Source: Antedon bifida
Lineage: Eukaryota; Echinodermata; Crinoidea; Comatulida; Antedonidae
DNA length: 64,000 nt
Direction of reading: 5' to 3'
Assembly (NCBI GenBank): GCA_963402885.1
Contig: OY727096.1
Location: 17,651,820 to 17,715,819 of the forward strand
Of this stretch, positions 1 through 64,000 are shown piece after piece. The translations under genes and the position numbers were made by a program. Each line of letters starts with the position of its first letter. Positions within the stretch are counted from its first letter, which is position 1. The notes beneath the pieces are model-generated. The model did not search any database. It was given only the letters and a program-made list of their open reading frames with translations, and was not told the origin of the DNA.

Positions 1-109
1 AGATAATTTTTTAGGCAGTTTTGGGGCTACATATAGAGGTAAAAAGCATCACATGAGATGTGCATTCAGCCTAGCCCGTAGCTGAGGTTGGGGGTGCGAG
101 ATTTAAAAG

Positions 110-280
110 TTTGAATGAACCCTCTTTTTCCTGAAGTGTCCTTTTCAAACTAGAGATCAGCAGTGAAAGTATAAATATGCCTAGCCTAGCTCTCTTAACG
201 ATTTTTCCCCCATTTGTGGAAATGCAATAGGCCCCTGTAAGAATTCTGGTTACAGACTTGTAGGCTAAGATTTCCAGGTT
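110..280. repeat. Dispersed repeat, copy also at 53318-53475
   Basis: Both copies share 'CTCTTTTTCCTGAAGT', 'CCTTTTCAAACTA' and 'TAGCCTAGCTC' in the same order. The nature of the element is not recognised. The ORF on the minus strand here is incidental. Confidence 0.6.
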
Positions 281-477
281 ATTATACGACATTTACATTT
301 TATGAATTATGTGATAATTATTCTGATGATACAAGGTAATTTTTGAGTTTACAAGAAATTCTATTTTTCAATGTTGACATTGAAAAGTTTGTTGGCCTAT
401 TTTATTAATCGGTCAGATGTTTTACTCTGACGTAATTTGTACTTTATACTAAGAAAAATACGCAAGAAAGTAATTCT

Positions 478-605
478 TGGGTGGGACTCAAACCCATGAC
501 CAGATCACTAGTCTGGCGTTCATACCTCTGTGTACATCAGTGTAGGGCGAAACATCTGACCAATTGCTCAACACCCCTGACCCAAAGCTACTCCACATTT
601 ATTAC
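478..605 (-). repeat. tRNA-derived SINE
   Basis: Read on the minus strand, the unit has an A-box-like stretch TTGAGCAATTGGTCAGA and a B-box-like GGTTTGAGTCC about 75 bp later. Relatives sharing 'ATCTGACCAATT..' and 'CAAAGCTACT.CA' on the + strand occur at about 11150-11225 and 47190-47305, both in introns. Confidence 0.65.
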
Positions 606-2080
606 AAACAACTAAATTTAATTCGTCACTATGACGAATTATAGGTTACATGCATTGATTTAAATAAAGATAATTGATTTTTTTAAATGTATTCTGATAG
701 ATTGATTTTTTCGGAATCTTTGTTATTATAATATGAAAGATAGGATCTTGGTAACGCAATACAATAGCCGGTATCACTGCACATAGTCACTTAAATAAAA
801 CAACCTGATCAAAGATCCCTCCGCATACATCATAAACTTTTTCTGACAGTAGATTTCATTAGAAATCATGCATATAATTTATACACTACAAAATAAAATT
901 GAACAAACTACAAATAGGCCTATGACAAAAAAAAAAAAAAACAAAAAATCTTATTTCGTTTTGTTTCCAAATGTGAGAAGCGATCTCGGTGCCTCAAATC
1001 ACTAGACTAGACACTATCACAGGCCACCGAGCCATACACACACCTGAATAAAAGTTGAAAAAAGATTCCTCCGTATATTTATTATGCAGTAATGACTTTG
1101 GTGCAGATAGCTTATTACATACCACAATAAATCACAATATTTTACTATTATGACATCCTAAAAAAAAAAATTATTTATGCTCTGTCAAAGTATGTCAACT
1201 TTAATATATGAACATTTTAAAGAAGAAGGTTAATTATTAAGTTTGTTTTTTTCGATCCAAGAAAATGTCATAGTTTGTTTAATTGTCGAAATTTTAAAAT
1301 AATTATTTAATATGCAATTAATGATGAGGTTTTTTCTCTTAATTTCATAATAAATCATAAATATGATACATAAAACTTTAAGAAAATGAAATTAAAATTA
1401 GGGTTCACCGAGCATTTTAACGATCTATACTAATTTTAAAATTAAGCATATTTTCACAATTTTTTAGCTTACATGTGCATGCCCTGTCACTTTTGACGTG
1501 CTTGTATAACGCGATTTTAAGTTGAAAAGTGAGTAAAATATGATAAAATTGCAAAAGAAAGGTTGTAAAACAGAAATCAGGGAAAAAGAGTGTGCAACAT
1601 CATTTAACACGCAGAATAAACGCACTCTAATTGCATCGACATAAATTTTGACAATTTTGAAAATTGTACGTGTGCATACGCACGTAATTGTATTGCCATA
1701 TGATGAAATATGAACTGAAATTTATGAGTACCAAATTTGGTTTAATTATGATCTATGCTTGTGAAGATAATTACAAACATGATTTTGTTAAATCGCGAGT
1801 AGGCCGCATAATTTTTGATTGCCCATCGTGAAAACATAACCACATCAATTCCTGGCCATAAGGGAAATAATCTGAAAAATTGACATAGCTAGATGAAACT
1901 GAAATCAAGATAGTTGATGGACAAAAGAAGGAAAGAATAAATAAATAAATATTCTGAAAAAATCAATAAGGTTACAGTATATGCATATAACCTTATTACA
2001 ATCCTATTTTATTAGTTGTACATATAGAAGTTTCAAAATGAATTTAAGATACAACATTAATTCTTGTTTCATTTTTTAAG

Positions 2081-3959
2081 ATGTTTTGCCAACTGTGAAG
2101 ATCGAACCAATCCATCTGGTAGATTCACGCTGAAATCTTCTATTAATTCAAGTTTCCCAGAATATAACTACAGGTATTATTTAATTTCATTTTGCACAAT
2201 TTTGATTATATCAAATATAGCCTTTAATAATTTTAAAAGGATTTACATTCTTTATTGTCTTCATTCGTTTAGGTGGGCCATATTTTTCTTAGAGGATGCA
2301 GAAGAAGAATCTGAATATGACTATGATGGAAAGGAATTGAAATGGAAAGACCACACCTCAACGGGAAGATCGAAAGCCAATCAGGTCATCAACGAAGGAT
2401 TTTTTGAGCCTAATAATGCGTACAGGATAAAATTGTTTGTTAACAGAGAGGATGGTGTTTCTCCTCCGGCAGTAGGTAGGTTGTTGATAGATTGATATTA
2501 TTATATGAGTGTATTTCTTATTCAGACATGCAATCGTATTCAAAGGGTATGCAGTATTCATAAATACAATCTGGATTACAGTTTCCAGTAGCATTTTAGG
2601 TATGTCAGGTTTCAGGAAGCATACAGTGTGAGATACAGTATCACTCATAGTATTCTTGGATAACTGCGGGTTATGCAGTATTCAGGTGTAGCTGAGGGTA
2701 TGCAGTATTCATGGGTAGCTGAGGGTATGAACTATTCAGGTGTAGCTGAGGGTATGCAGTATTCATGGGTAGCTGAGGGTATGCAGTATTCAGGTGTAGC
2801 TGAGGGTATGCAGTATTCATGGGTAGCTGAGGGTATGCAGTATTGATGGTATCTAGGGAATACAATATTGATGGTATCTAGGGAATAAAATATTGATGGT
2901 ATCTAGGGAATACAATATTGATGGTATCTAGGGAATACAATATTGATGGTATCTAGGGAATACAATATTTATGATATCTAGGGAATACAATATTGAGGGT
3001 TTCTGTATTGATTGTACTGTATCAGGGGTATACAACATTGTGGGATAGCTGGTTTAATTTAATATATTATTCAGAAAAACGGGTAAAGAGTATTCTGTGG
3101 ATCCCTGGTGAATGCTTTATTCAGATGAATGGTAGGTTGTCACTCAATTATTCAAGTTATCAATAATATTTATTGTACTGCAGCTGAAAGCCGATGGGAG
3201 GTATCTGCTAATGATTTTCCTGAGGTTGGAAATTGTACCATAGAGCCGTCTGAAGGATATGCAGTTGAAACACTTTTCATGATCGATTGTTATAACTTCA
3301 CTGATGTTGATGTTCCACTGACATATGAGTTTAGTGTTAAATCAAGAAATTCTACCATCTGGGACATGATATACAGCGGTATGAATGTGTTTTTAATCTT
3401 TGTGTACATTTTCGTTTTTAACATGTCCTGATAAAGGATATCCATCTAAGTTCTAAATGTTAAGCATTTAGGCTGACTCACAAACCTGTGGTGTCCAGGT
3501 TACGACAATACTAATATGTCCTGGTATTTTAAACAGTGTTGCGCTAATATTACATTTGAATGTACTCCATTCTGCAGCGATAATTTAACCATATTTGTTT
3601 ATACTCATCCAATTTAATTATTAATACTCTGGAAAAGTAAACTTCAACCCTAGTACTATAGAACATACAGTATAATATATACATATGAAATTGTCATAAT
3701 TTTAACCTCTGTCTACACTATCAAACTTTGTGACAAAAAATGTGATGTGCCCATACATGGACATGATGATGTCATATCACTACCATATTTGGGCACATCA
3801 ACTATTGATATTCATTACATTTCTTTAGGACAAGAGAGAAAGCTTGCTAGCCGTATTTCTTTACCACAAGGAGACCCTCCAGATTATGAATTGGATATAC
3901 GTGTATCAGCTTTTGATGTGTACAAGGCACGTAGTGAGGATTACAATATGACAGTAAAA
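2081..3959 (+). CDS. Gene 1 REJ-domain C-terminal exons
   Basis: Four exons (2081-2173, 2273-2475, 3184-3378, 3829-3959) align exon for exon, with the same phases, to gene 2 exons at 41422-41520, 41698-41879, 42688-42882 and 44246-44379. Shared marks are a C-x(3)-C pair followed by NP at the start, a phase-2 intron inside an Arg codon before a conserved Trp, the GNCTIEP motif (gene 2 has the same GNCTIEP), and 'LTY.FSV' near the end. The first nucleotide completes a codon begun in an exon that is not in the window. These exons encode the extracellular beta-rich end of REJ, which precedes the GAIN/GPS region in the family. Retention of the same introns in both copies argues that they arose by segmental duplication rather than retroposition. 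Confidence 0.85.
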
Positions 3960-6900
3960 GTATGTATAATGACTTAAGCAATTCACTTTTTACGTCAGGG
4001 ACTTTTAAATCGTGTGAACGTGGAAGCCGTTCATGTTGACCTGTTTTAAGTTGTATAAATCCATAGTCGTCTACTTCTCAAGCCAGGCAATGAATGAGGG
4101 AGAAGACATGGCCCATGTGAAACATGAAATAGTAGGCCTACAGTTGAGTATATCTTTTCACTTTGTACAGGTGACTATACCACACGTTTGGGGCAGAATG
4201 TGCTGTGTTACAACCGCTAATGTAGAAAACGCCAACTAATGTAGAAACACCAACAGCTTATGTAAATAAAAATCAACACTAGCTATTATGTAGAACGGTC
4301 AACAGCTAATGCAGTTACTATCGCCAAATGTAGTTACTATCACCAGCTAATGTAGAAAATATTATATATTTTACAAACCTATGTCTAAATCATGTGCAAA
4401 TGCATCTCTTTACTTAGCTATCGCCAACTAATGTAGAAAATATATATTTTACAAACCTATGTCTAAATCATGTGCAAATGCATCTCTATACTTAGCTATC
4501 AGTCTATCCACCTCTCGTCAGCGACCAACTTTTAAAACGCGGCAATCTCGTAAGTGACCACCTCCCTAAATCAACCATACTTGTTCCACCACCATAATTG
4601 GAGTGAGTCGGCCTCAGACACATGCCGATATTGTTGGCTTTTTACGTATGGTAAAGAGTGCCCCTGCCTTAACCCCTCGGCCAATGACTGAAATCATTTA
4701 TGTCAAGTGTTAGGTTTAATTGACGTAGATATGTTTGTATTGTTTTTATATATTTAGGCAAATTGATAACCATGAATGAATTCATCCACTGTCCTTAAAT
4801 GTGACAATCCTGTTCACCACACAGCATTTACAGAATGCTTTACATAAGTCCTAAGCAAGTCTTTAGAAGTGCAGTTGTGCTTTCAATAACCATTTTGCTT
4901 TGAATTAAAGAAAATACTTTACTATCTACAAAATTAAGAGGCCATGTCAAAATGATCCTACTTTCAACCTTGTCAAGGTGTGCACACCATTGTGTTACTG
5001 CAAGTCTTGCCAAAAGATTATGTTGATTTTGCTATGCCCAAATCACAGGGCAACCCTCTTGTCCGCACCAACAGAATCAAAGGGAACGCAAAGTGCTATA
5101 TTTGGAGTCAAATTAGCAATGTAGGAGCTGCCAGGGCAACAGTGGATCCAACTTACTTTATACAGAAAAAAAGTTTAAGTGTGAGTAACTACGACATGAT
5201 CCCTAATTGTATTATAATTTTAATAATCAGGTGGAACCACTGGAACATGCAATTGAGGATTTATATGACATCATTGAGATCGAGTTGGATGAAATGCGTC
5301 AGCTTGTAGGAGCCGGGAACATTGTGGCAGCATCTACTAAGGCCATATCTATATCCAAACTATTGAATGAAATTAGTCAGAATTCAACTTACAATTGTAA
5401 GTATTCTTGTATTTTTTGTTGGTATTTGTTTGTTTTTTAATAGTGGTCGATTATTATTATTACTTTTGTTTGTGTGGCCATTCTCTACATTTGAATACCA
5501 CCGGTTCTCAGCAGATCACCAAAGTTAAGCAACGTTGGGCCTGGTAGATAACTTGATGCAAACTTTTCAGAGAGTATTATGGTGTAAAGGTAAGGATCAG
5601 ACTAGCATGCGAGAGGCATGGGTTTGAGCCAACCTGTGTCATACACTTTTACTGCTTTACTTTCATTGCTTTGTTGGATGGGTTTTTCTTTTATTTTTTT
5701 AAAATATCTAATCACATGGTTTGACAAGTATAAAAACAAATAAATCACTTTTATAATTGTTTTTTTAGCTACCACTGATGATTCTGATAACGGTAAGTGT
5801 TTATACATTGATGTTCAGCTTAGGAATATGATGTACCAATTTTGTCTCTGTTCTGTGTGCGTACAATCGAGAACTAGTGATATTCCAGCGTACCACATAT
5901 TATGTTCAAATTAGATTTGATAGCAACTCTATGGTCCAAGTGGTCTAATGGTAGGATGTCTGCATATCAAGCATGAAAGATTATGCATTCGAATCTCAGT
6001 TGGGCCACCTTTTTTTCATTTTCACAGATTTCCCCATTTCACTGTTTATAAATTCACTGGGTGGAATGGAGTTTCTCTATTCCTACCAAATTATAAGCAT
6101 AATATATATAAAATACTATATTATATAATTAGAATTTGGTTGATTTTGCCAACCTGTATTTTGGCAGTCTTTTTAAATAAGTTTGAAGAAAATATTATAA
6201 TCTTGTATTATCCCATTGTATAGTAGTAACATTGGTACATAAACATTGCATTTCCTGCAATTATATTATCAATAGAAAGCTTTCAGTTTGCAATGACCTG
6301 CTGAACTTAACTAGGTCAGGTCAATCAATGTGTTGTCAGTCATTGCTTGGACCTGAAGCATCAAAATGTGTTCAAGTAGGGAAGCAAGGAAACATGTCCT
6401 GTCCTTGCATTCGCACAGTGATATAACATACATTGCTCATCGGTTGTCGGTGAGTGATATAACATACATTGATTGTCGGTGATCGCAAATTGAAAACTCC
6501 CTAATAATTCAATGAATTTATTATTTGATTTTTTTTTTTTATTTGAAGTTTTCAATGCAACTGAAGAAGCAATAAGGACAGACACACGAATATATGTAAG
6601 TAAGAATGACAATTGTATTTTTAAAAATTGACCAAAATGTTTTAACATTTTACACATTCAGCAAGTCACAAATATTTAAATACTGTATATCAGAAATCTT
6701 ATCCACCCAAGAGTCCAAAAAAAAGAAGCATTTGGGCTTCTTTTCAAGGTTTTACGGTTTATGACTTCTACGGGTTTTTACTATGTGCTTCATCATTACA
6801 CTACCTCATCCTAATCTTTCTTGTTTAAAAGAACATCCTGCAGTATCATGTGTGCTGACAACAACAGGCCCATACTGTCAGAAGATTTTTTTTGTCGCTA

Positions 6901-9900
6901 GACATGATATAGCTCGTGTATTGGGTATTCTGTTTCTGTTACTGTGATTTCAATATTGCTAGGTTCGAAAGAAGATTGTTGAGTATTCAAACGTTTTAAC
7001 ACCAAAAGATCTTGGGGATGTTAAAATGATTACATCAGCTATAAATACTGTATTGGCAATTCCAGATGAAATTTCAACCGAAACTAAGGTTAGTATACAA
7101 ATAATAATGATTTCAATTTTATGTATGAAGACATTTTTCCATGAACTCAATGAATTTTTAAAGTAAAAATGTGAAAAAAATCTCCTAGAATTTAACAACC
7201 TATTTTGAAAAGATTTGTTCCATTGTTTTCTTGGTAATTTCTTTTCGCCTTGTCAAGGTGCGCACACCATTGTCTTGCTGTAAGTCTTGCCAAAAGATTA
7301 TGTTGACTTTGCTATGCCCAAATTACAGAGTCCCCCTCTCGTCCCCACTAACAGGATCAAAGGGAACGCAAAGTTCTATATTTGGTGTCAGATTGGATGT
7401 AGGAGCTGCCATAAGGCAACAGTCGATTCAACTGCTTTAGGATTTGTTATCTAGGTTTACTCCCGTAGACTTCTCTTCTACCAAAGATTTTCCCAAGGCA
7501 GTGGAGGTTTGGAATGAGTTCGTTCCTTCACCTAGGTGAACTGCCTTCCTATGCTAACTAGCTCCACCTGCAATTAAGAAACTGTTTTTAAGGGGCCAGT
7601 TGTTCCATTTGAGGTGCCTGCCTTTAGAGCATATGAGTGGGATCTTGTTCCCACTACCACCTCTTTCTATGTCAACCTTGGAACCATGTCATATTAAAAA
7701 CTAATTGCATTTATATATTTGCCATTTATAGGAAAAAGCACTAGATGCAATTAATATACTGGTGAACATTTTATCAGTACAAGCTAATGAAAGTGACACA
7801 AGTGCTAATGTTCTTGAAGGTGCATCATCTGCTGTTATGGAATGCTTGGGTAATTATTAAAAGGAAGCTTATTTATTTATTGGAGAGACCAGTTGAGAAA
7901 CAGAATAAAATGGTTCCATGGCCCTGAAACTCTTTGCGTTATTAAATTTTGTATTGAAAATGAAATTTGTATCTTTTAGGTACGTTTCAACTCCCTCCCA
8001 CATCAAATAGGGAAGACATAATACCTACAGAAGAGCAGGTTTGTGATATATGTTTGTATTTTGTAACTAAATTAATGGCCAAGCACTTGAATATGTATTT
8101 TATGTTTTTGTTAATAATAATTAAACTTTAATCAACCTCTAGTCCATTCAACATCTTTTATTTCTATTTTAAAATGTATATTTTGTTTAGACTTTGGAGT
8201 ACAATAATCAAACCAAAATGGCACTGGACAAGATGTTGTCAATCGTTACAAGCAAGATGGTGATAGGACAGGGCAGTGTTGAAGTTAAGTCAACAAATGT
8301 ACAAACTAGTGTCAAACGATCCTCACCAGATTCTCTCACTACAAATGGTAAGCAATCTTAAGAACCTTAAGATTATTTGAAGGTTTGCATGGCGAAATCA
8401 AATGTTGATATAAAGTTTGCCACATATATTTAGTTCTGAAAAGATTGTTCATGAGAAACAATGCTCTTCTATAGCTAATTTCAATCCCTCCCACCATGAA
8501 CTTTGCTATTGTTTTTAGGTTTCACACCAGTCCCACCCTATTTCACTTATATTCCCAGTTTCTGCATTCTCACTCCTGAGAGTATATTGATCGAAACGTC
8601 TTTTCAGAACTAAATATATGTGGTGTACCGCAAACTTTATATCAATATCCAAGAAAAGCTTGCGAATTGAATTATATATACAAGTTAAAGAATAAACAAA
8701 ATGTAGTTACTGCAGTAACTGGTGTAGAATAATTTGACATGGTCTCAAATTATTGATTAGTTTGATCTACTTTCAACATTTTTAGAGACGTTCGGTTCAG
8801 AAACTGGTATGTCAGTGGTTTTACCGGAAATGTCAAGTCACTTAGCCAATTCTTCTTCATCGGATTCGGAAATTGTAGATATTCAGGTTAGTACTTTTGG
8901 GGCTGTTTTCTATTGGTCCATGTTTATTCATGTCTAAGGTCATTCTATAGTCACCCTACAGTTACCCTAGTAACCAGGGGGGGATCGGGGGGATCGTACG
9001 ATCCACCCCGCTGAACAGCGAGTTCCGCTTGGCCTCCCACTTTTTTTTTGCTGGGCATACTAACACAACACTACGATTGTTTACTACAGGCCTAGTCAAG
9101 CCTTAATAAATTTAATTAATATAAAGCGACATAAGAATATAAAATATATTTTAACTAAAATATAAAAACCTAACACTAAAATTTACAAGATAAATTCTAT
9201 TTGATAACTGCTGAACATCGTGGTTCTGGAGCTAGCCGTACACAGAGCATAGTTGTTTGCTTGACATAAAAGGGTATTCCCCTACACAGGTCTCCGCGTG
9301 CGTGTGACGTGCCCAGCCAGCTGCTTGATAGAGAAAGCATGCAGCTCACGCAAGTGCAAGATGCAATGGTTGAGTGAATTCAGGGATCATCTTAATTCCA
9401 TGGTTTGTTACCTAAACACCACATGATGGTGGTGAATATGCCTGTTAAAGTCTCAATGATACGATCCCTTAATGTACCATGTCGTTGCTAGGAGGCTTAA
9501 AAGGAGGAGGGATCTAGCCTAGTTTCGGTCGGCAAAAGAATGCCGTCCTCTGACAATTTAAGGTCGGCAATAAGGTCGCCAATTGAAATTCGTGGGCTGG
9601 AAATTACACCAAATTATATAGTTCATAAACAAAAGAGATTAGCCGGAAATGCGATTTGCGGCCATACATGGGCCTATAGAGAAAAAAAATTTGAGGGTAT
9701 GGTTCCACTAAACAACTTAACGATCCACCCCGCCGTCAAACCTGGTTACGGCCCTGCCCCAAGATCATCAGTACTTCTATGAATGGATAACTAGTTGGGA
9801 GCAGAATTGTTAGTTGATCAAACCCCATACCGCTTTGATTGAGAAAATTGCATATTGGAACGTATTCTGTGCCAAGGTGTACAATTAAGAATTAATTTTT

Positions 9901-12900
9901 ACTGCATTTTCTCTTTTATTTATTCTTGTTTAGAATGTCAATTTTATTTTCTTATTACTATACTAACATTAAGAATTTAACCAACAGATGATTGCTGAAA
10001 CGAACAATCCTAACAAAGTAGACAATACCTCAAAGCAAATCAGTGGAGGAAGTGTTAGCATGGAGTTGAAGGATAGTAATGGTAGCGTTATCAGTGTTAA
10101 AAACCTAACAGAACCTATAGTAATATTTATAACACGTGAAACAATTGAGCCAGCTGAAGGTGAAAATATGACCAACAATGAAGTAAAGAAATATGGTAAC
10201 ACAAGCGCACCTGGCATAGATATGACATATTTGGCATTTCAAGGTAAGTAACAACTTTGAAAGGAATTTCTGGTTTTAAAATGTAATTGCATGATTTCTT
10301 TTCTTTTTAAATCATTTACGGCAAATAGTACAACATTACTCTCAACACTAAAATAATTATACATTTATTGGATAAAACAAGAACAGAACCTTTCATACAA
10401 AATGAAATTCACAAGAAATGTAAAATCTGATTTTAGGAGAGTAACTGTATTTGGCACTATTGTATAATTTGTTTTGTAGATATTGAACGGCATAGATCTT
10501 TAACTGTAAACATTAAATCTCTTGGTCAGAAAAACATGGTCATTGGTGAGAGTTACAACTACACTATATTCTTATATCTAAGGGCAAATCAAGTTCCCAC
10601 AGAAGGTAAGGCCATATTTTACTATTTACCATTGAGATATAGATTGAATAGAGAGACAACTCCAATGTTATTACAGTGATTCACAATGGAGAGTGTCCAC
10701 TGAATTGGTCACACTCCTAATTATATTACTATTTATTACTGTAGTTTGACATTTTAACAGTCACAGCAATTGCGGCAGCCATCAAAACAAACTGGTAAAA
10801 ATAAAATATTATAATAATATGATTTCTTTTCAAATTCACCTGTTTTTGGCATTCCTGTTCTATTGTTAGTCAACTGAAACTAGTTGAAAGGCTGGTTACA
10901 TAACCTTTACACCAAACTCGCATACACATGCTTGTAGTGAAATTAGCCTAAATCACACACGGCATTAAGACACACAAACAAATATATATATATATATATT
11001 TTTCTTATGTAGGAGAATTTTACAGTAGGCGGAGGTATGCACTCTCGGAGTGGCTTTCTAGTTATTGTAATATATTCCATGAAGAAATAATACATACATA
11101 TTGAAAGTCAAGAATTACTTTTATTGGCAGGTGTACTGTACTAAGCATATAGTACAATTGCATCAGAGTAGGGCAAACATCTGACCAATTACTTAGCTTC
11201 CTGACGCAAAGCTACTTCAAAGTGTTAATCAATGATCAATTTCTTTTCTTGTATAAGATTATGGTCAATATGACGATCTGTGTGTCTTAAGTGGTCAAAG
11301 AGTATATCCTATTGAACGATATTATGCAAGTGAGGATGAAGCCTATCCACGACCGTGGAACGATACACATGACTTTTTAGTAGATGTTGAAGGAGATACA
11401 CAGTGCTTTTATAGCAACACATTTCTCAACAGGTAATCACACTATAATGTCTGCATCTTAATAAAATAATAAAAACATACTAAGCTTCTGTCACCGAATG
11501 GTAAAACAAACAAGTATTTTAACCCAAATGTTTAAAAATGTCTGATACTTTTTTGTTCTATTGTTATATTTATACCTTGCTATTTACAGTTTGTCCAATG
11601 GAACTACTACTACTTTTTACATCGGTATTCGCCATAAGATGGGACTCAACAAGACAGTAAATGGGACATCAGAAGATGGTTTTCAACAAATGCGATTTCA
11701 AGCCACTTACTTTAATTCTGTATGTTTGTACTTAGATGAGACAACTAATTCATGGGAGAATGAGGGGATGGAAGTAAGTTTTTGTTGTAATTGTATAAAC
11801 TATATTTATTATTATTTGGTTTTCCAATTTTGTAATTTTCTGTATTTTAATGTAAACTATCCTTTACAGTAATTACTATTATTACTTTTTCGCCAGGGAA
11901 AAGTAATTTTCTATTTTATTGGACAATAAAGTTATCTTGTAATAATGTAATAATTGTGGCATGGCATTGAAATTTGAGAAGGTTTGAGAGAGTTGTATGA
12001 CCTAATGCAAAGTGACATTGAACTGGCATTTGAGAGGAATGGGTTCAAGACCTGTCGCATTGCTTTTATCCTGAAGCAAGATGACTTCACTGTTATTGCC
12101 TCATTCTTCAGATGAGTCTTAAAGCTTTCGGTCCTGTGCCCCTGAGAGAATAGTATTCTAATGAAGAGGTCACCCAGTGTAAACAAAAAATCATCAAATT
12201 TGTTTTGTGTTTTTTTTTATTTCACTAGGTTGGTCCTCAAAGTACCAGGACACGAACACAGTGTTTTTCGAACCACCTTACATCTTTTGGAGGTGGTATT
12301 GCGGTACCAATTAACACAGTAGATTTAAGTATTTCACCATTTGCTAGTCTGAATGAAAACCCAGTTGTCTTTGTGTTCATGGTTTGCTGTATGAGTCTCT
12401 ACCTGACTGTCATACTCTGGGCAAGAAAGGCCGACCAACGAGATCGAGTCATGGTAAGTTTTGGTAATTGTGAACTGCCATACTCTGGTACAATTTTATA
12501 ACCTCTTGATCCTGTAAATTTTAAGGAAGAACTTTTTTCAAAAAGCTGCCCTTGTGTTGAAAGTGGCTACAAAAAATATTATAGTATTTGAGAATACTCT
12601 AAACTGTGCAGTAAGTCAGTTATAAAACATGATTTTGATATATAATATTATTGCTATATTGTGATATTTTGTGATAATGGTCCTCATTTTTGGGAACTTC
12701 TCAATTCTTTGTCGATATCTAATATTTTTTTTGTCCGTAGGCTGGAGTAACACCATTAAAAGACAACGACCCAAGAGACAAGATAAAATATGAAATTACA
12801 GTATTTACTGGAGTTAAAAAGAGAGCAGGCTAGTTAAAGATAATTTACTTTACTTTAAAACAAAGCAAATAGGCTTTTAGAATAGAGACTAAGCAATGCC

Positions 12901-15900
12901 TAATATAAGACACTCTTGGAAACAATATCACCAATCGCTAATTCAATATTCAATAATTCAGTGGGTGACTGGTCAGTGCTTTTTCAGGTCCTGTATGAAT
13001 TAATTATGTTAGGTGATCCAAAAATCTTATGGGAAAGTTGATAAATTTTTCCTTTTATAACACCAGTTACTTTGACATGATGCTTACTTTAGCACACCAG
13101 ACACAACTCTAAAAATAACAACATACATTAACATTTGATTGAACTTTTATTATTAGGTACTTCAGCAACAGTGTCATTTATGATAGCAGGAGAAGAAGGC
13201 GAAACAGGTATCCGTGTTTTCCAGGATGAGAAGAGAAAGATTTTTGAGAGGGGTAACATTGATTCCTTTGTGCTCACTACCAAACGATCACTTGGCCAAC
13301 TTGTACACATTCGAATTTGGCATAATAATAAAGGAAAACATCCTAGTTGGTTTCTGAGCAGAATCTCTATTAAGGACTTGCAGACAAACCGTGTGTTTTA
13401 CTTCATGCTTGAGAAGTGGCTAGCTGTTGAGGAAGATGATGGCCAGGTATAATACAGTGTAACCACTGAGTAGAATCCTAGTTGGCTAGGGTATGAAATT
13501 TAAGAGAAATTCGAGAGTAATGGCCAAGTAGGACAGTGTCGTACGACGAGGCCTGACAAAACGTCTTGACTCGTTTGAGTCGTCTTGAGATAGGGCCGGG
13601 CGTAGTTTTTAGGTTTTCACGAGAACTTTTAACATATTTAATTTGTCGGGCCTCATCGTACGACGCTGTCTAAGTTGGCTTTAAGAGATTATACTCGGAT
13701 TACATTTAACAATGGATTCACAAAAGCATGGGGTATTACATACACAGTCATATGATAATAGTGATTCCCACTTGATAGAGTAAGTAAGCCTCAAACACTT
13801 GAAATGTTTAGTTATTGGTCCTATTGAGCTCACTGCAATCACACTTCACGACTCTATTGATTTACTCTACCTTTGTTTTAAATATCACAACAAGCACAAG
13901 GGAGTTAGAGTAAATATCTTGTCTTAAGGATACGAACAATTTAAAGCCATTTATTTGAATGTGTGTGATAATGAATAAATTAAATGATAAGAGGCAGGTC
14001 TTAGTTTCAGTGTTAGCAATTGCATCATTCCATTCATTATATTTGATTTCTTTTATAAGGTTGAACGCATTATCCCTGTAGCAGGCCGTAGCGAATTGAC
14101 AAGTTTTGGACATCTCTTCCACAGCAAGACCCGTCGAAACTTACAAGATTCCCATCTCTGGTTCTCGGTGTTCTTCCGTCCATCAAAGAGCAACTTCACT
14201 AGAGTACAACGAGCAACTTGTTGTCTCTCCCTTTTATTCAGCACGATGATGGCAAACATCATTTTCTACGGTATTGACATGGTCGCTGCAGGTGGGCCCG
14301 AGATCAAATTTGGTCCAATTCAGGTTAGTCTTACGCAGGTGATCACAGGTGTCATGAGCAGCTTGATGGTCTTTCCAACAAGTTTATTCACAGTGCAACT
14401 GTTTCGTACTTCTGAACCAAAACCTGAAGGGGCTCGGTTTTTATGCCCATCGAAAAAGAAAAAAATACAAAAATCAGAACCTTGTGTTCAATCAATCTCA
14501 TCAAAGACCGATAAAACAGCAGAGACGGATCTGTTTTTGCATGACCTAATGACAGTGAGAGATGAGATGGATACACCTGCTTCAGTGTTAAACCGCCCGC
14601 AGAGCAGTCATTCAACCACGTCTGTACGAATCGAAATGAAATCAAGCTTGGAAAAGAAAAGGGAAGAGTCGAAAGAACATCTTGTTTTAGGTTATAAAGT
14701 GAAGCGAAAACGAAAGAAGAAGAGGTATCTTTTGAATTGGCGCTTTAAATATTTAGCATGGTTTATTGCGATTGGCAACATTGGAGTAGCCTTCTGGTTG
14801 ACCATTCTGTATGCAGCCGCTTTTGGAAAGAAGAAGGCAGAAGAATGGCTGACATCAATAGGAATTGCTTTGATCCAAGATGTGTTGATAACTCAACCTA
14901 TAAAGGTAAGATGTACAATTCACCCAAATAATGAACACTTTTTGGCTTGTTGAATGTAAATTATGGGAGATTGAAACATTTTAAACTATGCTTACAATAA
15001 TAATGGTGGTCTTATATAACTCCTAATGCAATGTTTCAAAGCGCTTTACACACATAAACGATCCATAAAATATCCTAAAATAACCAAAAAAGGAAGAAAA
15101 GCAGAGGAACCATTTACACCGCTCTGTTCTCCAGCACTTTGAAGCTCCTATATGAGAGCTTGCCGGAACAGTATAGTAACAGGAGCTCAAGTGAAAAGGG
15201 CGTCTATCCTATCCTACCAAAATAAGAAAAAAAAAGCTGTTTTTGAAAGTTCTATTTACATTTAATATGCATTTTTATTAGGTTATCTTGATAGCCGTTT
15301 TCTTTTCATTGGTCATCAAAAACCCAATCAAAGAAGACGATGATTCACCAACACCTGAAGATGGAGATGAACTGTTACACGAACGAATGACAGAAGAGGA
15401 GTTGGAAAATGCTGCAATGTTAGAACAATTTGAACGAGAACGTGCCGATACAATTGCAGGATCAATGCCACCGGATGATGATGAAATTTTGGAAGCACGC
15501 GAGACTAGGTGAGTCTTTTTTAAATAGTAAGTTTCTATTTCTTTTTTTGCACTACAATTTTTGCTAAAATTTACTTTAGAAAATGGCAGTATGTGGCATT
15601 TTCTCAACACATCCGATATAAAATGTCAACTCCACTCTTCAATATTTCTATAAAATCTACTTTTATATTATACCTTACCTTATGTTTTGTTTTAAAATAT
15701 TTTATTTTTCAATTTTTTAGGTTTAAAGAAATCCGCATGCATAAGATTGTTCGTGAAATCATCATATACATATTATTTCTGTATGTAGTGATGTTTGTCG
15801 CATATGGAAACACTGACTACAAAGCCTTCAATCTACGACAGAGCGTAGTTGATACATATATTAATGCAGCCTACAATGGCAAGCTTAAATTTAATAAGGT

Positions 15901-18900
15901 ATTTTTAATAGAGAACCTTATTTAGGGCATGCCTTCGGGACAAATTGTCCCTTAATAGGGGTGTCACTTTGAAGGATTTCTGCTGTATATGTAATGTATT
16001 TGTATACAAATGATTATGTCGAGGCACTATTTATAATGAATATTTTCAAAATACACAAATACTCAAATCTGATCCTGTTTACAGGACAAAATCATGTTCA
16101 CTCTCACACCTTGTCCTGCCTGCTAGGGAAATCCCAGATACACTACACTATTAGCAATCTTCTGAAATAGTAATTTAAAACAATAATTTATTTAAGAAGA
16201 ACAATTACTGAAATTTCTTGTAGGCTTTAAAGAGAGAACAGTTTTGGAATTGGACGGATAATGTTCTCATTCCCAGTCTCTTTCCAGCCGACTCTTCGAG
16301 TGATATAGATGATCCTCTAAAGCTAGTGGCAGATCAACAATCATATCTTATTGGTGTGCCTGCTTTTAGACAAGTCAGAATTCAGAAAGGTTAGTTTGTG
16401 AAAACTGAGAGAGTGCTTGCAGAAGTACTGCAGTGTTGATTTATTGAACACTGCCATCTAGAGATAAGGTAGTTTAATTGTCAATACTGCCATCTAGATT
16501 AACAAATATCTTTTTATTAATATTATAATCATAACAATAAATATTTTAAAAATATATATAAAATAATAATTATCGCATAATATACAGTCTAGGATAATTA
16601 ATTGATATACAAAATCATTATACCCAACTACTATCTTCATCTCCTTATGCGGAACATCATTTGAATAATAGAACAAATCACACATCTACACATAATCAAA
16701 CATCGTATACTCTATCTCTAACAATATTTCAATCTTCTATCGACTAAAGCCGAAGTATAGTTGTTATCTCGGGACCGTTCTATGGCCACCACCAGGTAGG
16801 CTTACTTTATCATGGATAACGAGTTGGGAGCAGGAACGCTAGTAGACCAAAACCAGTACCGTTTTGATTACGATCATGCGGGAAATCACCTCACGACCTT
16901 ATCCCCTGGCTTACCACCGGCTTATTCCCAACTTGGATAATAAGAGTTTATTTATATATGTATGTAATGTAAAAATATAATAGATAAATGCGAGGTGCCT
17001 GATGTGATGCAAGCACAGTTTAAACAGGATTGTCGAGTTGAGTACAGCTATGGAGATGAAGAAGTTGACAACTTTCTTGAAAAGTGGACACCAATAACCA
17101 ATGCATCATGTAAGCATTCTCAATTCAGATGTCTTATAAATAGTTCCATATTCTGTCTAAATAATTTCTATCTACATATCTGTACAAATATAATACTATA
17201 CATATTGCCTCCAATTAGCTAGATACACCATGGATCTAATTTTTACTTAATAATAGATAAATGAATATAACATTTCCTTCTAGACCTTCCAAATTATGAA
17301 GAAAATTCCTGGATAGGATCTTGGAAATACCATTCCTGGTACGATCTTAAGAAGCTGCCGTTTTGGGGCAATGTGGCATTGTACAATGGTGGTGGATACT
17401 TGGCCCAGCTTGGGTCATCTAGTGCAGAGAGCTTATCCACGACAACCTACTTGAAAGAGACGGATTGGCTAGATCAGTATACTAGAGCCATCTTTATTGA
17501 CTTTGCCATCTATAATCCTGTTATGGACTTCTATGTTGTATCATACCTTATGGTTGATTTTCTACCACAGGGAGGTAAGTGAACTATAGTTCTTATTGTA
17601 AACGTCACAGTGATCTTCTTACTGTCTTTTGCGACAAGTCTGTCAACCATCATGCTATGCTCCAAGCCTTCCTTTTGTCTACCTTTTGATCTTCTAGTAT
17701 CCACACAGGTGGCATTTTAGGTTGGTCACCTTCTTCTACTCTATAAACTATTAAACGATAAATTATAGTTTAAACTATATATATAATTACTGTATATATT
17801 GTGCTTATGAACTAAAGTCTCATTTGAGGTTTCAGGAGTAGGTAGAAACAGAGTTGCAACCCTGGAACTACTTCAGGATTGAACTCTGGACCCTGGGATT
17901 GAAAATCAAGCATGTTAACCACCAATCTACACCTCCACTATTATGTACTATATAAATTGTCCAAAAAAGATTGTGATCTAGGAATTGTATTTTTTTATTG
18001 TACAAGATGATGAATACATGGTCAGGGATTGTTCTCTTTTTGTTTCAAGGAATGCTGGGATATGTCGACTTCAAAGTTACTAAACTGAAAACCATACACA
18101 ACCTGACCTTTTCTGAATATGCTCTACTGGGCCTAGAAAGCATTTTCCTCCTGTTTGTTTTATGGTTTACGTACACCGAAGTGAAAAAAATTCTACAGCT
18201 ACGCAAAAAATACTTTAAAGACAAGGAAAATATTGTCGAACTTATAACGCTATCAATTGCAGTTACAGCTGTTTTTATGTATTTCTATCGCCTTTTTGAG
18301 AGCATGAAATTGGTTGCTGAACGCGAGGAATCGCCAACAAAGCTTCTTAATTTCCAGTATGTAGTTCACTGGGAGACGGTAAGAAACACCTTTTTTTAAC
18401 CCAAAGAAATTAATTATGGATAAGTGTGTACTACTACTTTGATGTTTAGATGTTGCACATTTATACAAATACCATAATTATATAGAAATTAGGTATTAAA
18501 AAAAGGTATTTGTAGTAATTTTATTTTTTGTAATATGAATGAATTTCATCTTTTAAATGAACGAGTTTTATAACATATGTTTGTGTTCTCCATAAAAACA
18601 ACATCTGTAATTGTTTTCCCTTCTTAGTACTTTAAATGGATGATGGGTTTTGTCTTGTTCATATTCACCATAAAGTTCATGAAACTTCTACGCTTCAACT
18701 ACCGACTGCGCTTGTTTTGCGAGACCGTAATAGCCTGTTGGTATGAGGTATTGCTGTTTTTGATCATGTTTGGCGTCATCTTCATGGGCTATACTTGTTG
18801 CGGTTTTCTGCTATTCAGCAACTCGCTCTATGATTATGTAACCGTGGTAACTACTATGGAATCCCTGTTTTCATTTTTACTTGGTAAGAAACTAATTTAT

Positions 18901-21669
18901 TTTTCACAAATTCTAAAAAGTACAATTTTGACTTTGGTCAATTCATATAGTATGTTGGTTTCTGTTCCTGGGTTTATACCCATAATGTATTTTAATTTTT
19001 AGTCTGGTGGAAAACTGTGTTAACTAGAAAGCCACTCCGAGAGTGCATAAAATTCTCCTACATAAGATTACTCCGGGAAAATATATATATATATTTGTGG
19101 GTGTCTTATGCTGTTTGTGATTTAGGCTAATTTTACTACAAGCATGTGTATGCGAGTTTGGTGTAATGGTTATGTAACAAGCCTTTCAATTAAAAATAGC
19201 TTCAGTTGACTAACAATAGAACAGCAACGCGAAAATCAAACGAGTGAATTTGAAAAGAACTACTCGCATCAAAAAAGGTGCGCATTAAATCAAATTATAT
19301 TTGAAAATCACAAATTATAACTCTTGCCTCTTGTACAAAAATGAAGTTTTTTGGACAAGTAGTTCTCGAGAAAATGCAATTTCAGTTTACTTGTTACTTT
19401 AAGACTGCTCGCCGGCTTTTGAAAAATTCTGTCCTATCTTTTAACACTAGCAGGTCTGATAAGTATACTAAAAAGTGGTCCAGAATTGGGACCATGGTCC
19501 CAAATGGTCCCAAAATTTAATAGAATGGTCCTTGACCACACTGTATATTCATTTTGGTAAAGATCTTGAAATTACTTTTTGAGTAATTCTGCTAACAAAC
19601 AAACACACGCGATCGATTACATATACCTCCTTGGCGGAGGTAAAAAATAATGTTGTAATTCCCTTTTTTTGTACATTTGTATACTTTATTGGTGTTAATA
19701 ATTGACATTTGTTTGTATTAGATACTCTTTTCTGAATAAATATTATTATTATTCATTAGTAGTTAAAACCAGATACACAATTTATTGGAAGTCTTCATTT
19801 TACAATATTTGTTAAATACCTAAATATTATTACATAATTGATTTTAAAGGCATTTAAATTAAGTCTAGTGGAGGTCTTTCTTTTATATTTATTACTTTTG
19901 TTGTTTTCCACTGACATAATTTCTCATAAAAAGTTAATTGATTGATTATAATATTAATTAACAATTGTAAAGACACTGTACTGTGTATCATCATGGTATT
20001 TTCAGTTGATTAACAAGTATCAATTAATCAATATTTATCTATAGAAATAAAGGAAAGGCAAAATTATTCTTCCTAGTGAAAATAACAACTGTATTCCAAT
20101 CAATACATTGATTTTAAACTATGGTTTATTGTGAAATGCATCAAACAAAATTTAATTTCTTTAAGGAATCTCTGTCTTTTTGTTTGTCTTTTGTATTAAT
20201 GTTATGACTAATTGTCAATGAGTAATTGATGACAAGCTGTTAATTTTAAATGTTAAAGTCACACATGTTTTGTCTTATGTATGCACCCAAGATTTGTAAT
20301 TTCTTGAATTCCACTTATTTCATTTGTTTCATTATGATTTTAATAGATTTCATTGAAGATAGAATTCGTCAACCCTCTATCTTGAATTCAATCGTCTATC
20401 TTGTAATGTTGACTCCATTGTCTTCTGTAGTAATGTGTTCCATAGATACTTGAAACGTGATACAAGAAAATCCTAATTCAATTAATTCCATTATTCAGTT
20501 AAGAATAACTGGGATGCTTATCATTAGAAGCAAAAGCTTGTCTAATGAGGAACCCTACAATATATGATACATAAAATGAAAATGTAAAATGACAAACACT
20601 AACAAAAATATATACATATATAATTGATTATGGTTTTTCTCTATAAAAAAACAGGTAAATTTGACTTCAGCTCATTGGTTGGTGTTAGCCGCATTCTAGG
20701 ACCGATATACTTCTTCAGTTTTGCTACGATTTCAATCTTCATCCTTATGAACATGTTTCTGACAGTGATAATTGAAGCATTTTGTGTAGTCAAACATTCC
20801 AGCTCTGAAAACATCCAAAATGATCTAGAAATTGTAGATTTCATGATACACCGCTTCAAACAATGGACCGGTTTTGCTGAAAAGCGATTAAAAAAACCAG
20901 TTAAAACCGTCCCATATATTGATGGTATGTATTAGTGTGATTTATAAAATACCAAAAAAAAACAACAAAGAATTGCAATCAGTTGCACACTACCTCTGAG
21001 ATAGCCCTTTTAAGCTCTGTATACACTATCAAATTTTATGTGACAAAAAAATAATGTGTCCATATATGGACATGTTGATGTCATACCACTACCGTATTTG
21101 GGAATATCACAACCATATTTGGGGTCATCACACTTTTTTTGTCAAACTAGTTTGATAGTGTACACAGAGCTTAAAACCACAGCAGGAGATTTACATTAAG
21201 AGTATTTGTGCCTCCCTCTATATACCGACCACATTTGGGACAGGAGAATATTGGTGTTTGGTATTATGATATTATGTATTAATTAATACATGTTCCAGTC
21301 CCACAGTACACTTAATTGTAATTTGATATTTTCTAATCATTTTGTGATACCTTTCCATCAATATCTTGTGAGCAGGGAGTTGATAAATATCGACAGCCAC
21401 TTTTCCATGATTGAATGTGTTTTCTCTCACCCTGGTACTGTACATTGCTTTTGTAAAATAAAAAATTGTCTTCACTTTATACAATATATATGATGTTGTT
21501 TTTATACCTTTTTCTAGGAATCGATCCAGTTCAGGTTGATTGCGATGAGCTGAAAGAAAAACTAACATCAATGGTTAATAATTTGAACCTTTTTATTCGC
21601 AAGGAACGCTTGGAACATTTAGGTCCTGATTATGGTCAGAGCGATGAGCGTATCATATTCACAGCCTAG
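2081..21669 (+). CDS. Gene 1: polycystin-1/REJ-like 11-TM protein, 5' partial, 29 exons visible
   Basis: Predicted membrane receptor-channel of the polycystin-1/REJ family; such proteins sense ligands or the extracellular matrix, self-cleave at the GPS site and pair with PKD2-type subunits. Exons: 2081-2173, 2273-2475, 3184-3378, 3829-3959, 5231-5396, 5769-5792, 6549-6595, 6963-7088, 7732-7849, 7980-8038, 8191-8347, 8786-8886, 9988-10243, 10480-10605, 11258-11432, 11590-11773, 12229-12453, 12741-12828, 13157-13446, 14060-14905, 15282-15508, 15721-15898, 16224-16389, 16984-17109, 17284-17574, 18050-18378, 18628-18883, 20655-20924, 21518-21669. Every junction keeps one frame, giving 1,867 residues and a TAG stop. 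Order: REJ C-terminal part, GAIN-like stalk, GPS, TM1, PLAT, TM2-6, polycystin extracellular domain, channel. The first exon begins inside REJ with a split codon, so the 5' part (leader, N-terminal domains) lies upstream of the window. The paralogue at 23651-63723 has the same exon phases in this portion. Family assignment is firm; ligand and cell type are unknown. Confidence 0.9.
2645..2845. repeat. Minisatellite, about 27-bp unit
   Basis: Repeats of GAGGGTATGCAGTATTCA alternate with GGTGTAGCT or TGGGTAGCT, so the array behaves as a 27-bp unit with a 54-bp higher period. It lies in the intron between exons 2273-2475 and 3184-3378. Confidence 0.9.
2846..2995. repeat. Minisatellite, 25-bp unit
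   Basis: About six copies of a 25-bp unit containing GGTATCTAGGGAATACAATA. It directly follows the 27-bp array and may have evolved from it, since both contain a GGTA...ATAC-type core. Confidence 0.9.
3708..3806. mobile_element. TTAA-type MITE copy 1 (truncated), next to an exon
   Basis: Begins CTGTCTACACTATCAAACTT and contains the family core GTGATGTGCCCA and CATATTTGGGCACATCA, but lacks the right terminal repeat. It ends about 22 bp before the acceptor of exon 3829-3959. Confidence 0.8.
4350..4500. repeat. Two tandem copies of an about 76-bp unit
   Basis: The pieces starting 'CTAATGTAGAAAATAT' at 4347 and about 4428 each continue through 'TACAAACCTATGTCTAAATC' to 'CTTAGCTATC' with few changes. 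The preceding 4200-4346 contains shorter, diverged 'CTAATGTAGAAA' repeats. Confidence 0.85.
4972..5160. repeat. Dispersed repeat, second copy at 7246-7440
   Basis: Both copies share 'TTGTCAAGGTG.GCACACCAT', 'AAGTCTTGCCAAAAGATTAT' and 'TGTAGGAGCTGCC' in order and orientation, in two different introns of gene 1. Frames are not conserved between the copies, so it is treated as non-coding repeat of unknown class. Confidence 0.7.
5231..11773 (+). CDS. Gene 1 GAIN-like stalk exons between REJ and GPS
   Basis: Twelve small exons: 5231-5396, 5769-5792 (24 nt), 6549-6595 (47 nt), 6963-7088, 7732-7849, 7980-8038, 8191-8347, 8786-8886, 9988-10243, 10480-10605, 11258-11432 and 11590-11773. The product is helical and acidic at first (VEPLEHAIEDLYDIIEIE), then Ser/Thr/Asn-rich with several N-glycosylation sequons, then beta-rich up to the GPS exon. 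This is the order expected of a GAIN domain, whose last strands carry the cleavage site. Gene 2 has matching first exons (44661-44811 starts VAPVSLNYLLSKAYDVIEEL) and matching last exons (51047-51206 and 51667-51844, sharing a 'Y.RPWN.T' motif), but exon sizes in the middle differ, so this is the fastest-changing part of the protein. Individual small exons rest on splice signals and phase only, and the 24-nt one is the least certain. Confidence 0.72.
5472..5645 (+). repeat. 5S rRNA-derived SINE (SINE3-like)
   Basis: The stretch 5472-5560 reads like eukaryotic 5S rRNA: 'CCACCGGTTCTC', 'GATCACCAAAGTTAAGCAAC' and 'GTTGGGCCTGGTAG', including the internal box A (AGTTAAGC). The homology stops in the box C region, after which a tRNA-like B box (GGGTTTGAGCC at 5620-5630) appears. 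This is not a functional 5S gene: it lacks the conserved 3' part. Confidence 0.8.
5932..6045 (+). repeat. tRNA-derived SINE, sister of 55875-55988
   Basis: A-box 'TGGTCTAATGGTAGGA', a TGCATATCAAGCA anticodon-loop-like segment, B-box 'CATTCGAATCTC', then a body 'CATTTTCACAGATTTCCCCA'. The first seven bases pair with the tRNA-like 3' end. The same arrangement occurs reversed at 55875-55988. Confidence 0.75.
8380..8650. mobile_element. Hairpin element with GGTTTGC termini
   Basis: Left end AGGTTTGCATGGCG and ACATATATTTAGTTCTGAAAAG reappear inverted at 8601-8650 as CTTTTCAGAACTAAATATAT and GTGTACCGCAAACTT. The same two ends bracket the element at 42905-43860. Non-autonomous, with no ORF. Confidence 0.7.
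8955..9770. mobile_element. hAT-like non-autonomous element (about 0.8 kb)
   Basis: The right end 'CCTGGTTACGGCCCTG' and 'GATCCACCCCGC' are inverted relative to the left end 'GTAACCAGG' and 'GATCCACCCCGC...'. Ends of the CAGGGCCGTAACCAGG type are typical of hAT elements. No transposase is seen; the 80-codon ORF inside is not supported. Confidence 0.5.
10823..11080 (+). repeat. Dispersed repeat, inverted copy at 19015-19260
   Basis: Contains 'CTATTGTTAGTCAACTGAA', 'TTACACCAAACTCGCATACA', an (AT)n tract and 'GCACTCTCGGAGTGGCTTTC'. All four occur as reverse complements, in reverse order, at 19015-19260. The tRNA-like segment 'GTTTGGTGTAATGGTTATGT' on the opposite strand suggests a SINE. Confidence 0.8.
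12000..12135. repeat. SINE-like fragment
   Basis: Has a B-box-like GGGTTCAAGACC followed by a body and 'CTTTCGGTCCTGTGCCCCTG'. Only one copy is seen in the window, so the call is tentative. Confidence 0.4.
12229..12453 (+). CDS. Gene 1 GPS autoproteolysis site and TM1 exon
   Basis: One phase-0 exon of 75 codons. It encodes the GPS tail with C-F-S-N-H-L-T-S-F-G-G-G; HL^T is the known GPS cleavage tripeptide, where the Thr side chain attacks the Leu-Thr bond, leaving an extracellular fragment non-covalently attached. About 30 residues later comes the first transmembrane helix (NPVVFVFMVCCMSLYLTVI) followed by a basic stop-transfer (WARKADQRDR). The paralogous exon 52317-52541 has exactly the same length and phase and the same HLT-SFGGG core. 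The catalytic His and Thr are present, so cleavage is expected to work. Confidence 0.92.
12741..13446 (+). CDS. Gene 1 PLAT/LH2 domain, two exons split by a GC-AG intron
   Basis: Exons 12741-12828 and 13157-13446 encode 126 residues of the intracellular PLAT (LH2) beta-sandwich that follows TM1 in all polycystin-1 relatives. Recognisable pieces are YEITVFTGVKKRAGTSATVS, GEEGETGIRVF, 'HIRIWHNNKG' and 'PSWFLSRISIKDLQTNR'. PLAT domains bind lipids and membrane-proximal partners. Gene 2 encodes the same domain in one uninterrupted 378-nt exon (52766-53143). Here the frame is broken after 'KRA' by an intron of 328 nt whose donor is GC (12829-12830) and acceptor is AG (13155-13156). Joining at those points restores the Gly-Thr-Ser run that aligns with gene 2 with no gap. 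Confidence 0.9.
13531..13673. mobile_element. Hairpin MITE, 143 bp
   Basis: Perfect-looking long terminal inverted repeats: left GACAGTGTCGTACGACGAGG, right CCTCATCGTACGACGCTGTC, with the match continuing into 'CCTGACAAA' and 'TTTGTCGGG'. It lies in the intron after the gene 1 PLAT domain. Confidence 0.85.
14060..15898 (+). CDS. Gene 1 TM2-TM6 block
   Basis: Three exons (14060-14905, 15282-15508, 15721-15898). The first opens with a motif shared with gene 2 (E-R-I-x-P-V-A-G, then ELTSFGHLF). Membrane segments read by eye: 'CCLSLLFSTMMANIIFYG', 'VITGVMSSLMVFPTSLF', 'YLAWFIAIGNIGVAFWLTI' and 'VLITQPIKVILIAVFFSLVI' spanning an intron, then 'IVREIIIYILFLYVVMFVAY'. Between the second and third lies a roughly 95-residue cytoplasmic loop rich in Lys/Arg and Ser. 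After the fifth helix comes an acidic helical stretch (ERMTEEELENAAMLEQFE) that is conserved in the paralogue. This block has no PKD2 counterpart and is diagnostic of the 11-TM polycystin-1 group. Arg codons are split by the last intron in the same way in both genes. Confidence 0.9.
14995..15235 (-). repeat. SINE/LINE 3'-tail fragment
   Basis: On the minus strand it ends with AAAGCGCTTTGAAACATTGC and an AAT-type microsatellite, the style of tails mobilised by CR1/L2-type LINEs. The B-box end is not clear. Confidence 0.45.
16224..17574 (+). CDS. Gene 1 polycystin (TOP) extracellular domain
   Basis: Exons 16224-16389, 16984-17109 and 17284-17574 encode the large extracellular loop between the first two helices of the PKD2-like channel half. 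Typical marks are 'FWNWTDNVLIPSLFP', the R-Q-V-R-I segment, the cysteine pair of the three-leaf-clover region (DKCEVPDVM ... DCRVEY), 'GGGYLAQLG', 'DWLDQYTRAIF' and 'DFAIYNPVMDFYVVSYL'. In PKD2-type channels this domain forms inter-subunit contacts above the pore. The paralogous exons 60142-60319, 60734-60853 and 61341-61625 match in phase and near-match in length. Confidence 0.9.
16740..16945. repeat. Dispersed repeat related to 9780-9870
   Basis: Shares 'ATGGATAAC.AGTTGGGAGCAG' and 'CCGTTTTGATT'-type segments with 9780-9850. Its ends 'GGATAACGAGTTGGGA' and 'TCCCAACTTGGATAA' are inverted copies of each other, suggesting a foldback element. Confidence 0.55.
17805..17945 (-). repeat. tRNA-derived SINE, second copy at 61050-61215
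   Basis: Both copies share 'AGTCTCATTTGAGG', 'CAACCCTGG.ACTAC' and 'ATGTTAACCACCAA.CTACA'. Read on the minus strand they begin GTGGAG.TGTAG.TTGGTGGT and have a 'GGTTCAATCC'-like B box, hence tRNA-derived. Confidence 0.65.
18050..20924 (+). CDS. Gene 1 PKD2-like channel domain
   Basis: Exons 18050-18378, 18628-18883 and 20655-20924 encode S2 to S6. 'YALLGLESIFLLFVLWF' is S2, 'IVELITLSIAVTAVFMYFY' S3, 'WMMGFVLFIFTIKFMKLLRF' S4, and 'VLLFLIMFGVIFMGYTCCGF' S5. The pore helix runs 'MESLFSFLLG' and S6 is 'ILGPIYFFSFATISIFILMN'. The selectivity-filter Gly codon is split by a phase-1 intron (18884-20654), and the filter reads L-G-K where PKD2-type channels carry L-G-D. S4 keeps few basic residues (K-F-M-K-L-L-R). 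No EF-hand follows. The domain should form the pore side of a polycystin complex, probably as one subunit with PKD2-like partners. Confidence 0.9.
18884..20654. other. 1.8-kb intron in the gene 1 pore region
   Basis: Splits the filter Gly codon. It holds the inverted repeat partner of 10823-11080 (19015-19260), a further piece with 'CCTCCTTGGCGGAGG' at about 19625-19640, a LINE-tail-like segment ending in a TTA microsatellite near 19740-19756, and otherwise plain AT-rich DNA. No exon is missed, as the two flanking exons join exactly as in gene 2. Confidence 0.7.
21010..21173. mobile_element. TTAA-type MITE copy 2 (complete)
   Basis: Both ends are intact: TTAA-GCTCTGTATACACTATC on the left and GATAGTGTACACAGAGC-TTAA on the right. 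The flanking TTAA on both sides is the target duplication typical of piggyBac-type elements. Located in the last intron of gene 1. Confidence 0.88.
21518..21669 (+). CDS. Gene 1 terminal exon (short C-tail)
   Basis: The last exon starts after the acceptor at 21516-21517 and ends in TAG at 21667-21669, giving 50 residues beginning GIDPVQVDCDELKEKL. The tail is probably helical (hydrophobic positions spaced in heptad-like fashion around 'KLTSMVNNLNLFIRKERLEHL'-type residues) but much shorter than the C-tail of vertebrate polycystin-1. The homologous exon of gene 2 is expected just beyond base 64000. Confidence 0.88.
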
Positions 21670-22340
21670 GCTAGAGTGATCTGTTTGATCTACTCTCACT
21701 CCTTGTAATGTATTTTAGTTATATATGTACCAAATAGTGTATTATACCAATAACCAAGGATTTGATTATAAAGTAATTTCATTTTATCATCTGACAGTTT
21801 GTTTACATACAGTAAATTCATATTGTGGGTGGAGTTAAAAAATGAATCAACTTATTCAAAATATATATATTATATGAAACTCAGGATAAATAACATCGTA
21901 ATAAGTAAAACCATTATGTTTTCGAAAAAAAAAATCATTTATATTGTTGTTTGAAAATTAAATTTGTCATTCATATTATGTAAATGTGGTAAATACAAAA
22001 TATATTTAAATATTTATTATTCAATATGCTAATGTAGGTATTGCATAGAATACTGTAGAAGATTTTGTTTACTTGTTGTATGACAATGTACCTATGTATT
22101 GCTAAAACTAATGTAGTCCTATGGTAATAATTCTAGTACTACGGCAACAAGTTCGAGTTAAAGTAGGCCTAGCATGCAATTACAAATCAGATTTAAGAGA
22201 AACTATTATATTATATGTTGATGAGTTGTTCATAGTAAAGATATGAATAGAATTGTAAAAGTAAAAACATTTCGTCATACTGTTTAACACTGTATTAATA
22301 TTAGTTTTTTCTCCCATCTTTAAACAGATACAGTAATAAA
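21670..22340 (+). other. Gene 1 3' UTR candidate with poly(A) signals
   Basis: AT-rich DNA after the gene 1 stop codon. AATAAA hexamers occur at 22335-22340 and again at about 22560-22565. No coding potential is visible. The UTR end is a guess from the hexamers. Confidence 0.45.
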
Positions 22341-23650
22341 GTAATTTGTAATAGTTCATTATTCTGTATTAATATTAGTTTGTGGTAACTACGACAACAT
22401 TGAACTGGAGTATTGACAAAACATGTCAATATTATTGAATAGACAAAAACAAATCAACAATGATTCGATGCAAAAACAAAAGATCCTTTAAAATGTATAG
22501 ACGTTAATTGAGTCCGTGACGCAATGACGCTAACAACTAAAACTAGAATTGTAATGTTAAATAAACTCCACCTCCCCCCCCCCCCCCACCCCCTCCGTAA
22601 AAAGTGTATCGTTAGTGTAGAGCCCCTATGTATTTATTTTATTTTCATAACAATATACATAGATATTAAGATAAAAGAGACAGCTGGTTACATTGTAATC
22701 ATTGAAGTGTTTATTAAGATAATGATTTTAAATTTTTCCCGTCCACTCCCTAAACTTATTCCTCCATACGTTCCATCTCGCCGCCTTCGCTCCTCTGACG
22801 TCATTGCTATCTGTTCCCTGTTTCCGCACTAAGACTTACGGTAGACGCTCCTTTCCTTTTGTTGGTTCCTCTCTTTGGGAAACTTTCACCCACTTTCTTA
22901 AAAACACAAATTTCCTGATACAAAAATGCTCCTTTAATCATCTTTTTTGCATTGGCTCAATATATATGTTTGATTATATTACTATTAATAAACATCATAA
23001 TCCATGAATCATTTTTTAAAATGAATTTCCAATTGTTTAAATCGGTGAGATGGTAATTTGCATCAAAAGAAGATGGTTTTATACATCGATATTTCTTTTT
23101 TTCTTTTTTTTTGGGGGGTTCGTCCCACTTTTATTACGATACTCTGTGTACATTTATATATATTTTAAAGATATATACATATATTATTTACATACATATA
23201 TATTTCTTTGTGAAATTTCGTTCGATATCTTGAAAAATAATCGAATTTAATGACGGGAAAACAAATCGAAAATTGTCCATAAAATTTGACTGTTCCAATA
23301 GTGTTTAGGGTAGATCGTGAAGATAACATTTTTAATTGTTATAATATATATACATTGCCTGTATAATACGGTATATGTAAATGTTGCAAGGTGTATAGCT
23401 TTAGATTAATAAATACAATATACATTATCTATTACAAATGTGAATTATTAACGTTTCAATTTTATATATAATGATATACGTATAAACCACCGAATATTCA
23501 ACCTGTTTAGATAAATGGTATAGTCCATATTCTTCCGATTGATTCTTTGAAATACGTAGTTGTGAAATTCTACTATTTCTAGTATGTTCAGTTGCGACTT
23601 ATCAGTCGTTGAAATGACAGTTTAAGTGGTGTGTATATTCGAAAGCTATA
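22341..23650. other. Intergenic region between the two paralogues
   Basis: About 1.3 kb of non-coding DNA. It holds a C-homopolymer run near 22573-22588, a relatively GC-rich patch at 22740-22870 that includes an 8-bp palindrome TGACGTCA (about 22797-22804, a CRE/ATF-type site), and a dA/dT-rich tract after 23040. I see no clear TATA box immediately before the gene 2 ATG. The GC-rich patch with the CRE-like site is the best promoter candidate for gene 2, but this is only inference. Confidence 0.35.
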
Positions 23651-25022
23651 ATGGCGTGGAATATATGGAAAACGGCTACAATTCTCATTTTCCTACAGGT
23701 ATGTATAGGATATTGATTTGTTAACGAAGTTAGGCAAGGCCTACTGCATCGATAAAAGATAAAGTATAATTTATTGTGCTACAATGTTTAAACGCAAAAA
23801 GAAATCTCTTCCTTTTTCAGCCTTAAGTATTTCAATTTATTATTTTCACTATTAGGCCTACTAGGCCTGTATGCAAAAGAGTCTCATTGTTATTACTCAG
23901 GCTTAAATGTTCCGGTAAATTTCGTCGCCTGTTCTTTTCAATAAAAGGTTTACATGTCCAATCCTACTTTTTACTTACTGTTTAGACCATTATATGGACG
24001 AGGTACAAGACATTTGCTGAATATCCTTCTGAATGTAAGTATTATCATTTCTAGACTCTGAGATTCATCCATGACCTCAGATGAAACATTTTAAAATTTT
24101 GTTGTAGCATATGTCACACAATAGTAATATTCACTTGAACCAAAAATTAAATCTAAATAAACATTATTTACCCGAAAAAACTGTAATTTAAAGCAAAAGT
24201 TAGTCGAATTGGCTGCCAGCCAATGCTTTTCGGTTGAATTTAACCGTTTATTTTGTCTTGTTATAAGTGAAAACATATAATTTCGTTTTCGTTTTTTTCT
24301 CTCTCTCTCTCTTTGGAAGTAATTAACTTTATTCAAATTGGCCTATTTAAAGTCTGATTTGATTGATCATTGTTATGTTGTTGCGGGGACAATAGGCCTA
24401 CATCTTTAAGATTTTGGTTGGGTACGGCTTTTTAATCAACACGCGCGTTTTTTAAACGTACGTAAGTCCATAAGTGCGCCTTGTTAATTACATGTATCAA
24501 CTCTCTCTGGAGACGATGTATTACAATATTATGTTATTTTAAATTCAGGCACTTCAAAAGATTCGTCTATTACATCATATGGGCCAGCACAGTTAACTGA
24601 AACCCTTGCATTGGGTGAAGAATTCCGTACTATTGTCGACTTAGAAGCTGCAACCGACATCTACGGCTACATTACCAGATGGATGATACAACCGAACAAA
24701 AACTACGGAACGATCAAAGTTGGTCTATACCGAAACTTTACCGGAAACTTTTCGATTGTTGGGGAAAACACGCTTGAAATCCGAGAGCAGAGTGGGGCGA
24801 TGCAGATTTATGAAATCCCAAGAGATGAGCAGATATTTGTAGAGCCTGGCGACTTCATAGGGTACCGTTCAACCAACAACGCTATCCGAATGGATACCTC
24901 AGGCAGAAGAGAATATTCGTACGCAACTGTTTCTTCCGAAGATGACCTGGTCACATCTGAAGTTTTTCTCTCCAATGACGGAGTTGGACTGATGGCCTTA
25001 ATTGCGGATGTTCGGCCAATAA
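23651..25022 (+). CDS. Gene 2 start: signal peptide and N-terminal beta-rich module
   Basis: Exon 1 (23651-23698) gives MAWNIWKTATILIFLQ and exon 2 (23986-24034) continues 'TIIWTRYKTFAEYPSE', together a plausible secretory leader. Exon 3 (24549-25022) encodes about 158 residues with alternating hydrophobic strands and the motifs 'YGYITRWMIQP', 'IKVGLYRNFTGNFSIVG' and 'VEPGDFIGYRS'. I do not recognise the fold with certainty; it resembles a jelly-roll type adhesion module. A degenerate second version with 'VKQGDVIAWYKS' occurs in exons 29119-30634, so the module looks duplicated around the WSC domain. Confidence 0.75.
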
Positions 25023-28000
25023 GTAAGTATCTTCATCGGTGCCTAAAGATGTAGATAGGTCTAGACATTTAGCGGTATATTATGGCATAAATAATGAACG
25101 TAAATCAGTAAATATGCTAAAGATGATTACGTAGGCTACGACTAGGCAACACTGATAACAAAAAAAGATTCCTCTTTTATAGGATAATCGAAACCATGAA
25201 TGGAGGCAACGGCGCAGATCCGTTTTTAATGGGGGAGGGGGGTCGTATAAAGATGAAATATTTTAGGTCGTTTCAATCGATTTCTGAGCACATCAAAATT
25301 CCGCACGGAAGAATACAATTATTTTGGGTTGCCTCTGGTTTTATTAACGAAAAATCTATTCTTCTTAGATACTATATTTTCTGAAATTACATACAATACG
25401 TCATGCGTGTCATAGAAATCTTACGTTCTATTTCATTTCAACAATTTAATAATTTTGCTGTTGAAAAGTGAGGGGGACAATTCTCCACTAAAAAATATGT
25501 GGGGACACGCCCCTCCCCGTCCCCTCCCCCTGCGTCGGTTAAAATTACCATGCTGAAGCATTAACTTACTAAAACTAAACTTAATTTGGATTTATTAAGC
25601 GCTTTTGATATTTATGGCTAAGCGTATCATAGATAATCTATAACAGGTCCACATGAGAACGAGAACGAACGCAATGCGAGTAATTTGACCATCACAACCA
25701 ATGGATTATTAAGTCGATTGTGGCCAACCAACTAAACTCGTTTGCGTTACAAGTTGCGCTTGTTGGATACGGCCTACTAAGGCCGTGTTTCCACAGCCAT
25801 TACAAAAATGATCTGTTAATTTTTGTTTACCGACCGAGTGAGCTATAGAGTCGCATTGCACGCGACTTAAAATGTGTGTATTTGTGTGCCAGTCATTACC
25901 GAAAACAATTCCCCCAATCACAACGCAACGGTTTGTCCTTCTGGTCAAATTATCGCATTTATCCGATAATTATCTTATTTAAATGAAATAATTATCAGTT
26001 AATTTTTGGCCGCGGAGACACGACCTTAAAGTGTAGGAATCATATAAGAGAAGGGAAGGTAAATTATAGTCACAATTATTTTATATATTTTTACGATCAA
26101 TATGTATTGACTTACAGCGCATACGGGTTGCTATCCTGAGAAAATCATTGATCGGGAAATGATTGTGAATTACGGTCTTTATAATGGAGATACACTCCGA
26201 ATTGGAGAGTGCTATCAAATTTGCAAGAATTGGGACTACAAGTGAGTCATTATTAATGTTTTGGGGTTTTATAAATTTACAAGATATGTCTATAATTATA
26301 AACATGAAGGTAACTCCCTAAACCTGAATTCCAAAGTTAGTGTATCTAAATGCTGTAGAGGGCGCACAATTCCAAGTTACAAAATGACACTATCTGAGGC
26401 CGGCCGGCTGGCCAGCGGGTTTTTTGAGATGTTTAAAAGTAATGATAAGCCGAATTCTTTTACCGAATTTATATATTTAGTAGTACTAGTAGTAGGTCTA
26501 GGATATAGGAACTCCAGACATTGGCCCCTAGGAGAGGTTAGTCGAATTAACCATGCCAGTATAACTTTATAATTATGTTTGTCAGCTAGGCTAGGGATAG
26601 CCGATCTCAATCCGGCCGCCGTGTCCCTGGTGTAGGGGCTTAGCTACTAGCCTAGGCCTAGCCTAGGTAGTTGTGCTACGACTACTACTAATTTTTCCAA
26701 ATATGCTATAGGCCTACACACTGTCACTTTTCAGGCGCTAGTTCCGTTTCGCACCTGTCATTTATTTCGACTCAAAATTTGTTAAGAACCTTTATCGTGA
26801 GTACCACACCTTAGAATTAGGCCTCAAAAATACTTTTACGAAGGAGATCACATAGGCCTAGTCATAAAAAGTGACAAATAAATGCTTTAAATTGATGAAT
26901 TTACAGACGTGTTTCTCGCACATCGGTTCGTCAATTTCGCATACGCCATGTTCAATGTTGTTGTTTCTATGGAGCGCCAAAAGAGATATATTTTGTCAAT
27001 GCAACAAAACCCTAGGCCTAAATCAGCATCACTACCTAGCCTAGGCCTAAGAGGAATATTATTTAGATCATTGAGGTATAAAAACTACAGTACATGTAAT
27101 ATGATGATGAACTTGTCGATTTTCATTCTTAAAAGTTAACGAAAACTGCGAAAACCATGTACAGTATCAACAGTAACATTTTTGTTGCATTGAAATTGAC
27201 AAAATATATTAAAATTGAACGTAATTTTCACCAATAAATGCATTAAATATACGCATTATATTGAGTTTTTAGCCCTCTATTATGATTGCTCTTTTGGCGC
27301 TCCATAGAAACAACAACATTGAACATGGCGTATGGAACCGATGTGCGAGAAACACGTCTGTATATTCATCAATTTAAAGCATTTATTTCTTACTTTTTGT
27401 GTGATCTCCTTCATAAAAGTATTTTTGAGGCTTAATTCTAAGGTGTGGTACTCACGATAAATTTATTTAACAAATTTTGAGTCGAAATAAATGACAGGTG
27501 CGAAACGGAACTAGCGCCCTTTTCATACATTGTTGACTACAAAAAATACAAAATGTATCTTCTCGCCACTCACAATAGAATTATTTGATTATCCATTTCA
27601 GGTACTCATCAGTACGAGATGGAGGAGCATGTCTATGTGGAGCCACCCTTACTCAGACGTCCGTGGCAGAAGCATTCTGCGATGAGATGTGTGGCATCAA
27701 CGGAGATAAATGTGGTGGCGATTACCATGGTGATATTTTTGTAAACCCGGATCCAATTTTTAGTGTGGATGCTGTTTTTCAGCAAGGTTTGTTTTCAATA
27801 ATCCTAAATGATTTTTCATTACAGCATGCAGAACCAAGGCGTATATTCGAGGTTTTTTTTTGTGAGGGGGTTGTGGGGGTCGGGTGTTTTTTCGGGAGGG
27901 TGTTTTTTAAAAGTGGGGCGTTTATGTGTGGGGTTGTTTATTCAAAGCGAATAAATCCGGTACATCTCAACCATTTGTTTGTGCTGTACATTCATCATAA

Positions 28001-31000
28001 CATAAACCTATTTTAATACATACAGTAAGTATTACTATCTGTAAAAGAAGCCCTTGTTATCAGTTGAAATGAAAAGTTGAGACTTCTTCATATCGGTGAG
28101 AGAGTTGACGGTATTTACATTTGTACATTTATTTATTATATACATTTCTAATATTAGAACCTGTTGAGGGTAACGTTCCACACAGTTATGAAATAACACA
28201 TACAGGAAGTGGAATCGCCTGCAAATATTACCTCAAAACCAACGATGGACTTCCAGAACAGGCTCTGGATTTAACAAATGGAGAAAATGATGGTTTTAGG
28301 CCTCTGTAAGTAAACTTTATAAATACAGTAGAACCTCTGTTAAGAGGACACCTTTAAGACCCAACAAAATGTCTTCTTAATAGAACTGTCTCTTGAATAG
28401 TGGACATAGTGTTAAAACTCATGTTTGTTTTTCTTTATGGGAAAGTGTCTCAGTTTCCCCTGTTCATTTATAGTATAAAACCACTGTGCTAACTAAATGT
28501 ATGTATTATGACTTGATTGTCTATATGACTTGTATATTGAGAATTTAACAGAAGTAGAACATCTTTTCCGACAGGAGAAAGCAAAAGCTCCATTTTCATG
28601 TTTTTCCCTGAATTGTTAGAAATCAATCATATGTGGTTTTTGTTTACAGGAGAGCAGGTACATCAATACTGAAATTTTCCGTGGCAGATCTTGATGGAGA
28701 TCGTGAGTCAGTAACAAAGACCTACCATGTCTCATTTGGAATCTTAACCCCTTCACTTACTTGCCCTGATAATATAGCATCTGGACGCGAAACAGAATGT
28801 GATCTAATTCTTGCAAGTGGAAGCAACGTGCAAGTTGATATTGACTTTGGCACTTCAGACCAGTCTCCTTCGGAGTATGTCTTAGGTAAGCATGGCCTGT
28901 TAGTAGTAGGTCTCGTTAGTATTAATTTTCAGAACAGTCACAGTATGTCTAATTTATCTACATTTTTTTTGTTAATGCCTGTACCAACAAAAAAATAAGA
29001 TTTATTTGGCCACTAGTGTACACACACTATTAATGATCCAAAGGATTTAAAATCACTTACTCTTTTTATTTCAAAATACATCTCTCCTATAATATTTTAC
29101 ACATTGAATTTATTTTAGACACCAGTATAGCATATTATGGTTCGACGGAGATAATTCATGATGTGAGATTTGATGAAGAAGTATCTGACGGACGGTATGC
29201 AAAGTTCAATAGCCCCATAAAGGAAGACGGCATATTGATTGAAGTACATGCATACATTCTGAATCCTGGAACATTCAAATTTGAGGTTTGTCAACGTTTG
29301 CTATGTCAAGCCCCCAATCCAGTGGCGATGAGCGATCACTAGCTAAACCCAGGCGTCCCAGAGCTTATGGGGACCCCTGAGCAGGGTTCAAAGGAAACAA
29401 TAGGCTTTAAAATATGTCGAAAAAGGCTGAAAACACCTGCGATGGAAGGCCACTTAGTGTTCCTAAACCATGTAACAGTTAAATTAATAACATGTGTTTA
29501 ACGTTAAGAGAATGCGTCAAAATTGATCTCCTGCAGTTCGTTAAGTAACCATTTTAGAGCAATAATGTATGTAAGTTTATGTCACTGCAGTAAACAGTTT
29601 GTATGATTAGCAAAAAATACCTTAAAGAGTATACATAATATGTCGTGGTCCTTAACGTTTAAATTTTTCCTATAGATTTTAAGACCTGTACAAGAATCGA
29701 ATATGAAGTTCTGTTACAAATCATATTCAAACATACCTGAAAGTGATGACTGTGAAAAGCAGTTGAGTGCATGGCAAAGGCAATGTACAAGTGGAAAGTA
29801 CTCATTCCGATTACGACAGTGTTTGAATGACACGGATCACCCTCAGAAACATGTGCCATTTCCAACAGCTCCTCCCACTATGTCATTTGAAGTTGTCAAA
29901 CAGTACGAGTTTTCTAAAACTGTAACAGGGTTTTCTAAGTTTTCTTTATCCGATAATTTTGAAGTAAAGCAGGGTGATGTTATTGCTTGGTATAAATCGG
30001 GAACTGGTAAGAATGTTTTCAGACACTCTTAAGTATTTAATAGTCAATTACCGCTTGTCTGTGTAAATTTGCCTTAAGGCACAGCAACTTATAGTCATAA
30101 TATCGATTATGTGGTGATTTGGATAAGAATTTTCAAACTACAGGTGCAGTGTACATATCACATTCTGTAGGTTTGTGAGGTTGGAAATGCCCTGTTGTAT
30201 AGTACTGATTGAGATCATCTTGGTTGCGCTTACATTATTATTATTAAATTGTATGTTTTTAATTCATCTTATCAGATATTTTGCATGCCTAGTAATTGCA
30301 CACATTTTTCTGTTACTAGGTTTAGGTTTACTTGGTTTTGTAAAGAATGACACATCTGATTTCTATAGTTCATCGGTAGTTACTGATACTAACCTACCGC
30401 ATAATGGTTTTGCTATAACTTCATACAGTCACAATCTGCGTGCTGTCGTGATACGGCCTATTAAAACCAAGATTCGTCATGTGTATAACCTTCCGGCTAA
30501 CACCGCATATGTCGATGAAGTTGTTACGGTAACATTGACAAACAATGCGAGTGAGACTGCGGTTGTTCTTACGGCTAACTACCACCTCCAGGAAGTTATT
30601 CTAGATGTTCGTTTGTTATTAGATGTTACAATAGGTAATGCTGGAAATTTTATTTTAAATGTCTTCCATGAGTTATGTTATTCTGAATATATGTAGTCGT
30701 TTGACCTTTAACTACATATACTTTACAACTTATTGTACAATTGATTTTGTGTCTTTCTGTATGCTAACCACTATTAATTATCTCTTATATTCACTTAGCT
30801 CAAAAAGATAGTGTTGTTTCACTGTATATACCGGATCATTTCGGACAGACTGAGGCCACATACAGATTTAATTTGGGAAATGGAGATGAAATTGTGACAA
30901 GTGAACGCAACATTACCTACATCTGGAACACAACTGGTACCTATTTAGTGAAGGCAACAGGTTACAATGAAATTAGTACATGGAGTGATTTTGTACGTTT

Positions 31001-34000
31001 CTTTCTTATTCCATTGCAATTTTATTTCAGAGCTAAAGATTTTTTAAAACTTTTGGCTATTTCTATTACTACCAGAAAGTGTTGTCCTAGCCAAGTCCTG
31101 GCAAATTTTGTTAAAAAGAAAAACTAATTATTTCTATTACAATGGATTCTAACAACAAATGGTATGTTTAATATATTACTGTAAATGGTATGTTTAAATT
31201 GGTAAAACCCATCCTAAAATCCTATCCATGTTGTGACACACATGTAAAATTGAATTGGCCCGAACATTTTTGATCACATTTTCTAATTAGTTTTGTTGTG
31301 TTTTTATGTACAGCAAACAATCATTATACAAGACAACATTACAGGACTAGCCTTTACAAATACTACATCTCTGGAGATGAGAAATCCGGACTTTTTAGTC
31401 GAACCAACAGGAATTGGCGAAGCTGCTACTATATTATGGGATGTAACTTCTGGTAAGAATATGTAAACATTTTTTTTACTTTAAGAGTGGCAATTGTTAT
31501 ATATTGTATAATAACTTTATTCTGGCAATTCGAATATTAATCGTTAAAACGATAAAAATATATATGAAAAAAAAACCCTATTATAAGTTTCACCTGCTTC
31601 TTCATTCAGAAAGTTCTTCTAGGGTGGTAAGTAAGCAATTAAACCACTATTTATCAAATGCTATTCTTTGCTTATCAGGAAGCCATATGGGTTATAATGT
31701 GACGATTGGTGATGCAGAAATTCATCTTCTACCAGGAGAGGAGTTTCACCAAGCTTCTCTGACATACGATGGTGACAAAACTATCACTGATGTATATGCA
31801 TTAAACACAGGTACAGTACAACTTTTACAGGGATTTGTTGTTATTGTGCAGCACCAAACCAAACTTGCCAAATAAGCTTTTCTGAGTATGCCTCTTAGAA
31901 ACAAACTGAAAATAGTTTCAGGTGAATAATAATGTATATTGTTTTCTTCTATGCAGCTGTCACACGGTCGGTTATTGATTTAGGAAATGCAGTGTTAACT
32001 GCTAGTTCTGGTTCTTACAGTGCTGCTACAGGTTGGTCATCAGCCACTGCAGCAGCTTCAGAGACGGTCATTGTAAGTTGTACAGTGTAGTAGCCTAGAT
32101 AAAGTTGTCATGCAATATCAATCAATGCCTTCAAGCAAGAAGTGCAAACATTTTTTTATTACTAAGGGTGGAAAGCCCCTCTCATATCACCCATGTCGCA
32201 ACGCTATCTAAAGATGTTAGGAGTGGGATTTAGAATAAGTTAAATAAGTCATCTAAATGGTAGATAAACTTGCATTTTAATCCTTGTTTTGCCACCTTGA
32301 TAATACAATAATAAAAACAGAATGTATTATTATTCGAGAGCATGTTCAAGTTCAAGTTCAAGTTCAAGTTCAAGTTCAAATTTATTCACATAATGCAAAC
32401 ATATACAAAATATAAAAGATACAAGTGGTTGGAAATTAAGTAAATAATAGTTGCATTATGCCTGGAGAATACCATTTAAACCCCAAGGGGCTTTAAGCCT
32501 GGATCCACCAGAAAGAATAAAAAAGTTAAAAATAATAATAATAAGCACAGTGAAGGTACGCTACTGACAGACAGGGACGGACATGTACGACGATACAAAC
32601 ACGACAAGGACGACAGGATTGAATATGGTATATATATGGTCGAGAATAGCAATAGACAGAAGTAAATGGAGAGCTGTGGAGGAAGAATATGTCCTGCAGT
32701 GGACTGAAGAAGAATGGTATATCCCAAATAAGAACTGTTTTTTTTTTTAAAGTTTACTTTATAGTATATTAATCCTATTTTCATTTTAAAGGTTGACTTG
32801 AAAAAAGCTTACATTTTAACTGGAATCATTATGCTTGGAAGTAACGGTATGTGGACAACATCAGCGACTCTTATGCATAGTGGTCATGGTATTAACTATT
32901 TAAACATACCAGCTGATGATGGGAATGTAAGTTTAAAACGTAATTTATTTAATAATAATATGCGCATACTGATGAAGTAAAATAGAATAATGATGTTGAA
33001 TAGTAATGAGTAGGTGGATAAGGTTGCCTACAGTTCCCAAGATATTGGGTTCAAATCCTGCCGGGTACAAATGGTTATATTTTGTATTATATTATTTCAA
33101 TGAATAATAACCATAGTGAATTTCATAACAAAATAGTATCTTGATATCCTCATACTTTAAGCTCTGTCTACACTGTCAAACTTTATGTCATAACAAAAAT
33201 GTGTGATGATAATGTCATATCACTGCCATATTTAAGCCTATTACTACCATATTTGGACACACTTTTCTTGTCAAACTAGTTTGAGATTTATGAGATTATG
33301 ATAGTCTTTACTGGTTGTTCAATTTTAGATATTTGAAGGGAACAGTGATGCAGTCACACCACTAACGCATATATTTAAACAACCCGTTGTAGCTCGATAC
33401 TTCAAATATGTTGTTCGGGGGTACAGTAGTGGGGGAATTGGCTTAAAGTTTGATTTGCTTGGTCGAAGAGGTAGGTATCAGCTATCTAGCTTATTACCAA
33501 CTCCTAGAGGTCTTTAGGTTATTGGTTTAAATAGGTCCCGCCTTGAAGCTTTGTACACATACTGTACTAGACAAATATAAAAAATGTCGACATGGATATT
33601 TCCCTTAATAATCTCACCACTTTGATACACCCCCACACGTCATGGTGTAATTTAATCTCAATGTAAAAACCTTAATAGAAATATCTAACCTGGAAACGCT
33701 TTCACACGTTCGTACCAAGGTTACAATTTGTTACCATATATTACATTTTAAATGCTTTTTATGTGTGAATCAGGTATAATCTCCCTGGATCCATAGTCAG
33801 TGGTGTAACACAGTTTAGTAACCCTAAGTGGCCCTCCAACGCTGGGCATCTTTTTTTTTTCTCTGGGCGCTACTCAGGGGCCCCTATAAGCTGCGGGACC
33901 CCAGGGTTTAGCAAGTGAGCACTCATAGTCGTTACGCCACTTTCCATTAGTAATGGTTGAATCTATTTTTGTAACAGCTTCTGAAGTCTGTAGAGATCCT

Positions 34001-37000
34001 CTCGGAATGGAAGATTCAACCATAACAGACAGCCAAATCACAGCATCATCAAATGTTCAGTCAGCGAGGCGAAACAGTGGTACACTTTGGCAACCAAGCT
34101 CAGGAGATTCAAGTGAATGGATTCAGGTCGATTTACAAGAACAAAAAACTGTAGCGGGAGTAGCTATTCAAAAGGATTTATCAAATAAGAATAATGCGCT
34201 TCAGGAATTCAGGATTGGTTACAGTCTGGATGGGGTTAAGTGGCGGAACTTGAGAACAACTAGTGACTTGGAGATATGGGTAAGAACTGTACTGTCACAC
34301 AGTTTATACAAAAGATAAAATACATAGAAACGGCTGTACCAACATTGTCAATATATTAAATATACTATATATTAACTTAATTAATAATTATTAAAAATCT
34401 CTAGAGGTGTGCTATATCAACTCATTAAGATTGTTGTTAGGCTTATCTAAGGACTGACATATTTGCCACGAAGGAGAATACCCTTCTTTTACAAGCATGT
34501 CTATACACCGATATGTTTTTAAATAAATAAAAGTGTATTTGCCTTGATTTATAGACGCACACACTTAGCTCATCACCAGATGTGTATGACGAATGGGTAG
34601 ATTTTGTTGAACCTCTGACAACTCGGTATCTTCGCATTATTCCGATACAATGGGCTGGAACACCATCAATGTCATTTGAGGTATATGGCTGCGAAGGTAA
34701 GATAAGTCTCCAATACACCTTTTGGCAATTGATGAGACCCTAATCTAAAGCTCTGTCTACACTATCAAACTAATGAGTGTGATGTGCCCAAATATGGTAC
34801 TGATATGATGTCATCGTGTCCATATATGGCCTCATCACATTTGTTTGTCACATAAAATGTGGTAGTGTATACAAATCTTTATACCACAAAAGCATATATT
34901 CTCACTATGTGTCGTCATGGTCATGCTTCATTGATTTTTAATCTATCACCACAGTACATATAACATAATGTTTTAATATTACAGGTGTACGTTTTAATGA
35001 GATTATAACAATGGCAGATAGCGTCACTACTGCCAGTGGTGCATATGCAGATGATGCTACATTAGATTCTGCCAACGGGTGGCATTACACATCTGGTACA
35101 CCAACCAATTTTAACATGCACTTTAATGATCCTCACCTTATAATCGGTATAGTGACTCAAGGAAATCCTACTTCTAATTCCTGGGTTTTAACTTACACTG
35201 TACACTACAGTATTGATGGTGAAGTGTTTACTATCATTTATGAAAATGATAATGCGCAGACTACAAAGGTAAGTACTAAGAAATTGCTATCAGTTTTAAT
35301 AACACACCTGAGTGTATACTTGCCATTGATTGGTTAATTACACATCATGTGATGTTCATTATTTTGCACTAATAATGAACGGCACTAATGAACGTTCAGC
35401 TTTTTTGTAAAAATGTTTGCCATGCAAAATTGTTTACTGGTCTGTGTTTGAAAATCAACATGTTGTGCACCATCTAAAACTTTGCTACTCTCATCCAGTA
35501 TTGGAAGTTGTATTTTTAAATAGCCTAGCTTCCTGGCCTACAGCATTGGACGTTGATTCCAGATAAATTAACTGAATACAATTATATTTTAGAACAGTAG
35601 GTGTCATTCAACTTGTGAAGAAATATTCTCCAAATCATTCATACGTAATTGTATTTCATTTTGAGTTCCAGGAAAGCGTGGTATATAATACGTCAACTTC
35701 TTTAGTTGTATTTTTTTCCTCCAGACATTTACTGGAAACATTGATTCAACCACACATGCTAGAGCCATCTTTCCATATCCAGTGCTTGCTAGACATATAA
35801 GGATGACCATTCAGAGTGCATCATCTAATGTTGGATTGCGCTATGCCCTCATTGGATCAAAGGGTGAGTGTCTACTCATAAAGTAAAGGTCTACTCTATT
35901 ACCTATAACATTAAAGGCTACTTATAAGTTTAAATTTCTATTATTTGTTATCTACAGTAAAAGAGAGTTTGTACGTTTGTCCGTTATACCACCTGTTTTT
36001 ATTGCCGACAATGAGATTTTAAACTATTTTTAAACTGTTGTGAGGTGGGTGTGGGGGAGAGGGTTTGTATAGGGTAAACTAAACTATGACCTAATAGCCA
36101 AGCTCTGTAGCTGTTTGAGGCATATTTAATAGAACAATGGCAGTGATTGCTTTTCATAGAGAAGGACTCTAATAACTAATTCATAGCAGTGTATTTTTTT
36201 AATAATAGTTAGTTATTATTTGGTTACAGTACCAATATCTGGAATTGAAAAAGTTGGAATTCAGGGCTACACAAGCGATTTATTTCGCTTTTCAAGTGGT
36301 ACATATGCAAGTTTAACTTGGAATGGAGATGGTGCAGACACTGACCCATGGATATATGTGGACCAAGGCAGAGCAACGGTCATCACTGGTGTTATGTTGT
36401 TTCCAGCCAGTGCATCAGACTATGTAACTGAATTCCAATGCAGTTACAGTGATGATGCTTTTAACTGGAACTTTCTTACAGACCATGATGGTAAACATCT
36501 CGTAAGTTTTTTTTATTTTTGCGATGTCCAGGACGTAATTCTAGCATGTATGAAGTATTTATGACTGGATATCTCTTCACATTAAAATGGCATATTCAAC
36601 AAATATATTTTTTAAATCATTTTTTCAGGGGGACAATAAAATTGTCACATATTTTCACTCTTTTCAGAATTTCACTGGTATGTCTGGAGCTAGTCTAAAA
36701 GTTGTAATGTTTCCAGAAGTGATTATTGCTAGGTTTCTTCGAATCACTGTCAATGATTTTGCTACTACTCCCAAATTACAGTTTGAAGTACTTGGACATC
36801 AAGGTATGCACAATTCACGCATTAATAATATGCTCTTCTTTTAAACTTTGTCTACACTATCAAACTTTATGCGACAAAAAATGGGATGTGCCCATATATA
36901 GACATGATGATGTCATACTGTATCTCTACCATATTTGGGCATATCACTACCATATTTGGGCACACTTTTTTTGTCAAACTAGTTTGATAGTGTAGACAGC

Positions 37001-40000
37001 TTTATAAGCTATGTTCACACTGAGCCTAAATTTCGGTCCTTTTTCCCATAAAAAAAATGGCTGCAGTGTTTACAAATAGAACGCTTAACTCCTTCCAGAT
37101 TCTGTGTAGCGTAATGTAACACAGTATTCCCCGACCAGCAACCCGGCTGACACTTCTATCCATGAGGTCTCTATGGACTAATATATTTCTTTGACATATG
37201 TTGGAACCATTAATGGAACCGCTTTTTGAACCACTTGGCCATTTCATCCACTATGAAAGGTCAATAGTAGTAGGGCATCTGCATGAAAATTTTTTTCTAA
37301 AATTATATTTTCTTATCTTTTCTTACTTTCAGGTAGAGGACTACTTAGGTTTACAGCTCATGATGTTACAAACATCCCAATCACCATTACTGGTTTCAAT
37401 GATATTAACAGTTTAACCATTAGCTCGACACTTGTATATCAAGAACGTATAACTTTCTACTATATCGTTCAACCAGCCCCATTTCCAATAGAAAATGATC
37501 TTCTAGCGGTTGTTCACACAGATCTGTCTACTAATGTAACATTTCAGGGTCAGTTTGATTCATCTCCATTAGATCAATCTGTCTTTTCATACAACAGCCA
37601 GACTCGTCTTGGTCTTGTCGATATTCCTAGCGACTTATACTCTACAATAGGAGATCATTATCTTACTGTTCTTGTTCAGAATCTTATCACAGGCCCATAT
37701 GAAGATTCCATAGTTTTTCGAGTGCAGTATCTGGTTACAGACTTAAACATCTCCGTCTCTGAAGAATATATTAAAACCGATTATGTGATGGAAGTCTATT
37801 ACGATATGGACCGTGGCTCGGATATGAACTGTACAATAGACATGGATGATGGGACTGTTTACGAACGTCAGGAAGACGTAATGCTGCGACCTAATGATAT
37901 GACTACTGTGTCCCATACATATAGAAATCCGGGAACCTATGTGATAGTTGTCACGTGTGTAAACGATGTCAGTAACGATACAACAGAAATAACTGTTATC
38001 GTGCAGAATGAAATAACCCTGATGGAAGAGACACATGACACATTGGTAGAAATACCTTATGAGAATGTTGGTGTCTTAGATTTGAATTATGTGTTTTCTG
38101 GTAATTCTGATAGGAAACCAACAGATGCAGTTGCAGAGTACAATTTTACTGGTGACCATACCTTTAGTATATCGATTGATCTTGTAGTTGGTGCCGTGAA
38201 TGAACAATTTACACACGTCATCAACATCACAAAATGGGGTTCTTATGAAGTGAATGTTACTGTGTTTAATCTTGTAACAGTTTGGAAATTCAGCTTCCAT
38301 TTGGAAGTAGATGAAATCATCAATGGTTTGGAAATACAACTACCAACACCTAATTGGAAAGTGGATGAACCAGCGGAGATTAACTATATCGTTACATGGG
38401 GTTCGCGTATGACGTTTGACATTACATATGATGACGACTCATCAACTGATAGAATTGTTGCTGATGAACATGGCAATTCAACAACTCACCCTTACAGCGA
38501 TCCTGGTTTTTATCGAGTATCAGTAACGGTCACAAACGATGTGTCAACTATGTCATATACAATGAACTCTGACCTCGTTGTTCAACATCCAGTAGTAGAT
38601 TTTAATGTAGGAGCGCGGACCTTAAACAGATTAGTATCTGATAATTCGTACGTAGATTTACACATCAATTTGTTCCGAATCACTGATGTGCCTCATCCTA
38701 CTGATGCATACGTTACTGTAGATTTTGGCAATGATGTACTTTGTTCACAGCAAGAAGCCTGTTTGTTAGATAATATGATGGAAAACTTGCAAGATCCTAA
38801 TTTAGACAAGGCTACTACAACAAATATACTTTCTATTGCTCATACATACTATACAGCTAAATTAGAAATAGTGAGAGTCCGTATATGGAATCTTGTATCA
38901 GATGAACTGTTTACAAAAAATGTGTATGTGTTTGAAGAAATCAAAGAATTGGAGCCTTATTTAAAATACAGTACTGTATTTTTGAATCAAAGTGTTTTCA
39001 ATAATGGTAGTGATATTTATGATAATTTTGTGCATAAGGATGTAAAGTATGTCCCATTGGAATTTATCACTGTACTGGAGTTTACCATTGATGCTGGAAC
39101 TAACATGACATACATATGTGATTTTGGAGATACAATTCAACCCCCATTGGACTCCATCATGGCAACACATGACCAACGATGTTACTATAAATACTCAAAA
39201 CCTGGTGAATACACTGTAAAGTTAAATGCATCTAACCCAGTTCACTTTGTTACAACTAGTGTTAAGTTTGTAGTACAGGCTTCTGTTAATGAAACCAGAC
39301 TTGTAGGTCGAGGGTCAACATCAAAGAACATGACTACCTCGTTTGATCTCCATCTTGGATGGGTGCCAACAGATGCATGTTATTACATCAACTTTATAGA
39401 TGAAAAGTCAGAACCATATTTCAAAATTTTCCTTGGTGATGTAGCTGTCTGCGAGGAAGAGTATCCAAATCATATAAGAAAGGAGTTTTCTCTTCTAGAT
39501 TCTATGGCGATATGGGAAAACAAGTTTGAACAAAGTGCACTAGACACAGACTTGGTAGTTAATAATACGTTTATGACAAAAGGTGGATTTTCTGTTTTGT
39601 TTATTGTTCATAATAATGTATCTCGACTGGAAACGACAGTATTTCAGACAGTGACAAATGCTCCATGTTTTACACCAGTTGTTAATGTGGCTTCTGAGAA
39701 CATGTGCAATGGCGTGAGTTATCCTTGTTATGGAAACACGAACAGGCGCAGGTATCTAGCATCAGAAGAAATAACTGTATCTTCGGCCATCGAAATAAAC
39801 TGTAAGTCAACAAATATTGCAAACTACACATGGACACTCTACAAAAATTCTGAAATTTACTTGCTTCCAAGTGAGATAAACACAGTGGGTGTTGGACTGG
39901 GTTTTCTTAGTATTCCCAAAGCAACATTAGGCTATGGTACGTACCGTGCAGAATTAAATGTCACTATGGTCGGAGAGATAGGCCTTTGGGAAATAGATCA

Positions 40001-43000
40001 TACAGAGTTCACTATTGTACCATCGGAGTTGAAGATAGGTATTGACGGCGGGTTAACGCGTTCACTCGGTTGGGACCAGACTGTTGAAATTGATGCTGAA
40101 ACACTTTCATACGATCCTGATGTCAAAGTTCAAACGGGCATGACATTTTTCTGGTTTTGTCGTCGTATGACATATCAACCACGTAACGAATCGCTTCCAA
40201 GAATATATAACTTGGAAACATTTGCAGAATATAATGATGATTATACAGAGGTAGTACCAAATGGAGAATCTGTTATTAACGAAGAATTTGAAAGTTTGCA
40301 AGAACCTAACGACAAAGGAGGTTGCTTTGGCCGCTATGGTCAGGATGGAAGCCCTATACCAGGAGGTAACAATCTATTTTTTATATTTTAACATATCTTG
40401 AGGATAGGGAGCTTGTGGTGATTGATGGCACATCAATCGAAATTACTTAAGCTCTACACTATCAAATTAGTTTCACAAAAAAGTGTGATGTGCCCAAATA
40501 TGAGAGTGATATGAGATCATTGTGTCCATATACTGTATGAGCGTATCACATTTTTTTGTCACATAAAGTTTGATAGTGTAGACAGAGCTTGTTCCTAGGT
40601 TGTAATTCATCGAAAATCGAAATCTCCCTACAACTATTAAAAATCAAATTTGAAGGAACAACACTGACCATGTAATTACAATTTATCCCTAAATTGCAGA
40701 GTAGAAACACCTACCACTATAAAGAATTTGAGCCAATTCAAGTAACATTTTCACATAAAACGTGATGTTTTCTCAATGGATTTGGAAAATTTAGAATAAA
40801 TATAAAATGCACTACAAACATCCAAAATTGAGGAGCCCATTGACCCACTGCCACTGAATCCACCTATGATCTACTCCAGTGGCGTAACGCAATGGGAAAA
40901 GGTGCCTAGTTTTAGTTGGTTAGTTACATTGTGACTGCTTCTTATGCTCTGGGGCACAAGTAAGCGTTCATAGCCGTTCTACCCACTGATTTACTCAAAA
41001 CAAATACTTATTTGCAGGAAAGTTAAATTATACAACTTCAAAGTTTATTATGAATACAACGGGTATGTATTGGGATATGATTTACGAGGTGAAACTTATA
41101 ATAAAAAAAGAGTCAAGACCTCAATATACATGGGCAACTGTCACACAGCAATGGATTGTCAGTGAAGGGGACCCACCTGATATGAAAATTAAGTAAGTAA
41201 TAATATCACAGTATTTAAATATATATATTAATAATAAATATTATGTACAATCACTGTAATCGTAGTGAATTCTGTAACATCTGATATGACGAAATTGTGC
41301 AGCTCTCAGAAACCTTGTGTTCCTTTAAAAGCTTTCAGACCACACAACAAACGTAAAAAAAACTTTTTGGTGTAGGTAATCAATAAAATTTATGAACTAA
41401 TTATGTTTTTTAATTAAACAGATGTAAGATCAACTGTGGTGAAAAAGTAAACCCAACTAACAAGTTTTCACTGGAAGGAAAAGATCGGAAATGGAGAAGA
41501 CATTTTCAATATTATTACCGGTAGGTCATTGTTTATCATTCTTGAGCTCTGTCTACACTATTAAACAAATAAATAATCGATATTGAAGGTTTTAATTTGC
41601 ACCTGATGCTTTTTTTTTTTTACTTGATTGATATATTTATTATTAGAATTTTAGCAGTTCTATTTTGTAATATTTGCAATTTATTACGTCATTTTAGATG
41701 GGAGATATACCACCGCAATGATAATGTTTTCCAAATGGTTAGAACTGATGCTTGGTTGCCGCTGGCGTCTACTGCACACAATGAATCCAATCTCGGTCTA
41801 TACTCTGGATTATTTGAAGAATACGAAACTTACAAGATAAAAGTTATAGCAAGCAGGAATAAAGATTTCAGCAACCCTGGTAAATATTGACCAAATGAAC
41901 TTCCCACTGCATTTCAATTCCTTTTAGGCCTCTATCCAAGCAAATGACAGCTGTAATGTCTATCTCATATAGGCGTAATATTTATACTATATTTAGTATG
42001 GGTATATCTGCATCAAAATATTTTGATATCTGTAGTAGTATTCAAATAATGGATGTTTATATGTTTAGTTGGATTGTGAGAATATTTCATGAGTACAAAA
42101 ATTGACTGCTCTATTTCTAATGAGGCAGAAGCAGAGTTGAAAATAGAGCAGTTAATTTTTCATCGAATGAAATATTTTCTCCATCCAACGAATACAAAAC
42201 ATGCATTATTTGTTTTATAACACACCTACTTTTATTATCATTGAAGAATGATAGGCTGGAAAGCTAAGCGATTCAAAATGGCAGTGCTCTAATAACTTTT
42301 GATGCGGAGTAGAACAGTTATAGACAGCGCACACAACAAGTTGATTTTCAAGTGCAAACAGTCAACAACGTCATATGGCAAAAATTCTCAAAATGTTTAC
42401 AGAAAGCTGTGACATTCAGAAAAGTGATATCTAATGCTGACAATTAACAGGCTCTAATGCATGTTCAGATTTTTTAAAACATTTTGAGAATTTTTGCCAT
42501 GCGACATTGTTGACTGATCGTGACAATATAACTGTTCTACTCTGCGTCCAGAATAAGAGCACTGTCTTTTTTAATAGCCTTTGTCAATAATTTACGATGA
42601 ATACATTGAATACAAGTTTATTTTATAACATTAGGTGTGTTATAAAACAAATAATGAATGTTTTGTATTTCATATTGACTTAAATAGGTGAGGCAAATTA
42701 TGAATTCTTAACTAATGAGCGGCCATCAGAGGGCAATTGTACTATTGAACCAGCATATGGTGTAGCTACTATTACTAAATTTACTATGGCATGCTATGAT
42801 TACGTGGACAATGATAATCCGCTTACATACCAGTTCAGTGTTCGTTCTGATAACGTTAGTGATTGGGAAATTTTTTATGATGGTAAGTTATATCTTCAAT
42901 ATTGTTTAAAAGGTTTGCATGGCGATTAAACACCAGTTTAGATTTTTCATACACCATGTGTTTCGTACACCATGTGTTTCGTACACCATGTGTTTCGTAC

Positions 43001-46000
43001 ACCATGTGTTTCGTACACCATGTGTTTCGTACACCATGTGTTTCGTACACCATGTGTTTCGTACACCATGTGTTTCGTACACCATGTGTTTCGTACACCA
43101 TGTGTTTCGTACACCATGTGTTTCGTACACCATGTGTTTCGTACACCATGTGTTTCGTACACCATGTGTTTCGTACACCATGTGTTTCGTACACCATGTG
43201 TTTCGTACACCATGTGTTTCGTACACCATGTGTTTCGTACACCATGTGTTTCGTACACCATGTGTAGTGTTTCGTACACCATGTGTTTCGTACACCATGT
43301 GTTTCGTACACCATGTGTTTCCAAAAGGAAATAAATGTGGTTGAAGATGTCTCAATGTTTCAGTTGTTAAGCTATGTATTAGTAATATATGTATACCTCT
43401 ATGTTTTAAGTAGGACTAGTAATAATTCAACGTGGGTGATCATGCCAATTTTTGGCTAGGCATCATCTGGCACACACATTCCCACTGGGAGGGCCACCAC
43501 CAGCTGTGACACCCACAGTGACACTATTGTCTCTTCTTTGGCTATTACTATACAGTACTTATACTTTAGTAAGAACTAATAAGGTTCGAATCCGGTCTGA
43601 GTCATATTATCATGCAATCTGTTAAATCAAATCTGTCTATAAGCCTAGTTTGGCTTGGTCCACACCTTGCCAGTCTATATCGTCTTGGATTAGGGGATGC
43701 TTCTTACCCTACTGTGGTCATCACCTTTACACTGTGCTACTTTATAGTCAGCCCATCTTTACTTTTATAGCATTTTGCAGCAGACAGTTGTAGCATAACA
43801 ACCTAAACATTGAGACATTCTTGACTTCATTTGCCTTACACATGGTGTACCGCAAACCTTTACATAATACTAGAGTTACATCTTCTTCCTTCATCTTACT
43901 TTACACATTTCTTTTTACTTCATCTTTTTTTTTAAACGCATTAAAATATGATAAAAACCAGAATCACCAAGAGCATAAAAAACTGCTGTCAAATGGCTTT
44001 CCAAGGTGTAGGCAGATAATAACAAAATACAGTTACACACACAGTCATATAATAAAGACTTTATTTATAAATATTAATATTGATTAACTATAATAGACCT
44101 ACTAAAAAAATTGTAAATTTGAGTCTTATGTTTTTCATTTATTTTATCTTTCACTTTCTTTCCACTTTTGTCTTCAATTTCACTCATTATTTATAACAAA
44201 TTTCTCAAATACTGCAAACATTTAATTATGTTAACATTTTTTTAGGCAAAGAACCAATAATGTCGAAGGCAATGCCATTAGGTCCCGGATACAAAGAAGT
44301 TAGCTACGAGAGAAAAATTCGAGTTCGAGTTACTGATTCAATTGGTACTTTTAGGGACAGTTACAGTCTTACAATAATAGTAGGTTTGATAATTACTTTT
44401 CTAATGTTTAGACAGACACACATACCCATACCCTACAGAATATATGAACTAAATACTACAGTATAGTGAGCAAGGATACTAAAAACAGTCAGAACAGAAC
44501 AAAAGAATCTTTGTTGTTGTGTTACAGTAGAACCCCTATTAAGGGGACACCTTCAAGAGGACCAAAGTTAATTAGTATTCCAATTGCTCTTTCTATTTTT
44601 AATTTTTGTTTTATTGATTTGCTGAGTAAGTACATTTAATTTTTAATTTTTAACTTTTAGGTAGCTCCAGTGTCACTTAACTATTTGTTGTCCAAAGCTT
44701 ATGATGTCATCGAGGAGTTGACAAATCTGGCTTCTGCAGGAGATAGCGCAGCAGCCTCCAATCTCATCAGTGCAACGTCCGGAGTTATAAATGTTGACAG
44801 TAATATTACTGGTAATATTTATTTTATTTTATTTATTCCTTTCAGTGAAACATAAAAAGGTAGCACTGAGGAGAGACAACTATCACCACAGGGTGTGTCT
44901 CTCCAACTCCAGACAAACAACATTTGTTTTTGTTTACTTTTTGTTGCGCATAAGGATCACACCACTTTCTCAAGTACCCTCTCATCTATCGATGACAAAG
45001 GTTGTATGTATGGCACTGGTATTTATCAATCTAGTGAAATGGACTTTAAGAGGATTGTTTTATTAAGCATGTTTGATCTTAACCCTGAAACATTGAAGAA
45101 TGCATCTACCTTTAATCATATATTTTTTATTTCATATTTAGAGGGTACTACATTTATAACTAATATGCTGGTTGACAGGGTAGAGGGAATTGTTGACTTA
45201 TCAACAGTAACAAATGAAACGTCACAATCATACCAAACTTTTGAGGATACGATTACAGGCTGGGTAAGTAAAAATAAATAAAATGGTGCTTGAAGGAAAG
45301 GATCTGCTATAATTTTCTTTTCAAATTGTTTCTTTCTTTTTTGTATTTATATAATGTTTTATTAATTATCACTATTTTGTAATACAGTCAACTCTCCCAA
45401 TACCAGACACCTTTGGGCTGGCCAAATATGTTTGGTTTTCTGGAAACTTCTGGTATTCGGGATGTGTTTTAAACCCGGTTTGGAATCCGAGAAAAGTCTG
45501 GTATTGGGAGAGTTTCTAGTTTTCAGAGAGTCTGGTATTGGGACTGTGTCACAAACTTGTATAAACACAATCAATGTTGATTGAAAGAGTTGTGCTGCAT
45601 ACACCAGTCTCGTGAATAAATAATGTTTATGTTTATTACATTTTTTCCCATCTAGTTTGATGAAAATATGGCACCTTTGGAGGACACATACCTTGAAACG
45701 CAAATTGAAAAAGTGGAGTATGTGGAAGGGCAGGGATTGATTGTCACAGTGGGCATCATATTCTCCTCTTCAACACAAGTTACCCCAACACAAATATCAA
45801 ATGTACTGGCAGATGCATCTCAAACCGCAATTGGATATCAAATTTCAGAATTCCAAATATCAGGTATTTAGTTTAATTTGTTCAGTTTTCAAACAGTTTA
45901 CCAGGTTATTACAATTACTTTAAAAAAACCTTTTCATTCTACAAAAGCAGAATTTAGAATTTGTTTTACATAAGTAATGTATGGCTATGCATAAATCAAC

Positions 46001-49000
46001 ACTAGTACATAAATGGTCTTTGTTTTATCTTGCTTCCTAAAGATAAATAACAATATATGTTTCATATTTAGTTCTGAAATCGGAAGAGGTTCAACAAAGT
46101 TTAACAGAGCTTAGAACTGCAATGGTTGCCGCCATTTACGAACTTACAAAAAATTTAGCTGGCAAGAGTCAGATGAGGCAGGTATCCAGCTCTGTAGCTT
46201 TGGTAGCTCAGAAGCCAGATCAACTTACTGTTTTTACAAAGGTGGGTAAATGTAGCCAAATAATGTATTTATTTTGTCTTTATACTGATTGACACTTTCA
46301 GTGCTAAAGCATTGATTTAAAAAATGATTCAGTATACAAGATTCATAATACAAGAACAAGAAAGCTAAAACAGTAATTTACATTACATGGCACAGTGTGT
46401 TAGATGTTGGACTACTGATCATGAGTTTGAATCCAACGTTCGACACGTTGCTTGAATCCTTTATTTATGTTTGCCTCTCTCCACCCAGGTGTACAAATGG
46501 GTACCTGAAAAGGTCAAACACAATTGCGCTGATTACTAACTGCATTATGGGAGTAGTGTTTCCACATGAGTTTGATCCCAAAATTACCGGGGTAATAATG
46601 TGAAGCGCTTAGAAGCTTTGTGCATTAAGCCCCATATAAGAAGTATTACTATTACAAGTTTTATTATTAGTATTAGTACACAAATATATACGGTAAGCTA
46701 TTTAAGTAGTGGAAGAATCATTGAGTAAAACATAAATACTGTATGTATTTTATGTAATTTTTAATTTTGTTTTTAGAAACTTATTTATTGAATTTGGGCT
46801 AGAGCAAAATAATCCAGTCAAATTATTGAATAAAAAATGTAATATGACTAGATCTCAGTAGTCGCAGAGGCACCAAATTAGGACAAAAAACTTAGCCTAA
46901 GACCTAAGCCAACTTTAAATTACACAAAAATTAGGTTTCTATTGTTAATAGAACCCGATGTATTACAAAATGAATGATTTTGATAATCTTTTCCTTTTCT
47001 GCAGGCTGACTTATTGACAATAACTGAAAACTTTGCCACAAAGATAGACTCACTAGAGGATGTAACTGCTGAAGATGTTGAAGATAGTGCAGGCGTTGTA
47101 CTTGGTTCAATAGGTAATTTAGTATTTGATAACATGTTATTTATATAAATAATATGTATATGTATAACTATATAATCTTGGTCAAGAATTACTTAAATTA
47201 CAAATTTTTCCGCGACTGTTCTCAATGTACTTAGTGTAAAGTAAAAATAACCTCTGACCAATTACACAACACCCTGATGCAAAGCTACTCCACAGTAGTT
47301 ACAACCAATTGAAATCCTTTATAATCTTATTGACTTTGTTGGCAACTATTATATAACTAAAGTTGTATGTACTGCAGGGGTTCTCAACAGCCAAACCATC
47401 GGGCTGTGAGTGCAATTCGTAATGCCTACCTACCAAAGAACTATTGCTTTAAAAAAAGGTTTAATATCCTTTAAAACATTTGAATTTAATGTAATGGACC
47501 CACTAGAGGCCTCACCATATGGGTCTACAATCTATCTGACCCACAGATTATTTCTAAACTGTGGTGTATTATAGCTACTCTAAAGAATCTATAGTGGATG
47601 AACCACAAAAGGTGAAGTAGTACTGAAAACCACACTGGATTCCAGAGTAGTAGTAGTTTTAATGACTGTATAAAGGGTCTTTCACAACTGTTCCGACATG
47701 GGTTTGTCAAACCGAACATCGATGTGTATTGACCATATCATATCGATTGGGGCATAGCTGGAAGCGTCATGAAAAGATTTGATTTTATCGGCACCGGACC
47801 AGAACCGTGCTGAAACAGGTGTGAAAGACTCTTTATAGTAGTATGATTAGCATTGACAGAAACATATATTGTATTATTCCTTTAGCAAAACTATTTACAC
47901 CAACTACGAATGATGTTGATGAAGAAGCAGCTGTTTCGGGGACAACATCAGAGTAAGTTCAACCAAAAACTGTACACAATTTCACTTTTGGAAACATTAA
48001 AAGAACTAATTTTGTCATTTTTCTGATGCGAGACTGATACAGAAGCATGTATACCTTTTTAATAATAAATAATGAAATATGAAACAAGATAAGCTAAAAT
48101 TAAATTAATCTTTTGTAGAACTACAATTCACATTTTGTAGTTTGTTATTGTTTACAAACTTTTAATATTTATTAATACTATTTTCCCATCCCAAGACTGA
48201 TCTTCCTTGGGTATAATAGACTAAAAGGTAAAAATAACATCAGTATCATGCAATTTTGTATTGACATGTTTTGGCTAATCTTTGATTGATTACAGAGATT
48301 TGACTGATGACACTGACAGCGAAGAGGAAGAAGAGGAAGGAACAGAAGAAGACTCCACATCTGTTATAAAAGCATTGGTGAATTAACATTTTATAGTTTT
48401 GTCTACACTATCAATTTGTGCCCAAATTATGGTAGTGATATGCCCAAACATGGTAGTGATATGACATCATAATGCCCATATATGGACACATCAAATTGTT
48501 TTGATAGTATAGACAGAGCTTTATTTACTTGCTTTTGTTTTGAACATAATATAATGTAGACTTTTCTTTATCTTTCTTAAAGAAAATATCAAATTCAGAA
48601 AAAGCGAATTATGTCATGGCAATGTTGCAAGTGAAAATTGCATCCCAGATGGTAGCTGGTCAGGATAATGTTGTCACTGTCAGTAAAGGGATTACATCAG
48701 ACATTGGCAAGACTTACACAACAGCATTAGGCGCTAGTAAGCATCATTTATTTTATAATTGTACTTAAACCCAAACCTTTTCATTCCTGCAACAAGGCGA
48801 AAGATATACTTTTTAGACCAATTTATTTATGGCCACCAAATAAAAAACAGGTCAGGGTGGAGGACCTATAGTATACACCATTGTCATAGGAAGATCCAAA
48901 GGGAGGCCTAGTCGACCCAGACCGCCTAAATCATTTCATCATTGTTAAGCCCTCTCCCCAATCCTAGATCAGCCTTTCTGGTTGCTTCATTAATGTTTCT

Positions 49001-52000
49001 GATTTTTAAATAAACATAGAAACATATGGTGGAAGTGGTGGTGGCTGTCAGCTTCCAGATGACCCAACAGTGCTTGTTGGAACAGGAAATGATACTACAA
49101 CTGAGGTTGAATGTCAGGTATGGTACCAGTTGTGTGGTGGTCATCAGCATATAAATTTGTTTACAATTACATTTACAATAAGTTCCCCACTTGCAATTTA
49201 TACCATTTTTGGTCCACACTATTCCACATTCAATGTGATGACATGTATGCCATTTTCCACAATGCCACACACTAATACTTAGTTACCCTTTAATATTAAC
49301 TCAAATTTTGAAGCAATATTTTTTTTTCACTTTGTCCTGAAATGTAGAAATTATTAACAATGACAGCTATATTGATTTTTTTCATTCATGGAACTGTTTA
49401 ATATTCATTTTTAGTCATCAGTGCAGGAAAACAACCTGGACGGAGCAGACGGAGGTGGTTTTGGAATGGTTTGTTACAATGATACAGGTCAACAAATGGT
49501 GGTTGAATTGTTGGTTTCCCCCATTGTGGTAGAGGTCTGTCGCAGTGAGCAACACCTAGGTCCGAAATCAGACAACTCATCCAATGACATCGAGTGGAAA
49601 TATTTGGAAACGACTCTGAGTGGTACCCCAATGCAGCTCACAAAATTAGAGAGTGAGTATTTTTATTTTTGAAAATAATATGTTGGTTGGATATTTGCTT
49701 GGGTGACAATTGGTGTAGCATTTTGGATGACCATAGAGGTTGCTTTGCCGATTTTGGAAAAGAAAAGGCAACAGAGTGTCTGAAACAATGGGAATTTCTC
49801 TTGCACAAGACATTATAGTATTTTTGAAAATGATATGTTCTCACTCTCCCCTAAAAAATGTTGGTTAAAAAAGTACACAGAAATACTACCTGAGTGGTAC
49901 CCCAATGCTGCTCACAAAATTAGAGTGAGTATTTTTATTTTTTTAAATAATATGTCGGTTGAATATTTGCTTGGGTGACAATTGGTGTAGCATTTTGGAT
50001 GACCATAGAGGTTGCTGGCGATTTTCGAAAAGAAAAGGCAACAGAGTGTCTGACAACAATGGGAATTTCTCTCCCCTAAAAAATGTTGGTAAAAGAAGTA
50101 CACAGAAATACTACCAGAGATTTCACATCAGGACGATATATGAAAGAATGTAATTTAACAGAGCATTAGACACAAACAATGTGCACATTTTTGCATGCAC
50201 TGTGCATGGTATGCAGAATTTTTTATGTATTTTCTTTTTAATCTGGTGAAGGTAAATTTCTGGCATTAACAGATAAAGGTCCTGTGGAAATGGGGTTTAA
50301 CCGATTCTGTTCAAGAAAAATGGACCGATAATTATCTCATTCAAATCAGATAATTATTTGATAAATTGTTTACCTTTGACTTGAAAGACAAATTGTTGTG
50401 TTTTGATTGGGCACATTGGGTTGTTTGATAATGAATGATCATGGGCATTTTATTTTGTTATTTAACTAATTGGTGTTATGTGTATAATAATAATATATGA
50501 TACAGTATGCTCTTGTTTTCTTTTGATTCTATAGATGTTGGAGAAGGAAGTGCTCTCTTTATAAATATTGAAGCAATTGAAGAAGAACCACCTGATAATG
50601 AAGGAGAAGATGCTGAGGTAGAAGATTCCTATGATTATGAAAACTTTACTCTGTATATATTTATATCTGTCAACAAATCTCCAAAAGAAGGTATTGTGTG
50701 TTTTTTATTTTTAGTTATTTATCTTAGTTTGACAACTGAAACTTTTTCATTGTAAAGGGTCTTTCACACCTGTTCCTGCATGGGTCCGGCACCGGCAAAT
50801 CAAATCGAACATAAATATTTTGTTTTCAAGTGACTACACGCAGACATTGGCGTTAAATTTCATTTGCCGTGACGGACTAGAACCGTGCCGGAACAGGTGT
50901 GAAAGACTCTTAATACAGTATGTTGTAATTAAGAATCAGTTTATTCCACCATGTCATCAAAATGATAACAATAAATGATATAATGTCATTAATGACATAC
51001 ATATAATAAACTACAAAAGTGTAATATAGTATTATTATTTTTTTAGACGACCACGATGTAAACTGTACTCTTCAACAGTCCTGGCGACCATTATATAATG
51101 TAACAAAACCCCCAGAGTACTATGATCGTCCATGGAACGGAACAAGATATGCAGAACTAATAGATGGAGAGACAAGATGCTTTTTCTCCAATAGAGATCT
51201 TGAAAGGTAACTTTCAGCTTCGTTCCCACTAGGATGCAACGCAAGGACGTAAGTGCAACACAAGTTGACCAATCACAAGCACCAGTTTGTTTGATCCATT
51301 GCGTCATGATTGGTCAATTTGCTTGCAGTGCATTTATGTCATTGCATCCTAGTGGGAACCAAGCTGAAATGAATTGACACTGATTATTAATAAATAAAAA
51401 TAAACGACAAATTTTCACTTGCATATAAACAAGTCTCTCTTGATCTCATATGGGTTCAATAGAGTATTTATTGAGTATCATGTGTTTCACAATATTCCAA
51501 TTAAATAACAATGATTTATTAGGTGTAAAGTCTAAGAAACACTTTATGTTATTAAACATGTGCTAACTAAAATTTGTTTCAAGCACACAGAGCTGTTTTT
51601 CTTTTAATTTGACATAATTTAGTATTTTAATTAATTTAATTATTAATTTTTTATTTTTTTTACCAGTTATCTAAATGAATCAAGCAGTACAATCAATATT
51701 GGAGTACGTCATGTTTGGGGAGGAGAAGAGGAGGACGGAGAAGAGCATCCATTTTCTCCTCTACGATATTCTATCTCATTTTACACAACCAGTTGTATGT
51801 ACTATGACACTTACGCAAAAATTTTCAAATTTGATGGAATGGAGGTAATTGTTTTATCTATTAGGATTTATTATAAATGAAATAGGTAAATTCACCTCCC
51901 AACAATGACAATATCAAATTGTCCCATATTCTTATTTTTATTTGTATTACTGATTTTTTCACTGAGCATGTACGTTAGGCCAAAACCAAAAGGCTTCTGT

Positions 52001-55000
52001 GATTTTCAATGTACATATATTATTATCAGACTATTAATGTAAAAGATTTAAGTTTCTAAAAAATTCAAATGCACATTTTAATTGTACAAGAACGTAATTT
52101 TGTTTTTGTGAAAATTCCAAATAAAAATTTTTAAATAGGCACAGCATTTAAATTACACTACACAGTACTAATAAATATTGTGAGTATATAAGTGGTTCTT
52201 GAGGAACTTAACTATAATTTGTAGTTATTGAACATTTTCATTTTAGACACCAGGAAGGTGTATTTGATTTTATTAAAAGAAACTTTTTAATATTTACAAT
52301 GTCTCTTTTGAAATAGGTGCTGCCAACTAGTGATCGCGAGTGTACACGCTGTAACACGTACCATTTGACATCATTCGGTGGTGGATTTTCTGTCCCAATG
52401 AACACAATTGATCTCAGTGAATCAGCATTCACCAAACTGGGTGAAAATCCAGTTGTTTTTGTTTTTATGACATGCTGTATTTGCATCTATACTGTTGTTG
52501 TCATCTGGGCACGTAAAGAAGATCAAAGAGATAAATCGAGGGTAAGTGATTTATTGTATCAGTAGTTGTACACGCTGCAGTGTCAGCATTTTCATACTAT
52601 GGACGATAACCAACGACGATAAACAGATAAATATACATTTAAAAAAAGAAATTGTTTTAAATTTCATCCTAGAACTATGGATAACCATACCAACTATATT
52701 ATACAACTAGTGTATAATATATAATGACATATATTTATTATTTCATATTACTTTATCAATTGTAGGCTGGTGTAACTCCTATGTCTGATAACGATCCCCG
52801 ACATACCTACAACTACGAAATCACCTTCTTTACTGGGGTTCGCAAAAATTCTTCAACATCTGCCCATGTTTCCTTCATCATCCAAGGTGAGGGTGGCGAG
52901 ACTGGAATACGCGTCGTTAAGGACAAGAAACGTAAGCTTTTTGAACGTGGTGGAATCGATTCATTTCTGATGTCCGTGCCTAAAACTCTCGGTACTATGG
53001 TCCATCTACGAATCTGGCATGACAACAAAGGGAAGTATCCATCTTGGTTTCTGAGTCGTGCATCAATCAAGGACTTACAGACAAACAGGATGTACTACTT
53101 CATGTTGGATAAATGGTTAGCAGTTGAAGAAGATGATGGCCAGGTATTTAGAAATCTACATTCTAGTTTATTGGCATACCCCTAGAACAGTCAAGAATTA
53201 TTAGTCAATCATGCTTTCTAAAATAGAATAATAATATATTATTTTTGTACATTCCAGTTAGCTATACTTGAAAAGACAATTTTTTTAGCCAGAGTGGTCC
53301 AATGGTTTGAAAAAAAAAACTCTTTTTCCTGAAGTACCCTTTTCAAACTATAGATAAACAGTCATGAAAGTATGGTTAAATAGCCTAACTAGCCTAGCTC
53401 ATGACGATCTTGCTTTTTTTGTGGAAAAACGAACCCCCCTGTATGAATCTTGTATATGGGCTTGGAATAGATTATTGCCCAAATTGTCCAAAATAATTTC
53501 TATTGTTTAATTTTTATTAGATTGAACGTATAGTACCAGTTGCAGGAATGAGTGAACTCACCAGTTTTGGACACCTTTTCTATAGCCGAACCCGTCGCAA
53601 CCTTAGTGATGCTCATCTTTGGTTTTCGGTCTTTATGCGCCCGGCTAAGAGTACCTTTACACGATGTGAGCGAGCAACTTGTTGCTTATCCCTGCTCTTC
53701 TGCACTATGATGGCAAACATCTTCTTCTACGGTCAGGATGTCACCGGTGGTGCTGGTGGCGGCAGCTTGAAAGTTGGTCCAATAGAACTTTCTTTAGGTC
53801 AAATCGTCGTCGGAGTGATCAGTAGCTTGATGGTTGTTCCAGCAAACGTGATTATTGTGCAGCTGTTCCGATTATCAAAACCTATGGGACCAAACAACAG
53901 ATGCTGTGGTTGTTGTCGTCCTCGGAAAAATAAAAACAAATATCTTGCGGGTTCAAGGGTGTCTCTCATTCATGGAGAACAATGTAAAAAGAAGAACAGC
54001 TTGAACGAGTCTGATGAGTTGAAGGAACAGTTAGATCTTCTGGAAGCAGGAAGTAGAATTCAAAGTAGAGCTGGCGGTGCAAGCCGTGCTTCGTGTGTGT
54101 CTAAATCTGGTATCGATGTTATGGAATCACCAGAAAAATCAAAAGAAAGAAAAATGAATGAGATGAAACCTGTTCTTGGCTACAAGAAAACAAAAAAAAA
54201 GAAGAAGAAGGATCCAAATCCATTGCCATGGTGGTGTGCCATTTTCGGTTGGATATTTGCTTGGATGACAATTGGTGTAGCATTTTGGATGACCATAGAG
54301 GTTGCTGGCGGATTTGGAAAAGAAAAGGCAACAGAGTGGCTGACAACAGTGGGAATTTCTCTTGCACAAGATATTATTGTTTCTCAGCCAATTAAGGTAA
54401 CGTTTAAAATATAATACAGATTTTCTGAACATTTTGATTATTGTTACAAACCAGCTTCACATCTTGATTATTGTCACAAACCAGCTTCACATCTTGATTA
54501 TTGTCACAAACCAGCTTCACATCTTGATTATTGTCACAAACCAGCTTCACATCTTGATTATTGTCACAAACCAGCTTCACATCTCGATTATTGTCACAAA
54601 CCAGCTTCACATCTTGATTATTGTCACAAACCAGCTTCACATCTTGATTATTGTCACAAAATAGTTTTCACATCTTGATTATTGTCACAAAATAGTTTTC
54701 ACATCTTGATTATTGTCACAAACTAGCTTCACATATTTTGAATATTGTCACAAACTAGCTTCACGTCTTTTTAAACATTTCTTCCAGGTTCTGCTGCTAG
54801 CTACCATATTCTCACTCATCATCAAGACACCTGATAAGGAAGATAACAGTCCTTCTCCGCATCTTGAAAAAGACGAGGAATGGTTACATGAACGATTGAC
54901 GGAAGAAGAACTTGCTGATCCAACAAAACTTGAAGAATTTGAAAAACAAAGAGCTGCAGAATTAGCTACATCCTTACCACCTGATGAAGATGAAATTAAT

Positions 55001-58000
55001 GAAATGCGTGAATACAGGTAATAGACAGGCTATATGCACTAGTTTGTGGCAATTAAAAGGTGGTTAAATTGCTATAAGACTACACTCACCAAAACCATAA
55101 GAGCCATATGTCACTATGGTAGTTTGTCACTATGATAATATGTCACTATGATAATATGTCACTATGATAATAGAGTATGTCATTATGATAATATGTCACT
55201 ATGATAATAATGTCACTATGATAATACGTCACTATGAAAATACGTCACTATGAAAATAGAGTATGTCATTATGATAATATGTCACTATGAAAAAATGTCA
55301 CTATGATAATATATGTCACTATAATATATATCACTATTATGTAAGAAATCCTGCTATTTCCACCCTCTCAATTGAGTGAAATAGAATTGCATATTCTTTT
55401 TCAATTTTTTTTTTAGAATGAAAGAAATGGAGATGACTTCGATCTTGCGTGAAGTAACAATCTACATGCTTTTCCTTTACATTTTAATGACAGTATCATT
55501 TGGAAACACAGATCCAGCAGCGTTTGCCTTCCGTGAAACAATGTTAGACAGCTTTGTGCATGCATCTTATCATGGCAAAATGCCATTTAGTTCAGTAAGT
55601 AACAAGCAATATTAACAACCTACATTTAATAGACTATTCTTGTTTTTAAATGCATGAATACAGGCTATAGACAGGGATGTATGTGCGCATGGCAGGAAGA
55701 ATTTAGAAATTAAATGAATGAAAATGTAAAGAATCGTCATGCTCGAGTTTGGTACATTTTTGGATTTTTTGTTTTTTAAGAGATATATATGTTATATATA
55801 TATAAACACCACAGGCACAGAACAAATTTTAAACCGTCCGGTGATATACTGAAAGTTATTAATTAATTTGAAACAACAAGATGAGGAAATCTGTGAGAAT
55901 GAGGAAAAGTCCTCCCAACCGAGATTCGAACCCGCCCCCCTTCTGCTTGATATGCAGATGTCCTAACCATTAGACCACTGGAGCTTTCATGGTATTGTTC
56001 AAACTTGATTGAATAGCGACTCTTTAACACTATATATATATTTCATCTCAATAGAAAACCATATGCTACTACGAATAATAATAATGTTTCACTAGATTTG
56101 AACTCGTCACTACGGACGAGTTAGGTTATCCGCAGCCCAAAAGCCACGTGCACGTCATACGTTAGAATATTGCACACAGAAAAAGATTATTATGACTACT
56201 ATACTATAGGTCCCTGGACCTATTTGTTTATCACAAATAGCCAATCAGTACTTAGTCTTATTTGGCCTGCTACATTATAGCAGTAGGTAGGAAATAAATG
56301 ATTTGGGCTATACCAAATGCCGTTACAGTATATACAGTATAATCTTTATACGTACTATATACAGTTCAGAATAGGTGAAAATAAGTGACCAAAGTTATTG
56401 ACGCTTTTGGACATGATGACGTCATCACAAATTTAAAAATGGTAAATCATGCGAAAGATAATTGATTGACCTAGACATTATATAAAAATAGGAGGAAATA
56501 GAATACGGATAAGTAGAGATGAGCTCTACTAAATGTGATGCGCTATGACAAAAGAGACAAAAATCCTATATTTTATATTCGAGTGGCCATACGATGACGT
56601 CACAATGTCCGGTTAGCCATATTCATGAATGATTCGATATCTACAACTCATCTACTTCCAGAATATGTAATTTAAAAAAAGTTCACCACGTAGTTTAGAA
56701 TTTATGACTGTTTAAAAAAGGGCATAATTTTCACAAATTTTTGAACTTTTTCAACAAAAACGCGCGCAAATTGTGCAATTCTACGTTCTCGTATGACGTG
56801 ATTTTAAGTCGAAATTGTTTAAAAGTTGGTAAAATTACTAGAAATGGCTTGAAAAACCTAAATCTCGCAAAAAAGGAGGTTTTTTGCGCTACGTGCGCAC
56901 CGCGCGCGTAAAAAAAATGCGCATGCGTGGGAATTTTTGACATGCTCAAAATGACATGAAACGCGTAAAAAGTTGATTAGAAATTGATTTTTCGCATTTT
57001 CAAATTTTAAACGCGCATGCGTGCGTAACTTCGTGTGAAACATGCCATTTTTTTCCACAGTCAGTTAGCGCAAGACATAAATTAAACTTTTGTTAAGTTT
57101 CAATTAAAAATGTTATTTGGTTTTTGACCTATGTTAAATACGCGAAATTCATAAAATCGCACGAAAATCACGTTGCGCAATTGCAAACGTCGTGAAAACC
57201 TTCGCTGCACAACTTCACGTGAATGGCGATATGTTGAGAAAGTTACGAAATGTTACGTGTGCAAGTTTTTGAGATACGCGTGACACAAAAAATGGAGTAG
57301 AAGGGTGGAAGGTAAGAAATAAATACTAGATTTGAACTCGTCACTACGGACGAGTTAGGTTATCCGCAGCGCAAAAGCCACGTGCACGTCATACGTTAGA
57401 ATATTGCGCGCAGAAAAACGATTATGCCATTGTAAACATGTTAGTGCGCTCTCTATTTTGCGTCACGTCAAAGTATATACGGTATACACTATATTCTGTA
57501 TACGTACTACATACAGTGCAGAATAGGTGAAAATAAGGGACCCAAGTTATTGACGCTTTTGGACATGATGACGTCATCACAATTTAAAAAATGGTAGATT
57601 ATGCGAAAGATAATTGATTGGCCTAGACAATATAACAAAATGGGAGGAAATGGAATACGGATAAGTGGAGATGCGCTCTATTAAATGTGATGAGCTATGC
57701 GAAAGAGACAAAAATCCTATATTTTATATTCGAGTGGCCATACGATGACGTCACAATGTCTGGTTAGCCATATCGATGCATGATTCGATATCTACAACTC
57801 ATCAACTTCCAGAATATGCAATTTTAAAAAAGTTCACCACGTAGTTTACAATCTATGACTGTTTTAAAAAAGGCAAAATTTTGACAAATTTTTTAACTTT
57901 TTCATTAAAAACGCGCGCAAATTGTTTAATTCTACGTGCTCGTATGACGTGATTTTAAGTCGAAATTGATTGAAAATTGGTAAATTTACTAGAAAAGGCT

Positions 58001-61000
58001 GAAAAAACAAAAATCAAGCAAAAAAAAGATGTTTTTGCGCTACGTGCGCACGTGCGCGTAAAAATATTGCGCACGCGTGGGAATTTTTGAAATGCTCAAA
58101 ATGACCTGAAACGCGTAGAAAGTTGATTAGAAATTGATTTTACGCATTCTGAAATTTTAAACGCGCGTGCGCGCGTAACTTTCTGTGAAACATGCCATTT
58201 TTAATCCATAGAAAGTTTGCACTTGATATGACTTAAATGTTCACCAAGTGTCATTACAAAATGACTTTTGGTTTTTAGTCTATGATAAATACGCACAATT
58301 CATAAAATCGCGCGTAGCTTACGCTGCGCGACTCTAAAGTAAAAAAACGAACTGTCCTGCACTTCTACAGATAGAGGTAAATCTTCTGACAAAGTTATAC
58401 GATGTAATGTTGATCAGAATTTGAGATACACGTGACACAAAATTCTGGGAAAGAAAGAAGAATAACATAGAAAACTAGATTTGAACTCGTCACTTTGACG
58501 AGTTCGGGTTATCCGCGCAAACGCAACATGCACATACTTTAAACTATATGAACCTCGACAATTATTATGCCATCCTATGACATGAAATAAATATGTTTAC
58601 AGTGCTGAATTGTACCTATTTTGTAGCATACATCATATTACAGTATTTACAGTGTAGCATAGACGAAATTACGAGACCCATCTTTTAAATCCAATTATTA
58701 ACACGATGACATCATCAAATTAACATATAAAATAACAATTTTAGAAGATAATTATCTAATTAATTACATTACAAATTTGAAGAATTTTGGGCACGTAAAA
58801 GTGAGATGCGCTCTCGTTTAAACGCAATGAACTTTTAGACAAGAGATGAAAATATGACTTTTTGAATTCAACTGGCCATATGACGTCGTCATGACATCTG
58901 ATTGGTAAAATATTCACATGAATTCGTATCTACAATCCAATAGCTTTCAGAAAACGTTTTAATCATGATTATCACTTTTTATTCTGACGAGCTATAACAG
59001 ATTGAAATTTACTGTAAAGATGAAATTAAGTGACCCACGTTATTTACATTTTTAGACATGATGACGTTATAAAAATTAAAATATTTTTAACTCATACAAA
59101 AGATAGTTGATTGACCTAGACAGTATTAAAATATCGGAGGAAATGGAATACGTATAAGCGAGATGCGCTCTATTTAATGTGATGAGCAATAACGAAAGAG
59201 TAAAAAATCCTATATTTTACATTCGTGTGGCCATACGATGACGTCATAACATCCGAGGGGTAAAGATTCTGCATGAATTCATATCTACAACATATCTGCT
59301 TACATATTAAATTAAAAAAATTGGGGGTCATGGATGATCCTGAAGAGCTATAATAGATTCAAAATAGACATAATTTTGACAATATTTTGTCACCTTTTCA
59401 ACTAAAATGCGCGCAAATGGTCTAAATCAACGTGTTCGTATGACGTCATTTTAATTTGAAATGATGTCAATCTTTTTTAAAATGACTAGGTAAGGCTGTA
59501 AAATCATAATTCAAGAGAAAAACACATGATTTTCATGCTCCGTGCGCACCTTACGCGTAAATTTTTTCGCGCGCGTGGGAATTTTTGACATGCTCAAAAT
59601 GTCATGATCAGCGTAGAAAGTTGATTAGAAATTAATTTTGCGCATTTTGAAATTTTAAATGCGCGTGCGCGCGTAACTTCTTGTGAAACATGCCATTTTT
59701 AATCCATAGAAAGTTTGCCCTTGATATGACTTAAATTTTCACCAAGTGTCAATACAAAATGACTTTTGGTTTATAATTTATGACCAATCATTGAAATTCA
59801 TAAAATCGCGCGTAACTTGCGCTACGCGACTCTAACGTCATATAACAAAGTTTCCTGCACATCTACAGCTACAGGTCAATCTTATGACAAAGTTATACAA
59901 TCTTATGTTGACAAGGATGACAGATATGCGTGCAACAAAATTCCGGGAAAGAAAGAAGAACAAAGAAGATGAAAAAAAAAAAAGATATTTACAATAACAA
60001 GGGTTATCCGCAAAACCTTACGGTTGCGGATAACCAAAAAAAAAAAAAAAAAAAAAGATCCTGACAATAACAAGGGGTTATCCGCCAAGTGCGGATAACC
60101 AAAAAACATTTGCAATAATAGGATTTTGTTTGTTTTCATAGATTGCATCTCGTGACTACTTCTGGAACTACACTCAGAATGTGTTTATTCCAAGTCTTTT
60201 TGCTGGAAATTATTTAAATGGAAAGTTAAATGAAGACGGGCTGAAGCAAGCATTGTTAGCGGACCATACCTCCTCACTTGTCGGTATTGCACGTTTAAGG
60301 CAATTGAGAGTAATTCCAGGTTGGTGTCGACAAATTTAATCCACAAACATAATCTAAAAACCTTACAATATTATCAGGCTACATGTCACTAGAAAATATC
60401 CTCAGTCCATAAAAGTAAAGTACATACAATACATATGTATTAATCGGTTAAGACAGTGAAACCGTAATTACATAGCCATAACATTGGCAAGGGTTCAAAG
60501 CTCACCCGCTCTATGGTTCTGGTGGTATATATAAAGTCTTCTCAGATAAGGACTATAAATCGTAGGTCCAGTGTACACATCTAGCTCATGTGCACTTTAA
60601 AGAACCTAGTACTAGTAATCTTTTGAGACGAGTAGGGGTACTAGTATTTACCACTTGTTGGTCCCATCCTTCACTAATGTACATCTAATGAGAAGTTGAA
60701 TAAATTAAACAAATTTTAATGATTTATTTGCAGATTTGTGTGAAATTCCAGAGATTATGCAAGAATCTGTTGATAGCTGCCGACCCGCATACGGTGCGTT
60801 TACCGAAGATGACCGCTACTTCCACGAACGATGGGTTTTAGCCAATCAGACTCGTAAGTAGATTCGAGCAAGTGATCCATACATTTTATACCTATACCTT
60901 GATTTAACAACAAATTTAAAAAAAAAACAAAACACTACATCCCAAGTGTCATTTGCAGTAGGTCATTCTTCTTCAGTTTTATTTTATTTATTTCATCCAT

Positions 61001-63723
61001 TATTCTCATCCAATAGCGAGCACAAACTCGGCAATTACAGGATGAGATAAACTATTTATAGTTTATCGTGCTTATAAACTAAGTCTCATTTGAGGCTTAG
61101 GAGTGAAGTTGAAAGAAGTCGTGAATTACAACCCTGGCACTACTGTAGGTCAGGATTGAACCTTGGGATTGGAAGGCTATGTAATGTTAACCACCAAGCT
61201 ACAGCTCCACTACATTGATTTTAAAATATTCATTCTTGTATATCTAAAATGTATTATATCTATTTATTAGTTCATTTAATTTTGGTTTGTTATATAGAGT
61301 TGAAGAGTACTAGTATAGTATAATATCTTGAATTTTACAGATCCACCAGAATACAAAGGCTTAAATGATGCATGGCGACACCAGTCTTGGTTTGATCTGG
61401 GTTCACTACCGTATTGGGGTATAGTAACAGTGTATGGAGGAGGTGGATATGTAATTGAGCTTGGTAAAACAGTTGAGGATGCATGGGCCATCGCCGACTA
61501 TCTGCGTGCGACCAAGTGGGTTGATCAGTACACTCGTGCTGTATTTTTTGAATTCACTGTTTACAATCCTGTCATTAACTTCTATGCGGTGTCCTATATG
61601 ATAGCTGAATTTTTACCACAAGGAGGTAAGACCAGCATTTCAAACCCCAACATCTCAGTAGTGGTACAGTAAATACCCTATAACAATTATGTAAGATGAA
61701 TATTGGCTCTTTACCAGCATATACACATTGATATCTATATATTAAAACTAAGTAAACCAGGATCCTAGTTATTCTTAACTGACTGAATGTGGAAATAATG
61801 ATAAACCGCAAGATAGGTAATTTTTTTTTACAAATTGGATATCTCTCATATCTATAAATTTTAAAATAACGCATCCATTTTGTTATACCAATTTCAATGC
61901 GATTTCAGCAGTCAAAGATAGCAAGCTTGGTCTGTACTGTTCTCCCATGTTTGGTTGATACCACAAATTCACTTTGTTGGTGTCCGTCCATTAGATGGTT
62001 AACCTCATTATTTTTATTGTTTTTCTCTGCACAGGTGCCATACCATACTTTCATTTTCAGACGTTGAAATTGGACCGATACTTTGGGGCATACAGCTACA
62101 TCGTCCTCGCAGCTGAAGCCGGGTTGTGTGTCTTCACCCTCTGGTTTGCATTTAAAGAATTTAAACACATCAAAAAACAGAAGAAAAAATACTTCAAAAG
62201 TCTTAGTAACCTGGCAGAGTTTATTACTCTAGTGTTGTCCATAACAGCATTTGTTATGTACATGTATCGCACATTTGTCGCCAAGAGTCTTATGACAGAG
62301 CAAAGTGAGAATCCAACAAAGTTTTTGAATTTCCAATATGTGGGCCAGTGGGATCAGGTGAGTAATGGCTACAATGAACTATAGGGTCTGTTTCCACTGC
62401 CATGACAAACAATGTCTAGACTGTAATCTTAACTGTCTAAAGCTCTGTATACACTATCACAGTGTGGGTGACAAAAAAAGTGTGATGTGCCAAAATATGG
62501 TAGTGATATGCCCAAATATAGTAGTGATATGACATCATCGTGTCCATAATGGGCACATCACATTTTGTTTGATAGTGTAGACAGAGCTTAACTATAGGGT
62601 CTGTTTCTTACTACCATGAAAAGTCAGTAATTTCTTGTCTGTATCCTTAACTGTCTAACTATATAATAGGGTCTGTTTCTACTACCATTACAAATTAGTT
62701 TATGTGGCACTAGTACTCATGCATGCATGACTGATTTTGTTCTCCTTCTTTTGCAGATGTTCTGTTGGATGATAGGCTTAATTCTCTTCATATCAACAAT
62801 CAAGTTCATGAAGCTGTTGCGTTTCAACAAACGGATGCTGCTGCTCTCTCAAACTATACAGACATGTTGGTTGGAACTGCTTCTCTTCTTCATGATGTTT
62901 GCTGTTATATTTGCTTCGTATGCTTGTGCCGGATTCATGTTGTTTGGTAACAGCATGATTGATTACTACACGATGGTCACCACGTTAGAATCTTTGTTTG
63001 CTACTCTGCTTGGTAAGTATTCTCAAATTATCTCACAAATAGTACATTTTTTAAGCTCTGTCTACACTATCAAACTAGTGTGATGTGCCCAAATATGGTA
63101 GTGATATGCCCAAATATGGCAGTGATATGACATCATTATGTCCATCTGGGCTAATTTTATATGCAATTTAAAATGCCTACTTGTACCATACTATGAATAG
63201 AACTGTACAAAGATAATAATTTGGTCACTACCGAATTACAGTACTGTTATAAAAAGCAAATTACATTTACACTTTAGATGATTGTTATATAACAATATGG
63301 CATCATTTGTATGTAAGCGTAAGTATAAATAAATAAATAAATATAAATATTTTCATTAAATAAAATAATACTATTATTTTTTTAAATATTGTATTGTAAG
63401 GACTATTGGAAGATGATGTAATTGTGTTAAAATATTTGGCGTTTTTGTACATGTAGGTAACTTCAACTTTGACGACATGGTTGGTGTGAACAGAGTCCTA
63501 GGGCCAATATTTTTCTTCAGTTTCACACTGACCATCGTGTTTGTTCTTATGAACATGTTTATCACCATCATCAATGAGGCGTTCTCTGTTACCAAAGAAG
63601 AGAATGCAAAGATGAAAAATGATGTAGAAATCATCGACTTTATGGTTCGACGATTTAAGGAGACTGTGGGATTTGCTGAGAGAAGGAACTTGAAACCAAA
63701 GAGACGACATAAATATGTTGAAG
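23651..63723 (+). CDS. Gene 2: WSC/F5-8C/PKD/REJ polycystin-1-like protein, 52 exons, lacks only its last exon
   Basis: Exons: 23651-23698, 23986-24034, 24549-25022, 26118-26241, 27602-27786, 28158-28305, 28650-28885, 29119-29285, 29676-30006, 30320-30634, 30799-30992, 31314-31452, 31679-31810, 31957-32072, 32792-32926, 33329-33470, 33978-34279, 34555-34696, 34985-35268, 35725-35863, 36230-36501, 36668-36803, 37333-40365, 41018-41192, 41422-41520, 41698-41879, 42688-42882, 44246-44379, 44661-44811, 45142-45263, 45656-45863, 46072-46241, 47005-47113, 47886-47952, 48296-48377, 48583-48736, 49020-49117, 49415-49652, 50535-50690, 51047-51206, 51667-51844, 52317-52541, 52766-53143, 53521-54396, 54788-55017, 55417-55594, 60142-60319, 60734-60853, 61341-61625, 62035-62357, 62757-63012, 63457-63723. 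They total 13,237 nt with compatible phases at every junction (4,412 codons). Domains: leader 1-27, beta module 33-190, WSC 191-293, PKD-like 294-847, four F5/8C 848-1403, PKD repeats 1404-2175, REJ about 2178-2776, GAIN/GPS to about 3345, TM1, PLAT 3383-3508, TM2-6, channel to 4412. The start ATG is chosen because it is followed by a hydrophobic leader. A large extracellular matrix- or glycan-binding receptor coupled to a cation-channel module is the likely role. Confidence 0.9.
25023..26117. other. Gene 2 intron 3, with a hairpin MITE
   Basis: Holds a G/C-rich patch at 25440-25545 (runs of CCCCTCC) and the MITE at 25788-26031. No other gene is seen. Confidence 0.6.
25788..26031. mobile_element. 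Hairpin MITE
   Basis: Ends TAAGGCCGTGTTTCCACAGC and GGCCGCGGAGACACGACCTTA-type are inverted repeats of each other over about 21 bp. The interior contains GATAATTATC-rich sequence and no ORF. Confidence 0.75.
26118..27786 (+). CDS. Gene 2 WSC domain
   Basis: Exons 26118-26241 and 27602-27786 encode a cysteine-rich domain whose spacing fits WSC: T-G-C-Y-P at the start, 'GECYQICKNWDYKYSS', 'GACLCGATL', 'FCDEMCGINGDKCGGDYHGD' and an aromatic end. WSC domains bind carbohydrate; one is present in vertebrate polycystin-1 and several in yeast cell-wall sensors. All the usual cysteines are present. The intron between the two exons is phase 2 and contains a foldback repeat (26727-27528). Confidence 0.87.
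26727..27528. repeat. Large foldback element (arms about 250 bp)
   Basis: The left arm 26727-26983 ('GCGCTAGTTCCGTTTCGCAC' to 'TTGTTGTTTCTATGGAGCGCC') returns as its reverse complement at 27291-27528 with high identity. The spacer is about 310 bp. It lies in the intron that splits the WSC domain. Confidence 0.92.
28158..30992 (+). CDS. Gene 2 PKD-like modules and second beta module
   Basis: Exons 28158-28305 and 28650-28885 encode a PKD-like immunoglobulin fold ('AGTSILKFSVADLDGD', 'VQVDIDFGTSD'). Exons 29119-29285, 29676-30006 and 30320-30634 encode a beta-rich stretch with four cysteines and the motif 'VKQGDVIAWYKS', similar in plan to the N-terminal module. Exon 30799-30992 returns to a PKD repeat ('YRFNLGNGDEIVTSE', 'TGTYLVKATGYNE'). 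Boundaries between modules follow phase-1 introns. All parts are extracellular. Confidence 0.75.
28328..28395. mobile_element. Pogo/Tigger-like end fragment
   Basis: CAGTAGAACCTCTGTTAAGA followed by GGACACC matches the style of Tigger-type terminal repeats. A second fragment with 'CAGTAGAACCCCTATTAAGG' is at 44526-44572. Confidence 0.5.
31314..31810 (+). CDS. Gene 2 PKD-type exons before the F5/8C block
   Basis: Exons 31314-31452 and 31679-31810 encode about 90 residues with the A-T-I-L-W-D-V strand, 'YNVTIGDAEIHLLPGEEFHQ' and 'TYDGDKTITDVYALNTG', which fit half-repeats of the PKD fold with the usual Tyr/Asn-x-Gly ends. Both end in phase 1. Detail within the block is tentative. Confidence 0.65.
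31957..36803 (+). CDS. Gene 2: four tandem F5/8 type C (discoidin-like) domains
   Basis: Nine exons make four modules: A (31957-32072, 32792-32926, 33329-33470), B (33978-34279, 34555-34696), C (34985-35268, 35725-35863) and D (36230-36501, 36668-36803). Each starts and ends in phase 1. B is canonical: C-R-D-P-L-G-M-E-D-S at the start, 'QITASSNVQSARRN', 'LWQPSSGDSSEWIQVDLQ', 'EFRIGYSLDGVKWRNL', 'TTRYLRIIPIQW' and 'EVYGCE' at the end, with both terminal cysteines. A, C and D lack the cysteine pair but keep 'YSIDG', 'ARHIRMTIQ', 'CSYSDDAFNWNFL' and 'IARFLRITV' signatures. F5/8C domains bind glycans, collagen or phospholipid, so this array is an adhesion surface. In B to D a phase-0 intron sits at the same place, which supports exon-pair duplication. 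Confidence 0.86.
32340..32640 (-). repeat. LINE/SINE tail with (TTCAAG)n end
   Basis: Five or six TTCAAG hexamers at 32347-32378 lead into 'AAATTTATTCACATAATGC'. On the minus strand this is a non-LTR element tail ending in a (CTTGAA)n microsatellite, as in CR1/L2 families. No reverse transcriptase remains. Confidence 0.6.
32990..33065 (+). repeat. tRNA-like SINE head
   Basis: A-box-like 'GAGTAGGTGGATAAGG' and B-box 'GGGTTCAAATCC' spaced as in tRNA genes, but the anticodon arm does not fold well, so it is read as SINE head rather than tRNA gene. Confidence 0.5.
33160..33285. mobile_element. TTAA-type MITE copy 3
   Basis: Left end TTAAGCTCTGTCTACACTGT intact; right end decays after 'TTGTCAAACTAGTTTGA'. 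Confidence 0.8.
33793..33945. mobile_element. hAT-like MITE, CAGTGG(C/T)GTAAC ends
   Basis: Left 'CAGTGGTGTAACACAG' and right 'CGTTACGCCACT' are inverted repeats. A related copy is at 40876-40990 (CAGTGGCGTAACGCA ... CTACCCACTGA), and 29320-29440 shares internal sequence ('CAGGGTT', 'CTCAGGGG.CCC' type). Confidence 0.65.
34744..34885. mobile_element. TTAA-type MITE copy 4
   Basis: AAAGCTCTGTCTACACTATC at the left, family core GTGATGTGCCCAAATATGGT, and a degenerate right end 'GTAGTGTATACAAATCTTTA'. Confidence 0.82.
35345..35520. repeat. Relative of the 42203-42663 foldback
   Basis: Shares 'AAAATGTTTGCCATGC', 'GTTTACTGGTC'-like and 'GAAAATCAACATGTTGTG' sequence with the right and left arms of the foldback at 42203-42663. 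Confidence 0.5.
36839..37005. mobile_element. TTAA-type MITE copy 5
   Basis: Both ends present: 'TTTGTCTACACTATCAAACT' and 'AGTTTGATAGTGTAGACAGC'. Interior tandemly duplicates 'ACCATATTTGGGCA.ATCACT'. Confidence 0.87.
37333..40365 (+). CDS. Gene 2 giant exon: PKD repeats and start of REJ
   Basis: One 3,033-nt exon, opened at the AG of 37331-37332 and closed at the GT of 40366, encodes about 1,011 residues. Several PKD repeats are visible from degenerate 'DFGDG' and 'Y..PG.Y' pairs: 'CTIDMDDGT' with 'YRNPGTYVIVV', 'ITYDDDSS' with 'YSDPGFYRVSVTVTNDVS', 'VDFGND', and 'CDFGDT' with 'YSKPGEYTVKLNASNPV'. From about residue 2178 the sequence changes to REJ: N-A-P-C-F-T-P-V, 'TNRRRYLASEEI', 'LGFLSIPKATLGYGTYRAEL', 'GIDGGLTRSLGW' and 'FFWFCRRMTYQP'. 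N-glycosylation sequons are common. The frame opens at the exon start, well before any internal Met, so this is not a separate single-exon gene. Confidence 0.9.
40446..40591. mobile_element. TTAA-type MITE copy 6
   Basis: TTAAGCTCTACACTATCAAA at left, 'TTTGATAGTGTAGACAGAGC' at right. Located just after the giant exon. A short solo end of the same family is at 41543-41568. Confidence 0.87.
41018..44379 (+). CDS. Gene 2 REJ-domain C-terminal exons
   Basis: Exons 41018-41192, 41422-41520, 41698-41879, 42688-42882 and 44246-44379. The last four match gene 1 exons 2081-3959 one for one in phase. Marks: 'TGMYWDMIYEVKLIIKKE', 'CKINCGEKVNPTNKF', 'YETYKIKVIASRNKDFS', GNCTIEP, 'LTYQFSVRSDN' and 'RVRVTDSIGTF'. 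The counterpart of 41018-41192 for gene 1 is not present in 1-2080 and must lie further upstream. Confidence 0.85.
42203..42663. repeat. Foldback element (arms about 190 bp)
   Basis: 'CATTATTTGTTTTATAACAC' and 'GGCAAAAATTCTCAAAATGT' of the left half reappear inverted in the right half as 'GTGTTATAAAACAAATAATG' and 'ACATTTTGAGAATTTTTGCC'. It lies in the intron before REJ exon 42688-42882. Confidence 0.88.
42905..43860. mobile_element. Element with GGTTTGC ends carrying a 16-bp satellite
   Basis: Left end 'AAAAGGTTTGCATGGCG' and right end 'GGTGTACCGCAAACCTTT' are the same ends as in 8380-8650. Between them lie the 16-bp array and about 500 bp of unique DNA. The array monomer can be derived from the element's own terminus. 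Confidence 0.65.
42950..43322. repeat. 16-bp minisatellite, about 23 copies
   Basis: Near-perfect head-to-tail repeats of TACACCATGTGTTTCG, with a single 3-bp-type interruption near 43264. Because 16 is not a multiple of 3, all six frames stay open with a 16-residue period; these ORFs are not genes. Confidence 0.97.
44661..51844 (+). CDS. Gene 2 GAIN-like stalk exons
   Basis: Thirteen exons from 44661-44811 to 51667-51844. Early exons are alpha-helical (SKAYDVIEELTNLASAGDSA; 'VQQSLTELRTAMVAAIYELT'), as in the helical subdomain A of GAIN. Exons 47886-47952 and 48296-48377 insert a strongly acidic tract (DDTDSEEEEEEGTEED) that has no counterpart in gene 1. Later exons are beta-rich with cysteines ('GGGCQLPDDPTV', 'GFGMVCYNDTG', 'VVEVCRSEQHLG') and end with 'YYDRPWNGTRY' and 'INIGVRHVWGGEEED' just before the GPS exon. 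Exon 49415-49652 has a decayed partial copy of its 3' end downstream at about 49900-49925. Confidence 0.8.
45386..45560. mobile_element. Pogo/Tigger-like MITE
   Basis: Starts CAGTCAACTCTCCCAATACC and contains inverted 'GGTATTGGGAGAGT' near the end, with repeated 'TCTGGTATT' motifs. Non-coding. Confidence 0.6.
46385..46656 (+). repeat. tRNA-derived SINE with conserved marine-invertebrate body
   Basis: tRNA-like head ('GTGTTAGATGTTGGACTACT', B-box 'GAGTTTGAATCC'), body with 'CACCCAGGTGTACAAATGGGT', and tail 'GTGAAGCGCTTAGAAGC' into an ATT-type end. Complete-looking copy in the intron after exon 46072-46241. Confidence 0.75.
47669..47840. mobile_element. Hairpin MITE family 2, copy 1
   Basis: Left 'ATAAAGGGTCTTTCACAACT' and right 'AGGTGTGAAAGACTCTTTAT' are inverted. 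Interior contains 'CGGCACCGGACCAGAACCGT'. Confidence 0.85.
48392..48524. mobile_element. TTAA-type MITE copy 7
   Basis: 'TTTTGTCTACACTATCAA' at left and 'TTGATAGTATAGACAGAGC' at right, with two 'GTAGTGATATG' repeats inside. Confidence 0.83.
49653..50118 (+). pseudogene. Two decayed copies of gene 2's TM4 exon segment, in an intron
   Basis: 49683-49822 and about 49951-50068 each resemble 54247-54375, the part of exon 53521-54396 that encodes 'IFAWMTIGVAFWMTIEV'. Shared tracts include 'GTGTAGCATTTTGGATGACC' and 'GAAAAGAAAAGGCAACAGAG'. Both have small indels that break the frame. The second is preceded (about 49897-49925) by a copy of the 3' end of exon 49415-49652 including its donor, so a roughly 250-bp unit was tandemly duplicated after the TM4 piece arrived. 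Confidence 0.88.
50754..50921. mobile_element. Hairpin MITE family 2, copy 2
   Basis: 'AAAGGGTCTTTCACACCTGT' and 'ACAGGTGTGAAAGACTCTT' are inverted ends, and the match extends into 'TCCTGCATGGGTCCGGCAC' and 'AACCGTGCCGGA'. Confidence 0.87.
51215..51368. mobile_element. Hairpin MITE family 3
   Basis: 'CAGCTTCGTTCCCACTAGGA' and 'TCCTAGTGGGAACCAAGCTG' are inverted ends around a 150-bp body. Confidence 0.87.
52317..52541 (+). CDS. Gene 2 GPS autoproteolysis site and TM1 exon
   Basis: A 75-codon phase-0 exon, the same length as its gene 1 counterpart. GPS core: R-E-C-T-R-C-N-T-Y-H-L-T-S-F-G-G-G, with the HL^T cleavage point intact. TM1 follows (NPVVFVFMTCCICIYTVVVI) and then a charged cytoplasmic start (WARKEDQRDKSR). 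Self-cleavage would separate the roughly 3,330-residue adhesive ectodomain from the channel half. Confidence 0.92.
52766..53143 (+). CDS. Gene 2 PLAT/LH2 domain
   Basis: A single 378-nt phase-0 exon encodes the complete 126-residue PLAT domain: 'YNYEITFFTGVRKNSSTSAH', 'GEGGETGIRVVKDKKRKLFE', 'LRIWHDNKGKYPSWFLSR' and 'LQTNRMYYFMLDKWLAVEE'. It aligns to gene 1 along its whole length with no gap and with roughly two thirds identity by eye, the highest conservation between the two genes together with the start of the next exon. Confidence 0.93.
53521..55594 (+). CDS. Gene 2 TM2-TM6 block
   Basis: Exons 53521-54396, 54788-55017 and 55417-55594. The first exon carries 'SELTSFGHLFYSRTRRNL', membrane segments 'CCLSLLFCTMMANIFFYG' and 'IVVGVISSLMVVPANVIIVQ', a long Lys/Ser-rich cytoplasmic loop ending in a run of lysines, and 'FGWIFAWMTIGVAFWMTIEV'. 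The second continues 'VLLLATIFSLIIK' and an acidic helix ('DPTKLEEFEKQRAAELA'). The third holds TM6 (REVTIYMLFLYILMTVSFGN). The intron 54397-54787 is nearly filled by a 30-bp minisatellite. The TM4 portion (54247-54375) is the source of two decayed copies at 49683-50070. Confidence 0.92.
54428..54775. repeat. 30-bp minisatellite filling an intron
   Basis: About eleven copies of a 30-bp unit (ATTATTGTCACAAACCAGCT plus TCACATCTTG) occupy nearly all of the intron between 54396 and 54788. The unit is divisible by 3, so long ORFs appear in both strands, but the splice signals on each side are intact and reading through from the exon hits a stop after a few codons. Confidence 0.95.
55108..55340. 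repeat. 16-bp imperfect satellite
   Basis: Repeats of ATGTCACTATGATAAT with variants and spacers, in the intron between exons 54788-55017 and 55417-55594. Confidence 0.9.
55875..55988 (-). repeat. tRNA-derived SINE, sister of 5932-6045
   Basis: On the minus strand: A-box 'TGGTCTAATGGTTAGGACA', a five-bp anticodon stem TCTGC/GCAGA around loop ATATCAA, B-box GGGTTCGAATCTC, then 'CTCATTCTCACAGATTTCCT'. The tRNA fold is better kept than in the 5932 copy. Confidence 0.78.
56093..59990. repeat. Three diverged tandem units of about 1.2-1.5 kb
   Basis: Units begin at about 56093, 57327 and 58473 with 'AGATTTGAACTCGTCACT' and 'GACGAGTT.GGTTATCCGC'. In each follow 'ATGATGACGTCATCA', 'GTGGCCATACGATGACGTCA', 'ACGCGCGCAAATTGT' and 'GCGCGTAACTT.TGTGAAACA' in that order. 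A related piece is at about 1440-1830. The third unit contains extra duplicated sub-blocks (from about 59030). No protein is encoded. Confidence 0.85.
59990..60110. repeat. Palindromic GGTTATCCGC cluster with poly-A tracts
   Basis: 'GGTTATCCGC' and 'GCGGATAACC' face each other twice within 110 bp, separated by A-runs, so two small hairpins can form. The same GGTTATCCGC opens each large unit upstream. Confidence 0.8.
60142..61625 (+). CDS. Gene 2 polycystin (TOP) extracellular domain
   Basis: Exons 60142-60319, 60734-60853 and 61341-61625. Marks: 'SRDYFWNYTQNVFIPSLFAG', 'VGIARLRQLRVIPDLCEIPE', the second cysteine in 'VDSCRPAYGAF', 'LPYWGIVTVYGGGGYVIELG', 'KWVDQYTRAVFFEFTVYN' and 'VINFYAVSYMIAEFLPQGG'. 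This matches the R-L-R-Q-x-R-V plus C...C plan of PKD2-type extracellular domains more closely than gene 1 does. The first exon follows a 4.5-kb repeat-filled intron. Confidence 0.91.
60480..60650. repeat. SINE-like fragment
   Basis: 'GGTTCAAAGCTCACCCGCTC' resembles a B box, followed by 'CATGTGCACTTTAAAGAACC'. Single copy in the window; tentative. Confidence 0.4.
61050..61215 (-). repeat. tRNA-derived SINE, sister of 17805-17945
   Basis: Shares 'AAGTCTCATTTGAGG', 'CAACCCTGG' and 'GTTAACCACCAA' with the gene 1 copy; here it is longer and lies in the intron before exon 61341-61625. Confidence 0.65.
62035..63723 (+). CDS. Gene 2 PKD2-like channel domain, 3' end of gene outside window
   Basis: Exons 62035-62357, 62757-63012 and 63457-63723 cover S2-S6: 'SYIVLAAEAGLCVFTLWFAF', 'EFITLVLSITAFVMYMYRTF', 'FCWMIGLILFISTIKFMKLL', 'ELLLFFMMFAVIFASYACAG', pore helix 'TLESLFATLLG' and S6 'VLGPIFFFSFTLTIVFVLMN'. 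The filter reads L-G-N across the phase-1 intron at 63013. The coding sequence ends in phase 1 at 63723, as in gene 1 (20924), so one short terminal exon is expected downstream of 64000. 63724-64000 is intron. Confidence 0.91.
62438..62591. mobile_element. TTAA-type MITE copy 8 (complete)
   Basis: 'AAAGCTCTGTATACACTATC' at left, 'GATAGTGTAGACAGAGCTTAA' style right end, and the core 'GATGTGCC.AAATATGGTAGT' repeated inside. Confidence 0.87.
63050..63146. mobile_element. TTAA-type MITE copy 9 (left half only)
   Basis: 'TTAAGCTCTGTCTACACTAT' and core intact up to 'GACATCATTATGTCCAT'; the right half is missing. Confidence 0.82.
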
Positions 63724-64000
63724 GTATGGATATTATAATTCTTCCGCTGCCCTTAGAAAATGAGGCCAAGCACTTGACACTTCTCTGAATTTGGCTGCAG
63801 TCACTGCCTCTGTTCACATCCTGTACTTGGATCAACACAAGGGGTTTTATTCCTCTTTGGAATGTGCAATTTTTTTTAATTGAGTCTTAGAGAGGTGTGT
63901 GTGTAAAAGTTATAGTTGATGGGGCTAAACGAAGAAACTGATATAACTTTTCACTGATAGTGAAAACAAATACTGTATGAAAACACTGTAAATTTACCAG

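Follow-up and report, generated by a model that had tools for sequence, protein, structure and literature searches.

A polycystin-1-family gene with a predicted array of four F5/8C modules in a cluster of at least four genes in the crinoid Antedon bifida

Introduction

Human polycystin-1 (PC1, encoded by PKD1) carries a WSC domain, a PKD array, a REJ region, an HLT site, a PLAT domain, a TOP domain and 11 transmembrane segments, and it is cut at HL|T according to the sections consulted of one report (PMC4810088). The engagement of its ectodomain, the need for autocatalytic GPS cleavage and the effect of a PKD1-type subunit on the PKD2 pore are open issues in kidney-disease and cilium biology. 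Several relatives with other ectodomains have been described. The sea urchin SpREJ proteins belong to the PKD1 family and are encoded by several genes in one genome; their ectodomain modules, as given in the consulted sections of PMC1934368, are C-type lectin, EGF, SUEL, PKD and WSC, the last in SpREJ6, 7, and 10, and the words "discoidin" and "coagulation" are absent from the main text. Polycystin-1 of the cnidarian Nematostella (PMC8846589) and an Acropora REJ protein (PMC4890752) combine WSC, PKD, REJ and PLAT; LRR and C-type lectin domains were reported as not identifiable in the Nematostella protein (PMC8846589), and the consulted sections of the two papers name no F5/8C domain for either protein. 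PKD1L2 and PKD1L3 are also members of the PKD1 family, and fish Pkd1l2 has C-type and galactose-binding lectin domains, with no WSC or F5/8C domain given in the sections consulted (PMC5318412).

F5/8C (discoidin-type) modules are familiar from neuropilin, factor V/VIII and lactadherin. To our knowledge, these proteins have no PKD, REJ or channel part.

Here, we describe a gene of Antedon bifida, referred to as gene B, that shares with human PC1 all of the parts listed above, whereas it lacks a Pfam-matched LRR or C-type lectin domain in the pieces searched and has an F5/8C array instead. Consistent with an earlier note on this DNA, whose author knew of no family member with a discoidin-type array, no described polycystin with discoidin or F5/8C domains was found among the matches listed in openly licensed PMC literature, and none is described in the consulted sections of PMC1934368, PMC8846589, PMC4890752, PMC5318412, PMC4810088, PMC12183636, PMC9829181, and PMC5336659. 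A glycerotoxin paper was set aside: its consulted sections mention WSC but neither REJ nor PKD (PMC5336659). Polycystins of this family are known; the combination of modules, common to four genes, was not found in openly licensed PMC literature, although proteins built in this way may well have been predicted already without being named. We assign a probability of about 0.72 to the reading that gene B encodes a polycystin-1-family receptor-channel subunit that has gained a four-F5/8C array, is one of at least four clustered genes and works as proposed below.

Materials and Methods

The window, i.e., the whole stretch of DNA analyzed, spans 64 kb (C9:17651820-17715819), and the assembly searched comprises 315,563,634 bases in 27 contigs. 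Gene models were built with our own Viterbi gene finder, which uses codon usage, splice-site weights and a phase constraint, and were curated by eye.

Exon Structure of Gene B

The curated model of gene B lies on the plus strand and joins 53 exons (13,294 nt) into 4,431 codons with 0 stops, from the ATG at 23651 to 63723. The single continuous spliced frame claimed by the earlier note was thus recovered, with 4,431 codons in place of its 4,412. The exon borders 31810, 31957, 36803, and 37333 were found by the gene finder at all six intron penalties. Border 63723 was found at two of the six, with models at the remaining penalties ending at 63680 or earlier, and its designation as the end of the gene did not hold: it closes the last exon inside the window, and a homologous last exon lies near window coordinate 64372. 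The 3′ end of gene B is therefore presumed to lie beyond the window, where the candidate last exon (64372; L009) resembles 21518-21669 of the upstream gene A.

At the other end, the ATG was chosen by eye from three-frame translations and then checked. The start consists of exons 23651-23698 (ATG and the hydrophobic leader MAWNIWKTATILIFLQ) and 23986-24034, whose donors (cag|gtatgt and aat|gtaagt) and phases (0, followed by 1) are compatible with the exon that follows; these two exons are the least certain part of the predicted model.

When the gene finder was made to forget the phase at each intron, with a codon table trained on the phase-constrained path so that the test is not fully independent, phases agreed at 46 of 56 junctions (chance, approximately one third). 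Agreement extended to all seven junctions from 33470|33978 to 36803|37333 and to 31810|31957. Three of the 10 disagreements fell within the first F5/8C module, near a small exon at 32575 that is held to be false; this and other small exons of the low-penalty models were dropped as spurious. The 4.5-kb intron 55594-60142 need not hide a further exon, as gene A joins both parts directly. Rfam returned 0 matches.

Ectodomain of Gene B

A Pfam search of gene B agreed with the proposed order of a WSC domain and four F5/8C modules ahead of the PKD, REJ, PLAT and channel parts. The ectodomain opens with an N-terminal domain exon (24549-25022; phase 1 at both ends), a unique open frame that matched no Pfam family; a duplication of this domain was rejected (z 1.1). 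The WSC domain is encoded by two exons (26118-26241 and 27602-27786; PF01822, E 3.1e-7, 30.9 bits against a cut-off of 27.8). Linker exons follow at 28158-31810 and contain PKD-like segments and one Pfam PKD repeat (exon 30799-30992; PF00801, E 3.4e-6, or 9.1e-8 when searched alone).

The F5/8C array matched PF00754 (F5_F8_type_C) in four stretches with a joint E of 7.9e-65, and each module in exons 31957-36803 gave a strong match of its own (E 1e-13 to 1.7e-19). Module 1 (31957-33470; E 3.8e-15) is divided over three exons (31957-32072, 32792-32926, and 33329-33470), like the first modules of genes D and E. The remaining modules have two exons each: module 2 (33978-34279 and 34555-34696; E 1.7e-19), module 3 (34985-35268 and 35725-35863; E 3.2e-16) and module 4 (36209-36501 and 36668-36803; E 1e-13). 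Among PDB chains, module 2 matched those of factor V, factor VIII and neuropilin; it is the only one of the four with the typical pair of border cysteines.

The array is followed by an exon of 3,033 nt (37333-40365) with PKD-like modules, three of which match Pfam PKD (PF00801, E 4.7e-24 in three stretches), and with the start of REJ (PF02010, E 3.7e-21). The rest of REJ and the membrane-near ectodomain occupy 41018-51844 (PF02010, E 1.9e-47, profile positions 156-452), so that REJ was matched on both sides of its introns. Regarding the PKD modules proposed on either side of the array, Pfam matches were obtained before it (one) and after it (three), but only four of 10 PKD-like pieces matched. 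Joining the residues that flank the array gave no Pfam match, and insertion of the array inside a PKD repeat was not supported. At E≤1, Pfam matched neither an LRR nor a C-type lectin domain in the gene B pieces searched, which start at exon 24549.

Four Genes of Common Design

Four genes of common design, A, B, D, and E, were found on one chromosome. Gene A lies on the same strand directly upstream of gene B and ends 2 kb before it. Its 3′ part (2273-21669 of the window, plus strand) contains the end of REJ, the GPS, PLAT, the channel and a stop at 21667-21669, with doubtful small exons near 2686, 5769, and 6549; its front, in the 40 kb upstream of the window (L010-L013, C9:17611820-17651819), contains a WSC-like tblastn match, four F5/8C modules and a large exon. 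Genes D and E lie on the minus strand at C9:17.36-17.43 Mb (L022-L031, C9:17350000-17449999), 0.2-0.3 Mb from gene B, with the same order of parts. In their models, three exons were set aside as false, two of them within a transposon-like stretch. A frame that we take to be reverse-transcriptase-like is present in the gene D intron between module 4 and the large exon (C9:17382440-17383078, L024).

In all four genes, four F5/8C modules with phase-1 borders precede the large exon, which measures 2,967 nt (A), 3,033 nt (B), 3,039 nt (D), and 2,982 nt (E); as phase was forced by the finder, the phase-1 borders of A, D, and E show that the reading is consistent but do not test it freely. The arrays of A, D, and E matched Pfam F5/8C in four stretches each (3.8e-36, 3.1e-42, and 4.9e-57, respectively), and the intron between module 4 and the large exon measures 446 bp (A), 529 bp (B), approximately 1,960 bp (D), and 181 bp (E). 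A single phase-0 intron interrupts most modules at a similar position, with one more intron in module 1 of B, D, and E. Over the four genes, both border cysteines were present in 13 of 16 modules (D4 and E3 being scored so after their exon ends were corrected by eye), neither in three (B1, B3, and B4), and one alone in none. The loss of both in these three modules may reflect relaxed use.

The WSC domain is less evenly detected: that of D stayed below the Pfam cut-off (19.3 bits against 27.8), that of A was found as one tblastn match (E 4.6e-6), and the searched piece of E gave no Pfam match. Gene E has an EGF-like domain before its WSC-like part (C9:17429320-17429430, L028; PF00008, 1.2e-9), which has no match in the gene B model. 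The first exons of the draft gene E model (C9:17441254-17449046, L030) look like at least one neighboring gene merged in by the finder.

Aligned from ahead of the GPS to where the gene B model stops, genes A and B share 49.3% identity across 1,222 columns. Their intron phases are equal at shared positions, with an extra intron in PLAT for A and in the TOP region for B. No topology was rejected in a quartet tree of A, B, D, and E. In a tree of the individual modules, none of 13 inner branches reached the support mark, and module-by-module orthology is weak.

Membrane Half and Pore Filter

The 11-transmembrane half proposed for gene B agreed with hydropathy, in which 13 windows were grouped into 11 segments, one before PLAT and 10 after it. 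PLAT lies at 52766-53143 (PF01477, E 1.3e-12), transmembrane segments 2-6 at 53521-55594 (hydropathy and alignment to human PC1 chains), the TOP (polycystin) domain at 60142-61625 (PF20519, E 5.9e-40) and channel segments S2-S6 at 62035-63723 (exons 62035-62357, 62757-63012, and 63457-63723; aligned to PKD2L1 and PC2). PKD_channel (PF08016) matched gene B at E 1.9e-52 once the S4-S5 exon 62757-63012 was read in phase 0, and gene A at 1.3e-42. No 7TM GPCR family was among the Pfam matches of gene B, whose GPS-like stretch is followed by an 11-transmembrane polycystin half, unlike the GPS of an adhesion GPCR.

In the PDB, human PC1 matched the C-terminal half of gene B best (5.2e-67). For S1-S6 against PDB sequences, however, the scores were 279.8 bits for PKD2L1, 264.2 for PC2, 133.3 for PKD1L3, and 84.6 for PC1; the predicted channel half is thus far more PC2/PKD2L1-like than PC1-like, and even the pore part of PKD1L3 is nearer to it than that of PC1. 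The S6 segment of gene B, GPIFFFSFTLTIVFVLMNMFITIINEAF, contains no basic residue, whereas PC1 blocks the pore by R4100, R4107, and H4111 in the sections consulted of PMC12183636, which suggests that the pore of gene B is not built like that of PC1.

The filter LLGNFNF of gene B is read across 63012|63457. At the position of the PC2 filter aspartate (LGD), gene B has Asn (LGN) and genes A, D, and E have Lys (LGK), where the draft model of E holds the second of two filter exons and the first was read in L005. LGD is present in the PKD2L1 and PC2 chains and at another locus of the same genome (L004), which also has a PC2-like S6 flank and was judged by eye to be PKD2-type. Other polycystin-type loci have Ala (L001), Asn (L002) or an unlike stretch (L003) at this position. 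The consulted sections of PMC12183636 describe a reduced divalent sensitivity when PC1 is part of the PC2 pore, ascribed to disturbed coordination by D643, a residue thought to bind divalent ions. As the channel half of gene B strongly resembles PC2 and the genome has a PKD2-type gene, we infer that this half would be a partner subunit of PKD2 that weakens Ca2+ handling. It would assemble with PKD2 as the minority subunit, and the Asn (B) or Lys (A, D, and E) in the filter would lower the Ca2+ handling of the complex and favor monovalent cations.

The same substitutions can be read differently, as marks of a dead scaffold: the channel halves with Lys (A, D, and E) or Asn (B) would be non-conducting, and the proteins would serve as adhesion receptors or PKD2 chaperones. 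The acidic filter residue is lost in four of four genes, and the C-terminal fragment of human PC1 alone gave no measurable current (PMC12183636, sections consulted). The rest of the pore, however, is well kept, as seen in the PKD_channel matches of B and A, and S6 of gene B lacks the basic residues with which PC1 occludes the pore. We consider a dead scaffold possible but doubtful.

GPS and Cleavage Site

A GPS had been proposed between the REJ and PLAT parts of gene B. The exon 52317-52541 encodes a GPS-like stretch (C-NTY-HLTSFGG) together with the first transmembrane segment, and the HLT motif (HLTSFGG) was read directly; the Pfam GPS profile, however, gave no match in gene B even at E≤10. 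The same profile matched gene A (1.1e-7), fell below threshold in E (0.0092, 16.9 bits against a cut-off of 22.5) and had no match in D. HLT is kept in A and B and absent from D and E, and in the alignment the GPS stretch contains four cysteines in D and in E, three in B, and two in A.

At the place of HLT, D and E have 27-28 extra residues in the same exon, including a furin-type site (RSKRS in D and RRRRS in E). Ahead of the first transmembrane segment, the draft models of D and E contain no R-x-[KR]-R site other than RSKR and RRRR; after shuffling, 0.60 (D) and 0.51 (E) such sites were expected per whole model, these being drafts of which that of E includes neighboring genes at its start. 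Splicing that restores HLT in D or E was sought among in-frame, stop-free GT..AG excisions of at least 40 nt in those exons, and 0 were found. We infer from these motifs that cutting in D and E may have moved from self-cleavage to a convertase. Because D and E lack HLT and the Pfam GPS search was negative in B, self-cleavage cannot be common to all four genes.

Proposed Working and Divergence of the Ectodomains

Gene B is a PKD1-family variant and probably encodes a self-cleaving adhesion receptor modifying a PKD2 channel. The outer end is present as sequence: a leader, WSC and PKD, then the four F5/8C modules, all ahead of the PKD/REJ stalk. The F5/8C modules would bind a cell-surface or matrix ligand, possibly a different one for each paralog. 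In other proteins, F5/8C modules bind ligands of the lipid, collagen and glycan classes, and the same classes are suggested for gene B. From its HLT motif, the protein would cut itself before the first transmembrane segment, with the fragments remaining bound as reported for PC1. Force or ligand acting on the array would then shift or strip the outer fragment and free the stalk, with the PKD/REJ stretch serving as the force arm, and so act on the channel half.

Genes A, B, D, and E may further represent three exchanges within a kept body plan: a lectin slot replaced by a discoidin array, an HL|T loop replaced in two of the four paralogs by a furin-type insertion cut by a secretory-route protease, and a filter Asp replaced by Lys or Asn, passing Na+ rather than Ca2+. 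We put this forward tentatively and hold it unlikely to be right in all three parts. If true, the filter of a channel with three PKD2 and one such subunit would be mixed (D/D/D/K), recalling the lysine in the filters of sodium channels, and the cluster would be a natural experiment on the cleavage and conduction of polycystins. Four paralogs with the same frame that differ in border cysteines, in the cleavage site (HLT versus RSKR/RRRR) and in the filter (Asn versus Lys) would provide natural test variants.

Identity among the four genes ranges from 25.8 to 33.7% in the large exon and from 51.6 to 63.6% in the PLAT/transmembrane exons. This difference, seen in four divergent clustered copies, is also what would be expected of gamete-recognition receptors (sperm REJ-like) that diversify under selection, with F5/8C modules replacing the lectin domains of sea urchin REJ1-3. 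Ectodomains, however, frequently diverge faster than membrane parts. A role in gamete recognition appears unlikely to us, even with the positive selection on the CRDs of SpREJ proteins and the presence of SpREJ1-4 in the sperm plasma membrane described in the consulted sections of PMC1934368.

One Predicted Gene and Other REJ and F5/8C Loci

The sequence supports the WSC, F5/8C and PKD/REJ/channel exons as parts of one predicted gene, and the strongest support comes from the paralogs outside the window. Two neighboring genes, one (23651-36803) for a secreted protein with WSC and F5/8C domains and the next, of the PKD1 family, with its start near 37333, would be compatible with the stop near 36842 that is reached by reading through the module-4 donor, and retention of this intron would give a short secreted form. 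The junction 36803|37333, however, matches in phase, no in-frame Met occurs among the first 151 residues of the large exon, and neither AATAAA nor ATTAAA is found in the intron preceding this exon. Pfam PKD repeats occur on either side of the junction, and A, D, and E keep the connection of F5/8C modules to the large exon, with only 181 bp between them in E. On the grounds of the phase match, the absent start and the conservation among paralogs, we reject the two-gene reading as highly improbable. Misplacement of the F5/8C exons by scaffolding, for which the at least 159 F5/8C exon matches in the genome and the repeats in introns would give some opportunity, is practically negligible, given that four genes, distributed over both strands, are arranged alike and that the window contains no N.

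In the genome, 27 REJ matches were grouped into approximately 13 loci, four of which are the cluster A, B, D, and E. F5/8C matches were sought within 10 kb on the presumed 5′ side of seven of the nine other loci (all but C12:288388 and C9:22888507); six had none, and the seventh had a single match (L033) with a chance-like score of 10.4 bits. The genome-wide F5/8C search scored 150 of 263 candidates, so that weak matches near other loci may remain. At least two F5/8C matches (C12:230682-236517) lie 52-58 kb before the REJ locus at C12:288388. Many of the listed F5/8C matches end at profile positions 82-90 or begin at 82-86, which would fit an intron at one shared position. A common pattern of intron position and phase is expected of exon shuffling, and the array was probably gained by exon shuffling into a phase-1 intron.

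Repeats and Other Features Around Gene B

Downstream, the presumed last exon of gene B is present in three copies, at window coordinates 64372, 67045, and 69492 (L009), with an identical translation of 39 residues; the copies may stem from a recent tandem duplication, serve as alternative last exons or be due to the assembly. Within the gene, a 118-nt piece of a coding transmembrane exon (54245-54362) is found twice in an earlier intron (49683-49800 and 49955-50072); these copies are 92-94% alike, and their protein frame is partly broken.

Two intron minisatellites, with a 16-nt unit repeated 23 times (96% match) and a 30-nt unit repeated 11 times (93%), occupy 42945-43321 and 54429-54769. The motif GTGATATGCCCAAATATGGTA marks an element dispersed over introns, with copies of approximately 74 nt at 34750, 40456, 48406, 62474, and 63072 and related copies at 33218 and 36921, which may form a small transposon family. 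Repeat units spaced approximately 1.15 and 1.5 kb apart extend over 56331-59858, within the 4.5-kb intron that separates S1 from TOP. The same intron contains, on the minus strand at 55911-55984, a tRNA-Asp-like sequence with the anticodon ATC, which gave no Rfam match at the gathering threshold and is perhaps a tRNA-derived repeat.
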